Origin: Chaetoderma sp. LZ-2023a
Taxonomy: Eukaryota; Mollusca; Caudofoveata; Chaetodermatida; Chaetodermatidae
Assembly: GCA_034401795.1 (NCBI GenBank)
Contig: CM067369.1
Coordinates: forward strand, 136,903,496-136,967,495
Direction of reading: 5' to 3'
Length of the DNA: 64,000 nucleotides
Shown: positions 1 to 64,000 of the stretch, one piece after another
How the letters are laid out: every line of letters starts with the position of its first letter
Position numbering within the stretch: position 1 is the stretch's first letter
Made by a program: the position numbers and the translations under genes
The notes under the pieces: model-generated
Told to the model about the DNA's origin: nothing
Databases searched by the model: none
What the model saw: the letters and a program-made list of their open reading frames with translations, nothing else

Positions 1-1055
1 CAACACCCCTCAGCCAAACTGCACCCAAAATACCCAGCAATTCCCGAGTCCCGCCCCCTGAAACCACCGTCCGAAGGCCCGCAGCAACCCAGTCAAAATA
101 GAGCAAAAATTACGCTAGAAAAGGGAAAACAACAAAAAATCTGGAAAAAATTAAAACAAAACGAACTCACCAAAACTATGTCAACGCCGAAGAAGAATTC
201 GGCTTATATTCCTTCTTCCTGACCCTTATCCGATTGATTATCTTTTCTAAGCGAATATTGTTCTTGTGGACATTAATCCTGTACTCATAATGATCCCTAT
301 GAAACCTTTACTGAATCTAATTCTTTTCATCGACTGACAAAATTAGACTACGATTTATGCAAGAATCGACATAAGAGGTAAAAGGAGTGCGAAAAAAGGC
401 TGAATGGCCCGAAGACAACTGGCCATCTAAAGTTGGATGAAAGAAAAAATCGTATCTCGAAATAATGTGTAGAATACAAACTGACTTATCGGCTGATGAA
501 ATGCGCATATAAAATAATCTGCAACAAAAAACCCATACGGCAACCAGTCAGAAGAGTTTTTAATTACGTTGAAAATTGTCACTGATAAACGAATAAATGT
601 CTGAATAGACTACAATTCCAAGAGAGACTACAAGACTGGCAATGACTCGGTATGAATATTTTCAGCCATAAAACATTCCCAATATTAAACAAAAACGGAA
701 ATAAGACTAATTCCTAGGCAAGTAAATGACTAGATTTTAGGAAAGCGAACACGTAACCCGGACCTGAAGAACAAAACTGGAACCCCAGGAAGTTCTCTAT
801 CACCTGAAAACCAAAACAGTAAGACAGACCCAGAAGATAATCCTAGAATAGCCAGAAAGATCCATGAAAAAAACGGAAATAACCCTATCCCCTGCTGTAC
901 GAAATCCGGATGTGGAAAAAAGGAAAAGGAAATGCATAAACCGGAAGTATACTACTGGAAACTGATCAAGATCCTACAACCCGGATGTACAGAATTACCG
1001 GAAGAGGAAGCTGAAAAACCGGAACCGGAAATAGATGAGCAATGCAATGCCGGGT
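1..1055. repeat. 1.1 kb dispersed direct repeat, copy 1
   Basis: This block is repeated in the same orientation at 6,209-7,330 with scattered substitutions. Copy 1 lacks about 60 bases that copy 2 has near 6,590-6,645. It ends in CCGGAA-rich sequence and is followed by DIRS-like terminal-repeat sequence, as is copy 2, so it is probably a non-coding part of a DIRS-like retroelement. The short reading frames inside show no domain I recognise. Confidence 0.7.
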
Positions 1056-1302
1056 AAAACCGGAAATGACCCTATCCCCGGCTGTACGAAATCTTAATCA
1101 GACTACTTTATAGAATCACTAAATAGAGAAATCCGAGCATATGATGCTTATATAATAAACGTACTTAATAAGAGATCTCTAGATTATTATTTTTATGTAG
1201 GCACTAAATATTAATAAGCGAGTACCAAGGGTTTTTTATTTTAAAGCATGGTTTTGATTGATGATATTAAATAGGCATGATGTGTGATAACTATAAAAAA
1301 AA

Positions 1303-1812
1303 ACCAACAGACCCCCCTTTAGTGGGTTGGTCTGTAGTTTTATTAACCACTTTAAAACATACTTACCGTTCAATCACTACTTGCTAAATCAAATATCTGC
1401 ATTTAGCCATCAGAATAAAAATTGTATGCTCGCTTACATGCTCCCTAATGCCAATACCATCACCATGTAGACCCTCAACCAGGCTTCTGGTAGAGGGACC
1501 CCTGCATCAGCCTTACAATAGACTGGCACCAGTCTGTACACACTCCTTGGTGACGCCTGTCGGGCATGCGCAGTAGGTCCAAAATGTTAAAACTGATTCA
1601 CTTTTCTAAATTTAAGTGCCATGTATCCAGAATAGATTCTCAAATCAATACCCAGCGGGGTGGCTGAGGCCGGGTCGTAGTGATTGAATGGTAAGTATGT
1701 TTTTATAGTGGTTAAAAAAACTACAGACCAACCCACTAAAGGGGGGGTCTGTTGGGGGTTGGTATTACACCACAAAAACATCCATTACCGTTCAATCACT
1801 ACTTGCTAAACC
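1303..1812. repeat. DIRS-like terminal repeats in inverted arrangement
   Basis: Arms at about 1,303-1,390 and 1,677-1,757 are inverted copies of each other; both hold the run GACCAACCCACTAAAGG. The string GATTTAGCAAGTAGTGATTG, or its complement, recurs at 1,371-1,391, 1,789-1,812, 8,579-8,605, 9,078-9,104 and 61,338-61,363. DIRS-type elements end in inverted terminal repeats rather than LTRs. The adjacent recombinase fragment on the minus strand supports that assignment. Confidence 0.65.
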
Positions 1813-2040
1813 CGTAGATTTGGTCAGTGTCCCACTACGAAATCTTGGTGGGAGGAGATTTGAGAATCCATAAGCAAGGATAAAAATATAACAAACCATA
1901 ACCAAATGTTAATAACATAACATAACACAATGGTGCATCTTAATCAATCACACAGTGATTATTAAACAAGGATTTTTTTAAACTTAAAGAAATAAATAAA
2001 CCAAATAACAACTCACACCATTACACGCAGACGCACGGTC

Positions 2041-2330
2041 CTAACGAAAATGGTGGGATGTGCTTGGTAAATGGTCTTCAGCCGTTATAGTTAAAATAAT
2101 AAAGTTCCTAGAAAAGGAAGCCGCTGTGCTCTGGTCTTTTAAATAAAAAGTAGTAAAAGTAGTCCCGGATTTCCATCCTGCAACTTGCATAACTTCGTCT
2201 ACTGAAGAGCCAGAAAAAAGGGCAAAAGACGTGGCCATCCCTCCAATGGCATTAGCTTTAATGTGAATGGTCTCACAAATCCATCTGGTAATAGATGCCC
2301 TAGAGACTGGACTGGCTACGCCCTCCTCAT
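2041..2330 (-). pseudogene. DIRS-like tyrosine recombinase, C-terminal catalytic part (decayed)
   Basis: The minus-strand frame carries VMQVAGWKSGTTFTTFYLKD, matching the end of DIRS-type tyrosine recombinases, including the catalytic Tyr in FYLKD. Just upstream the frame reads IHIKANAIGGMATSFAL. Active family members have a His-x-x-Arg pair there; this copy has Asn-x-x-Gly, so it is probably dead. Recombinases of this type integrate the circular cDNA of DIRS retrotransposons. It lies downstream of the recombinase N-terminal and RNase H fragments, in the usual DIRS order. It is a relic, not a host gene. Confidence 0.75.
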
Positions 2331-2632
2331 ACGGAACCCAGAAAAGGGACAGATTGGATCTCTAAAAATCAGCACGACGCTTATAAACTTTTAGAGCTCT
2401 GACAGGACACCAAAATCTTTCAGCCGAAGAAAAGGAGGTTAAAGATTGTAAAATAATCAGCTTAGCAGGATAACGGATTGATAGAGTCCTTGATATAAAA
2501 AAAAATCCCTTCAAGGATATAAGACCAGACCATCCCCAGATTCGATAAACCTATCCTTTTCAGCGGAGAAAACATGGATTTTGGATCGTCTTCTAGCAGA
2601 AGCAGATGCAATTAGAAAAACGGTCTTAAAAG

Positions 2633-3085
2633 TTAAAGGTTTGAAGCTAATCGTAGAGATAGGTTCGAAATGCTGACCTGCCCAAAAACCTGAAGAACCA
2701 GAGCCAAGTTCCAGGAAGGCAAAGGTTTAACACCTGGAGGACGAATATTACCTAAACCCCTGATCAAAAGATTAAGAACCTTAGAATCTTCAACTTCAGC
2801 GTTCAACAAACAAGGAAGAGAAGATGCAAAAGAAAATCTATATCCTCTTACAGTGTTAGCAGACAGATGTAAAGAGTCGAACAGATAAGATAAAGAGTCT
2901 AACACATGGGAAATAGAAACAGAATCAGGCACGAGACCTGAACACCATTCTCCAAAAATCTTAAGTCGATCCTTGTAAACTCTTAGAGTCGACTCCCTCC
3001 TGGCAGAATCGATGATTTCCTGAGATCTTGTAGAAACTTTAATCTCAAGGATCGAGCACTCGATATACTCCAAACGCACAGACAT
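2633..3085 (-). pseudogene. DIRS-like tyrosine recombinase, N-terminal core-binding part
   Basis: A 150-residue minus-strand frame contains ESTLRVYKDRLKIFGEWC, then a helical stretch with SANTVRGYRFSFASSLP and LIRGLGNIRPPG. This fits the SAM-like N-terminal DNA-binding domain of tyrosine recombinases found in DIRS elements. It overlaps in another frame the end of the RNase H-containing fragment (to 3,624) and is separated from the catalytic part at 2,041-2,330 by broken sequence. The family assignment is good; function is lost because the gene is in pieces. Confidence 0.7.
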
Positions 3086-3624
3086 AAGATTCCTGGGTTT
3101 GGATGATGGTAAGTACTAGAAGATCGAGAAGGTCTACACACCAGATCCTTATTGGCTAAAAGTGAGCTATTAACAAGATCTCGCAGATCTGGTCCCTGAC
3201 TTTCTTCAGAACCAAAAGAAATGAGGATTTTGGGAGGGAACGCATAAGCGAAGATTGCTGACCAGGACTGAGTCAGGGCGTCCACAGCCCACGCCCGAGA
3301 CAATTGGTCTGCAAGAAAACTCAGACAGCCTGGGACATGAGTGGACACTAGGAAAATTTGATTCATGCGACACCACATGAGGAGGTTCCACACTTCCAAG
3401 CACAGGAGAGATGACTTTGTGCACCCCTGCCTGTTGATATAAGAGACTACTGTCGAGTTGTCCGATCGAATGGAGAACAAGATACCCTTAACCTGACTGT
3501 CCAAAAAGGGAGACATGAAAGATAAAATCTGGGCAATCAGACATGTCGCAAAAAGATTGGATCTAGTGACATCCCAAGAAAAACTCGATCCTCCTTCTAA
3601 AAATGAAAGAGAACCCCATGGCAA
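2983..3624 (-). pseudogene. DIRS-like RNase H domain fragment
   Basis: The frame includes ILFSIRSDNSTVVSYINRQG, then LEVWNLLMWCRMNQIFLVST, HVPGCLSFLADQLSRAW and SAIFAYAFPPKILI. This is the typical RNase H segment of DIRS/Ngaro polyproteins: the Asp of SDNS, the HVPG and ADQLSR motifs, then a linker leading to the recombinase. The N-terminal reverse transcriptase is not recognisable upstream (3,624-3,990), so the copy is 5'-truncated or badly decayed. RNase H removes the RNA strand of the replication intermediate. Confidence 0.75.
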
Positions 3625-3989
3625 TGACTGAACGAATCGAGATTTAGATGCCTATCAGACAATCCAACCAATGAACAGAAGCCTGGATTTACTTTCCAAG
3701 GAAGAGCCACTTCTATAGACTCCTTGCAATCGTAGAAGACAACAACCCCTCTAAAGCTAATAGCTTCTGATTAGAAGGAACAGAAGACCATTTGGGAGGA
3801 GACTGCAGAGAAGGGTTCTAGATCCAAGAATATCTGGCCCTTTTGATAAGGCCACCCTTAAAGATGTGGCAAACTTACTATATGCTAAAGAGGACTGCTC
3901 ATAGAAAACACATAGATTACATATGCCATGATGCTCCAACCAAAATCCTGGACTATATCCTTATTGCTTAGCCCTCACTAAAGAGGTAA

Positions 3990-5060
3990 CTCACGTTTAT
4001 TATGGATATTTTAATAATACCGCTTACTCTGAATGGAGAAAAGTCTCATATCAGTATAGCCTAACTTATTAAAATGCTAAAGACTCTGCAAAAATTATAG
4101 ATGATTTTATTTATAGAGATCTAACCAGATATTGTGGCAAATCAAAAAACTCATAGTAAGCCTATGGGAGTGGTTAGAGTCAAGATATAGCCAAATCCTG
4201 TACCCGAGATCTGCAATAATCCCGACTGGAATTCGAAAACCTCAAATCGTGACAGAATTTAGCAAGATAGAATGAAGAAAAGAAATTATGGTTTCCCAAA
4301 CCACCACTCAAAAAGATGAATTGAGGGAAACTTACTTGTGATGAAATCATCACAATTCTACGAATAGAGCGCATGACAAGGTCCTGTTAAGAGAACTATG
4401 GCAAACATTTGACTATCTAATTTAAAAATCGTATAATAATGGAGCAGATTTAATTTAAAAATTGTTATTGAATACATCAACGGTTGCCTAGCCGCTCGGG
4501 CTTGACAGATCATCTTGTCAGCTTGTCAAATAATACTTGATCTACGCGAGTATTTCTTACAAATAGTGTTAATGTATGGAATCCTTTACCAACAGAAGCA
4601 ATTAAAGCTCCAACATAAAATACATTAAAAAACAACCTAGACTCATTCTTCAAGTCACAGGGTTTTATATATAGACCTACAGTCAAGTAACGCCCAAGAT
4701 TGCACTCACTTCTTCTGCACTGAAGTATTAGACTGCAATCACGGAAAATCATCAGCCTGAACGTGACACAGGATCCTATAATGATTGCAAAACTGTGCCC
4801 CATATTTAAATCAATGACATAGGAAAACAAGCCAGCTTCAAGACTTGGCTTATGTATACTGATCAATTTGATATCCTAAACCATTCGATATGTATGCCAA
4901 GAGGCAGAAAACTTAAAGGATTTTTTATATATTTATTGATTCTTAAATTTATAGTCTTCGAATCAATAATTTCATCTTTGTAATAACAAATGACATTGTG
5001 TTAGAAATCCCAATAAAAGGAAAGATTGAACACTGATACTTGATATTAACGGTCTGGATA
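3990..5060. other. Intergenic stretch, no recognised gene
   Basis: AT-rich sequence. The longest reading frame is 118 codons on the minus strand (4,510-4,866). It has no motif I recognise and no repeat support, so I do not call it a gene. Confidence 0.5.
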
Positions 5061-6208
5061 CTGAATTTTGCAGACGACATATTACAACTGTAATATCTCT
5101 GGACCTGCAAAATATTTTGAAAACATTTTGACCGAAAATTGTTGGTGGCTGCTTAAATCAAAAGATTCGCGGCCGTTCTTCCACCCCCTCCAGTGCAACC
5201 CCCACCCCACTCCAACTGACCCGCCGTTAGCCCCCAGACAACAACTTCAACGAGCAAAAACCCAAGACCCACCGAACAGTCCGGGACCAATCCGACCGAA
5301 AGTTGCCAGTGGCTTCACCGGTATCCAGTCAACTCGTCCCAAATACACCCCGGCCCACCCTCAACTCGGCCCAGTTCCAACTCGGCCCAGGTCAACTCGA
5401 CCTATGTTTATGCCTATCATGTGCGACTATACCCTTGGGTCGAGCTGGCCCTACAGTACCACCCATAGCCACATACGAATGCACATATGCGCACACATGT
5501 ATAGACCTATAGGTGCACTATTAGGCCGAACCGACACTGCGCATCTAAAAGTACATATGAACATAGCTATAGCAATATTATTGGGCCAACCAGCACGCTT
5601 AACCAGGATAAAGATTATCGAGTGTAGCAGGCCTACCTAGACTTCTATGGTAGCTACTACACACGATAATCTGTATACCATGACACACACGGAAATCTCG
5701 GTAATATTTTAAGATCGCCATCGTCTTAAAAAGATAGTGCTTTTAGGATAAAGATTGTCTATGTCTATATATAATAGTTGCGCGTTAGTGAAAATAATAG
5801 ACACTAATAATTCTGACTGTCTTTTAATAAAGAGACGTAAACGCCAGTAAATATTATTAGTTCCACCAACAGACGACTAATGCTGGTATAATACGACTGG
5901 TATAAGAGGGATATCATATTTCCATATCATCAATTATTGAAGAAAAGTTCCGAAATCAAGGATATAGAGATATGAGAATCTCATTTATTCCATGCTTCCA
6001 GCCAGGTGAAAAGATTTCATCTTGAGAATGGCTCTCCAAGTGTGATACCAGCGATCGAAAGGAAGAAGAAAGAAGCCAGGTGAATGCATTCCTAGGCCTA
6101 TTTGACTTTGACTAATTCGGGCCGACATGACTTTTTATCCTAGGCCGAGCTGACTAATTTAAGTAGGCTGGGTTGGCAATAGGGCCGACTCGACTGGAAT
6201 TCGCTTCA
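5061..6208. other. Proline-rich open frame and unassigned sequence
   Basis: A 190-codon plus-strand frame (5,068-5,640) runs through C-rich, GGCCCA-type low-complexity sequence. Its proline-rich translation looks like a by-product of composition and has no domain. The rest (5,640-6,208) shows nothing recognisable. Confidence 0.5.
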
Positions 6209-7330
6209 CCAAAAAACCCTCAGCCAAAACATCCCCAAAAGAACCAGCAAATCCTGAGTCCCCACCCACCGAAAACCACCGTCCCGAGGCCTGCGGCAAC
6301 CCAGTCAAAATAGAGCAAAAAATTACACTTGAAAAGGGAAAACAACCAAAATTCTGGAAGAAAATAAATGAAAACAAAGCGAACTCACCGAAACTATGTC
6401 AACGCAGAAGAGGAATTAGGCTTATATTCTTTCTTCCTGCCCCCTTATCCGCTTGATTATCTTTTCTAACCGACTATTGTTCTTGTAGACATTAATCTTG
6501 TAGTCATACTGATCCCTATGAAACCATTACTGAATCTAATTCTTTTCAGCGACTGACAAAATTAGACTACGATTTACGCCAGAATCAGGGTTTTTCCCTC
6601 TACAAATTCACTCCCTTTGGTTAAAATAAATATGTCAACCTGCCGACATAAGAGGTAAAAGGAGCGCGAAGAAAGGTTGAATGGCCCGAAGACAACTGGC
6701 CATCTAAAGTTGGATTTAAGTAAAAATCGTATCTCGAGATAATGCGTAAAATACAGACTGACTTATCGGCTGATGATATGTGCATATAAAATAATCTGCA
6801 ACAAAAAACTCATACGGCAACCAGTCAGAAGAGTCTTTAATTACGTTGAAAATTGTCACTGATAAACGAATAAATGTCTGAATAGACTACAATTCCAAGA
6901 GAGACTACAAGACTGGCAATGACTCGGTATGAATATTTTCAGCCATTAAACATTTCCAATATTAAACAAATACGGAAATAAGACTAAATCTTAGGCAAGA
7001 AGATAACAAGATTCTAGGAAAGCGGACATGTAAACCGGACTTGAAGAACAAAACTGGAACCCCAGGAAGTTCTCTATCACCTGAAATCCAAAACAGGAAG
7101 ACAGACCCGGAAGATAATCCTAGAACACCAGAAAGATCCATGAAAAAACCTGAAATGACCTTATCCCCGGCTGTACGAAATCCGGATGTGGAAATATAGG
7201 AAACGGAAATGTGTAAACCGGAAGTAGACTACTGGAAACTGATCAAGATCCTACAACCCGGATGTACAGAATTACCGGAAGCGGAAGCTGAAAAAACCGG
7301 AAACTGATATAGATGAATGATGCAATGCCA
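6209..7330. repeat. 1.1 kb dispersed direct repeat, copy 2
   Basis: Same orientation and order as 1-1,055. It includes the shared segment starting CCCTCAGCCAAA and ends in the CCGGATGTACAGAATTACC region, where it passes into the 98-bp minisatellite. It has about 60 bases near 6,590-6,645 that copy 1 lacks. Confidence 0.7.
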
Positions 7331-7625
7331 GGTCCAACAGACCCAGATAAGCATTCTTCCTACCGGAAGTAGCAACACTACTACCGGAAGCGGAAGCTGA
7401 AAAACTGGAAACGGAAATAGATGAATGATGCAATGCCAGGTCCAACAGACCCAGATAAGCATTCTTCCTACCGGAAGTAGCAACACTACTACAGGAGGAG
7501 GAAGCTGAAAAACCGGAAACGGAAATAGATGAATGATGCAATGCCAGGTCCAACAGGCCAGGTCCAACAGGCCAGGTCCAACAGACCCGGATATGCATTC
7601 TTCCTACCGGAAACAGCAACACTAC
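7262..7625. repeat. 98-bp minisatellite with nested 19-bp repeat, CCGGAA-rich
   Basis: Units begin with TACCGGAAG at 7,371 and 7,469 and with TACCGGAAA at 7,605. The spacings are 98 and 136 bp; the extra 38 bp are two added copies of a 19-bp unit with the core AGGTCCAACAGGCC. ACCGGAA motifs are frequent across 7,080-7,760. Open frames on both strands here repeat the same peptide and are by-products of the array. Confidence 0.75.
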
Positions 7626-8130
7626 TGCCGGAAACGGAAAAACCGGAAGTGGACGGAATAGCCAGAAAACATGAGACACCGGATGTTCAGCCAAGACAGA
7701 TAATCAGTGCTCATATCCGGATGCCCAGTAAAACCAGAAGACAAACCGGAATGCAAACCCGCTTGCCCGGACAAGCCAGGAGCAGAGACGGGAGCAGAGG
7801 AGATGGAAGATCTTAAAACATTTCTGGCAATAAGAATTACGGGAAGGATGAGCTTATGCCACCGATGCCATCGCATGAGGGTTATGCAGACCCTCAAGAC
7901 TTATATGGTCTTTTGTCTGGCTCCTACCTGAGGATGACTAACCAGACTTATTCTTTCATCTCTTGTCTGGAAGTGCGTGAAATCTGACTGAAGACTGGAA
8001 TCACAGTGATTCCTGAATAAAATGTTTGAAAGCACTATAAAGGATCTACGTAATAAGAGTGGTACTTGGCTATTTTATAACATGGTAATTTGATGGTATA
8101 TAATAGGCATGGTTACTCAAACCTCGAAAA

Positions 8131-9133
8131 CGGGAGTACTGACACGAAAACTGGTAACTCAAAACTAGAGTTACAAAAACCCTCTGAAACACCATGACAT
8201 GAAAGGTAAACATAACATAGGCAAGATAGATTTCATGGTAGGCATGTTTTCTTGAGTCAGAGAATTAAATGTAGCTGAACTTTTCAGTGCAAAACTATAA
8301 ACTTTTATCATTATGATAGCAGGCGAACTGATCTGCTGGCAGAATATTTGAAAAGTGAATCAGTTTTCAGATTTGAGACCTACTGCGCATGCGCGAGCGT
8401 GCTTAGTGACAGGCGTCACCAAGGAGTGTGTACAGACTGGTGCCAGTCTATTGTAAGGCTAATGCAGGGGGTCCTTCTACCAGAAGCCTGGTTGAGGGTC
8501 TACATGGTGATGGTATTGGCATTAGGGAGTATGTAAGCGAGCATAAATTTTTTATTCTGATGGCTAAATGCAGATATTTGATTTAGCAAGTAGTGATTGA
8601 ACGGTAATGGATGTTTTTGTGGTGTAATAACAACGGGAGTATTTGACACGAAAACTGGTAACTCATAAACCAGAGTTAAAAACTCCCAAAAAACCACGAA
8701 GTATACAATAGACATAATTAGGGAGATTAGAGTTTATGATAGTCCTGATTCCTGAATCAGAAAACTCTTAAATATGTAGCTTATCTTCAGCGCAAAGCTG
8801 TAAAAACTTAAGCTGGATAGTAGGCCAACTGTTCTGCTTGCAGAATATTTGAAAAGTGAATCTGTTTCCCATTTGGGATCTATTGCGCATGCGCAGGCGC
8901 GCTTAGTGACAGGCGTCACCAAGGAGCGAGTACAGACTGGTGCCAGTCTATACTGAGGCTTATGCTGGGGGGTTCCCTCACCAGTAGCCTGGTTAAGGGT
9001 ATGCATGATGATGATATAGGCATAAGGGAGTATTTAAGCGAGCATAAAAATTTTTTCTGGTAGCTGAATGCAGATATTTGATTTAGCAAGTAGTGATTGA
9101 ATGGTCAAGATGTTTTTGTGGTGTAATAACAAC
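8131..9133 (+). repeat. DIRS-like terminal repeat, two tandem ~500-bp units
   Basis: Unit 1 is 8,131-8,633 and unit 2 is 8,634-9,133. Each starts CGGGAGTA and contains GACACGAAAACTGGTAACTC, a GCGCATGCGC stretch and GACTGGTGCCAGTC, which is itself palindromic. Each ends in the terminal string GATTTAGCAAGTAGTGATTG followed by TTTTTGTGGTGTAATAACAA. The same unit appears inverted near 1,400-1,600 and at 61,140-61,440. Confidence 0.7.
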
Positions 9134-9261
9134 TCTAGTTTATAAAAGACAAGTTTTACATCGATATATTTATATAGTGACTAAGTGTATGTGATCTATA
9201 AGGTGGTCCAATAAGACACGTTTTACTGTCTATGGGTACTAAGAGTATGTGGCGCAGGGCA

Positions 9262-10710
9262 GGGCCAGGTAGGATAAGCTACTCTAAGTATAGGGTAGTC
9301 TAAGTAAGCTGGCTGGCCCTAGAGTAGACTATACAAGTTATGCCTAGGCTATCCTATGCTAGGATAATCCTAAGGCTATGGTTAGTTAGACACTAGATGC
9401 TATACCAGTCTAGCCTAAGTTATGATATACTAGTCCAGGCTAAGCTATGCTAGACTAGTCTAAGTTAGGCAATGCTATACTAGTCTTGCTAAGTTATGCT
9501 ATACTAGCCTAGGCTAAGCTATGTTATACTAGCCTAGGTTAAGCTATACTATACTGCTCTATGCTAAGCTATGCTCTACTACTCTATGCTAAGCTATACT
9601 GGTGTAGGCCAAGCTATACTATTCTAGTCCACGCTAAGCTATGCTATACCCTTATCCAAGCTAAGTTATCATATACTATTCCAGGCTAAGTTAAACTATA
9701 CTATTCCAGGGTAACTTATGCTACACAAGCCTGGGCTAAGTTATGCTAGACAAGTCTATGCTAAGCTATACTAGTCTAGGCTAAGTTGTGCTATACTAGT
9801 CTAGGCTAAGTTGTGCTATACTAGCCTAGGCTAAGTTATGCTATACTTGGCTAAGCTAACATAAGATGTTCTCGGCTAAGCTAAGATATACTCAGCTAAG
9901 CTAAGGTATGCTAAACTAAGGAAAGCTAAGCTGTGCTAGTCTACACTATGCTAAACTATAATAGACTAAGCTAAGACTAGCCAGGCCCTAGCCTATAGCT
10001 TAGCTTAACCTAGCTCAGACCAGCATAGTTGACGCATAACTAACCCAGCTTAGACTACTCTATCTACAGCCTAGCTTATCCTATCATACCCTAGCCTACC
10101 ATACCGTAGCATGAGGCTTAGCCTAGGCAAAGGTTGTGTAGCCTAGCCAGGCCATTATAGGCTACCATAAACCTAGAATCTAGGCTAGCTTAGCCTAAAA
10201 TAGCCTTATGCTTAGACTAGCATAGGCTAGCCTATGAATAGATTACATATTCCTCTTACGCCTAGACTAGCATAGCTTAGTTTCGCATAGCTTATACTAA
10301 GATAGATTACTTAGATAGCTTAGCTTAGAACAACACATATTAGCTTAGACTAGTCTAGCTTAAAAATAGATTATACCAGCTTATATAAGCTTAGCATAGG
10401 TTAGCTTTAGCATAGCATAGCCTTATTATATTAGCATTGCTTATACAAAATTAGCTTAGCATAGCTTATACAAACGACTAGCATAAATTACCATAGCTTA
10501 TCTTAGACTAGAATAGCTTAATATAGCTTAGCTCAGACCAGCTTAGCACTACTTAGCTCAGTCCAGCTTAGCACTGCTTAGCACAGGCTAGCTCAGATCA
10601 GCATAGATTAGCTCAGACCAGCTTAGCACTGCTTAGCATAGGTTAGCTCAGACCAGCATAGAATAGCTTAGACTACCATAGCCTATCTTAGCCTATCATA
10701 GCTTAGGTTA
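9262..10710. repeat. TAGCT satellite (family A) with internal strand switch
   Basis: Degenerate tandem array built on CTAAGCTATGCTATACTAGT-like units. It reads in that orientation from about 9,262 to 9,975. It then switches to the complementary sense (CTAGCATAGCTTAGACTAG) up to 10,710, which shows adjacent inverted blocks. The portion from 10,285 belongs to the left arm of the large inverted repeat. Confidence 0.85.
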
Positions 10711-10796
10711 TACTTAGTCTTGATTCCTTCATAGCAACAGTTCATACATGTAGCATCAGAATTACTTAAATGAATAGTTACTGAGGTTTGTCATAC

Positions 10797-10938
10797 CTGT
10801 GTGAATGTATAGGATATCTGCGTCGATCGCTGCATCAGCTACCTGGTCGCTGATGTACTCGATCTCGGCAGCCTTTACATCTTTGTTGACTTGCTTATCT
10901 ATTAGACCTGTAACAAAAACAGAATCGCTTCCAGCCAT
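10797..10938 (-). pseudogene. Inverted duplicate of SGNH-hydrolase exon 1, 78-nt in-frame deletion
   Basis: On the minus strand an ATG (10,938-10,936) opens 47 codons plus one base and ends at a conserved donor (G|GTATGA). It matches exon 1 of the right arm (27,767-27,985) in sequence and splice phase, sharing DSVFVTG, DKQVNKDVKAA and the ending DILYIHTG. Compared with that exon it lacks the segment holding the block I motif GTSIVKH. Its 142 nt plus 78 equal 220 nt, the length expected of the ancestral exon. No exon 2 follows on this side, so it is an orphan. Confidence 0.75.
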
Positions 10939-11523
10939 TTTAAGTTTGCTTTACAGAGTTTCTTAATAATGTACTATAAGAAAACTAAATCTCAGAAAAC
11001 AGAGCTACTGAAAAATATTAATATTAGAATGTCTAGCACAGACAAATAATCTAATTTAACCTATTCAGGCAAATACTATTATTACTTTACAAATGTTTGC
11101 TCTAGACAATAGCCTACTGCAGGTTATTTAATGAATTTGTATTAATAAATGTCTTGGAAAATTAATAAATGTGCTATAGAGCCTACTATTATACAGACCT
11201 ACTCCTAAGTTCTAATAGTTATAAATTAATTTACAGTAATATTCTAAATTAATATTAAGAAAATGTATTAATATGATTAGCACGCAAGTACTGTAGAGCC
11301 TAGTTGAATGACAGACAATTAACAAATTAGTATAGGTACTGTTTAATAAATGATAAGAAGATATATATTGAATAATAAAGCATCAAATATCTTTGAGAGA
11401 GCAGCGCTGGAGAGCAGCAAGTATCAGATATCTGAATGATTCTGAGCAATGCCAATATATCTGAAACAAAATCAAATGAACATGTACAAAAGATGGGAAA
11501 AGGAAATTATTGGTAATTTCATT

Positions 11524-11812
11524 ATGTGGGATGGGATGAGCTAAGATGGGATGAGATAAGATGAGTTAGGATGAGCAGGTAATGTATTTGTATGGAGAGC
11601 TGAGATGGTGTGGTCTGAGATGATGTGATGAAAGGTTAGTTACAGTGATGTGGTGATGTTGGTGTTTGGCGATGTTAATAAGGTGTGATGGGATGAAATG
11701 AGATGAGGTGCATTGTAGGATGCATTGCCAGAGTAGAGTGGAACGAGATAAGGCGGACTTCATTGAGGTGAGATGGGATGAAGCGAAATTGGATGAGATG
11801 AAATTTTTCCAA
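11524..11812. repeat. GATGGGATGAG pentamer-type simple array (left arm)
   Basis: Short imperfect repeats of GGATGAGATGGGATGAG type. The mirror copy, reading CATCCCATCTCATC, is at 26,886-27,182. Open frames in both copies follow from the simple composition. Confidence 0.75.
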
Positions 11813-11894
11813 CAATGAGTTTCTTACATCGTTTTCAAAATTGTTTTGTTTTGAAAACATGTTAACTTATTTCTGAGCTGTAGTGTATGGCATA

Positions 11895-12036
11895 GCTGGG
11901 GGAATTGGAATTGGGAATTGGAATTGATGTTTTGTCAGGAATTGGTAATTGGGTAAGTTTTGAGGAATTGGAATTAATTACTTTGCACAAGTAATTGGCA
12001 ATTGGCAATTGGCAATTCCTTTACCAATTACCTTAG
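11895..12036. repeat. GGAATTGGAATTG hexamer array (left arm)
   Basis: Imperfect repetition of AATTGG/GGAATT. The mirror copy is at 26,680-26,816. It sits between the simple GATGG array and the family C satellite, in the same mirrored order in both arms. Confidence 0.75.
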
Positions 12037-12159
12037 GTTACTTTTGTATATTCTCTTAGATTTAATTCTGACTATTCATCTATTTTACTTATTCTATTCT
12101 CTTTTATGCTTACAATCTTAAGCATAATTTGCTGAATATTTTGAAGCCTACATAATTAA

Positions 12160-12729
12160 CATGATGTCTAGTCTAGGCCAATCACTTCAATCTAGTCTAG
12201 TCTAGGCCAATCTAGTCTAGTCTAGGCCAATCTAGTCTAATCTAGCCTAGGCCAATCGAGTCTAGTATAGACCCATCTAGTCTAGTCTAGGCCAATCTAT
12301 AGTCTAGGCCAATCTAGTCTATGCGCTATCTAGTCTAGCCTAGGTCAAATTAGTCTTATCTAGGCCAATCTAGTCTAGTCTAGGCCAATCCAATATTTCT
12401 AGGCCAGTCTAGTCTAGTCCAGTCTACTCCAATATAGTCTAGTCCAATCTAGTCGACTCCAATCTAGTCTAGACCAATCAAGTCTAGGCCAATCTAGTCT
12501 AGGCCAATCTAGGCTGATCTAGTCTAGTCTAAGCCAATCTAGTCTAGTCTTGGGCAGTCTAGTCTAGTCTTGGTATGTCTAGTCCAGGCAAATTTAGTCC
12601 AGTCTATGCCAATCTAAGCCAATCTAGCCAGTCTAGGCCCCATATAGTCTAGTTTAAGCCAATCTAGTCTAGTCATCCAGTCTAGGCCAATCCAGTCTAG
12701 TCTAGGCCAATCCAGTCTACTCCAATCTA
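12160..12729. repeat. CCAATCTAGTCTAGTCTAGG satellite (family C), left arm
   Basis: About 20-bp units of CTAGTCTAGGCCAAT, imperfect. The array is interrupted by the Tc1-like element at 12,730 and resumes briefly at about 13,757-13,840. The right-arm counterpart is at 26,014-26,553 in complementary sense. Confidence 0.85.
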
Positions 12730-13756
12730 CACTGCTGGCCAAAAAAATGAGGCAAACCTGATTTATCATATTATTTATGATTACTCTTTAATGTTAATAA
12801 GTACAGGTGAAATAGGTGACAATTTTACATAATATTGTATGCATTGTCTGTGCAGGGTACCTTTTAGTATGGGATAGCCTTTCCCTTATTTTATTTGTCT
12901 CAAGACTCACACATTTGGGCAGGCTGTCTGAAAGCTTTTTGCATTGTGCTGCGTCAATGCTGTTCCATTCATGTCTGACTGCTTTCCACTGCTGAGTGAG
13001 CTAATTTGCATATCAAAAGCCATCTACTGAATGGATTCTTTTTCTATATTAGACCCACATACATACACAAAAGACAAATAGTGCACCTCTGTGTTCAGGA
13101 TTTAAAGTGAATTAACGAACCAAACTAGCAAGCTAGTTGAGCTACGCTGACCGAGGTGACAAGACATTAGCCATTTCTGTAATTTCTGTGTATTATCACA
13201 CTGTGCTTGAATAGTGAAGTTGTTATTTTTTATTCAAAATGTCTTCAAAAAAGGCTAAATTCCATGTACCTGTTGAAGTCAAAAGCCGGATCGCAGGTCT
13301 TCGTCAAGCTGGAAAGTCATATCCTGAGATTAAGAAAATTCTGAGGATATTCAGATTTCACTGTCTACTATACATGGAATTGGTCACACATTTCAAGTGA
13401 CGGGTTCTGTTGCCCGGAAAGCAGGTTCTGGACGAGCTAAAGTGACAACATGTCAAGATGAAAGTAGGATAAAAATGACTGTTCTGAAGAATCGTAAGAC
13501 TCTCACCAAATTAGCATAAGCATTCAGAAATTCACAAAATAAGGCTGTTTCAAGAAGAACACTTGCAAGGAGGCTCGAGGAAGCTGGTGTTTTTTTTAAT
13601 CAAAGTGGTGTGCTAAGAAACCATTGCTGTCCACAAAGAACGTTGCAGACAGACTCAGATTTTGGGCACTTTATCATGACCACGATTCTCAGTGGGTTGA
13701 GCGTGTTCTCTGGAGTGATGAGTCACGTTTTGAGCTGTGTACAGATGCTCCAGAGT
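12730..13756 (+). mobile_element. Tc1/mariner-like element, left copy (3' truncated)
   Basis: It begins at a TA with CACTGCTGGCCAAAAAAATG, matching the end of the right-arm copy. It runs about 1 kb, then breaks off into family C satellite straight after the codons for AVYRCSR, where the right copy still has about 670 bp. Because it is shared at mirrored positions, it inserted before the arms duplicated. Confidence 0.85.
13239..13756 (+). pseudogene. Tc1-like transposase, N-terminal half
   Basis: An ATG at 13,239 opens MSSKKAKFHVPVEVKSRIAG and continues LRQAGKSYPEIKKIL, a helix-turn-helix DNA-binding domain of Tc1 transposases. Frameshifts and stops follow. Later pieces such as the WSDESRF-equivalent region (13,700-13,740) remain recognisable by comparison with the right copy. 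The catalytic DDE half is absent. The right copy has the catalytic half but lost part of this N-terminus. Confidence 0.75.
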
Positions 13757-14800
13757 AGTCTAGTCCAATCCAGTCTTGTCCAATCTAGTCTAGGTCAATC
13801 TAGTCTAAGCCAATCGAGTCTAGTCTAGGCCGATCTAAGGTAGTCTAAGGTGAGCTATTAAAAGCTATGCTAGTTTATGCTAAGCTATTCTATGCTATGT
13901 TAGTCAAAGGCAAGCTAATCTAATCTAGGTTGTGCTAAGCTAAGCTAGTCTAATTTATGCTTGCCTACACTAAGCTAAGCTAGTCTAAGATAATCTAATC
14001 TAAGTTAGGCTAAGCTAGGCTCTGCTAGTCTAAGCTATGCTATGTTCGTCTAATCTAAGCTAAGATAGTCTAATCTGAGCAAAGTTGTGTTTGCCTAAGC
14101 CAATCTAAGGGCTATGCTAAGCTATTTAAAGCTATGCCAGTCTAACCTAAGCTATTTTATGCTATGTTAGGCTAAGCTAATTTAATCTATGTTATGCTAA
14201 GACAAGCTATGGTAGGCTAAGCTAAGATAGTCTAAGCTAAGCCAAGCTATGTTTGCCTAAGCTAATCTAAGGGCTATGCTAAGCTATTTAAAACTATGCT
14301 AGTCTAACCTAAGCTATTTTATGTTATGTTAGGCCAAGCTAATCTAATCTATGTTATGCTAAGCTTAGCTGTGTTAAGCTATGCTAATCTAAACTAAGCT
14401 AAGATAGCTTATCATAGCCTAGATCAGACTAAGCTATACCAAGCTATGCTAGTCTAAGTCATGCTAGTCTAAGCTATGCTAGTTTAAGCAAAGCTATGCC
14501 ATGCTAAGCTAGTTTAGCCTAAGCTAAGGTAGATCAATCCTAGGCAAGAATATGTAAACTAATCTATGCATAGGTTACTCTAGGCTATAGCATAAGGCTA
14601 GTTTAGGCTAAGATAGCATGGATGCTAAGTCTATGGTAGCCTGAAGTGGCTAGTCTAGGCTACATAAGCTTTGCCTAGGCTAGGGTATTATAGGCTAGGC
14701 TATGTCTAGGGTAGTCTAAGCTGAGCTATCTAGGCGTAGACTATGCTAGGCTGGGCTAAGATAGGCTATAGGCTAGGTATAGGGTAGTCTAAGCTGAGTT
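13757..14800. repeat. Satellite family A (plus sense) with module M in minus sense
   Basis: Tandem CTAAGCTATGCTAGTCTAAG-type units. From about 14,500 there is a less repetitive ~300-bp module (M) whose complement recurs at 23,315-23,600, 18,500-18,830 and 9,980-10,260. It includes a segment around TTGCCTAGGC and CATAAGGCTAGTTTAGGC. Confidence 0.8.
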
Positions 14801-14816
14801 AGGTTTACCTTTTAAC

Positions 14817-14826
14817 GAACCGGTTC
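14817..14826. promoter_or_regulatory. GAACCGGTTC palindromic box 1
   Basis: Perfect 10-bp palindrome inside a ~40-bp conserved block continuing CTTTAGCAAATGTCCTGAAG. It occurs four times (also 16,733, 21,430 and 23,291), placed symmetrically in the two arms at the junction of different satellite families. A protein-binding site is a reasonable inference; no factor is identified. Confidence 0.5.
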
Positions 14827-14869
14827 CTTTAGCAAATGTCCTGAAGTGTAGGGTAGAATCTTCCCTTGC

Positions 14870-16670
14870 CTTAGCTCAGCCTAAGCTAGGCTTGGCCATG
14901 CCTTACATAGGCTTGGCTAGGTCTTTTCTAAACCTGACCACGCTGTACATAGGCTTTAGCTCGGCCATAGTACAGCTTAGCCCATCATAGTTTAAGTTAG
15001 CCCAGTCCTGTATAGCTTAGCTTATCCCAGCTTAGGTTAGTCGATGACAGCTTAGCTTAGCCGAGTATATCTTAGCTTAGCCTAGCATAGCTTAGCCCAG
15101 TAGAGCTTAGCTTAGTTTAGCCCACTATAGCGTACCTTATCCCAGTAGACCTTAGCTGGCTCCAGATTAGACTGCGCAATCTCTGCCCAGGCTAGCCTAT
15201 GCTAGGCTAATCTTGCGGCTATGGTATTTTAGCCGTACTAGTCTAAGAAATACTAGTCCTAAGCCTTACTAGTCTACGCCATACTAGTCTAAGCTATACT
15301 TCTCTAAGTTATAGTAGTCTTGTCTAAGCTATATACTAGGCTGCTATACTAATCTACTCTAAGTTATGCTATACTAGTCAAGACTTTGCTATAGTAGGCT
15401 GACCCATGCTATACTAGTCTAAGCTATACTACTCTATGCTATGATAGTCTAGTCTAAGCTATTCTACGATATTCTAAGTTTTATACTAGTCTAGTGTAAG
15501 CTATGCTAGTCTAGGCTGGTATACTAATCTACTCTAAGCTATGCTACACTAGTCTTTGCTAAAACTATGCTATACTAGTCTAGGATAAGCTAAGCTAGGT
15601 TATACTAGTCTAGGATAAACCATGCTATACTAGTCTACTAGTCTCGTCTACTAGTGCCGTCTAGTCTACTAGTGCAGTCTAGTATAGTCTAGTCTATTAG
15701 TCTAGTCTACTAGTCCAGCCCTTTCTACTAGTCTATTCTACTAGTCGAGTCTAATCCACTAGTCTAGTCCACTAGTCTAGTCTGCTAGTCTAGTCTATTA
15801 GTCTAGTCTACTAGTGTAGACTAGGCTATACTAGTCTAGGTTAAGCTATACTATACTAGTCTAAGCTAATCTATCCTTGCCTAGGTCATTCTATGCTATA
15901 CTAGTCCACGCTAACCGATGCTATATTAGTCTAGAGAATTATACTAGTCTAGTCTACTAGTCTGGTCTATTTGTCTACTAATCTAGTCTACTAGTCAAGT
16001 CTAGATTGGGCTATACTAGTCTAGGCAAAGCTATACCATACTAGTCTAGGCTAAGCTATCCTTGCCTCGGTTAATCTATGCTATAATAGTCCACGCTAAG
16101 CTATGCTATACTTGTCTATGCTAAGGTATGCTAAGTTATTAAAGCTGTCACAAACTATGATAGTCTAACCTAAGCTATTTTATGCTATGTTAGTCTAAGC
16201 TTTTCTAATCTAATTTAATCTAAGTTATGCTAAGCTAAGTTATGCTAGTCTAAGCTAAGCTATGATAGCCTAAGCTAAGCTATGCCAAGATATGCTTGTC
16301 TAAGCTAATCTAAAGTAAGCTATGGTAATCTTGCTAGTCAAAGCAAAGCTACACTAGTCTATGCTAAGCTAGTCTAAGATAAGCTATGCTAGTCTAAGCT
16401 ATTCTAAGCTCAGATATGTTAATCTATGCTAGTCTAAGCTAAACTATGCTAGTCTAAGCTATTCTAAGCTAAGATATGTTAATCTATGCTAGTCTAAGCT
16501 AAGCTATGCTAGTCTAAGCTAAGCTAGTCTAGATAAAGCTATGTCGTGCAAATCAAAGATAAGCTATGCTAGTCCAAGCTAAGTTATGCTAGTCATCCCT
16601 ACGCTAGTTTAAGCAAAGATATGTCATGCTAATCTAAGCTAAGCTATGCTAGTGTAAACATAAGGCTAGT
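14870..16670. repeat. Satellites B (short), A minus, A plus
   Basis: A short CTTAGCTAGGC-type block (14,870-14,960) is followed by family A in complementary sense (14,960-15,200). Family A in plus sense follows to 16,670, including a CTACTAGTCTAGT-rich patch at 15,620-15,830. The mirror counterparts lie at 21,500-23,240. Confidence 0.8.
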
Positions 16671-16732
16671 TTATGGTTATGGTTGGGATTTCAGAGTATG
16701 TCATGTATGTGAAATATTATCTACCTCTCAAC

Positions 16733-16742
16733 GAACCGGTTC
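16733..16742. promoter_or_regulatory. GAACCGGTTC palindromic box 2
   Basis: Second copy in the left arm, 1,916 bp from box 1. It is preceded by a non-satellite ~50-bp stretch (TCATGTATGTGAAATATTAT) that is also present, mirrored, next to the box at 21,430. Confidence 0.5.
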
Positions 16743-16779
16743 CTTTAGCAAATGTCCTGAAGTGTAGTCTAGGGTAGGG

Positions 16780-18290
16780 TAAGGTGGCTGGGGGTCTACC
16801 TTGACCTTAGCTATGCTAGGCCATCCCTTATCTGGGCCTAAGCTGTACCTTATCTAGACTTAGCTTAGCCTTAGCTAGCCTTATATAACCATTAGTTAGT
16901 CCTTTCTTAAGCCTTAGCTTGGCCTTAGTTAGGCTTGGCTAGGCCTTAAATCTATACCTGACTACGCTGCATATAAGCCTTAGCTCGGCCTTAGCTAGGC
17001 TGGGATACACCTTACCAATGCCATATCTAAGCCTGGCTAGGTATTGTTTAGGTCTGAGCTAGTCATTAGTTACACTTGGCTAGGTCTTAGCTAGCTTTGA
17101 CTAGAACGTACATAGGCCTTTGTTAGGCTTGAGCAAGCCTTAGCTAGTCTTGGCTATGCCTTCCGTAGGACTAAGCTATGTCTGAGCTAAGCTTGCCCAG
17201 GTATTACCTAGGTCTTAGCTTGACTTACATAGTTATTAGCTAGATCTTAGTTAGGCTTGGTTAGGTGTTAGCTATGCTTGAATCACCGTACCTATATCTT
17301 AGCTAGGCCGTAACCAGGCTTACGTACATCTAAGGGAGGCATTATCTAGGTTTGGCTATGCCTTACATATGCCATAGCTAGGCGTGGGTAGGACTTACAT
17401 AGGTGGCATTAGCTCGGCCTTAGCTAGGCTTGGGCATGCCTTACCTAGGCCCAAGATGTGCCTTATATAAACTTGACTTAGTCTTAACTAGGCCTTAGCT
17501 AGCCTTACATAGGCATTTGCTCGCCTTACTTAGGTCTTAGCCTGGCAAAGGTCTGGATATGGCCTGGCGAGCAAGGCCTGGGTAAGGCCTTGCCAATCTT
17601 AGATAAGACCTAACTTATGCCTACGTAAGTCATAGCCAAGACTAGCTACGGCTTACTCAAGCCTAGCTCACGCAGGGCCGAGGACTAAGTATGGCCTATC
17701 CAGGTCTAGCTAAGGCCTATCTAAGCCTAGATAATGCCTAACAAATGTCTAATGCATACCTAAAGACTAGCGAAGACCTATGTAAAGCTAGCCAAGGTTT
17801 AGATATAGCCTATAACAGCATAGCTAAGACCTCCAAAGCTTGGCTAATGCCCAGGTAAGGCCTAGAAAGGCCTGAATAAGGCTACGTCAAACGTGACGAA
17901 GGCCTAGGTAAAGCCTAGTCAATCCCGGATAACGCCTATGTAATGCCTAGCCAAGCCTGGATAAGGCCCAGTCACGCCTCGGTACGGTCTAGGTATGGCC
18001 TAGCCAAGCCTGGATAAGGCCTAGTCATGCCTTACTAAGGCCTAATCAGGCCTGACTAATGCCTAGGTAAGGCCTAGCTAAGCCTGGATAAGACCTAGTT
18101 ATGCATGCTAAGGCATAGTTAATGTCTACTCAAGCCTGGCTCATGCCTAAGCAAGGCCTAGCCAAGCCTGAATAATGTCTAGTCAAACCTCACTACGGTT
18201 TAGGTAAGGCCTAGTCAGGTCTGGCTAATGCATCTAGGCAAGGCCTAGCTAAGCCTGGATAAGGTCTAGTCAAGCCTGGCTAAGGCCAAA
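16780..18290. repeat. Satellite family B (TTAGCTAGGCCTTACATAGG), with strand switch
   Basis: A GC-richer satellite than family A. It reads TTAGCTAGGCCTTAC to about 17,560, then its complement GCCTAGCTAAGCCTGG to 18,290. The inner edge of the inverted repeat falls within this array at about 17,706, so the second part lies mostly in the spacer. Confidence 0.8.
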
Positions 18291-20523
18291 GTAGATCCCA
18301 CCCACCTTACCCTACCCTACCGTCCACGTCATCGTATTTGTGGGATCGCTTCGTTGAGAGGGAGAGGATATTTCACATAATCTGAAATCCCATAGCGTAT
18401 TTCAAGAAGAAATCTATAACTCAAATCCTGACTCTCATAAAATGACTCCAAATTAACTGTTTGGTTCGCAGGATCTTTTTCGACAATCTAAAAATGGAGA
18501 GCTACATAGGCTAGCCTAAGTAGAGCTTGTGAAGTCTGACCTATGCCTAGCTAGCCCAGCTTAGACTACCCTAGACATAGTCTATAGCCTAGATTAGCCC
18601 AGCCTAGTATAGTCTACGCCTAACTATCCCAGCTTAGACTACATTAGACATAGCTTATCATAGCATACCCTAGTGCTAGGCTTAGCCTAGACTACCCCAG
18701 GCTTTGTAGTCTAGCTAGGCCACTGTAGGTTACCATAGACGTAGCATCTAGGCTAGCTTAGCCTAAACTAGTCATGCTTAGCCTAGCAGAGGCTAGCCTG
18801 ACCATAGATTAAATATTCTTGCCCAGGACTAGGATAGTCCAGATTAGCATAGCTTAGATTAGCATAGCTTAGACTAACATAGCTTAGCGTAGCATAGTTT
18901 TGCTAAGCTAAGATAAACTAGATTAAGCTAAGTTATACTCGGCTAAGCTAAGCTATCATTGGCTAGGCTAAGCTATGTTAAGCTAAATTAAGCTAAGATG
19001 GGATAATCTAATCCATGCTAAGCTACGCTAGTCTAAGCTAAGCCAAGCTATGTTAAGCAAGGCTAGACTAAGCTAAGACAAGCTATGTAAGTCTAAGCTG
19101 TGCTAAGATACTCTAAGTTAGCATATGCTAAGCTAATATATGTTGGTCTAAGCTAAGCTTTGCTAAACTATGCAAGCATAAGCTAAACTATGATAATCTA
19201 TGTTAGTGTAAGCTATGCTTGTCTAATTTAAGCTAGTCTAAGCAAAGCTATGCCATGCAAATCTAAGCTAAGCTATGCTAGTCTAGGCGATGCTATGCTA
19301 TACTAGTCTATGCAATACCATGCTATACTAGTCTAAGCCATGCTATACTAGTCCACGCTAAGCTATGCTATACTAGGCTAAGTTAAGCTATGCTATACTA
19401 GTCCAGGCTAAGCTATGCTATAATAGTCTAGACTAGGCTATGTTATACTAGTCTGTGATAAGTTGTGCTAGACTAGTCTAAGCTAAGCTATACTACTCCA
19501 CGATAAGCTATGCTACACTAGTCTAGGCTAAGCTATGCTATACTAGTCTAGGATAAGCTATGATATACTAGTCCAAGCTAATCTATGCTCCACTAGTGTG
19601 GGCTAAGCTATGCTATACTGGGAAAAGCTAAGCTAAGCTATACTGGTATAAGCTAAGCTATACTGGACTCACCTAACTTAAGCTATGATGAGCTAAGCTA
19701 TAATGTGATAAACTAAGCTATACTAGACTAAGCTATGATAAACTAGGCTAAGCTAAGCTATCCTCAGCGAAGCTATGCTACGCCCTGCTGCGATAAGCTA
19801 AGCTATATCGAGTTAGGCTAAGTTAAGCTATGATGGGCTAAACTATACTGGGATAAGCTAAGCTATAATGGGATAAACTATGCTATACTAGGCTAAGCTA
19901 AGTAGACTAAACTGAGTTATACTTGGCCAAGCTAGGCTAGGCTAAGCTAGCCTAGGATAAACTAAGCTAAGATATACTCAGCTACGCTAAGATATACTCA
20001 GCTAAGCTAAGATATACTCGGAAGATATACCCCAATAAGCTATGCTATAATAAGGTAAGCTAATCTGTGCTAGTCTACGCTAAGCTAAGATATGCTAGTA
20101 TAATCTAAGGTATGTTATGCTAAGCTATGCTAGTCTAAGTTAAGCTATGCTAATCTACACTTAGATATGCTAGTCTAAGGTATGCTAGTCTAAGCAAAGC
20201 TAGTCTAAGCTAAGTTATGTTACGATATGTTAGGGTAAGTTAAGCTAAGATAGTCTAATCTAAGTCATGCTAAGCTATGATAGTCTAAGCTAAGCCAAGT
20301 TATGTTAAGTAAGGATTAGCTATGCTAGTCTAAGCTAAGCCAAGCAATGCTAATCTAAACTGAGCTATGCTAAGATTGTCTATGCTAACATATGCTACGC
20401 TAATCTATGCTGGACTAAGCTAAGCTATGCTATGTTAGTATAAGCTAAGCTATGGTAATCCATGTTAGTCTAAGCTAAGCTATGCTAGTCTACGGTAAGC
20501 TAGTATAAATAAAGTTAAGATAG
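17707..20523. repeat. Spacer of the giant inverted repeat
   Basis: Not mirrored between the arms. In order it holds family B (minus sense), a diverged box-like block at 18,290-18,480 (TTCGTTGAGAGGGAGAGGAT, but without the intact GAACCGGTTC), module M at 18,500-18,830, a short family A minus block, and family A plus sense to 20,510. No coding sequence is seen. Confidence 0.75.
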
Positions 20524-21370
20524 TCTGGATAGGCCATACTTAGTCCTCGGCCCGGCGTTAGCTAGGCTTGAGTAAGCCGTAGCTAGTCTTGACTATGACT
20601 TACGTAGGCATAAGTTAGGTCTTATCTAAAATTGGCAAGGCCTTACACAGGCCTTGCTCGCCAGGCCATATCCAGACCTTTGCCAGGCTAAGGCCTAAGT
20701 AAGGCGAGCAAATGCCTATGTAAGGCTAGCTAAGGCCTGGTTAAGACTAAGTCAAGTTTATATAAGGCACATCTTGGGCCTAGGTAAGGCATGGCCAAGC
20801 CTAGATAATGCCTCGCTAAGATGTACGTAAGCCTGGTTACGGCCCAGCTAAGATCTAGGTACGGTGAGTCAAGCATAGCTAACGCCTAACCAAGCCTAAC
20901 TAAGATCTAGCTAATAACTATGTAAGTCAAGCTAAGACCTAGGTAATACCTGGGCAAGCTTAGCTCAGACATAGCTTAGTCCTACGGAAAACATAGCCAA
21001 CACTAGCTAAGGCTTGCTCAAGCCTAACAAAGGCCTAGGTACGTTCTAGTCAAGTGTAAATAATGACTAGCTCAGGCCTAAACAAGGACTAGCTAATTCC
21101 TACATAAGCCTAGCCAAGGCCTAAGTAATACCTAGCCAGGCTTAGATATGGCCTAGGTAAGGTGTAGCTCAGCCTAGCTAAGGCCGAGCTAAGGCTTATA
21201 TGCAGCGTAGTCAGGTATAGATTTAAGGCCTAGCCAAGCCTAACTAAGGGCAAGCTAAGGCTTAAGGAAGGACTAACTAATGGCTATATAAGGCTAGGTA
21301 CGGTTAAGCTAAGTCTAGATAAGGCATAGCTTAGGCCTAGATAAGGCATGTCCTAGCATAGCTAAGGTCA
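20524..21370. repeat. Satellite family B, right arm
   Basis: Mirror copy of 16,780-17,706. A roughly 85-bp stretch around TATCCAGACCTTTGCCAGGC (about 20,633-20,715) is nearly identical to the complement of 17,515-17,600, with about four differences by eye. Confidence 0.8.
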
Positions 21371-21429
21371 AGGTAGACCCCCAGCCACCTTACCGTACCC
21401 TAGCCTTCACTTCAGGACATTTGCTAAAG

Positions 21430-21439
21430 GAACCGGTTC
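21430..21439. promoter_or_regulatory. GAACCGGTTC palindromic box 3
   Basis: Mirror of box 2, in the block ACTTCAGGACATTTGCTAAA-GGAACCGGTTCG. The flanking sequence TTGAGAGGTAGAGAATATTA is also conserved with the left arm. Confidence 0.5.
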
Positions 21440-21499
21440 GTTGAGAGGTAGAGAATATTACACATACATGACATACTCTGAAATCTCAACCATAACCCT

Positions 21500-23240
21500 A
21501 AACTAGCCTTATGTTTACACTAGCATAGCTTAGCTTAGATTAGCATGACATAGCTTTGCTTAAACTAGCGTAGGTTAGACTAGCATAACTTAGCTTAGAC
21601 TAGCATAGCTTATCTTAGATTTGCACGACAACTTTATTTAGACCAGCTTAGCTTAGACTAGCATAGATTAACATATCTTAGCTTAGAATAGCTTAGACTA
21701 GCATAGTTTAGCTTAGACTAGCATAGATTAACATATCTGAGCTTAGAATAGCTTAGACTAGCATAGATTATCTTAGACTAGCTTAGCATAGACTAGTGTA
21801 GCTTTGCTTTGACTAGCAAGATTACCATAGCTTACTTTATATTAGCTTAGACAGGCATATCTTGGCATAGCTTAGCTTAGGCTATCATAGCTTAGTTTAG
21901 ACTAGCATAGCTTAGCATAACTTAGCCTAGCATAACTTAGATTGAATTAGATTAGAATAGCTTAGACTAACATAGCATAAAATAGCTTAGGTTAGACTAG
22001 CATAGTTTGTGACAGCTTTAATAACTTAGCATACCTTAGCATATACAAGTATAGCATAGCTTACCGTGGACTATTATAGCATAGATTAACCGAGGCAAGG
22101 ATAGCTTATCCTAGACTAGTATAGTATAGCTTAGCCTAGACTAGTATAGCCCAATCTAGACTAGACTAGTAGACTAGATTAGTAGACTAATAGACTAGAC
22201 TAGTAGAATTCGCTAGACTAATATAGCATCGGTTAGCGTGGACTAGTATAGCATAGAATGACCTAGGCAAGGATAGCTTAGCCTAGACTAGTATAGTATA
22301 GCTTAACCTACACTATTATAGCCTAGTCTAGACTAGTAGACTAGCCTAATAGACTAGACTGGCAAACTAGACTAGTGGATTAGACTAGTGGATTAGACTA
22401 GACTAGTAGAATAGACTAGTAGAAATGGCTGGACTAGTAGACTAGACTAATCGACTAGACTGCACTAGTAGACTAGATGACACTAGTAGATGAGACTAGT
22501 AGACTAGTATAGCATGGTTTAGCCTAGACTAGTATAACATAGCTTAGCTTATCCTGGACTAGTATAGCATAGTTTAGCAAAGACTAGTGTAGCATAGCTC
22601 AGAGTAGATTAGTAAAGCAGCCTAGACTAGAATAGCTTACAATAGACTAGTATATAACTTAGACTATCGTAGAATAGCTTAGACTAGACCATTATAGCTT
22701 AGAGTAGTATAGCTTAGACTAGTATAGCATGGGTCAGCCTACTATATCAAAGCCTTGACTAGTATAGCATAACTTAGAGTATATTAGTATAACAGCCTAG
22801 TATATAGCATAGACTAGACTACTATAGCTTAGAGTAGTATAGCTTAGACTAGTATGGCGTAGACTAGTAAGGCTTAGGACTAGTATTTCTTAGACTAGTA
22901 CGGCTAACATACCATGGCCTTAAGACTAGCCTAGCATATGCTAGCTTGGGCAGAAATTGCGCAGTCTAATCTGGAGCCAGCTAAGGTCTACTGGGACTTA
23001 TCTAAACTAAGCTAAGCTCTACTGGGCTATGCTAGGCTAAGCTAAGATATACCCGGCTAAGCTAAGCTGTCATCGACTAAGCTATGCTGGGATAAGCTAA
23101 GCTATACAGGACTGGACTAACCTAAACTATGGTGGACTAAGCTATACAATGGCCGAGCTAAAGCCTATGTACAGCGTAGTCAGGTTTAGAAAAGACATAG
23201 CCAAGCCTATGTAAGGCATGGCCAGTCCTAGCTAAGGCTG
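21500..23240. repeat. Satellite family A (minus sense, then plus) and short B, right arm
   Basis: ACTAGCATAGCTTAGACTAG-type units to about 22,960, then plus-sense units to 23,150, then a short family B block. It mirrors 14,870-16,670. Confidence 0.8.
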
Positions 23241-23290
23241 AGCTAAGGCAAGGGCAGATTCTACCCTACACTTCAAGACATTTGCTAAAG

Positions 23291-23300
23291 GAACCGGTTC
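23291..23300. promoter_or_regulatory. GAACCGGTTC palindromic box 4
   Basis: Mirror of box 1, in CTTCAAGACATTTGCTAAAG followed directly by the palindrome and GTTAAAAGGTA. It is 1,861 bp from box 3, close to the 1,916 bp between boxes 1 and 2. Confidence 0.5.
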
Positions 23301-23314
23301 GTTAAAAGGTAGAG

Positions 23315-24376
23315 CTAACTCAGCTTAGACTACCCTGTACCTAGCCTATGACCTAGCTTAGCCCAGCCTAGCATAGTCTGCGCCTAGCTAGCTTAGCTTA
23401 GACTACCATCGACATAGCCTAGTCTATAATACCCTTGCCTAGGCAAAGCTTATGTAGCCTAGCCTAGTCTAGCCTAGCCACTTCAGGCTACCATAGACTT
23501 AGCATCTATGCTATCTTATCCTAAACTAGCCTTATGCTATAGCCTAGACCAACCTAGGCATAGATTAGTTTACATATTCCTGCCTAGGACTGGTCTACAT
23601 TAGCTTAGACTAGACTAGCTTAGCATGGCATAGCTTTGCTTAAGCTAGCATAGCTTAGACTATCATGACTTAGACTAGCATAGCTTAGTATATCTTAGTC
23701 TGATCTAAGCCATGATAAGCTATCTTAGCTTAGATTAGATTAGCATAGCGTAGCACAGCTTGGCTTAGCATAACATAGATTAGATTAGCTTGGCCTAACA
23801 TAGCATAAACTAGCCTAGGTTAGACTAGCATAGCTTTAAATAGCTTAGCATAGCCCTTAGATTAGCTTAGGAAAACATAGCTTGGCTTAGCTTAGCGTAT
23901 CTTAGCTTAGACTATCTTAGCTTAGCCTATTTTAGCTTATCTTAGCATAATAAAGATTAAATTAGCTTAGCCTAACATAGCATAAAATAGCTTAGGTTAA
24001 ACTAGCATAGCTTTAAATAGCTTAGCATAGCCCTTAGATTAGCTTAGGCAAACATAACTTGGCTCAGATTAGACTATGTTAGCCTAGATTAGACGAACAT
24101 AGCATAGCTTAGACTAGCATAACTTAGCTTAGCCTCACTTAGATTAGATTATCTTAGACTAGGTTTGCTTAGCTTAGTGTAGGGAAGCATAACTTAGACT
24201 AGCTTAGCTTATCACAACCTAGATTAGATTAGCTTACCTTTGACTAACATAGCATAGAATAGCTTAGCCTAAACTAGCATAGCTTTTAATAGCTCACCTT
24301 AGACTAATTTAGATCGGCCTAGACTAGACTCGATTGGCCTATACTAGATTGGACATGACTGGATTGGACTAGACTA
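23315..24376. repeat. Module M and satellite family A (minus sense), right arm
   Basis: Module M occupies 23,315-23,600. Family A in the CTAGCATAGCTTAG sense follows up to the Tc1 end, with a short stretch of family C (GATTGGCCTAGACTAGA) at about 24,310-24,370. Confidence 0.8.
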
Positions 24377-26011
24377 CACTGCTGGCAAAAAATGAGGCAA
24401 ACATGATTTACCATATTTTTTATGATTACTCTTTCATGTTAATAAATACAGGTGAAATAAGTGACAATTTTTCATAATATCGTATGCATTGTCTGTGTGC
24501 AGGGTACCTTTTAGTATGGGATAGCTTTCCCCTTGTTTTTCTTCAGAAACCTCAGCCATTTGAGCAAGCTGTCTGAAAGCCTTTTACAGTGTGCTGCATC
24601 AATGTTGTTCCATTCATGTCTGACTGCCTCCCACAACTGGTCAGTGCTCCCAAATTGTCTGCCAACCAGTTTTGCTTTGATCTGCGCCCATATATTCTCT
24701 ATGGGGTTAAGATCTGGTGACTGTCCAGGCCAAAACATCACCGACGGAGAATGCCGCTCAAACCATGACTTTGTTGTTTTTGCTGTATGTGCCGGGGAAT
24801 TATCTTGTTGAAAAATAGCTTTTTGTCTTTTATTTCCACTACATAACTTGTTCAGGCTTGGAAACAACATCTTTCTTTTCTAATATGTTTTGGTCCTCCT
24901 TTGCATTAATGGACTTTTCACATTGCACAAGCTCGCCAACACTAGATGCAAAAAACACACCCATACCATAATTCCATCTCCTCCATTTTTCACAGTGGTG
25001 GAGAGGCATTCTGGGTTATATTTTTCACCTGACCTACGAAGACAGCGTTCTGGAGCATCTGTAGACAGCTCAAAACGTGACTCATCACTCCAGAGAACAC
25101 GCTCAAACCACTGATAAAGTGCCCAAAATCTGAGTCTTTCTGCAACGTTCTTTGTGGACAGCAATGGTTTCTTAGCACACCACTTTGATAAAAAAAAAAA
25201 AAACCACCAGCTTCCTCGAGCCTCCTTACAATTGTTCTTCTTGAAACAGGATTATTTTGTGAATTTCTGAATGCTTCTGCTAATTTGTCTTCTTATGATT
25301 CTTCAGAATAGTCATTTTCAGCTTTCTTTCAACTTGACATGTTGTTACTTTAGCTCGTCCAGAACCCACTTTCCGAGCAACAGAACCTGTCACTTGAAAT
25401 GTGTGACCAATTCCATGTATTGTAGACAGTGGAATCTGAATATCCTCAGACTTTAGAATTTTCTTAATCTCAGGATATGACTTTCCAGCTTGACGAAGAC
25501 ATTTTGAATCAAAAATAACAACTTCACTCTTCAGGCACAGTGTGGTAATACACAGAGATTACAGAAATGGCTAATGTCTTGTCACCTCGGTCAGCGTAGC
25601 TCAACTAGCTTGCTAGTTTGGTTAGTTAATTCACTTTAAACCCTGAACACAGAGGTGCACTATTTGTCTTTTGTGTATGTATGTGGGTCTAATATAGAAC
25701 AAGAATCCATTCAGTAGATGGCTTTTGATATGCAAATTAGCTCACTCAGCAGTGGAAAGCAGTCAGACATGAATGGAACAGCATTGCCGCAGCACAATGC
25801 AAAAAGCTTTCAGACAGCTTGCCCAAATGTGTGAGTTTTGAGACAAATAAAATAAGGGAAAGGCTATCCCATACTAAAAGGTACCCTGCACACAGACAAT
25901 GCATACAATATTATGTAAAATTGTCACCTATTTCACCTGTTAATTAACATTAAAGAGTAATCATAAAAAATATGATAAATCAGGTTTGCCTCATTTTTTT
26001 GGCCATCGGTG
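24377..26011 (-). mobile_element. Tc1/mariner-like element, right copy (1,635 bp)
   Basis: It is bounded by TA at 24,375-24,376 and 26,012-26,013, with inverted ends reading CACTGCTGGCAAAAAATGAG and (complement) CACCGATGGCCAAAAAAATG. Full length for a Tc1-type element. It lies inside family C satellite in the right arm; the truncated left copy is at 12,730-13,756. Confidence 0.9.
24511..25502 (-). pseudogene. Tc1-like DDE transposase (decayed)
   Basis: The catalytic half is clear. WSDESRFEL carries the first Asp (24,880-25,164 frame). QQDNSPAHTAK and SPDLNPIENIW carry the second Asp and the Glu, with 34 residues between them, the D34E signature of Tc1 elements. One in-frame stop separates the two halves near 24,880. 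The N-terminus is damaged: just after the ATG (25,502-25,500) 56 bp present in the left copy are missing, apparently by recombination between two GTCTTC copies, and frameshifts follow. Cut-and-paste transposase; not functional as it stands. Confidence 0.85.
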
Positions 26012-26013
26012 TA

Positions 26014-26553
26014 GATTGGAGTAGACTAGATTGGCCTAGACTAGACTGGATTGGCCTAGACTGGATGACTAGACTAGATTGGCCTAAGCTAGACTAGATG
26101 GGGCCTAGACTGGACTAGATTGGCATAGACTGGACTAAATTTGCCTAGACCAGACTAGACTGACCAAGACTAGAGTAGCTTGGTTTAGTCTAGAATAGAT
26201 CAGCCTAGCTTGGCCTAGACTAGATTGGGCTAGACTAGATTGGAGTCGACTAGATTGGACTAGACCATATTGGAGTAGACTGGACTAGACTAGACTAGAC
26301 TGGCCTAGAATAGATTAGATTGGCCTAGACTAGACTAGATTGTCCTAGACTAGACTATATTGACCTAGACTAGACTAGATAGCGCATAGACTAGATTGGC
26401 CTAGACTATAGATTGGCCTAGATTAGGTTGCCTAGACTAGACTAGATGGGTCTATACTAGACTCGATTGGCCTAGGCTAGCTTGGCGTAGACTAGACTAG
26501 ATTGGCCTAGATTGGACTATATTGCAGTGATTGGCCTAGACTAGACATCATGT
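26014..26553. repeat. Satellite family C, right arm
   Basis: Imperfect units of ATTGGCCTAGACTAGACTAG. Mirror of 12,160-12,729. Confidence 0.85.
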
Positions 26554-26679
26554 TAATCATGTAGGCTTCAAAATATTCAACAAATTATGCTTTAGATTAT
26601 AAAGATAAAAAAGAATAGAATAAGTAAAATAGATGAATAGTCAGAGTTAAATCTAAGAGAATATACAAAAGTAACCTAA

Positions 26680-26816
26680 GGTAATTGGTAAAGGAATTGG
26701 CAATTACCAATTACTTGTGCAAAGTAATTAATTCCAATTCCTCAAAACTTACCCAATTACCAATTCCTACCAATTCCTGACAAAACATCAATTCCAATTC
26801 CCAATCCCAATTCCCC
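26680..26816. repeat. CCAATTCCAATT array, right arm
   Basis: Complementary mirror copy of 11,895-12,036. Confidence 0.75.
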
Positions 26817-26885
26817 CAGCCATGCCATACACTACAGCTCAGAAATAAGTTAACATGTTTTCAAAACAAAACGATGTAAGAAATT

Positions 26886-27182
26886 CATTGTTGGAAAAAT
26901 TTCATCTCATCAAATTTCATTTCATCCCATCTCACCCCAATGAAGTCCGCCTTATCTCATCCCACTCTACTCTGTCAATGCATCCTACAATGTACCTCAT
27001 CTCATTTCATCCCAGCACACCTTATTAACATCGCCAAACACCAACATCACCATATCACTGTAATTAACCTTTCATCACATCATCTCAGATCACACCATCT
27101 CAGCTCTCCATACAAATACATTACCTGCTCATCCTAACTCAATCTTATCTCATCCCATCTTAGCTCATCCCATCCCATGTAA
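26886..27182. repeat. CATCCCATCTCATC simple array, right arm
   Basis: Complementary mirror copy of 11,524-11,812. The 65-codon open frame inside it is a by-product of the repeat. Confidence 0.75.
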
Positions 27183-27766
27183 TGAAATTACCAATAATTT
27201 CCTTTTCCCATCCTTTATACATGTTAATTTGATTTTGTTTCAGATACATTGGCATTGCTCAGAATCATTCAGATATCTGATACTTGCTGCTCTCCAGTGC
27301 TGCTCTCTCAAAGATATTTGATACTTTATTATTCAGTATACATCTTTTTATCATTTATTAAACAGTACCTATACTAATTTGTTAATTGTCTGACATTCAG
27401 CTAGGCTCTATAGTACTTGAGTGCTAATCATATTAATAAATTTTCTTAATATTAATTTAGAATATTACTGTAAATTAATTTATAACTATTGGAAGTTAAG
27501 AGGAGGTCTGTATAATAGTAGGCTCTATAGCACATTTATTAATTTTTCAAGACATTTTTTAATAACAAATTCATTAAATAACCTGCAGTAGGCTATTGTC
27601 TCGAGTAAACATTTGTAAAGTAATAATAGTATTTGCCTGAATAGGTTAAATTAGATTATTTGTCTGTGCTAGACATTTTAATATTAATATTTTTCAGTAG
27701 CTCTGTTTTCTGAGATTTAGTTTCTGTATAGTATATTATTAAGAAACTCTGTAATGCAAACTTAAA

Positions 27767-27985
27767 ATGGCTGCAAGCGATTCTGTTTTTGTTACAGGTC
27801 TACTAGATAAGCAAGTCAACAAAGATGTAAAGGCTGCCATCGTGGGAACGTCGATCGTGAAGCATCAGCATAAGTATCTTCCGGCACATTTCTCTGTTTT
27901 GTCATTTCCGGGAAGAAGATCGAGTACATCAGCGACCAGGTAGCTGATGCAGCGATCGACGCAGATATCCTATACATTCACACAG
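27767..27985 (+). CDS. SGNH hydrolase exon 1
   Basis: The ATG at 27,767 opens MAASDSVFVTGLLDKQVNKD and continues to the block I motif GTSIVKH. A one-base loss near CATTTCCGGGAAGAAG (about 27,907-27,922) shifts the frame. After it, the frame reading EYISDQVADAAIDADILYIH leads to the donor G|GTATGA at 27,986. The left-arm duplicate reads the same end in frame, which pinpoints the lesion to this copy. Confidence 0.72.
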
Positions 27986-28079
27986 GTATGACAAACTTCA
28001 GTAAATATTGATTTAAGTAATTCTGATGCTACATGTATGAACTGTTGCTATGAAGGAATCAAGACTAAGTATAATCTAA

Positions 28080-28463
28080 ACGATGATAGGCTAAGATAAG
28101 CTATGGTAGTCTAAGCTAATCTATGCTGGTCTGAGCTAACCTATGCTATGCAGTGCTGAGCTAATGTATGCTAATCTGAGCTGGTCTGAGCTAAGCAGTG
28201 CTAAATCTGGTCTGAGCTAAGCTATAGTAAGCTATGCTAGTCGAAGATAAGCTATGGTAATTTATGCTAGTCGTTTGTATGAGCTATGCTAAGCTAAGTT
28301 TGTATAAGCAATACTAATGTAATAAGGCTATGCTATGCTAAAGCTAACCTATGCTAAGCTTATATAAGGTGGTATAATCTATTTTTAAGCTAGACTAGTC
28401 TAAGCTAACATGTGTTGTTCTAAGATAAGCTATCTAAGTAATCTATCTTAGTATAAGCTATGC
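28080..28463. repeat. Satellite family A inside intron 1
   Basis: CTAAGCTATGGTAGTCTAAG-type units, mirror of 10,285-10,710. They form the outer end of the right arm and lie in the first intron of the SGNH gene. Confidence 0.85.
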
Positions 28464-29085
28464 TCCTATTGGATTTTCATCGTCGTTTGTCCATCGTTTC
28501 TTGGTGGTCTCCTTTCATTCCTTCTGGTGAAGATGGGTTAATGGAGCAAAAATTTCAAATGAACATTAAGAAGTTTTTGAAAGACGGCCCGGACACGGAT
28601 TTGCTGACAGACAGAGAGACAGACAGACATGTACCATCACATAATATGACCCATTTTTGTCTGGTCTGCGAAACACAAAGCGAGACAGGTATCACTTTTC
28701 CGATGGCGATGGCGTCAACATTAAGGTTCTGCGTTTAGCAAACCTTCTCAGCTTATATTTCAGGATTGGTTAAGCCTATTGCAATCTTAGGAAGCAGTAT
28801 GATGGTGTTAGGGTCACAAGGTCAAAGGTCAAGGTATCTGTGACCTTGATACAGAACTCTGCTTTTTAAACATTAAGTTTTTGCGTTTAGCAAAACTTCT
28901 CCGCTTATATTTCATGATTGGTTATGCCTATTGCAACTGGACTTGGATACATGGTTATCTATAATCTTAGGAACCAGCATGATGATGTTGGAGTCACAAG
29001 GTCAAATGTTAAGGTCACTGTGACAAACAGGAGACAGGCGAGACATTTAATTCCACGGAATTCTTGTTTTTCCAAAAAGACGGGC
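28464..29085. repeat. Dispersed repeat R (GTCACAAGGTCAAAGGTCAAGG), copy 1
   Basis: Contains two internal half-repeats (TTTAGCAAA-CTTCTC-GCTTATATTTCA) and GGTCAAAGGTCAAGGT-like stretches. It ends GACATTTAATTCCACGGAATTC. The same order recurs at 42,660-43,110, with shorter pieces at 29,870-30,050 and 31,850-32,130. The 92-codon frame at 28,460 is not a gene I can support. Confidence 0.65.
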
Positions 29086-29174
29086 GGGTAAAAATAATTA
29101 ATGGATGAGCCATATCACACTTTTACATTCTTGTTAATAATATATGCAAATATAACACATAAATTCTTATACAG

Positions 29175-29537
29175 GAGGAAATGATGTCGCTAGTGGGAAG
29201 AGCATTTCTCGGTCTGTAGAGCGCTATTCAACATTCGTCTCTAATCTGCATGAACTGAATCCACATTTGCGCATTGTCATTAATGGACCTTCATTTGGAT
29301 TGCTAGCTTCTGATTACAACCGTCGCTGTCAGACCCTCAACGAAGAAATCATCTGTCTCTCTTGGACATTCCCTTTTGTCTCAATCCTTCAGCATCCAGA
29401 ATTTTAGTGGCACTGGTTGAGCCAGGATGGCGTTCATCTGTCCTACAAAGGAAATGCTAAGCTTGCTAAGTCATTCTCCAATCATGTTGAACAGATGGCT
29501 ACAACCTTTACGCCAACATCAGCTATTCCGGTTTCAG
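29175..29537 (+). CDS. SGNH hydrolase exon 2
   Basis: Acceptor ATACAG at 29,169-29,174, donor GTGAGT at 29,538. 363 nt, phase 1 at both ends. It encodes GGNDVASGKSISRSVERYST, HPHLRI-like core strands (NPHLRIVINGP) and DGVHLSYKGNAKLAKSF, the block V region. An in-frame TAG at 29,405 lies just before WHWLSQDG. It is otherwise open across its whole length, which is unlikely for neutral old sequence. Confidence 0.75.
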
Positions 29538-29869
29538 GTGAGTATTTATATTTAAAATGTATTCCTTTATTATCCATGCAGTTTTTGCTTTGGCTCTGGA
29601 TAGAAGCAAGGACGCCATATTCTATCATTTGAAGCATCAGTCCTGACATGCCTATCATTGTAACTTGATTTGCAATATCATTAGTGTTGCGCAATACGTT
29701 TGCATCGATCACTACTTTTTCCTATATTTTGTTAACTCTTGCATAAGTTTTATGTTTAGCTATCAAAACGTGAATGTATTTCAATTGGCATTTAATTCTA
29801 TAAGCACTGGAATCTAGAGCATACTCTCTAATATGACAATAAAAGACTTAACCTCGAAGCCGACCATTA

Positions 29870-30050
29870 TTCTATGGCAAAACTTCTTAACTTATATTTC
29901 TGGATTGATTAACCGTATTGGCACTAAATATGGATACATAGTTGGATATACTTTTAAGAATCAGCGTGACAAAATTGAGGTCACAATGTAAGGGTCAATG
30001 CCCTTTGATGTTTATCTTATCAGTAATGGGGCAAACTAATAGAATCACCA
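29870..30050. repeat. Dispersed repeat R, fragment in intron 2
   Basis: Shares CTTATATTTCTGGATTGATT and the GGTCACAATGTAAGGGTCAA region with copies at 28,800-29,040 and 42,900-43,090. No other feature is seen between 29,540 and 30,400. Confidence 0.5.
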
Positions 30051-30408
30051 AATTTGACAAATTTATTCATATTTTGCTTGGCTAGAAGTAGTTTTATTTC
30101 AGGTCAGTGTTTTAAATCTAAGTTACAGTTGCAATAAGTGCATGAAAATATGAATTGTTGGCCGTAACTGGAATGGAAGAAGCTACAATCACCAAATTGG
30201 CACATTCAAAATTTGGTAGGCTAGAAGTAATTCAAATTTCATCTCAAAGGGTCAAATTTCTGCGTCTCATGGTAACTGAGTGCATGGACAAAATTTTAGT
30301 CGAAGGGAGTGACCCAGCAGCTATGTGGAGACAAGCTTAAATTTTGGTGATTTGTTTACAAGCAAGACATTGATTTGATTAAATTTTTACATGTTTTTAA
30401 TTTTCTAG

Positions 30409-31004
30409 TCCCATCATTATCATTATCATCTGCCGACAATTCTTCTTCCGACATGTCCGAGTCATCATCTTCTGCCGACAATTCCTCCAACATGTCCAAG
30501 TCATCATCTTCTGCTGACAATTCTTCTTCCGACATGTCCGAGTCATCATCTTCTGCCGACAATTCTTCTATCATGTCCGAGTCATCATCTTCTGCCGACA
30601 ATTCTTCCAACATGTCCGAGTCATCATCTTCTGCCGACAATTCTTCCAACATGTTCAAGTCATCATCTTCTGCCGACAATTCTTCCATCATGTCCGAGTC
30701 ATCATCTTCTGCCGACAATTCTTCTTCCAACATGTCTGCGTCATCATCTTCTGCCGACAATTCTTCTTCTGACATGTCCGAGTATGTTCCCGTGATCCAA
30801 TCTAGTAAAGCAATGTATGCCGACATCTTGAAAATTTGATTAATGAGTAGGCCAACAATAATTTCTACTCCTTGCCTTTCTAAGTTCCATTGCAAACGTG
30901 TCACCAAAAATCCCAAATCACTTCCTTCTCGGCATCCATTCGATTTCCGCAGGCAAGGAAGGCGTCGACCTCAACAAAAAATCATACCTCGTAGCCAGTA
31001 TTGA
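30409..31004 (+). CDS. SGNH hydrolase exon 3: Ser/Asp repeat and basic tail
   Basis: Acceptor TTTCTAG at 30,402-30,408; phase 1 entry gives VPSLSLSSADNSSSD. Nine units of 12-14 residues (consensus ESSSSADNSSNMS) follow, then YVPVIQSSKAMYADILKI, an in-frame TGA (30,837), and an open stretch with SKFHCKRVTKNPKS and FRRQGRRRPQQK to a final TGA at 31,002-31,004. Unit-length changes are all multiples of three. The tail is strongly basic, suggesting nucleic-acid or polyanion contact (inference). Confidence 0.62.
30423..30782 (+). repeat. 39/42-bp coding minisatellite (nine units)
   Basis: Units of TCATCATCTTCTGCCGACAA plus TTCTTCCAACATGTCCGAG, with or without an extra TCT triplet. Both strands stay open through the array. 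The plus strand is favoured because it splices in phase to exon 2; the minus frame (acidic DDD-rich) has no supporting context. Confidence 0.8.
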
Positions 31005-33020
31005 TATATCTTGTCTGTATTGCAATAGTAGTGAAGTTAGTGCAAAGTTATTATGAAGGGTCTTGATAATATTTCTCCTACTATGGTAATTCTAATCCAG
31101 AGAAGAATGTCCAAATAGTCACCATGCTTTGTAAATACATTGCTTATCCTAACCGTATTAAATAGCAAGGTCTGCCCTGCTGTAAAGTTAGTAGCAATTT
31201 GCCCACTAAGAGTCAACAGGTGAATACAGTGAGTCAGTCACTGAGGTAGCTGTATTTTGAGTTCATCTTTAATATTCTGCTCTATTCTATTCTACTTTAC
31301 TCTATTCTATCCTATTCCGTTCAGTTCTTATTCTATTCTATCCTTATTTTCCCTTCTATTTATATCACATAACAAGTCTTAGACATGTTAGTGCTCCAAT
31401 TGAAAAAAAAATCTTTTTTAAAGGCGCACATTCACACCAAATTTTTTAGGTTGCCTTTTGTTATAACTGCCACATCAGCAATTTCATACAATGCCAAGAA
31501 TATTAAATACATTCACTGTTCCGGTTTTAATTTACATTTCACAATCCCGTTTTGTGTTTCAGCCGAATGATGATCGATATAAATCATATCTATCATTACA
31601 ATTTGACGATCTAGTGGCCAAGCTCCATAGTTCGCATGCTAGGTGTTTCAGCTTTGGACAGAAGGTGCTTTATTTAATATTTTAATAATGATAATAATAG
31701 CAATCAGATATTGCAGACCATCATCCTACCATTTTTTGTCACATTGTAAAGATTTTCAGCATTTTAGCTCGACTTTACAAAATAAAACGAGCTATTGCGA
31801 TACCCTGCATGTCGTCCGGCTGTGGTGGCAGCATCACATCATCTCACAATGACCTAGGGGTCAAAAGGTCAACAGTCAAAGTTGCTGTTAACTTGGTCAA
31901 AACTGCGGTTTTTCAACAGTAACATTTTAGATTTAGCTCAGCTTTGCTGTTTATATCTCGGGTTTGATTAATCATACTGTGCCCAGCCCTGGGCACATGC
32001 TTCCTTATAAGGACACGACATTCCACAATAATGTAACGGTCAAGGCTACTGTGATCTTGGTTAAACTATTTTCAATATGATCATTTTCTGTTTAGCCCAT
32101 CATAGTAGTTTATATCTCATCTTTGCATAAAGTTCTTGTATCCCATTAAATATAGACACCTTTGCACGAAATCAGAGATGCCTGTTGTTTTCTATTCAAT
32201 TTACCCAGCATGCAATACTACCCAACATGCAGTGACTTGATTCCATAACCGTTGTAACTATTGGACGCCATATTCATTTACTCTATTGTCTGCACAAGCC
32301 AAGATTTCTCAAACAAAGCCAACACATTTGCACGTGCAAATAGTCTTGTCTGCCAGCTCTGGAAGCATAATCATGCATGTAGAATGTATTTACGGCAGTA
32401 CATTCGACAGCCTGTGTTTCAATACTGTTCAGCTAACGGGTGTCAACTTCCAGAAGAAAATAAGAGAAAGCGTTCATATATTTTGACAATAATTAGCATG
32501 AAAGTTGTTGCTATAAAATTTTTCGTGCCAGATTTCGAAGCGCTCTAACCCTATACTCACAATTTTTTCAGCAGATGTGTTAGGTTTAGATGAAGTGTCA
32601 TGATTTCGTTTCAGCAAAATCTGCCCATAATCATGCAAGTTGTCTCATTTGTCAAAATTGTCTTGCCTTGGCCAGAGCCCGAAGAGTTTTTATTTTTGAA
32701 CCTACACAATATCTTTCTAGCCGATATATTACCCATAGACGAAGTGCCATGATATTGTTTCGGCAAAATCTGCCCATATTCACCAGCGTTATCTCCCTTC
32801 AAATATTACAATTCATCAAAATTGTCTTGTCTGGGCCAGATCTAGAAGAGTTTTGAACATACAAGTTCACAATCCATTTTTCAGCAGATGTCAAAATATT
32901 TGTGTCCAGGGCATGTCTCTGACAATTTTTATTTCAAATAGCACTGTTCTTCAACAACTGGCTTTATTTCGGGTGTATATTGAGTTTCACTAAAATTCTT
33001 GTTGCAATATAAATTTCTTT
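31005..33020. other. Intergenic stretch with repeat fragments
   Basis: Holds a simple TATTCTATTCTACTTTACTC patch (31,270-31,360), a fragment of repeat R (31,850-32,130), and a diverged direct duplication of about 130-170 bp: GTGTCATGATTTCGTTTCAG at 32,595 and GTGCCATGATATTGTTTCGG at 32,743, each followed by CAAAATCTGCCCAT. Short frames here have no recognisable domain. Confidence 0.55.
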
Positions 33021-33706
33021 GACAGGTGCTGTGATCAGAGACAAGAAAACCAAAGCAATCCAAAGTCCGAAGGATGACACAAATTTCTAAGACATTTCAG
33101 GTAAACATTAAAATGAAATAGCTATAGACGGTCAAGTTGAATTTAGTGTTATCTGATATTTATTTTAAAAGAACGTTTTAAAAACCCATGCCGATGTCTA
33201 ACTGGTGTTTGGTGACGATCCTGCGAGTAAAACTTGTTGAATCACTGCATCCTTTTCAGTGATCTTCACTTCTTAAGTTCACCACCTCGAGATCAAGAAA
33301 CTTCATCAGGATGCCCAACGAAGCCAGCACAACAATGTATCTGTTAGAATTAGTATACTGCGAATAGCAGTGCTAATCTTTAATCTCTTCATAATCACAT
33401 GAGATTCTCCCATTCAATCTACATCAGAAGAATATGAAAAGCTTTACTAAATAAATCATTTATTTTGTGTTCAAAGGTTGTGGCAGTTGACTGTCCCTTT
33501 TGTAAGCGGCCACTATGCTCAGATGAAAAATTACTGGACCACGTCATGGGGAATGTGTAAAGCTTGAAAGAGAACGGGTGTGTTAATTTTTTTTGCTATT
33601 AGGCAATAAAGTTCCATAAAATGGTTGAAAAATTTGGACCTGTGTGAGATAAACTGAGTCCTTTAATAATAAACCTGCCCATCAGAGTATGAATATTGGA
33701 CTGTTC

Positions 33707-33780
33707 TTAACCCGCATTAGCTCTCGATTTTATTCGAGAAAATTTCAACTTTATCATAGAAAATATCCATTTGCAGACCA
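33707..33780 (-). repeat. Solo end of piggyBac-type MITE (family P)
   Basis: TTAA at 33,707-33,710 followed by CCCGCATTAG and then sequence matching the right end of the full copy at 41,127-41,349 in reverse (ATAGAAAATATCCATTTGCA). Homology stops near 33,790. Confidence 0.55.
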
Positions 33781-33837
33781 AAAGATTATTTTTTATACCT
33801 GTCAAAAAGAGTATTATGTGATGACATATGCGCAGTA

Positions 33838-33985
33838 GAGTAGTTTCCAGATGATAACTCTTGCTGTTTATCCTATCGAAGTCCAAGATGGCTGTCAACC
33901 AAGGGTGGTCATCTTGAAAATTGTTTTCAGGACGATTACTCCATTACCGTTTATCGGATCACTGACAATTCATAGGATGACTGGC
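33838..33985. repeat. Single unit of the 149-bp GGCCATCTTG repeat
   Basis: GTTTCCAGATGATAACTC, GTCATCTTGAAAATTGTTTT and CATTACCGTTTATCGGATC match the tandem array at 54,440-55,200. Confidence 0.6.
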
Positions 33986-34239
33986 CTATGAAAAATTGAT
34001 AATATAATTATCAAAAATCTTGATGTGTGATGTGTCAATGCCAATCCTGTGAAAGTCGCAATCTATGGATTACTGATCCGATTTGGCTCAAAATTTAACA
34101 CAACAAAGGGTGTGACTGCACCAGGATTCTACAAATTTCGACGTACATGTAATTTGAATAGTCTGGAAAATCGAAAAAAAAATCTTTACAATGTCGCAAA
34201 AACAGAAGAGTGAGGGTCTGCTCTTGTTATTAGTCCCCT

Positions 34240-34345
34240 ACAGGTAAAACTGGGGGGGGGGACAATATCCTATATATATTCCACCGAGGGGGGGGGGGGC
34301 GTGACAGATGGGAACTATATCCTATATATATTCTACCAGGGGGGA
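34240..34345. repeat. Short direct duplication separated by poly-G
   Basis: ATATCCTATATATATTCCACC and its near copy ATCCTATATATATTCTACC are each followed by G runs of 6-12. A low-complexity region likely to be unstable. Confidence 0.6.
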
Positions 34346-35815
34346 GACTATAGGTTTGCACTCCGTCTGTCTGTCACAGTTTCCACACTTCTTCGCACCT
34401 CTCTAAGATATTCGACTAAAAATTGGTACACTGCTTTACTATAAAGAGTTACAGAGCAAGTTTGACTTTCAGACATTTCCGTCAGCTTTGTATGTAGTTA
34501 TCGGGTTTGAGTTTCAGGCGTTTCTGTCAATTTTTGATGGAGTTACGTCCCTATTCTACCTATGAAATAAATATCAGCTTTCGAGTCTTTTTCATTCTTC
34601 TTCACCATATTTAACTGAAAGTTGGTACATTGCTTTGTTATGAGAAATTGTAGATCAAGTTTGAATTTCAGCTGCTTCTGTCAACTTTAATGGAGTTTTC
34701 GACTGTCAATCTTGGAAGATTTATATCACCAGGTAGCAAAGCAATGCTTACAGAATGCGTGTTTAATTGTACTTAGTCCTTGACCTTAGGTTTTTATATT
34801 TTTATTGAAGATAGTAAATAATTGTTTATCTTTGCTTCTCGACCTACAGGCGATGCGGCTAGTGGAAAAGACAACAAAGGTTCAGCACAACAAAGTCAGT
34901 TCATTACTGCTGATCTTTCTTTACAAGTGTCCCTGTACATTATTATTTGCAATCAATGACAAGCAGTTAGTATTGACGTGTCTATAAATAACTCAATTAG
35001 ATGATTTCTAGGGATCTCATAGAGATGTAAGGGTTCATTATAAAGGACTTTTTATTAATGCACATTTTAACTGTCTGGTGCAAGTAAGTTTGTAATCCTA
35101 TGTTCACAGGGTACATTTACATGCACATTTTTATATTTTTTAAAGCGACATCCTATTATATGACCTGGTGCTCATCATCTGCCTGACTCTACATCCATCT
35201 CCCTTGATAGACTTAAATTTTTCAAATTTTTCTTGTATGTGTCAGATCGCTCACAGTTACCTCTAGACACCTTTATAAAAAAAATTGGGAAAGTACATCA
35301 ACATGTGACAACCTCGGTTGTATTCATGTTTCAGCGATACCCATTTGTCTATGTCAGAGTCATCTCTCTTAAAAACAACTTTAGCACTAATTATACACCC
35401 ACCCACCCCTTACGGGTAGCAGGGGTATTATGTTTTTGTCTCGTCCATACATCCTGAAAATCTTGTCGCTGCAACTCTTCCTACAGTTTGAGAGAATTGT
35501 TTGAAACTTGACAGGATAATTGTATACCACCCAAAAATATGAGTGCTGTAAAAAATATTCATCTGTCTGTCCATCTCCAAAGATCTCATCGCTGCAACTG
35601 TACTCAAGTTTGGATATATCAGCCTCCAGCTGGCTTTGAATTGTTACTCATATTTATGTTGAGTTTCACTAAGCCTCAGTCGTGTTAGTTGATATGCTAT
35701 GTTATGTGCATGCATTTTTTTGGGCTGAGGTGCAAATAAAATTCCCATGTATCTGATGGCTGGCATGAGCCCATGCTATGCTGGACATTACTTTAAATTC
35801 TAAGTTTAAATACAG
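34346..35815. other. Non-coding stretch upstream of the transposase
   Basis: Includes two loosely similar units of the 'AAGTTTGA-TTTCAG-TTCTGTCA' kind (34,440-34,700). It also has a fragment of the repeat seen at 43,200-43,790 (TTTGAGAGAATTGTTTGAAA at about 35,487). No gene is recognised. Confidence 0.45.
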
Positions 35816-35869
35816 GTCTTTGTTACTGGAGGCGGTGATCAACAACCAGAGCAACCAAAGATCATCAAG

Positions 35870-37768
35870 ATGCCTTATAAGCTCATTACAGCTACTGTCG
35901 GTATCACTGTTGCATTAAATCCCAAATCCACGGTTATACCACCAGAACAGGATCTTAGGAAAATAAAATCCATGTTAACTGATTCTAATTACGTGAGCTT
36001 TCCTTATGGAAATTTTAACAAGGAAGGTATTTTGGCACTACTTGACCTTCATATAAAGAAAAATTCAGCAACAGATAATAAGTGGCTTTCGGACAGTAGC
36101 TTGGAGAATTATCACCTTCGAACACCAATTCCATTAGCTAAAATTCAATTGCTTGTCAAAACTATAGTGGTGATGACCGATAATGAAATCCTAAATTTAC
36201 CTGGAAATTATCAACTTAGCAAAGCAAGTTTTACTTCATTACTTTGTGACCGCTGGATCTGGGATTGCATTATTTCGAAATCTCTTGAGATTTTAATGAT
36301 ACAGCAGCAGGATGTTTATGCAGGTTATTTAAGTAACATTACTGACTTCCTAAAGGCTGGTGAAGAAGCTACGGCAAAGTATGGCAGTGATATAAAACAC
36401 TTTGTATTTGCAATGAACGTTAAAATTAATGATTCACCAAATTCAATGGAATTCAAAACTGATATTACTGGAATCGAAATTAATAAAGGCAATCATTTCT
36501 CATTTTGTCTTTTAGATCTAAGCTCAGAAATGGCAAACCTGAAGTATATTTATACATTGGCTTACCCAGTACCGTCATCATTGGAAAATGCGATCAAAGA
36601 ATTTCTGCTAGGATATGGTGTAGACACTTTTGATGACTTAGTTGTTTCATCTTGCCATGACTGTTCTGGACATTCTTGTTCTCCGCAGTGTACAATTTAT
36701 CCTAAACAACGGTGTTGTTCTATCTGTGGTCCTGCTGTCATTTGTGGAATTGCATTATCAGTTTTTTGTCCGGACACTTTTCATGATCTTGTTACTTTGA
36801 ATCAAAAAGCGATTTTACCTGAAAATGTGTTGCCATTATCTTATTTCATGAACGATTTATCTGCAAATTCCAAATTGCTCCGGTTAGGAATTCTAAGTTG
36901 GTTATTGGATGGTAAAATTAATATTGACAATATTCTGTTTTCTATTCCCCAAAAGAGGACAAATAGATTATCATTGCCAAAGAAAAATGCAAATTTATCA
37001 GCGGTATCAAAGTTGCAGAAAGACCAAGTTAATACCCAACCAAATTTATTTAAGGAGGATTCAAATTCTATTTTCAAACAAGCTGATCAATCTAGCCATA
37101 CAGACCTAGGATTGCCAGATTCTTCAAAATGTGTCAGTGGCGAAGCTTCTTGTTCACAGAGTCATACATGTATTAGAACTGATTTCAGTGATTTACCAGT
37201 GAATGACAAGCCTGCCAATATACCAGTCAGGAGGACGAATAAGAAATTAGATGTTCCTAATGAATTATGGAAATTTCTTAGTAAATATCCAGTTCTAACG
37301 TTCATCAAACCAAAGTCTTTATCTTTGCGATGTTTTATTAAAAATTCTGTTAATCCATTATATAAAAACATTCGATGTTCAGAAGCAGGAAGGGATGATC
37401 CCGCTGCAATTCGGGAAATTAATAATTTTCTAAAAAGTCTTGAATGTAAGGATTGGTTAGCACACAAGTTCAATCAAACTAAAGAATGGTTAGAATATTG
37501 TGAACTAGAAGTTGGAATTAAAACCAAAGAATTTTTTGATCAATTTGCATTTGACTTTACGAAGCGTGTAAAAATGCACAAGGCTGTTGAAGTAAAATAC
37601 CATGATCAGACAGCTAGAGTTTCGGTTACAGAGCATAATTCATGGGTTTTGATGAACAGTATAAATGTGCTGGTGTTGTACCAGAAGGTCATTTCCCAGT
37701 GGTTACAATCTTTATTAAATGTGGATCTAGAAGCCAGCAGTGTAGGTCCGAGTGCCTTACTCCTCTGA
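35870..37768 (+). CDS. MULE transposase N-terminal region (632 codons)
   Basis: Begins MPYKLITATVGITVALNPKS; the ATG is in an AAGATGC context and the frame extends 18 codons upstream to a splice acceptor. A Cys-rich cluster at residues ~262-290 (CHDCSGHSCSPQC, then CCSIC) probably binds zinc. The middle (residues ~360-460) is polar and low complexity. The last ~40 codons are out of frame with the rest of the gene: the homologous frame switches at about 37,640, so the true continuation is MGFDEQYKCAGVVPEGHFPV and onward. I do not recognise this N-terminal region as a named domain. Confidence 0.75.
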   Translation: MPYKLITATVGITVALNPKSTVIPPEQDLRKIKSMLTDSNYVSFPYGNFNKEGILALLDLHIKKNSATDNKWLSDSSLENYHLRTPIPLAKIQLLVKTIVVMTDNEILNLPGNYQLSKASFTSLLCDRWIWDCIISKSLEILMIQQQDVYAGYLSNITDFLKAGEEATAKYGSDIKHFVFAMNVKINDSPNSMEFKTDITGIEINKGNHFSFCLLDLSSEMANLKYIYTLAYPVPSSLENAIKEFLLGYGVDTFDDLVVSSCHDCSGHSCSPQCTIYPKQRCCSICGPAVICGIALSVFCPDTFHDLVTLNQKAILPENVLPLSYFMNDLSANSKLLRLGILSWLLDGKINIDNILFSIPQKRTNRLSLPKKNANLSAVSKLQKDQVNTQPNLFKEDSNSIFKQADQSSHTDLGLPDSSKCVSGEASCSQSHTCIRTDFSDLPVNDKPANIPVRRTNKKLDVPNELWKFLSKYPVLTFIKPKSLSLRCFIKNSVNPLYKNIRCSEAGRDDPAAIREINNFLKSLECKDWLAHKFNQTKEWLEYCELEVGIKTKEFFDQFAFDFTKRVKMHKAVEVKYHDQTARVSVTEHNSWVLMNSINVLVLYQKVISQWLQSLLNVDLEASSVGPSALLL

Positions 37769-37956
37769 CAGACATTGATGCATCAGTTGTTAAAGATATA
37801 AATATCAATACCTGTCCTGCATGCAAGGAAGAGATAACAATGGACAGCAGAAAATGTGGTCATTGTGAAAAACAGAATTCTCGTCAGTGGTATGTTGTTG
37901 AAGGAAAGCAGTGCTGCAATGCTTGCTATAGGTATTATAAAAAAGCATGGAATTAA
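37642..37956 (+). CDS. GATA-like zinc finger segment of the transposase
   Basis: The frame carries CPACKEEITMDSRKCGHCEK and then EGKQCCNACYRYYKKAW. The second motif is C-x2-C-x16-C-x2-C with a Trp in the loop and CNAC at the end, close to the GATA-type finger (usually x17-x18). It is joined by a frame change at about 37,640 to the N-terminal frame, and by another at about 37,950 to the frame reading NRPSVLKDCHFIAIKKKEVY. Such a finger would help recognise transposon ends (inference). Confidence 0.65.
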   Translation: MGFDEQYKCAGVVPEGHFPVVTIFIKCGSRSQQCRSECLTPLTDIDASVVKDININTCPACKEEITMDSRKCGHCEKQNSRQWYVVEGKQCCNACYRYYKKAWN

Positions 37957-38531
37957 TAGGCCATCAGTATTGAAAGATTGTCACTTTATAGCAATTAAGA
38001 AGAAAGAGGTATACCATAAACATTTCGAGTGTCATTGGCAATTGAATCTAATTGTGTACAATAATCAAATGGATTGCTGGAAAGTATATTCTTGGCATGA
38101 AAATCCTATGTATCATCAGGAGCCAGCAGTTCAAATTAATAAAAGGCCAAGTCTGTTCCACCGAGATGGCATTGATTTGCTGCGTGTCAGTCAGAGGAGT
38201 ACAGCCAAGCAGATATATATATATCAGTCAAAATAGAAAAACATCAATACATGTAAACAATCCTCGACAACACAGTCAATCATATCATTCAGTTAAGCAG
38301 ATACAAAATCGAGTGCAACTTGTTCACAGACATGGACTAAGCATGAGCATTAAGAATTTGGATGAATTTCCACTTCCTGGTTCTGATTGGCGAAAAACTG
38401 AAAAGGTCTTGGAAAGTAATTTAGAGTCAGTCTTATTATTTCAAAGAGGTTTTGATGACATTGGTAGAAATTACCACATTGTTCTCGCTAATAATAACAA
38501 TTTGACCAATGTAAAGACATAAGGCAAACAC
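37957..38531 (+). pseudogene. Transposase linker between the GATA-like finger and the DDE core
   Basis: Two frames carry it. One holds HFECHWQLNLIVYNNQMDCW and HRDGIDLLRVSQRSTAKQ; after an (AT)n run at about 38,213-38,225 the other holds VQLVHRHGLSMSIKNLDEFP and RGFDDIGRNYHIVLAN. A TAA at about 38,520 is the only stop before the DDE frame, which continues in the same phase. Confidence 0.6.
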
Positions 38532-39494
38532 ATGTTAGGTTATGATACTAAGCATGACTTTGTGTCTGTGCGATTTAGTACTGGGATGGTGACATTCGCT
38601 GATGCAAAGAATAAGGGTCGAGTAGCTTGTCTAGGAATTTGTAATCGTGAAGATGTAAATAGGCATGTTTTAACTTTTCAGGCACTTATAGCAAATTTAC
38701 CATGCTCAGATAGTTCATGTTCTCATGAGAGACAACTATATATATTTAATGATCTAAATGGATTCTTTTATTTCAGGCCTTGTTCACTGAAAGAACCATT
38801 CAAACCAATGATTCAGCATGATAAGAGCAGCTCTATAAAAGCTGCTGTGAACCAACTTGGTCTTGCATCATCTTTGTGTAATTTCCATGGATTAAAAGCA
38901 TTCCGTGAACATATTATTGGTGAATCTAGTTTGAAAATGTGTCTACGTCCATTAGAATCAGGCTTTAAAGTCATTATGCATAGCTGGAACATAGATGCAT
39001 ATGAAACGTTCATCAATCACTATTTGGACTTTATTAAGAATGACATTCCAGAGACATTTGTTGATGTGGACACCAAACATAAGTTGACAGCTTATTTAAA
39101 TGGGAGTTGGTTTCAGTTTACATGGGCACATGATTTTACATTTGAAGTTATTTATAAGTTGCCTGTGGAAGAGAGAAGACACCCTTTAATTCTAACTGAT
39201 AATATTACTGAAAGAAAGTTTCGTGATATTGATGAAAGCTTACTAAATTCACATTTGAATAAATCTGTTGCTAATTTTGTAAATTTAATGACAGACAAAT
39301 TTCTGTCAGCAGATCTTGCTGAATGTCACCATTTTCTAGGTCATAATAATTTTCGCACCGCTAATGTCATTAATAAGTCAATTGAGATGAATAAGATAAA
39401 TAAAGCATTGGCCATGGATGAAGACGATACTGTTAATGCCACTCCACAAACTGATAGTTGGATGTTGGTTAAAAAAAACTGGTCTAAACACTAA
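38532..39494 (+). CDS. MULE DDE catalytic core (320 codons)
   Basis: Catalytic Asp 1 in MLGYDTKHDF (codon at 38,544), Asp 2 in PMIQHDKSSSIKAA (38,820), the C-x2-H motif CNFH (38,877-38,888), and Glu in TDNITERKFRDI (39,210). Spacing is 92 and 130 residues apart. These are the landmarks of Mutator-like transposases. The frame ends by a slip at an A8 run (about 39,470-39,478) and continues as TGLNTKLQDVDLRDDTEAR in the next frame. Confidence 0.8.
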   Translation: MLGYDTKHDFVSVRFSTGMVTFADAKNKGRVACLGICNREDVNRHVLTFQALIANLPCSDSSCSHERQLYIFNDLNGFFYFRPCSLKEPFKPMIQHDKSSSIKAAVNQLGLASSLCNFHGLKAFREHIIGESSLKMCLRPLESGFKVIMHSWNIDAYETFINHYLDFIKNDIPETFVDVDTKHKLTAYLNGSWFQFTWAHDFTFEVIYKLPVEERRHPLILTDNITERKFRDIDESLLNSHLNKSVANFVNLMTDKFLSADLAECHHFLGHNNFRTANVINKSIEMNKINKALAMDEDDTVNATPQTDSWMLVKKNWSKH

Positions 39495-40131
39495 GTTGCA
39501 AGATGTAGATCTTAGAGATGATACCGAAGCTAGATATTTAGATTTAGAAAATTTAGAAGATGTAGATCATGAAAATATTTCTCAAAAAAGCCTTCAATCA
39601 TTAGTGCAAGAAATCACTGATGAACACAGTTATTATGCTGTTAACACATGTAAAACTGTATTGTTTGAGCTGCAAGCAAAGGTATGCACGCTTTTCAAAA
39701 CTTATCTAATATCGTGTTTACCAAATTCTTTGCAAACCCTTTACAAAGATCAAAATATTTGCAATTTGGAATATAGCATTTGCTCATGTCAGTATTTTGT
39801 TATGCGAGGTCAGCCATACTTTTGCAAACATTTATATGCTTGTCTTGCGAAAACAAAGGGAATAAGACTAGCCTCTGAACTTTTTGATGCTTATGTACAT
39901 CATGCACCTAGATTTAAAAGCACGGAAAACACTGGTAATAACACCATGCATTGTAAATTAGACAAGATCAATGAGCTAATTCCTGTGTCTCGTATTGCTT
40001 CAGAAACTGAGTTAGAATCAGCAGAGAAGGGTAGTATTTTAAAACTACTCCATCATAAACTTATTCCATTGTCATTACCACCAGGTAGACAAGCTAAGAG
40101 AGGCCCGCACTACGGATACAAATTTAGATAA
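39418..40131 (+). CDS. Transposase SWIM zinc-finger segment
   Basis: The useful part starts after the A8 slip at about 39,478. The SWIM motif C-x-C-x11-C-x-H (CSCQYFVMRGQPYFCKH) is at 39,781-39,831. SWIM fingers follow the DDE core in many MULE transposases. An acidic stretch (DLRDDTEARYLDLENLEDVD) precedes it. The frame ends at 40,131, but the homologous reading moves to another frame at about 40,105. Confidence 0.8.
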   Translation: MKTILLMPLHKLIVGCWLKKTGLNTKLQDVDLRDDTEARYLDLENLEDVDHENISQKSLQSLVQEITDEHSYYAVNTCKTVLFELQAKVCTLFKTYLISCLPNSLQTLYKDQNICNLEYSICSCQYFVMRGQPYFCKHLYACLAKTKGIRLASELFDAYVHHAPRFKSTENTGNNTMHCKLDKINELIPVSRIASETELESAEKGSILKLLHHKLIPLSLPPGRQAKRGPHYGYKFR

Positions 40132-40228
40132 CATGGATAAAGACCTGTTAGCTGATATTGATTTGGAAATCAAAGAGCAGATTGACCATTAAATTGCTAA
40201 TAAACTTGTTAAACCAACCTGTAGCAAT

Positions 40229-40600
40229 GTGCCACAGAACACTATTAAGTCAGCGTCGGAAAAGAATATTGTTTGCACACTCTGTATCACTAACAAAATT
40301 GTGCCTTTGTTTTCTTGTAGTACCCTAAGCATTCTATTGAGGCACATTTCTACTGCTCATTGCTTGAAGCTATTAACCTGTGCTGACTGTTTAAAAGATT
40401 ACGTTGAAGTAGTTAGTTTTGAAAATGAAAACATGCTGAAAAAACATGCTTCTATTCTCCATGTTATTAATGATGGTAAAGTCACTGCAAATAATACAAC
40501 AATACCCTCTGAACAAATTGATAGTACTTCCAAGCTTAATATTGAAGAGATTACTAATATCTCCAGTAATTCCTCACAGGCAGAGAGTGATTTTGTGTAG
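40229..40600 (+). CDS. C-terminal tandem C2H2-like zinc fingers
   Basis: 123-codon frame with CTLCITNKIVPLFSCS then LRHISTAH, and CADCLKDYVEVV then LKKHASILH: two Cys-x2-Cys ... His-x4-His units. The same frame extends upstream to 40,105, crossing one TAA at 40,191, and reads NMDKDLLADIDLEIKEQIDH. It is therefore most likely the transposase C-terminus rather than a separate gene. Confidence 0.6.
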   Translation: MPQNTIKSASEKNIVCTLCITNKIVPLFSCSTLSILLRHISTAHCLKLLTCADCLKDYVEVVSFENENMLKKHASILHVINDGKVTANNTTIPSEQIDSTSKLNIEEITNISSNSSQAESDFV

Positions 40601-40910
40601 TAAAGTCAAACCACTTTGAACATTAAGCATATTGGAACACAGATGGAAATTTTTTTGTCACACTGTATGCTATGTCACTTGTAAACGTGAAATCAAAAGC
40701 TACCTGTAGTGCCTATTAATACATCTTCTTTGAGTTTTTAACGCACATATGGTGGATAATTTGTTGTGTTGAGGTTTTTAAAATCAGTGTTAGGAAGCGC
40801 ACTACCGTACTTGTAAGATGCTAATGAATAAGGATGCTCATTGTTTAACCATTTCGCCGATACATTCCCTGTATCTCAATCTCAGGGCAAACAAACAGGA
40901 AAGCTGTTGA

Positions 40911-40995
40911 ATTTTTGAAATTAATATGACTGGAAGCCATTGCGGCTAATCCTGCTATAGGCAGCAAGGGCTTCCAGTCTTATTAATTTCAAAAT
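40911..40995. repeat. Hairpin MITE family H, copy 1
   Basis: Stem TTGAAATTAATATGACTGGA (40,915) pairs with its near complement ending at 40,993; the loop contains GGCAGCAAGG-like sequence. Other copies are near 45,413, 56,825, 60,931 and 62,844. Confidence 0.7.
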
Positions 40996-41126
40996 AATAT
41001 ACATTATATGATATATATCGTAAAGATTTCAAGCAGTGTGCAGTCTCCGGACAGTGAAATTATTAGTATACGATACCCAAGGGTATGTTGATGAAACCGC
41101 CTGGATACCTGTAGTTACTTTATTAA

Positions 41127-41349
41127 CCCTTTAACTCGCATATCGGCCATTTCTACAGTGGTCTTGAGAAATATCCATTTGCAGACCAAGAGAAGACTAT
41201 TTTAGAAAATTTACAACTGGAATGACTGGCTCGATAACCGAGCCAGTCATTCCACTGGTAAATTTTCAAAAACAATATCTTGGTCTGCAAATAGGCATTT
41301 TCTATGAGACAATTGAAATTTTCTTGAATAAATTTGAGTATTTAAAAGG
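41127..41349 (+). repeat. piggyBac-type MITE family P, copy 1 (223 bp)
   Basis: Flanked by TTAA (41,123-41,126 and 41,350-41,353) and starting CCCTTTAAC, as expected for piggyBac-superfamily ends. Internally the whole element is a long imperfect hairpin whose tip is GACTGGCTCG, ATAAC, CGAGCCAGTC. The near-identical copy at 63,124-63,347 keeps the same tip. Confidence 0.8.
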
Positions 41350-41609
41350 TTAAACAAATTTAGGTTCTGGATTCTTCATGCGTTTAAAGTCCAAATATAA
41401 TTCAAAGATTAATAACATGATGGCCATTTTGCAGTTAGTATTCTTCATGGCCAACCTGCAATTGAGGTTTTGTCAACATAATAAGCGCAAATAAGTAGCT
41501 AAGTAGGAAGCCAAAAATTTGGACATTTTTAGGCCTCTGATAATATTATTACTGCTTATGATATAACGTGCATGCATTATACTATGATGCTTTTATATTT
41601 ATCCCCACG

Positions 41610-42060
41610 TTTTAAAAAACAGATGTCTGGGATATTGTAATCGCCTCCGTCCATCTGTCTGTCCGGTGGAACTCACCAAATCTGGTATGTGGGTTATCCA
41701 TATGATTGCGCTTTATAATATATTTAGATTTAGCTCCGTCCCCAGGCAGCTTCTCTGAAACTTTTTGACGGAATTCAACCAAATTTGGTATGAGAGTTGC
41801 CCATATCAGTGTGGAGTGGATGAGCACATCTAAATTTGGCCCTGTCCCAAGGAGTCAGGGGTGGATGGGGTCAAAAGATCATGAAATTGATTGTAATGTA
41901 ACTCCTCCGACACTGTTGGACGAAATTCAACCAAATTTGGTATGTGAGTTACCCATATGATTACAGTGCAAAAGTACATTTACAGTTGGCTCCGCCCCAG
42001 GGGTGGGTTGTGAGTATGTGTGTCAAAAGTTCAAAGCGGTGAATGTGGGGATTTGCGATG
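41610..42060. repeat. Diverged tandem repeat (~130-150 bp units)
   Basis: GAATTCAACCAAATTTGGTATG and related strings recur at about 41,672, 41,770 and 41,926, each followed by CCATATGATT or CCATATCAGT. Three units. Confidence 0.65.
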
Positions 42061-42449
42061 ACGCGACATTCTAGTTATCCTAGCCCCGGTAAGGAGATGG
42101 TACTGCAATCGAGTCTGTCTGTGTGTGTATGTGTGTCAGTCTGTGTGTCTGAAGATGTATCACAAAAAACGACTGATCAGATTTGACTGAAATTTTAACA
42201 CAACGAATCAACTTGCCATGCAAGAGGATCACCAGACTTTGCCCATAATCCAAATAAAAGAACCCTCACCGAGATTGGATCACATTCTTGATCTATTCTT
42301 ATCTCGGAAATTACTTGTCCGATTTGGCTCAAATATTAACATAGAGGATAGGACCGTACACTAGAATAAAAATGACTGCACGTGATCTGAAAAAACCCAG
42401 ATTGGATCAAATTCTGTATCGAGGGATATCTCAGAAACTACTGGTATGA

Positions 42450-42620
42450 TTTGGCTCAAATTTTAATACAAGAAAGAATCTGACTGTACACTAGGATAAG
42501 TGTTTTACCTTGATTGACAAAGGGCCCCAGGTGCTATAAGAGGTAAAGGGCATCTGGTGCGTTATTGCTGGAAAAGTATGCCATTTATTGGCAAAATCCT
42601 GCACCATCAAGGTAAAACAA
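42450..42620. repeat. Hairpin element with TTTTACCTTGAT ends, plus 130-bp duplicate
   Basis: TTTTACCTTGAT (about 42,507) and ATCAAGGTAAAA (about 42,607) enclose a ~112-bp hairpin. The segment 42,450-42,577 is duplicated in the same orientation at 43,500-43,628, without the right half of the hairpin. Confidence 0.65.
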
Positions 42621-42659
42621 GCCGATAACGTTTTACAATGTGATAAAAATGGTAGGAAG

Positions 42660-43110
42660 ATGGTGTGCAATCGCTGATTGCACTGTTATATTTCTGTACT
42701 TATTGTCTCATCTGCGAAGCGGGAAGCAAGGCACATATTACTTTTTCGACAGAGGCTTCAACAAAGTTAAATTTTTATGTTTAGCAAATATTATCAACTT
42801 TCATATTCATGATTAGCTAACCCTCTTGGAAGACACTGATACAAATCATTGTCACCAGGTCCGAGATCAAGGTCATGCTGTCAATGTGACCGTGATACAA
42901 CCGTTTTACATAAGTTTTTGCCTTTAGTAAAACTCCGCTATTATTTCAGGATATGTTGACCCTATTCGAACTAAACTTGAATACATTGTTGGCTGTGCTG
43001 TTAGAAATCGCCATGATGACATTCAAGTCAAAGGTCAAGGTCTCTATCTGCTGATGCTTATCGGTAATGATGAGGCCATGCAAGACATTTAATTCCACAG
43101 AATTCTGACA
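42660..43110. repeat. Dispersed repeat R, copy 2
   Basis: Same order as 28,464-29,085, ending GACATTTAATTCCACAGAATTC. The two copies lie in the same orientation on either side of the hydrolase exon 2 to transposase region. Confidence 0.6.
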
Positions 43111-43199
43111 TTATACTATTCCCATCACAAATAGGTTTAGCAGCAGTTATAATTAGCAGTATAACAAATATATTGCCATTGAAAGGTAAATTAATGTAA

Positions 43200-43790
43200 T
43201 GTCATGTTATAATAACTCCATTCTGTCCCCGAAAATCCTGTCACTGCAAGTCATACAGCTTGAGAGAGAAATTATTTGAAACTTGACAAGATGATTGCGT
43301 ACACCACCCAAAGATGTGTCTAATGTTAACATTTTTGCTATCAGTCCATCTCATCTGTCAGTAGGTACATACGTACATCCATCCCCAAAAATCTTAGAAT
43401 TGCAACCTTTAAAATTTGAGAGAATTGTTTGAAATTTGACAGATTGATTGTACTCCGCTCAACGATATGCCTAGGGTAAAAAAACTGCATCGGCCCATCT
43501 GATTTGGCTCAAATTTTAAGACAAGAAAGAATCTGACTGTACACTAGGATAAGTGTTTTACCTTGATTGACAAAGGGCCCAGGTGCTATAAGAGGTAAAG
43601 GGCATCTGGTGCGTTATTGCTGGAAAATTATGGGGTCCATCTGTCCATCTACCCCGTACATCCTGAAAAGCTTGTCATACACTCATGGTGTACATATTGG
43701 GGATGCACTCATGTTGGGACACAGGTATGTCAGCCTCTAGCTGACCTTTAGTTAATAATGAAATTTACTAATGCTCTCTTTTTGTTTTGC
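43200..43790. repeat. Repeat with TTTGAGAGAATTGTTTGAAA units
   Basis: Units near 43,250, 43,410 and (elsewhere) 35,480. It ends with a good acceptor-like tract TTTTTGTTTTGCAG at 43,783-43,796, but no coding continuation that I can support follows. Confidence 0.5.
43500..43628. repeat. Direct duplicate of 42,450-42,577
   Basis: Almost identical over about 128 bp (GAATCTGACTGTACACTAGG, then CAAAGGGCCC-AGGTGCTATA). The few differences suggest a recent copy. Confidence 0.75.
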
Positions 43791-43799
43791 AGGTTGGGT

Positions 43800-46670
43800 T
43801 GACACATGTGATATCGGTATCAATATGTATAAATAATATAAAGAAATGGTGTATTAAATTAAGTATTTCAATGATGATTCATTGACATAGCGTATGTATT
43901 TTAAGGAGATATTAGAGCTAATCTATTAATAACTTTTGGAACTACAATCAAACCTGTCTATAACATACTTAATTTTTGTGATGTTTGCGTTTCTTTAAGA
44001 TGGGTGATCTTATATTAAAGCAAAAGTTGATGATATGGCTATGAATGTTATCTATCAATAATAGGTAAAATTTTAGTAAACTAATCAGACTGAAAGATGT
44101 TTCTGTGTAAACCAGTAATAACTTCCAGCTAAACTAATTTTCATGACTTTGGGATCAGAAGCCTCACTGGCAGTGGTGAAGCTAACCATAAGATCATTCT
44201 ACCACTTATCTTGACTCTGGCGTATTTCTGCTGGCATTGAGCTATAAGGATATTTCTGGCGCTGGCTGATGTGATCATTTTGAAATAACTTAAGATAATT
44301 TGCTATTTCAATTTCAATGTTATTTTAGAAGCTTGAATTTGTTTAGGCCACACCAATTTTATATTTTGGCTTACGGGCGAGCCCACCTTCTTTTTTGAGA
44401 AAGTAAAATAAAAAATGATTTGTAATTTTTGCCCACATGAAACGTCCATATATACATTGTTAATCTGGTAAACGCAATGACTGGCAATGTTGATAACATC
44501 AACATGAGTGCCATGATCTTACGCTTTCATATTCCATTGCTTTCACATAGATAACTATGACTGAAAAGCAATTAGCTCAAGATAGTCAACAAATGTTATA
44601 AATTGCAAAGAAAGATAAGTGAAAGCTGTATATTTTCGTCAATTTTAGTCAGATATTACTTATTTTATTCCACCTTTCATCTTCCTTCATCAAAAGGTAC
44701 CCACAAAATATTTTTTAATTCATGTTATGTTTATTTTTGTTTGCTCCTCTGCTTTTCCAAACAATTCCGCCCATAAGCAAAGTAATTAAGTTGGTGGTCC
44801 CTTAGTTATATTTTATTTTATCCTTTGAACCATGAAGCTAAAGAATCTCAATCAGATATCTAAGTAAGCTGTTAAATATTTTGAAATTAATTCAACTGAA
44901 ATTGTTGTAATAGTGTCAAAATATTCAATAGAATATTTCTTATGTTGTAAATGATTTCTCATTTTGTCTTTCCCGTTCAGAGTTTACGAAACTAACCGTT
45001 ATTAATTATATCAATTTGAATATTACGTTTATTTTAGTTTAAAATGTATATTATAGTCTATTACTCAAATTTACTTTGTCATAAGGTGGTCTACAATATA
45101 TTTGGCTTACGCTTGATAACTTCATGTATCGTGCATGGATTCAGTTCAAATTTCGGAAATAAAAGCCTCTTCAGACTTTGGCTGGCATTGTGTACGGGCA
45201 AAATTTGGCTGTATTCACCAGAGTTATCTCCCTTGATTTCTTGAAAGTCGGTGAAGGGTTCCTCAGCAATTTCAATGGAGGGATATGACCTGTCACTCAA
45301 GAATATGACGTTATAATCTATTACATCACATGTAGGCTGGCTTTCCAAACAAAATGCATAATGACATGTCTAGTTGTACGAATTGTATGTCTTTACTATT
45401 TAATAAACATATTGTTGAATATTTTAAAATTAATTTGAATGGGTGCTATTGCTGATTGGTAGCAACCATGGCAAGAGCATCCAGTCAAATTAGATTCAAA
45501 ATAGTCAACAGCATACCTGTATAGTTACCTTGAAAATGGGATTATGAGAATTGAGGGTTCAAAGGAAATAAATCGATCCCAACAAGTAGAAAATATGGAT
45601 GTGGCATAGCTAGAAATGGAAATATTAGCCCGCATGAATTTGGGTCAAATTTAAGATTTTCAAATTGCATGAAACCTTTACTGAGATTACCCAGGAACTA
45701 AATTCGACTGTAATCACTGGAATTATCGTCCTTGATTTCTTGAAAAATCACAATATATTTGATTCTTACTTGATAACTTATTAGCATGCATGGGTTCAGT
45801 CCAAATTTCAGACACTTCTCTGCATGAAACCATGACTGGCATTGTTTAAGGTTAAAATTTGTCTGTGGGCGCCTGAGTTATCCCTCTTGATTTCTTGAAA
45901 AATTGTTAAATATTTAGATTGCAAAAATAATGGGGTGGTTTTGGTCAGGGATGTGTGATCAGAACTGTCCTTTTATTTCTTTAGCACCATTGCGTGCAAG
46001 TAATTATTATATATAATATATCCTGATATGTTGTGACCACTTCATGAAATGTTCAGTTACAGTTATTAATTTTTTAGTTTTTGTTCATTTTAGTTGTAGT
46101 CAGTCTGTATTAATTTTTCGATCATTACAGACGTAGTATTATAAGAGTTTCTTGCGGATTTTCGAAATTATTTATATTTTCTAAAGAGCATTTCCAAATT
46201 TGCTTCAAACATTAGGTATTTGGTAGATCTTAACGAAAATTGGAGGAAAGCTACTCCAAGTCTCAACCCGAAAAATTATGTTCAAAATTCTCATTTTCAT
46301 GTGATACATGAATTACATGATACTTAGGTTTTCCAAATTGGCGCTGCTTTTCAAATATTATGTTACGCCGTAAATATTCTAAAATTTTCTTTTAAAATCT
46401 TTTGCATTGCAATTGAACTTAAATTTGTAACAATTGGAGGCCAACCACTTTGTTCAAGAATGATCGATATAGGCCTACGTCTTTATTTCAAAATAATATG
46501 AAATTATATTTCACAGCGGCACAACAGTATGGCTAATCTTCGTCACGGAGCTTGACTTTCATCGAAGCAACTGGCTCTTAGTTCGTTTTGCTCTTAGAGT
46601 CGGCATTGCTGAAAAAACAAACATAATAAAATTCGTCAACCAGCAATTAGTGGTAATTACAGGTATGGAT
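43800..46670. other. AT-rich intergenic stretch with repeat pieces
   Basis: Contains half of a family H hairpin near 44,870-44,945 and diverged copies of a CACCAGAGTTATCTCCCTTG-type repeat (45,215, about 45,720, about 45,870; also 32,790). No gene or RNA is recognised. Confidence 0.45.
45413..45509. repeat. Hairpin MITE family H, copy 2
   Basis: TTGTTGAATATTTTAAAATT at the left and AGATTCAAAATAGTCAACA at the right, with AGCATCCAGTCAAATTAG pairing to the inner left arm. Confidence 0.65.
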
Positions 46671-46678
46671 TTCAGTCT

Positions 46679-46766
46679 ATCAGAGCTGATATAACAGAAA
46701 TATATACTATTACTATATAATACACACGTATAGTATTAGTATATAATACTGTTATATCGACTCTGT
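46679..46766. repeat. Short AT-rich inverted repeat
   Basis: CAGAGCTGATATAACAG on the left and CTGTTATATCGACTCTG on the right, with TATACTATTACTATATAATA-like pairing inside; about 85 bp. A small MITE or cruciform-prone sequence. Confidence 0.6.
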
Positions 46767-47317
46767 TAAAGCGACATGGATATAGGGTAACATATAGGTA
46801 ACACGGGGTTAATAATAAAACACACTAATATAGGCTGCCGAAAACGGGCTGCCGAAAATGTACTCCAAGCTGCCGAAAATGGTTGGCTGCCGAAATGTCT
46901 ATACACCAATTCAACAGCTATTTGAAAAACTGTCACTACATAAAGATGGTATGCATTATTTATATATATCTTGACTTATGTTCTATATTTTGGCTCAATC
47001 TTTCGCTAGAATGGCTATATCTTGATTCTACTCCATCTCATAGTCATAGGTAACATTTTAATACCGCTGATATTAGCTTTCGGCTTGCCACGAAATCTTG
47101 TTAAAAAAATGAAGTTATCTATGATGTTTTCAATGTCTGCTACACGTTAATAAGTACGGCTATGCTTCTATGATGCTCTTTTCACCATACGTTGAAAGCT
47201 GTAGGACTAAACAGTGATAAACTTGAGTTACCAGTTTTCGTAACGGCTAAGAGTAAGAATACAGATACCGGTGGCTGCGAAACGTAGCCCCACGCCACAA
47301 GTTTACGCTAACCTGGG
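46767..47317. other. Unassigned, with short GGCTGCCGAAAA repeats
   Basis: GGCTGCCGAAAA/T strings recur four times at 46,832-46,900. Nothing else is recognised. Confidence 0.5.
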
Positions 47318-47324
47318 GCTACGG

Positions 47325-48853
47325 CAAAGATAATGGATATAGCAAGATGGGAAATACCCGTGCGCTTTGCAACTACGACGTTACTTTGATGTTATAGCAG
47401 GGGCATTAACTCGTAACGCGAATGACGCGGTAACGCAAATCCCCATTGACGCGGGAAACAAAGCAAAACAGGCGAAATAAATAAATAGCCAAACTAGGTA
47501 AACAAACGGGTAAATAAACAAATAGATAGAGACTCAAATTTGTAGGCACGCAGAAGGAACAAGTCCGTGGTTGAATACACGGTAAAATCACAATTGATCA
47601 GGAGGTTTAACCAATGGTGGGATCAAGGAGGTCGGTATTCACGGTGCGCACCCATCCACCCCCTCCCCACCACCCACGCATGTGTCAACATTATATTCTA
47701 AGGCCATCTCCTGCATTTCAGGATATAAATATCGACATAGGCTACTGTTGCCTACAAATTTACCCCGTTTTGCGCAGTTTCTGCTGAAAAAATAGTTGAC
47801 TAAGTTGAGAAAATCTGTATGTCAACAGGCTACGACCATATAACGTGCATTCGATGGCACGCCATCGCAAATACCCACACGTTCATTAATCTATTAGCCT
47901 GACAACTAAATACCCCTCCCATAAGTCCGGAGTCCAATATAAGTGATTTCACGAACTGGAATCGTGTATGGGTAACTCAAATATAAGTGCATTCACACAC
48001 AACCTCAAATCGTTTTTGTATTACTTTGCCCCTCTGTAACTTCAAGTTACACACATAGATGACATAACTATAAGACCGGTGTGGCCAAATCCCACAGCCC
48101 TCTGACCGCATAACACCACCCAATCCCCCCACCCCCACCCCACCACCACAAAATGGCTTTACGTTTGAAACACAACCGGAACTTTAGATATTTCTCTGGG
48201 GGCCCAGAACAAGAATTTTCAAAAACTTTGTACAGGTCTCCCTATAAGTTCGGTTCTGTGGGAAATATCTGCTTTACAAATACCTGGATAATACTACGCG
48301 ATTTCAGAAACTACTCATACTTCTCTAATCAAATAGGAGTTATAACACACATGTGTTCAATAATGAACACATGCGCCATTGATCATGGAAATGCAAATTT
48401 GATTCTTCACGGTGAAATTCTGAGTAATAACAAAAAAAACCCATTTTAGTCAATATTTTAGGGAGCCCGCCTGAACACCGATTTTTAGTCAAGTGCGTGT
48501 AGACCAATATCTAAACCTATCACGCCAGTATAGACGGCGGCCTAGACACTGGTCTAATCGACGTTATTTTAAAGCAAAACTGTATATCTGGATTAGGTTA
48601 TAATATTAACATAAATGGACTATAAACTGAAAAATTATTATTGACCATATCGCACCTGTTAAATAAGTAAATTTGATGTAAAAAGGCGACAATTGCTTGA
48701 TCTATTAGCAAAACGTATTTATTTTTAATTACACCCCCCCCCCCCCATATAACATCGCGTCAAGGACGTGAGAGGGCGCTACGCTGTAAAGGCTGCTCAA
48801 AATTGTATGCGCGTTATAACGTAATTCCCATCTTGCTATATCCATTATCTTTG
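47325..48853. mobile_element. 1.53 kb non-autonomous TIR element with ~35-bp inverted ends
   Basis: Ends are CAAAGATAATGGATATAGCA, followed by AGATGGGAA, in inverted orientation (47,325 onward and complement ending 48,853). They are flanked by GCTACGG (47,318-47,324) and GCTACAG (48,854-48,860), a 7-bp duplication with one difference. No transposase is visible; the longest frame is under 100 codons. It contains a poly-C run near 48,735. The superfamily is uncertain. Confidence 0.75.
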
Positions 48854-49086
48854 GCTACAGTGCGAACTGTACACAAAACTGGAATTAAATTGAATTTTCC
48901 TCTCACTTCTCAAGTTTATCACTTACATCATCCAAATTTCACACACATCTACGTTGTATAGCCTGTTAATCGAAAGAGATACACTTTATTGCTAACTATT
49001 AAATATTTTTTGATACGTAACATTGGCAGAAACATTTACGGCCGAGTGTATCTCTGCACTCCATTCAGTGCCCCATCCAGCTTGTC

Positions 49087-49319
49087 CTAGTTAGCGCTAT
49101 GAATCATGGGAAAAACACTGTCTTAATCAGGTGAGGTCAAACCTACCATATATGGGCAAGTGGGTGGGGCGGCCTGATTGTACATTACTTGTCGTCTGTT
49201 TGTGCATGTAGTAAATTTGCGCGAGAATCAGTCTGCTGCACTCACTTGCTAATATATGGTGGGTTTGACCTCGTCTTCCAAATACGGCAATCCATCTCAT
49301 GATTCATAGCGGTAACTAG
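49087..49319. repeat. 233-bp foldback MITE
   Basis: CTAGTTAGCGCTATGAATCA at the left and the complement of CTAGTTACCGCTATGAATCA at the right. Inner arms pair through GAGGTCAAACC-ACCATATAT and GCAAGTG. CTAG marks both ends. Confidence 0.75.
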
Positions 49320-49708
49320 AAGGAAAATGGCCGGCGCATTGGAACTGGTGCAGGATTCTCTCGGGATATGTTCGGTGTGAATGTATTGGGCCGTGTATCA
49401 AAATATATGAAATATTGCAAATTTGCAATAAAGTGTATATTTTTCGATAACCGGCTAAATAATACGTGTGTGTGGAATTTGGGTGATGTAAGTGCAAAAC
49501 TCGAGAACTGAAACGAAAATCTTATTTAATTCCAGGTTTTGTTATGGTAGGTAGTGTTGTGAGTCGGAAAATTTTCCAAAAAGAAAATTTACCAACATAT
49601 TTTTCCAGAAAATTTTCCAGTCCCCTAAGGATGCAATTGCAAATTTTTATTTCCCTATTGCATTAGTATGGATGCTTTTGCTACTAATATAAGTTAATAG
49701 ATTTAGAT

Positions 49709-50398
49709 TTGTGTTTGTGTCATCTTGCCATGGCTGAAATGGCTTGCATCAGGTTACACTATCACTATAGTTCAGAAATAACAAATTTCCAAATAATGAC
49801 GTTAACTATCTTGAACCCAATTTGCTTGACAAAAGCTATTGCTTTTTCACATAATGTCCAAAAGGCTGCACGTTTGTTAGATTCTGGGTTTACATGTGAT
49901 GATCTTGATCTCACAGAGGAGGATATAGTAGCTGCCACAGATATAATTGAAGACATATCAGCCAAAATACCTACACTAGATGTGACTTATCTGCGAGACC
50001 TTGCTGAATACAGGGCCAAAAGAAGTATTTGGGCGAGAGCGTCCATTAGGGAAGTGGCAAAACAAATGGATCCTGTGACGTGGTGGAAAGGCTTTTGCTC
50101 AACAAGCTAGCTGTCCGATGTGGCATCACATCTTTTATCTTGGCCAACATCTGCTGCACCATGTGAGAGGAACTGGAATCTCCATGCCAGTATTCAGACA
50201 AAAAATCGCAACCGCTTGACACTTGATAGACTGACGAAATTAGTATCTGTAGCTAATAACCTCCAATTCCAGTTAAAACAGGATATGAGCGAATGTCAGG
50301 AGGAACCTCGTATGGACCTTTCTGCTTCAGTGCCTGGAACCAGCCAAGCCGCCGTGTTGACATTTCTATGCGATATGAAGATGATGCCAATGCCATAG
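49709..50398 (+). pseudogene. hAT transposase C-terminal fragment
   Basis: One frame with a single internal TAG (about 50,108). It contains NPICLTKAIAFSHNVQKAAR, DPVTWWKGF, then LSWPTSAAPCERNWNLHASI and NRLTLDRLTKLVSVANNLQF. The WW and CERNW motifs define the hAT dimerisation domain near the C-terminus. An acidic, GAT-repeat-coded tail follows in another frame (50,400-50,500). The DNA-binding BED finger and most of the catalytic region are missing, so it cannot be active. Confidence 0.85.
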
Positions 50399-50970
50399 AA
50401 ATTGATGATGATGGCTATGATTATGATGACGATGTAGATGATGTTGATGATAATAATAACGATGATGATATGATGATCATAATGATTAAGCCATTTAGGT
50501 GTAATTGATAGTACTAATATAAGTATGCATGTCACAGAAATGTAACTGTGATGTGATAATGATGTATCTTGATGATGTGGATGATAATGAAATTTAATTT
50601 GTAATAGAGACAATGATGATGCTAAATGTAACATGATGATTGATGATCAGACAATTGAAATTATGAAAATAATTTGTGCACGTGACAGTACATGCAAGTC
50701 ATTATATATTTCATGATAATGATTTATTTGATCCCAACTGATATCTGATGGAATATAAAAGATGACTTCTGATAGACACCAAAATAGGCCTGTAATGACC
50801 AAAATGAACTGTTGAGCTAAATATGAAACCTACTCACTTCAGTTAGTCACATGTAAATCAGCCGGGGTAAAGGGCATGTAATGTGACAGTTGCGTTAGTT
50901 ATTACACTTTCAAAATAATTTGTTTGAAAAATACCCATTTGTTTTTTTCTTGGTAAAAATGAACAGGCAA

Positions 50971-52381
50971 TAGAGCTGGGCGGTCTGACGGTAGTACCGT
51001 GAGGACTGCGGTATACCGTGAACCGATACCGTGACCGTTGACATTTCCAAATACCGTAAATACCGCCCATAATGTTTGAGCAATATTTGAGAAATATATT
51101 CATAAAATCTGCCTTGACCAAGAGTAAATAGGTGCTAATAGTGCCAAAAATACAGGCATCCCTACCTATTAGCCGAGTTGAGGTGAAAGGGTCGTTGTAA
51201 AAACAAACATCAAGACGTCAATTACAAAATAATGACAGGCAGAATTGTATGTCAAACGTACGTCTTGAAAGTCTCATGGTAAAATTGCTTTATTTAAAAC
51301 ATCTAAAGTCATTCCGGTAGTAATTACACTATAATATATTCCCTATTCCCGTTTCTTTTATTTGTAATTTATTACTCCAAGCGTTTTGTCACCGAACAAA
51401 CACGCTAGAATAACAAAATAACATACAAACTGCGTGCTATTCAAACACAACAGCGATCTCACAGACGTATCTGATTGGTTGTTCATGAACTAGACCGTGG
51501 GAAAATACATTACTATGCTAAATTTATCAATGAAAATTTACTAAAACGTAGTATTTGCTATTTTATTAAGAACGAGCAGCGTTGAAGTCGTTATTTTTTA
51601 TTTTTCCGGCTGATTTTAAGAAATTTCTTTACGGATTAAATCCAGTTTAAGTAACGACACATAAAAATTATAGTGTTTTAGTTTTTGTAATTCATTTTTC
51701 AACTGGCTACACGTCGGAAGTTCGCGGAAATAGCTTTTTACACGCATTGTTCACGTGAAGCATGGCGAGTAACGAGTCTGCACATCGGGTACTCGGTAAT
51801 TATCAGGAGCTTTGGAATCGGCTATATTCAATGTCGTGTTATATGTATGTGTATAGGCCTGTTTTCGCGAGTAACAGAATATACGACTCCAACAGAAATA
51901 AAAGAGTGTATTTTAAATCCATTTAAATACTCGCGGATTTTGTCTAGACTCTGTTTATCAAAGCGCTCGACTGCCAAAATAAAATGTGCCGTTTGCGGGT
52001 CGCACGCATTAATAGCAAGAACAATCCAGATTGAAAATAGTGCGCCCCAATGTCTCAAACAGCGGGTTATAATTAGCGAGTCGACCACACCCTTTGACCG
52101 ATATTACCGTGAATGATATTACGTCAATAAAAATAGTGACCTAATAAAATCGTGAAACTAAACAGTCGCAATAGCCATGTTTTTCTTCTCTAAATCAGGA
52201 AGCCGATTTATTTTTTTTACCTATATTTACCGTTGATTGGAGATGGAAGTGAAAAGGAAATGGGAAAAATTTTCTAATTTCTTGGCATGCCCCAAGCTCA
52301 GATGACGGTATACCGTGGTACCGCGGTATTTTTTTCATGGTACCGATACCGTCATGTAAATATCAATACCGCCCAGCTCTA
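50971..52381. mobile_element. Nested 1.41 kb element with TAGAGCTGGGCGGT ends
   Basis: Inverted ends TAGAGCTGGGCGGT (50,971) and its complement (to 52,381), with many ATACCG/CGGTAT motifs next to both ends. The flanks ACAGGCAA (50,963-50,970) and GCAGGCAG (52,382-52,389) look like an 8-bp duplication with two changes, pointing to hAT. Frames inside (up to 89 codons) show no transposase, so it is non-autonomous. Confidence 0.75.
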
Positions 52382-52696
52382 GCAGGCAGTCTGTCAATTA
52401 AACAATCAGACAGCCCTGCAGTGCATGCACCCACCCACCAACTTACCCACACACCCATACACTGAGACACAATCACAGACCACAGTGCCATACAAACACC
52501 AACAGCGCCCCACACACACACACTATGTATATCTATTTTATGGGTCAAAATACACACATATTTTTCCAATTTTAGGAAAAAAATTCTGAAAAAATATCAA
52601 AAGATTTTCCGGAAAAATAACCACTAAATTGGTAGGATCTGTAGCTAGTAGGTAGACATAATGTCGTAAGCCTATGGAGATACAGCTAGGATACCG

Positions 52697-53732
52697 CAGT
52701 GGTGTAACTTAATGACTGCCCTCATAGGCCGTTAGATTTTTAGCAGACAAAATAAAAAAATATACATATATGTAATCTGTAAAAAAAATTCATAACTTCT
52801 GCTAAATTACAAAAATACTACAATGGTTTTTTTAAAGTTTTAGTGTCAGACATCATGAATATTATAATAGTTTTTCGCGACCTCTGATTGGTTGTTGTCA
52901 TCGTTACTTTCAATTAAAATGTTATATCTGCCAATCATTTGACTGTCTGACAAGATAACATAGCGAACGTTTTGTTTTCCAATAACAGCTACAGTTACTC
53001 GCATCCTTCCTTGTTAAGCTATTACAGCGGCATGCTAAGAATGGTTAACATGTATATGTCATGTAGTTGGACCCTAGCCGCATCCAACTGCGTAGTTCCT
53101 ATTGCTAATGTACACATCCTACTGCTGTTGTTTTAACTTGCCCAGTCATAAATACTAGCGCGATTGTAGTAAAAATAAAATGACGCCAACCAACCCAATA
53201 ACTTCTTGATATCTCTACATTTTAATACAGAGTTGTGTCGGTTTCCTAAAATCTAAATTTGTAATACTATGTGCCAAACTGTTGCACGGCGTGCCGCCGA
53301 CTGGAAATTACAAATAGCATCTAAAACTGGTCCGATCACGAAATGCACTCAATAGAAAAAGTTTACAAATTGGTATTTGTAATTTTCAGTAGGAAACAGC
53401 AAACAGCTAGAATGCGATGCTGGCAATTAGGAAGCATTACAATGTGACTTGGAGGCCAAGAAAATAATTTTTGAAAATTTACTATTCAATAGACCAGATC
53501 GCTTACCGAGCCAACAATCCATTTTTTCCAATTTTTAATAACATCTTTGTTGCATTCTTTTACAAATCATTCAACATGACCATATTTTCTGGACAAATTT
53601 TAACCATTAAAGGCTTACATCTAACCAAAGCTTATTGAAGCACAACTGAGTAGGGACAGTTGAACATTTTTCAGGGCAGTTGATTTTCAAATTCAGACGG
53701 TAGTCATTTGAATAAGTTTAGTTACACCACTG
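52697..53732. mobile_element. 1.04 kb TIR element, CAGTGGTGTAACT ends
   Basis: Inverted ends CAGTGGTGTAACTTAATGAC and (complement) CAGTGGTGTAACTAAACTTA. TACCG abuts both ends (52,692-52,696 and 53,733-53,737), a possible 5-bp duplication. No coding capacity is seen. Confidence 0.65.
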
Positions 53733-53739
53733 TACCGGT

Positions 53740-54439
53740 AGCCATTTGGCCGATGATTTGGACGGTGGCGTGCATTATGTTATGTTTGGAGGGGGGTTGT
53801 GGGGGTGGGTGGGAAGTTATTTAACTGTTTAGGAGCACTGTGCGAGAATGCAACTTGGGATCCACTACAGTAGCGGCAGCGGGTCACATGGGATATCTGA
53901 TGATTATTAAATGTTAATTATTTTTATAGGTTTGTGCACAAAAAATACCTACAATCTAGCATGGGAGTGCCAGGGATTCTGATAATTCAAAGCTGTAAGT
54001 CGATGGTACAGGCTTTTAATTTCAGGAACCCGAGTCGTTTCTCCTCCCCTGTTTGGGCCATATTTTTTCATTCTCATTCTCCGTAGATTGTTTCACTCCC
54101 TTTAGTATATCTGGACATGTGCCTTCTATGGTAATAAGGAGATGGGTAATTAAAAATAACTGATATATAATGAATGTTTGATGGAAAAAGTATTGAAATT
54201 TGCTAAAATTCAATGTTTTGTAATGGATATGGCTCCTTGAACACTTCCTATGATGACTAACTCTACTTGGCCGTATTCATTTAATACACATGGTCTCATA
54301 GACATCTGTATATCATCCATGTATGAAGACCCAATTTATTGTGATGCACGCACGCACACTGACCCATCCTAAGGATGATGATGAAGATTACGTGTTCGGT
54401 GCTTCCATCTACAAATGTCACCAGGGTTCGAAATTAGCA
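53740..54439. other. Unassigned intergenic sequence
   Basis: G-rich patch at 53,788-53,815, otherwise nothing recognised. Confidence 0.5.
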
Positions 54440-55300
54440 GGCGGCAGAGTGGTTTCCGGATGATAATTCTGTTACCATTTATCGGATCGCATTGAAACTT
54501 CATAGGGTGGTTGGACTAGGTCTTGGGAAGAAACCTATAGAAATCTATGATGATCCGAAATCCAAAATGGCCGCCAGCCACCGGCGGCCATCTTGAAAAT
54601 TGGTTTCCTGATGATAACTCCATTACTGTTTGTCGGATCGCATTGAAACTTCATAGGGTGGTGGGACTAGGCCTGGGGAAGAAACCTATCGAAATGGACG
54701 ATGATCCGAAGTCCAAGATGGCCACCAGCGGCCATCTTGAAAATTAGTTTCCGGGTGATAACTCCGTTGCCATTTATCGGATCGCTTTGAAACTTCATGG
54801 AGTGGTTGGACTAGGACTGGGGAAGAAACTTATCGAAATTGACAATGATCCAAAATCCAAGATGGCCGCCAGCCACCGGTAGCCATCTTGAAAATTGGTT
54901 TCCAGATGATAACTCCTTACCGTTTATCGGATCGCTTTGAAACTTTATAGAGTGTTTGGACTGGGTCTGCGGAAGAAACCTATCGAAATCGACAATGATA
55001 CGAACACCAAGATGACTGCCAGCCACCGGCGGCCATCTTGAAAATTGGTTTCCAAATGACAACTCCGTTACCGTTTATCGGATCCCTTTGAAACTTCATA
55101 GGGTGGACTAGGTGTGGAGAAGAAACTTTTCGAAATTGACGATGATCCGAACTCCAAGATGGCCGCCATTTCATTTATTGGATTACTTCCTACAGTCGTT
55201 TGAATATGTCTGAAGAAACTTATTGAAATTTACGATAATGCGAAATCTACTATGGCCGCCAGTCGGCGGCAGCCATCTTGAAAATTGGTAATTATGCGCC
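54440..55300. repeat. 149-bp tandem repeat (about five units plus partial)
   Basis: Each unit contains GGTTTCC-GATGATAACTCC, TTATCGGATCGC, GAAACTTCATAGGGTGG, GAAGAAACCTATCGAAAT, GATGATCCGAAATCCAAGATGGCC and GGCCATCTTGAAAATTGG. Starts fall near 54,448, 54,598, 54,747, 54,896 and 55,047, so the period is about 149 bp. It is open on both strands in places, but unit-length frames are by-products. Single units occur at 33.84 kb and related ones at 62.1 kb. Confidence 0.85.
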
Positions 55301-55481
55301 GTTTGCGGAGCTCTTGTTCTCTTTTAATTTCTAAGTTATTGTTTTCTTCTAGTTAAATCTATTTATTTAGAATCTTGTTCTTTCCTTCCATCATGGTGTC
55401 GTTATTTCTGGGCTAGTAAATTATAATTTTCCTTTCTTTTCTTTCTACTTCTGGTAACTGTCAGATGTCGCGCAGCTGTCA

Positions 55482-57995
55482 CAGACCTGGGGTTAAATGC
55501 ATTTGCATTTTAATGCATAAATGCATTTAAAAACTTTTTCAAGTATTTGCATTTGAAGATTTCAAATCACAACTATTTGCATTTTTCTAAAGCATTTGAA
55601 ATTTAAAATAGTTTTCAAATGCTTTTTCAAATACTTTTCATATAATATATAGACAGCAGGATCTTCCAAGCAAGTAAATTAAATATAATCCCAACCCTTA
55701 TTTAATCATAAAGAATTTGTATTTGCCTTGTTGTTCTGAAACCCCTTTAACCATTGAAATAGCAGCTTCTCAAAGTCAATTTCATATGTTAACTGGTGTA
55801 CGTTTTGGAAACAAAATTGCTGTAAACTTTTGGTATCTAATATGACAGTCACAGATTTAAAAAAACATTGTAAAATCTACACCAGCCATTCTTCTACTGA
55901 CCCTGTATCAGTTATATTTGGCATTACTGTGATAATGGTTAATAGAATAGCTATAATATTATGTGTCAGTTTGTGAAATCATTACCAAAACAAACTGTTA
56001 ATTGTACAGGTAATCTTTTTAAAAAAGTTACATTTTATATATGGATTTTTCATATACTGAATTCAGGATGTAATACGTTAAATTGTGCATACATGAGATA
56101 TTAATTCCAACTAAGCAATAGAACTAGAATCAAACCAAGCTGAAAACTTGAAAAATAACTTGAATACAATTTGACTTAGGAAGGAACAACTAGCCTGCAA
56201 ATTAGTTTCAAACTGTTCACCAGAATTTGTCCTAAGTCATAAAAGGTTTGTGGCAGGTTTATGTAGAGAACTGTTTGTCTATAGGGTTAAATGATTGTAT
56301 GAAGTAGTTGAGCGTATACCAGGGTGTGATTATAAGTGGTCAGGTGTTTGTGGGAGAATGAATAGAAAACAGCAGGATGGTGTTGAAGCACAATACAAGT
56401 ATACTCCAGTGTGGTTTCATAGAATTAAACAGCTCTTGGCTTCTCAATATAAGATGCAACTAATTTTTCATGACATAAATATTTTGTTGAATATTTTGAA
56501 ATTTATTTATTTATAAGCTGCTGCTGTCTAAGGCAGCAAAGTATTCCCATATAACTGCTTTTCTGTGTGGTTGCTTTGAAAATGTGATTTATAGTATTCC
56601 ATCCGTGAAAGGGCTAATGGTATAAATTTCTCATTAAGAAAGTTCATTTGACATCAATTGGACTGTATGGTTCTTGTGGGAGAAATTACTTTCTGTCAAA
56701 TAGTTTTCAAAGTAACAAAATTTTAACTCCAAGAAAATGTATAGTTTTATAGTGAATTTAACACTTTCATCGATAAAACTGGCATTTAAAACACAATTTG
56801 AATGTAACAATAGAGGAAAGCTGTTGAAAATTTTGGAACTAATTTTACTGGAAGGTGTTGCTGTCTTAGGCACCAACAACTTCCAGACAAATTAATTTCA
56901 AAATATCCCCCCAAAAAGTTAATTAAATGGGTTAAACAAAATTTCATAATGAATGAAAATATAAGAGTCTGTCAAGTATAGGTGGAATAATGTGAGTTTA
57001 GCCAGTGAGGGCAGGTTTGATTAGAGGTGGCATGGATGTGTGTGGGGAAATGAATAGAAAAGGTGAATGAATACTGTATGGCGTATCATAGCAATAAAAG
57101 GGGATTTGTGGATTTAAACTATACAAATCAGTGTTTAACCATTTAATGGAACAAATCAATCAGTGATGTAGAATATTTATCATAGAGAATGTCCATTTGA
57201 AAACAAGTTGACTGAAAGGTATTTATTCCTAATTAAGAAACGACTTTCAGTGCAATCATTTTCAAATTAAAGAGATCTGAGCTCTTAGAATGTGTCTAAA
57301 AGTTGCTGTCAAATCTGCTTTATTGACTAGCTGTTAATAATATCCAGTACATTTGACCGGCTAACACAGCAAACACAAATTATTTAAAAAAATCTCAACA
57401 GCTATCCTATCCTAAGAGATCACCTGCCTTAAAGTCCCTTGTGTTAAATATTTTGAAAACAATTTGCGTGGAGTGAGCCTCAGGTAGGCTAACTTCAAAA
57501 TCTGAGAAAATAATATGACAGTCACAGTTTACCTGGAAGAAACTTATGATTTTGCAAGAACTATATAAAGACACTTAGATTAGACACGGAATAGGAGGGT
57601 TTACTTTCAGTAAAACGGACAATGTTCCACTTGTACCTCATCCAAAATACTACGTTTCTTCTGAGTTAGTGCTTAATTCTATGTTATAATCATAAGAGGA
57701 CTATCTGGTATAGAGACCACTTTCTTCAATTTGCAAATCCTATATGGGTATATGTAACTTTTGAACAGTTGGAAATCAATTTAACTGAAGATGCTGCTGT
57801 TAGATAATACAGTGTACCGTACAACTCTTTAGTCCATTTTCTCTCAGAAACCATGAGAGTTATATCTGATATGGCTATTTCAGTAATGAAAAGCATTTGA
57901 AAGTATTTGAAATCCTTTTAGAAAAGTATTTGCATTTTAACCAATGTGAAGTATTTGCATTTAAATACTTTTGAAAGTATTTGACACCGGTTCTG
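55482..57995. mobile_element. 2.5 kb non-autonomous hAT-like element
   Basis: Ends CAGACCTGGGGTTAAATGC and (complement) CAGAACCGGTGTCAAATAC. They are flanked by AGCTGTCA (55,474-55,481) and ATCTGTCA (57,996-58,003), an 8-bp duplication with one difference. Both ends carry many TATTTGCATTTGAA/AAGTATTTG motifs, probably subterminal transposase sites. No transposase frame is seen; family H hairpins are nested inside. Confidence 0.78.
56825..56905. repeat. Hairpin MITE family H, copy 3
   Basis: GGAACTAATTTTACTGGAAG pairs with CTTCCAGACAAATTAATTTC across a short loop with GCTGTCTTAGGC. A half-copy (TTGTTGAATATTTTGAAATT) lies at about 56,484-56,530. Confidence 0.7.
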
Positions 57996-58003
57996 ATCTG
58001 TCA

Positions 58004-59000
58004 GTATTTTTTATTCGTCATTGCCCATCTTTGTTCGCGTTTTCATTTCATTCGTGATATCTTACTAACTTTTCATATCTTTCTGGTTTTACCTTAGATC
58101 TTAGTTATAATTGAGTCTTGATTTATCCTATTTTATCCCCTCTCTTTTTTTTAGATCATGATTTTTGCCGTAGTTCAGGGTTTATTGTATCGAGCCTTGT
58201 CTTTATGGCATGTTTATTTTATAGCTTTATTCTTCAATTGGCCATGATCAGTCCCTTCATGACAGTTATCAGTAAATGGTTTCAGTAGTCTTTCTGTACC
58301 GGAGCTCTCTTGAGTCTCGATTTTCTTTTCAAATTTCTTGTTGAGACTATGTAGCTTCAGAGGTTAATCTCTTTAGTAGCTTTAAGTAGATTGTTTCCAA
58401 GCCTGATTCTAGTAGGTACCTTCCATTATGTATTATATTTAGTATCCTCGTTAAAGTTTGGGTGTTCTTGTAGCGGATCTCTTTAAGTCGGGTTTTATTT
58501 AATTTAATTATTTCATCCTTTTAGTTCACTCACTTCAGCGGGGTGTGTTGTGGGAGTGGGGGTGGGGGAGGGGGCGTTGCTGGACACATTCACTATACTT
58601 TGTATTCTGCTCTCGATTCTGATGGTATCTTCAGCTTCTAACTGATCTGTATCCTAAGCCTAAAATTCATAGAAAGGTATTTCTTGTCCAGGGAATAATT
58701 TATCTAGTATTGCATCTGAATTTGATAAGCACACAATTTGGCAGTTGCTAAATATTCTGCATCATGCAAAGCTGTATCTGCTATGCAATATTTTTGCGCA
58801 AAATTACTTTAGTATTAATTGCCAGATGTTTTTTGTGCAAAAAATACACTATTTTAATTTGCATAGCAATACATGCTATGTTAAATCCATCTTCTAAATT
58901 ATGCCCTCTCGTTGGAGTGGGAGTTCTAGCTCAAACGCTATAATATTTTAATTTACAGTTCTGGCATCTATTTCAGGGTTAAGATTATTCTGGATCCTAT
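58004..59000. other. Unassigned sequence upstream of DIRS-like relic
   Basis: T-rich; it may include decayed 5' parts of the DIRS-like element, but no motif can be read. G-rich patch at 58,540-58,575. Confidence 0.4.
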
Positions 59001-59218
59001 AGTCTTCACTTTTTTAATTCCAGGATCTATTATAAAGAGGGGTGTTATTTTAATCTGATCCCAAGGGTCTTGCATATTTAAGTTGGAAGATTTCAGAAAT
59101 TCATTTCCATTTCTGTCTTTCTAAAGGAGGAGTTAAAATCTAGGGTAAAGTAGCTGTCTGTAGAAGAGGTTTTACAGGGAAATATAGATCCAGAGTTCTC
59201 TCCTATCTTTTTTTTCAA

Positions 59219-59569
59219 ATGATATCGAACGGCTGGTGCCCCATTTTAATATCCCCAGGGCCAAGTTGGTTTCTCTTTCTCACCCCTAGTTCAAGATGGT
59301 ATATTTTCCCTGTTCATCTTATCTCTAGATCCCGGTATGTGGAAGATTGTATTTGTTTGGAAAGACCTTGTTTCGCATTTTCATTCACACTTTTTGTATT
59401 TCTTAAGGTTTGTTACCAGGGTCATGTTTGGCTATTTCGGCCAATGCCTTCTGGTATGTCTTCAGCTTCCGTCTTATTTCTGTGCCTAGTTTTTATCTAC
59501 AGCAGGAATACTTCATCATCAGTCAATTCATTTATCTTTTACTTGGACGTCTATTTGTCTGAAGAATAG
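59219..59569 (+). pseudogene. DIRS-like reverse transcriptase fragment
   Basis: A 116-codon frame carries WFLFLTPSSRWYIFPVHLIS, then LFRPMPSGMSSASVLF, then SFIFYLDVYLSEE. These align in order with the DIRS reverse-transcriptase landmarks: the 'LVPKpsgRWRPviDL' region, the 'LPFGLSSAPr-F' region, and the YLDD catalytic box, which here reads YLDV. The catalytic change and later stops make it inactive. It is the upstream part of the relic that continues with RNase H at 60,050-60,420. Confidence 0.65.
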
Positions 59570-60049
59570 TCACTTCATTTACAGATGCCTTCATTCCAAG
59601 CACTTCTCATTCTTAGATTCTGACTTGGCCACAATATGTCTCATAAATCAAGTCAGGTTTTCTGCTCAAGGTTAGACATGGTTTAGGGCATAATCTTTCC
59701 ATCAGACTTTCGCATCTTATCAATCTCATGTGTTAAGGGTTTCCTGTGTACGATTTTCATGATAATGGCCAGGTTTATTTTGAGAGTTCTGAGTCTTGGG
59801 TTCAGGTCTGAATTTGTTATCCTTGGATCTTCTAGGATAAGAAGTCCTTTCTAGTGGTATTTTATGACCCTGTAGGAGTAATTGATAAATTCCCTAGTCT
59901 CTCAATCCTATCTGGAATCCTCTGCTTGTGTTACTAGCTTTCTGACAGGTCCAGTCTCCCCGTTGAATGGCGCCTGTTTTTTAGAAAACGTCATCCTCCG
60001 TGTCATTTATTTTCTTAAGATGCCTCCCAGAAGGGGTGGGAGCAAGTGT

Positions 60050-60430
60050 GGAATTTCCTTTCAGTATCTAGTCTTTGTTCTCGGAAGGAAGCGTCAGCCC
60101 ACATCAATGCGCAAGAGATGCTGGCTGTCTTAGGGTTCTAATTCATTTGTTAAATTCCCTAAAAGAGAGAATATTTTCAATCAGGTCCGACTTCTCTCGT
60201 TAATGGCGTTCCTACAGAATCAGCGTCGATCGACAACTTCAATGTCATATATAGAATCCTGGAATCTGATTCTTCTCTAGGTTGCTTGTATCGGGTGGAC
60301 TTGATTGATCTTTTGGTGATTTTCCTAAGTCGTCTCCCAGTCTGTTGTACCATGTTGGCACAAGTCAGGTGGAATTATCTTCATTTGAATCCAGAGTTCT
60401 TCATCCATTGCGTCTGGAAAATTTTGATCT
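60050..60430 (+). pseudogene. DIRS-like RNase H relic
   Basis: Pieces in shifting frames: SAHINAQEMLAV (matching the 'HIN-LEL-AV' step), ERIFSIRSD (matching 'VRSDN'), a QNQRRSTTSMS-like stretch at the 'NRQGGTRS' position, ESWNLILL, and WNYLHLNPEFF at the 'EWSLhPevF' position. The order agrees with DIRS polyproteins. Heavily decayed; no recombinase is recognised before the terminal repeat at 61,140. Confidence 0.55.
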
Positions 60431-60930
60431 GAAGCCACTTTATCTCAGATCTTAGGAATGTCTTTTGTTCCTGAACAGAGGCTTCCGGCCATGTTTACAA
60501 GGGTCGATTTAATTGTTTTATCCATGGTTTTGGTGGTTTTAGTCCGTCAGTTGCCAATCCATTTTCTTCCTGTAATCTAGCAATAGTTATTCAAGTTTTG
60601 ACAGGCTAGCATTTTGAACCTCTTCAGGGATAGAAATAAATGAAAAAATCTAGTTGCTCCCAGGGCAACCTGTAACGCCATTTCACCCATTTTCAGGTTG
60701 CCCACCACAGATCAAGGTTGCCCTTAAATATTATCAATAAAAACGACAAAGAAAATCTCTTGAGTATTATTTTTTAACATGTTAACGGTAATGTATCAAG
60801 AAACAACATCATGATTACTCAGAAACAGCAATGCTGCATTAACTTTGGAGAATTAGTATTTGTTAACCCTCTCCATGACAAATCACTGAAAAAAGAGATC
60901 CTTTTCAATGTATAGTACTATGCTATTTCT

Positions 60931-61018
60931 GTTGAATAATTTGAAGTTAATCTGACTGGATGTCATATCAACCGAAGACAGCAATGCTTTCCAGTCATAT
61001 TACTTGCAAAATATTTGA
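60931..61018. repeat. Hairpin MITE family H, copy 4
   Basis: GTTGAATAATTTGAAGTTAA and TTACTTGCAAAATATTTGAT as arms, with CTGACTGGA pairing TCCAGTCATA inside. Outer sequences from GTTAACCCTCTCCATGACAA (60,872) to TTGTTGAAAGGGTCAA (61,075) suggest a larger TTAA-type element around it. Confidence 0.6.
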
Positions 61019-61139
61019 TAGATGATTCATTGCAAAGAGTTTACTCTTTCAGAGATTTGTTGTTGAAAGGGTCAATGTGTGCACTGTAAATTATAGACTA
61101 GACTCTAGAGATTGAAAAAATTGAAAGTGATTTGTTATT

Positions 61140-61440
61140 AGCCAGTGAATGCCTATGCGCATGCGCAATGACCAAGGTCATATTGAAATGTGCTTAGACT
61201 GGTGCCAGTCTCATTGGGATAGGTTACAGGGAGTCTACCCTACCAGAAGCCTGGAGTAGGGTAGAATGTTATAGTATAAGCATTGGGAGGCATTAAAAGC
61301 AAGTATAAAAATCTTTCTGGTGGTAAATGCAGTGGTTGATTTAGCAAGTAGTGCTTGAACGGTACGCATGGTTTAATGGTTAATAAAACTGCAGACCATC
61401 CCACTAAAGGAGGGAAGGGGTGGGGGACCTGTGGGCGGCG
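61140..61440 (+). repeat. DIRS-like terminal repeat, 3' of the second relic
   Basis: Has the GCGCATGCGC stretch, GACTGGTGCCAGTC, CCAGAAGCCTGG, GATTTAGCAAGTAGTGCTTG and GACCATCCCACTAAAGGAGG, matching the copies at 1,300-1,600 and 8,131-9,133. Confidence 0.7.
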
Positions 61441-62610
61441 GCTTTCAATTATTGGCAGGAAGCATCCGTAGGGATAAGAGATTCAACTTTGTGGGTTTTT
61501 TTGCTCACCTTGCCTGTCCAAGTCAGCTTTTGCCATGGGAACTGCCTGTCTTCCGTCCATCCTGCATCCATCAACTTTTTCTTTTAAACGACTTAAAAGA
61601 ATCACTGAACTGCCAAAACTACATGTACCAAAATACCCAACGCCCAATTGGTCAATAGGCAACCAACCCCCCTGTCCCATGCTCACATTTGGTCATGTCA
61701 TCCCCAATCCAGATCTTCATGATACTCCATCATTATACATGGTAGGTATACTATAAAGGGCCGAAAAATGGCACTCAAAACATTCAGACTCTGGGTCTCA
61801 CCAGGTGAAGATCAAGCATCAAGGCTCCAATTATCAAGTTAGTTCTTTATTGACATGGTAATTACATATATCAAAGTAGTTTTTTTTTAATTATTAGCTT
61901 ACCTGGCCAGAATAGCCAAGTGAGCTTATGCCATGGCGACTGTCCGCCGTCCATCCATCTGTCCGTCCATCAACTTTTACCTTAAAACGACTTCTTCTCA
62001 AGAACCACTAGGCCGATATAAGTTATCTTTGGCAGGAAGTATCCTTAGGGTATAGGGATCCAAGTTTGTTCAAACGAAGCCGATCGGCTAATTTGGCCTG
62101 TGGCCATCTTGGATCTTTTTCCCGCCAAAAGCTCCCATACGAAAGCAATGGGAAATTTAAAATGTCTACTTTTCGAGAACTTATTGGACGATTTCAATTA
62201 TATTTGGCAGGAAGCATCCGTAGGTTGTAGAGATTCAAATTTTTTCAAACGAAGCCGATCGGCCAATTTGGCCGGTGGCCATCTTGATTTTTGGCCGATT
62301 TTTTTTTAAACGTCTTTAAAAATCTTCTCCGAAACCGCTTGGTGGATTGAAACAAACCCCATGAAATATGATCTAGGGCAAGAGCTGAACCAAGTTTGTT
62401 CAAGGGAACTTGATTGGTCAAATGGTTCGCCGGCCATTTTGGTTGAACTAATTTTAGCCAAAACAGCTTCTCCAGAACCGCTGAATGGATCGAAATTTGG
62501 CAGATCTAGTTAGGGTTAAGGGCCATTAAAGTTTATTCAAGGGAAGGCGATACATTTAAAAAAAACATGGCCGCTGTGGGCCAATCAAAATACAGCATGT
62601 TTGGCGGCCA
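61441..62610. repeat. Diverged repeats of the AGCTTACCTGGCC / GGCCATCTTG kind
   Basis: Two related segments (61,450-61,620 and 61,895-62,300) share GGCAGGAAGCATCCGTAGG, CTTATGCCATGGCGACTG-like and CCATCAACTTTT strings. GAAGCCGATCGGC-AATTTGG followed by GGTGGCCATCTTG recurs at about 62,080 and 62,255, and again more weakly to 62,610. Short frames inside are not genes. Confidence 0.6.
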
Positions 62611-62843
62611 TATTGGATTTTTTATTTTATGGATTTTGAAGCAAAAATGTGTTTAGTACAGGGTTATAAGTATGCTGATTTCAACCATGCCATTTCTGAA
62701 TCTATCAGATAAACGGCTTGGCAACATGTAGTAAAACTGGCATTTAGTACAGGTGGTCTTTATAACATGTTTAACTGCATTCTAAAACCCTTGTAATCAT
62801 TTGACAGAGTGACCAAACTCACTTAGCAGCAGTTCTTTACTAG

Positions 62844-62924
62844 TTCAAAATAATAGTTTGACTGAAAGTCATTGCTGCCTTAGAATGCAACAACTTTCTG
62901 TCAAATAAATATCAAAATATTCAA
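62844..62924. repeat. Hairpin MITE family H, copy 5
   Basis: TTCAAAATAATAGTTTGACT pairs with GTCAAATAAATATCAAAATA; the loop holds ATTGCTGCCTTAGAATGCAA. Confidence 0.65.
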
Positions 62925-63123
62925 AGTCATATATGTCAGCATACACAATACATATCTTAGATATGTAGCCAGCATAGGAAAACATTTAATCTTGTAATTT
63001 AAAACCACAACTCTAATTTTCAGGATTGAAATGAAAATAATACCCTGTGAGGTAGTGAGCTGATGAAGTGTACCATATTCACATACTGATTCTAAAAGAT
63101 TTATTTAATTAATTCATCATTAA

Positions 63124-63347
63124 CCCTTTAACACTCATATCAGCCAAAAACGGCTTTTGCAGTGGTCGTGAGAAATTTCCATTTGCCGACTAAAAGAAGA
63201 CGGATTTTAAAAATTTACCACTGAAGTGACTGGCTCGATAACCGAGCCAGTCATTCCAGTGATACAGTTTCAAAAATAGTCTTCTCTTGGTCTGCAAGTG
63301 GACATTTTCTTTGAGAAAATTTAAATTGTCTTGAATACATTTTAGGG
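63124..63347 (+). repeat. piggyBac-type MITE family P, copy 2 (224 bp)
   Basis: TTAA on both sides (63,120-63,123; 63,348-63,351), CCCTTTAAC at the left and GGG at the right end. It holds the conserved tip GACTGGCTCG-ATAAC-CGAGCCAGTC. Confidence 0.82.
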
Positions 63348-63808
63348 TTAAAGCCAATTAATTCTAGCAATGAATTTAGTTGAGTGTTGCGTTATTCACA
63401 AGTTTTGTTGGATAGCATGTAGCATGGTGACAGACATTTTCAAAATAGTTTTGCTGATGATGTCTGTTACTGACAAGTGCAGCAACAGTTTTCAGCATGA
63501 CTATTCAACCCTTGTCACACCAATGTCTAGAGATTAATTGTTACAAAGCCAGTATTAGAAAGGTTGGTGTACAGTTTGTAAACACCATTGCTGAAGACCT
63601 TTGCTGTCATAGACAGTGCTGTTGCTGTTATACAATTGACAGCAACAGCTTACACAACAGCTGTTACGCAACAGCTTAGCGCATTATGTCCTGTTAAATG
63701 CGTTAATAAGATTCGCTTCTTATCAATTTATTATTATTAGCTCACCTGGCTATCGATATCAGAGGATACAATATCTTACCTATTTTGGTAGGTTAGGAAA
63801 ACGGTTAA

Positions 63809-64000
63809 CCCTTTAGCCATCATATCAGCCAAAAACGGCTTCGGCAGTGGTCTTGAAAAATGTCCATTTGCATACCAATGAAGACTATTTTTGAAAATTT
63901 TACCATTGGAATGACGGTCTCTTCTTAACGAGCCAGTCATTCAAGTGGTAAATTTTCAAAAATAGGCTTGGTCTGAGAAAATTAACATCGTCGTGTCGTG
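63809..64000 (+). repeat. piggyBac-type MITE family P, copy 3 (cut by window end)
   Basis: TTAA at 63,805-63,808 then CCCTTTAGCC. It follows copy 2 closely (ATATCAGCCAAAAACGGCTT), but its tip is altered to GACGGTCTCTTCTTAACGAG. Confidence 0.75.

Follow-up and report, generated by a model that had tools for sequence, protein, structure and literature searches.

A probable broken head-to-head double of a giant MULE/Rehavkus-type DNA transposon with an SGNH hydrolase gene in Chaetoderma

The Foldback elements of Drosophila (FB and FB-NOF) are characterized by long inverted repeats built from short tandem repeats. Several further systems are relevant here. Rehavkus elements, reported from arthropods and annelids, have a 9-bp target duplication, a PHD finger, TIRs of 26–400 bp and a mini-satellite before the 3′ TIR, with one ORF per element in a published table (PMC6446971). 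In Rehavkus-1_TC of Tribolium, a 9.5-kb element, the satellite TCsat23 is located in the inverted termini (PMC10218199). Tetris, a foldback element of Drosophila virilis, carries a satellite in its inverted repeats, has 8–10 bp target duplications and was suggested to belong to the Mutator superfamily (PMC4079207), and the Ising TE is cited for foldback composite movement of large segments between elements (PMC6431247). SGNH/GDSL hydrolases are also found with mobile elements. These are: (i) texim, an intron-containing SGNH hydrolase gene associated with Helitrons, reportedly in fish only (PMC4021074), (ii) the ORF1 esterase of CR1, an SGNH/GDSL accessory (PMC3905857) and (iii) the GDSL esterase of rotifer Terminons (PMC6431247). 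As for size, two surveys give 1.4–10 kb for arthropod MULEs (PMC13359780) and up to 7 kb for Pack-MULEs (PMC6431247).

In this study, a 64,000-nt stretch of the genome of Chaetoderma sp. LZ-2023a (GCA_034401795.1, contig CM067369.1, positions 136,903,496–136,967,495 of the forward strand), hereafter the window, was analyzed. It very probably represents a broken head-to-head double of a giant family of TIR DNA transposons of MULE/Rehavkus type, the comparison with Rehavkus being made by description.

The palindrome of the window

The satellite-filled inverted repeat reported in a preliminary description of the window is real, its top inverted score being 5129 bits compared with at most 42.8 in 20 dinucleotide-block shuffles. 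In self-BLAST the arms (Table 1) show about 90% identity and pair in inverted orientation as follows: 10285–10865 with 28463–27917 (89.8%), 10867–13754 with 27838–25049 (89.1%), 13751–17373 with 24381–20777 (90.6%) and 17409–17703 with 20819–20525 (95.9%). Tandem repeats, whose units range from 5 to 31 bp and beyond, make up much of both arms (TRF). Since the non-satellite block 10740–12150 also pairs inverted (93.3% in an alignment of 1296 columns, 97.4% in one of 114), the match between the arms is not merely one of satellite against satellite.

Table 1 Features of the window. Coordinates refer to the 64,000-nt stretch.
Feature	Position	Strand	Basis or remarks
DIRS-like (tyrosine-recombinase) retroelement sequence in mirrored left half	1..9134	-	ORFs, repeats, sister palindromes
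Fragment like element 5′ subterminal region	9134..10284	+	One TAAGGTGGTCCAATAAGACA-type motif, then satellite
Left arm: 5′ satellite region of the element in inverted copy, including a truncated SGNH exon 1	10285..17703	-	Self-BLAST
Truncated SGNH exon 1, about 78 bp missing	10782..10944	-	In left arm; sequence comparison
Palindrome spacer, satellite	17704..20524	.	Self-BLAST, comparison with C4 element
Right arm: 5′ satellite region of right half-element	20525..28463	+	Self-BLAST
SGNH hydrolase exon 1 (GTS block)	27767..27985	+	Splice site read by eye; frameshifted in window copy
SGNH hydrolase exon 2 (GGND, DGVH blocks)	29175..29537	+	TAG at 29405-29407
Possible SGNH exon 3, putative Ser/Asp-rich minisatellite-coded tail	30409..30836	+	ORF 30351-30839, TRF 30420-30783
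Transposase N-terminal part, Cys-rich clusters	35810..37768	+	ORF
Transposase DDE-like region	38052..39494	+	YDTKHDF; QHDKSSSIKAA...LCNFH; LTDNITE; ORF 38523-39494, alignment of relatives
Transposase SWIM-type CxC...CxH region	39400..40131	+	ORF, sister-copy comparison
Element 3′ part	40586..46098	+	Comparison with sister copies

The spacer is collinear with a single element on C4 (C4:26953–56345, see below) from about 18904 onward, and this collinearity suggests that the head-to-head junction probably lies near 17.7–18.9 kb. The right arm is collinear with the same unit in pieces, its segment 22324–26776 being missing there. The mirror runs on beyond the left edge of the window, which explains why no third arm is visible; as noted before, the 40 top-ranking inverted and the 40 top-ranking direct self-BLAST matches include no arm copy beyond 28463 on the right.

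The DIRS-like sequence occupies the position equivalent to SGNH intron 1 in the mirrored half. It contains minus-strand ORFs (2633–3115 and 2983–3651; weak Phage_int_SAM_4 match, E 0.011) and a repeat pair (7–1055/6217–7333, self-BLAST), and is common to sister palindromes at C1:94.61M and C6:0.44M. Within the adjoining subterminal-like fragment, the motif sits at about 9199–9220 and a tandem repeat at 9397–9975 (TRF), and a 60-bp stretch matches the 5′ region of copy C1a at 82%.

At the other side, the window copy breaks off at 46098; 10 of the 11 fetched sister copies, as well as C1a, continue beyond with one common sequence, and the eleventh (L038) shows a local rearrangement near this point and then rejoins it. 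Both window position 46098 and position 18281 of C1a, considered as possible element termini, were ruled out by sister copies. Neither terminus was detected in the window with a 34-bp terminal pattern, and the 5′ flank common to the C17 copies and C6:1.35M, also sought there, was not detected.

Long palindromes are a familiar product of misassembly in general. It is nevertheless extremely unlikely that a fold-back read or a mirrored contig produced this one, given that the arms differ by about 5–10% with many indels, that insertions differ between them (DIRS-like sequence in the left only) and that the arms are present at three loci, the left arms of which group together.

The hydrolase and transposase genes

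Exon 1 of the hydrolase gene was correctly placed inside the inverted repeat by the preliminary description: it falls in the right arm, with exon 2 outside. The gene is broken in the window by the exon 1 frameshift and the exon 2 stop, and exon 2 is about 33 bp shorter than in sister copies; the exon 1 frame is open in sister copy P0002. The blocks VGTS, GGND and DGVH, which we take to be SGNH catalytic blocks, are visible in the reading. Exon 2 of sister P0001 exceeds the PF13472 cut-off (E 7e-8, 33.6 versus 32.9 bits), and the window's own piece gives a weaker match under it (E 0.0013). Pfam scans of the whole frames 27001–36902 and 34500–43501 (plus strand only, stops read as X) returned only weak GDSL and weak zinc-ribbon matches, and PDB and NCBIfam searches with the SGNH protein gave no useful match. 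An ending like that of the possible exon 3 was seen by eye in ORF L082:8560–8973 of a second family (see below).

A MULE transposase had been proposed beyond the hydrolase. A transposase is indeed present on the same strand, its first ORF separated from exon 2 by a 6.3-kb gap, but Pfam detected no MULE domain in the window or in the sister copies searched, the only match of the window copy being SWIM (E 0.3, below the cut-off). Its MULE/DDE-like nature is presumed from motifs and from the target duplications of sister copies. A D...D-C(2)H...E order is visible in the alignment of relatives; the AlphaFold model of the DDE region was unusable (pLDDT 31), and a scan of IMG/VR with the transposase found no relative. 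Segment 36000–37700, from the N-terminal part, has 46 genome matches. The window copy is disrupted by an in-frame stop (38520–38522) and a frameshift near 39480, and lacks the C-terminal PHD finger of sister transposases. This finger matches PF00628 over the full profile (E 9.6e-5, 22.8 bits versus a cut-off of 24) and a TAF3 PHD chain (E 8e-8); in the C4 copy of the first family its E-value is 0.0016.

Termini and recurrence of the unit

In the 2.44-Gb host genome, the 34-bp terminal pattern occurs at 42 places (23 forward and 19 reverse; backward control 0). The termini and 8–10 bp target duplication that the preliminary description had recommended seeking were thus located in sister copies, though not in the window copy, which is devoid of termini. 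The TIRs (about 51 bp, 92–94% identity) lie several kb outside the arms. Perfect duplications flank 5 of 13 end pairs (four of 9 bp, one of 8 bp), compared with duplications of at least 6 bp in 0 of 156 mismatched pairs. These are: (i) C4:26953–56345 (CTGTACTTA, 9 bp), (ii) C14:100350484–100367072 (ATGGGGTGG, 9 bp), (iii) C6:1352615–1424024 (GATAGAACG, perfect 9 bp), (iv) C15:160477856–160495.7k (AACTAGCAC, 9 bp if a right end 3 bp shorter is accepted) and (v) C15:122546188–122558121 (GTCGTACC, 8 bp). No perfect duplication was found at the other 8, including C2:138482441–138575647. TIRs together with target duplications of 8–11 bp, mostly 9 bp, are features of MULEs in the wide sense, and the sister copies show both. 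A 22-bp motif, TAAGGTGGTCYAATAAGACAGG, is present at 648 genome places (backward control 0) and, among the matches listed, points inward at both ends in 6 of 8 tested end pairs.

The C4 unit (29,393 bp) encloses within its termini a satellite array, the SGNH exon 1 region, an exon 2 piece and an 810-aa transposase ORF, with a mini-satellite (21-bp and longer-period arrays, unit positions 27808–28490) before the 3′ TIR. It is the only one of the 5 duplication-bounded units with both genes: the unit at C15:160.48M has SGNH and no transposase match, that at C6:1.35M has the transposase as 73-aa fragments only, and those at C14:100.35M and C15:122.55M have neither. Among the fetched copies, none has every ORF intact.

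The arms had been interpreted as terminal inverted repeats of a Foldback-like element. Their length, their richness in satellites and a gene inside or adjoining would suit a true FB/NOF-type element, which is nonetheless very unlikely here. No duplication is seen by eye at 10285/28463, homology to sisters passes 28463 to 28537 and picks up again at 28542, and in those sister copies that were read the arms have an internal position. Moreover, the ends are short TIRs instead of long satellite inverted repeats, and the C4 unit, which is bounded by both termini and flanked by a 9-bp duplication, is without a large palindrome in the window's form. The arms are better read as the internal 5′ satellite region, presumably mirrored by head-to-head joining of half-elements.

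Of 39 SGNH loci, 24 are followed within 20 kb by a transposase on the same strand (25 within 65 kb), compared with 0, 0 and 0 in three control geometries. These pairs include loci with only 52–55% identical SGNH proteins, which argues against a single segmental duplication as their explanation. A second family (C4:10185075–10207907) has a different candidate TIR (50 bp, 90%) and contains a left-end motif, an inverted satellite, SGNH and a transposase with PHD, the recurrence of satellite and motif in diverged relatives being read from one relative. At the remaining 15 of 39 loci no transposase occurs within 20 kb, and arm pieces are found at many other loci, as expected if chance alone had placed an unrelated transposon, an SGNH gene of the host and a palindrome of satellites side by side; the collinear recurrence, the bounded C4 unit and the constant order and strand even at diverged loci reduce the probability of this to a negligible level. 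Many loci contain arms, SGNH and transposase in combination, and these parts are not confined to separate places, so that the linkage first suggested from the window is borne out; the data support a single mobile unit that comprises all three and has defined termini and 9-bp target duplications.

Mirror doubles and comparison with known elements

The order of the single unit, on this reading, is: a TIR of ~51 bp, a unique stretch with inward 22-bp motifs, a self-folding 5′ satellite array, a two- or three-exon SGNH hydrolase gene, a long transposase gene (Cys-rich clusters, DDE-like core, SWIM, PHD finger), a 3′ region with a 21-bp satellite and the same 22-bp motif pointing inward, and the second TIR. 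The transposase may bind the TIR and the subterminal motif, cut both ends and insert the element with a 9-bp stagger, and the SGNH protein could be a lipid-acting accessory. Two half-elements joined within the satellite would form a palindrome whose two ends are alike, and through these ends the transposase might mobilise the whole double; the window copy would afterwards have lost both termini.

The two window-type palindromes with termini, C6:418193–488307 and C1:94587828–94658661 (70 kb each), have no perfect target duplication. Outer flanks are common to copies (C6 left = C2 right = C97; C1b left = C1:94511337 left; C6 right = C1b right), a sign that segmental duplication or recombination was at work in these copies. 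That the palindrome spread in this way, with only single units mobile, has a chance somewhat below even; it agrees also with two C17 copies 148 kb apart that are 97.6% alike over 4 kb, and with the inverted flanks of C4:8133133–8142871, a palindrome including host DNA. Against it stands the 71-kb inverted composite C6:1352615–1424024, whose 3′ termini face outward and whose 9-bp duplication indicates that a double unit can move, though this composite differs from the window's (inner 5′ termini present, no SGNH match). In an arm tree (10 rows, 589 bp, midpoint root), left arms of the window, C1b and C6 group together (97/96) and right arms of the window and C1b group elsewhere (99/96). From this grouping across loci, the palindrome seems to predate the three loci.

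The size stands out, as clean 9-bp duplications bound a unit of 29.4 kb and a composite of 71 kb. New here are this size, the conserved SGNH gene and the inverted composite with its own duplication. An SGNH gene in a MULE/Rehavkus element is not described among the literature matches listed, in which subscription journals and Repbase Reports are thinly covered. We tentatively propose, with the balance slightly against it, that a class of giant animal DNA transposons has an SGNH esterase as a lasting second gene instead of mere cargo, and subterminal satellite arrays as a maintained component of its machinery, within which two copies can join to give 70-kb mirrors able to move as a whole. An esterase kept by a cut-and-paste element across such diverged SGNH relatives constitutes a new test system and makes testable why mobile elements need an esterase, and the subterminal satellite is a concrete route by which transposons may seed satellites and large palindromes.

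FB/FB-NOF and the Chaetoderma element share long tandem-repeat inverted repeats and composite movement of large segments; in the latter, however, short TIRs form the ends and the satellite palindrome is internal. Tetris is non-autonomous, without a conserved ORF and without a hydrolase (PMC4079207). The texim gene is likewise an intron-bearing SGNH gene tied to a DNA transposon, but its Helitron is a rolling-circle element, whereas the Chaetoderma element has a DDE-like transposase, TIRs and 9-bp duplications. CR1 and the telomeric Terminons share the SGNH/GDSL esterase accessory and, unlike the Chaetoderma element, are retroelements. The closest known group, placed by described features (duplication, PHD finger, satellite near the termini), is Rehavkus/MULE. 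The MULE-related Rehavkus, as described, has the 9-bp duplication, the transposase PHD finger and the mini-satellite before the 3′ TIR in common with the Chaetoderma element, which differs in its single units of about 23–29 kb (nested insertions included) compared with a 9.5-kb member (PMC10218199), its recurring SGNH gene, its kilobase satellite arrays and its head-to-head doubles.

Inverted repeat and genes of the window copy

The satellite-rich inverted repeat was confirmed at the position given in the preliminary description, with SGNH hydrolase exon 1 inside its right arm and the transposase beyond the hydrolase on the same strand. Pieces of the two arms are 89-96% identical, the best inverted score in the window was 5129 bits (versus at most 42.8 across 20 shuffles), and since the arms pair also outside the satellite, this is a true inverted duplication. 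A truncated SGNH exon 1 is present in the left arm, and the window's SGNH and transposase genes are both broken. The minisatellite product is perhaps the tail of the SGNH protein. In several sister copies, relatives of the DIRS-like sequence sit in the SGNH intron.

Features of the window (window positions)
Feature	Position	Strand	Remark
DIRS-like retroelement sequence	1-9134		direct repeats 7-1055/6217-7333
Left arm	10285-17703
Right arm	20525-28463
SGNH exon 1	27767-27985	same as transposase	in right arm, gene start
SGNH exon 2	29175-29537	same as transposase	beyond right arm
Minisatellite	30420-30783		encodes Ser/Asp-rich repeats
Transposase ORFs	35810-40131
Dispersed repeat, first	46500-46908		right of break
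Dispersed repeat, second	46909-48500		right of break
151-bp tandem unit	54450-55168		4.8 copies, 83% matches

On the minus strand past the left edge of the window, SGNH (C11:136899148) and transposase (C11:136883378) were found, and the palindrome, composed of two half-elements head to head, therefore measures about 58 kb or more. The right side of the element is cut at 46098; 10 of the 11 fetched sister copies, and C1a, continue straight past the matching point with one shared sequence, which the eleventh rejoins only after local rearrangement. In the searched genome (2.44 Gb, 2753 contigs, the window being C11:136903496-136967495), arm DNA 11000-12000 recurs beyond the window at 11 or more loci, each match covering at least 940 bases (among the best 40 of 1552 candidates). 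Sister copy C1b (C1:94.61-94.65 Mb) aligns piecewise, at 94-98%, with window 5-14356 and 27115-41760 and lacks the palindrome centre.

Termini, target duplications and the 22-bp motif

Walking rightward in sister copies led to a common end, ...CGTATTTTGC; in reverse complement, this sequence aligns at 92-94% with 51 bp at the left end of the C2 unit. The terminal pattern GCAAWATACGAWAACTTKCRCGAWYSACTTTCCG, searched with up to 3 mismatches, occurs at 42 genome places, none in or near the window, versus 0 for the backward pattern used as control. Perfect target duplications (four of 9 bp and one of 8 bp) flank 5 of the 13 testable end pairs, that at C15:160.48 Mb being counted with the right end taken 3 bp shorter, and none of 156 mismatched end pairs had even a 6-bp duplication. 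Among the eight other pairs, 6 of 9 bases match at C8:58.3 Mb, and the flanks are inverted at C4:8.13 Mb. The latter locus (C4:8133073-8142930) has two 5'-type termini facing outward, and its outer flanks mirror each other as reverse complements over the 25 bp read; it is a palindrome that carried host DNA along.

Both genes lie inside only one of the five duplication-bounded units, C4:26953-56345. The C15:160.48 Mb unit contains an arm and SGNH, that at C6:1.35 Mb two transposase fragments of 73 aa, and genome searches with the element's proteins found neither gene inside the remaining two. The C4 unit (29,393 bp, 9-bp duplication) consists, in order, of the TIR, the 22-bp motif, a satellite stretch with an inverted segment inside it (1491-5003), the SGNH exon 1 region, a remnant of DIRS-like sequence, a portion of SGNH exon 2, the transposase (an open piece of 810 aa with a PHD finger at its end), the 3' region, satellite (27808-28490), two motifs and the TIR. 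Because both SGNH exon 2 and the 5' transposase have lost pieces by deletion, it is not intact.

The 22-bp motif, TAAGGTGGTCYAATAAGACAGG, a putative transposase binding site, occurs at 648 genome places versus 0 in the backward control. Among the exact matches listed, up to the start of C7, it points inward at both ends in 6 of 8 tested end pairs, is present at the left end only in C1b, and is found at neither end at C4:8.13 Mb. Motif places far outnumber the SGNH or transposase loci found, and the distances between some copies are multiples of 111 bp, a hint of numerous non-autonomous relatives.

Origin and possible mobility of the palindrome

Ten arm copies were placed in a midpoint-rooted tree (589 bp). 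In it, the left arms belonging to the window, C1b and C6 form one group (97/96), which also takes in the C6 right arm, represented by 44% of the columns; the right arms of the window and C1b cluster in another place (99/96), next to single units. On this grouping, the head-to-head joining seems to predate the three loci, and the joined structure to have been copied whole. The junction would lie in satellite near window 17.7-18.9 kb, where no 5' terminus remains.

In a different head-to-head composite, C6:1352615-1424024, the two inner 5' termini are preserved, each with 3 mismatches, and the flanks inside are inverted. Its two 3' termini are bounded on the outside by a perfect 9-bp duplication: ends of the same type at left and right can be used. 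Movement of the window-type palindrome as a double unit by transposition is possible. Copying by segmental duplication is a serious rival; neither of the two window-type palindromes that have ends shows a perfect duplication. Relatives of the second dispersed repeat of the window adjoin the inner termini of the C6:1352615-1424024 composite.

Recurrence of the gene pair and relation to known elements

The preliminary description had joined hydrolase and transposase from this locus, and the pair recurs in fixed order: 24 of 39 SGNH loci are followed by a same-strand transposase no more than 20 kb downstream, versus 0 in three control arrangements (lower bounds, with transposase rows chosen by hand, from the best 56 of 423 transposase and best 150 of 486 SGNH candidates). 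At 11 of these 24, SGNH is 52-55% identical to the query, and these loci probably represent a few families rather than eleven independent events. A second family (C4:10185075-10207907; transposase 61% and SGNH 55% identical to the queries) retains the plan with a different candidate TIR (50 bp, 90%); its transposase is interrupted by a stop, and no target duplication was found at its candidate ends. Separately, C15:156890538-156933173, where transposase fragments of the element's family stand in tandem (period about 6.2 kb), is a satellite-like array built of transposon pieces.

That the SGNH gene recurs beside the transposase speaks for a function in the life of the element; for the esterases of CR1 and Terminon retroelements, membrane action has been proposed (PMC6431247, PMC4021074). 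The nature of the ends contradicts the Foldback-like reading first put forward. The element behaves as a TIR transposon of the cut-and-paste kind that makes 9-bp duplications. Pfam saw no MULE domain in its transposase; by described features, the closest known group is Rehavkus, with a PHD finger, a 9-bp duplication and satellite near the termini (PMC6446971, PMC10218199).
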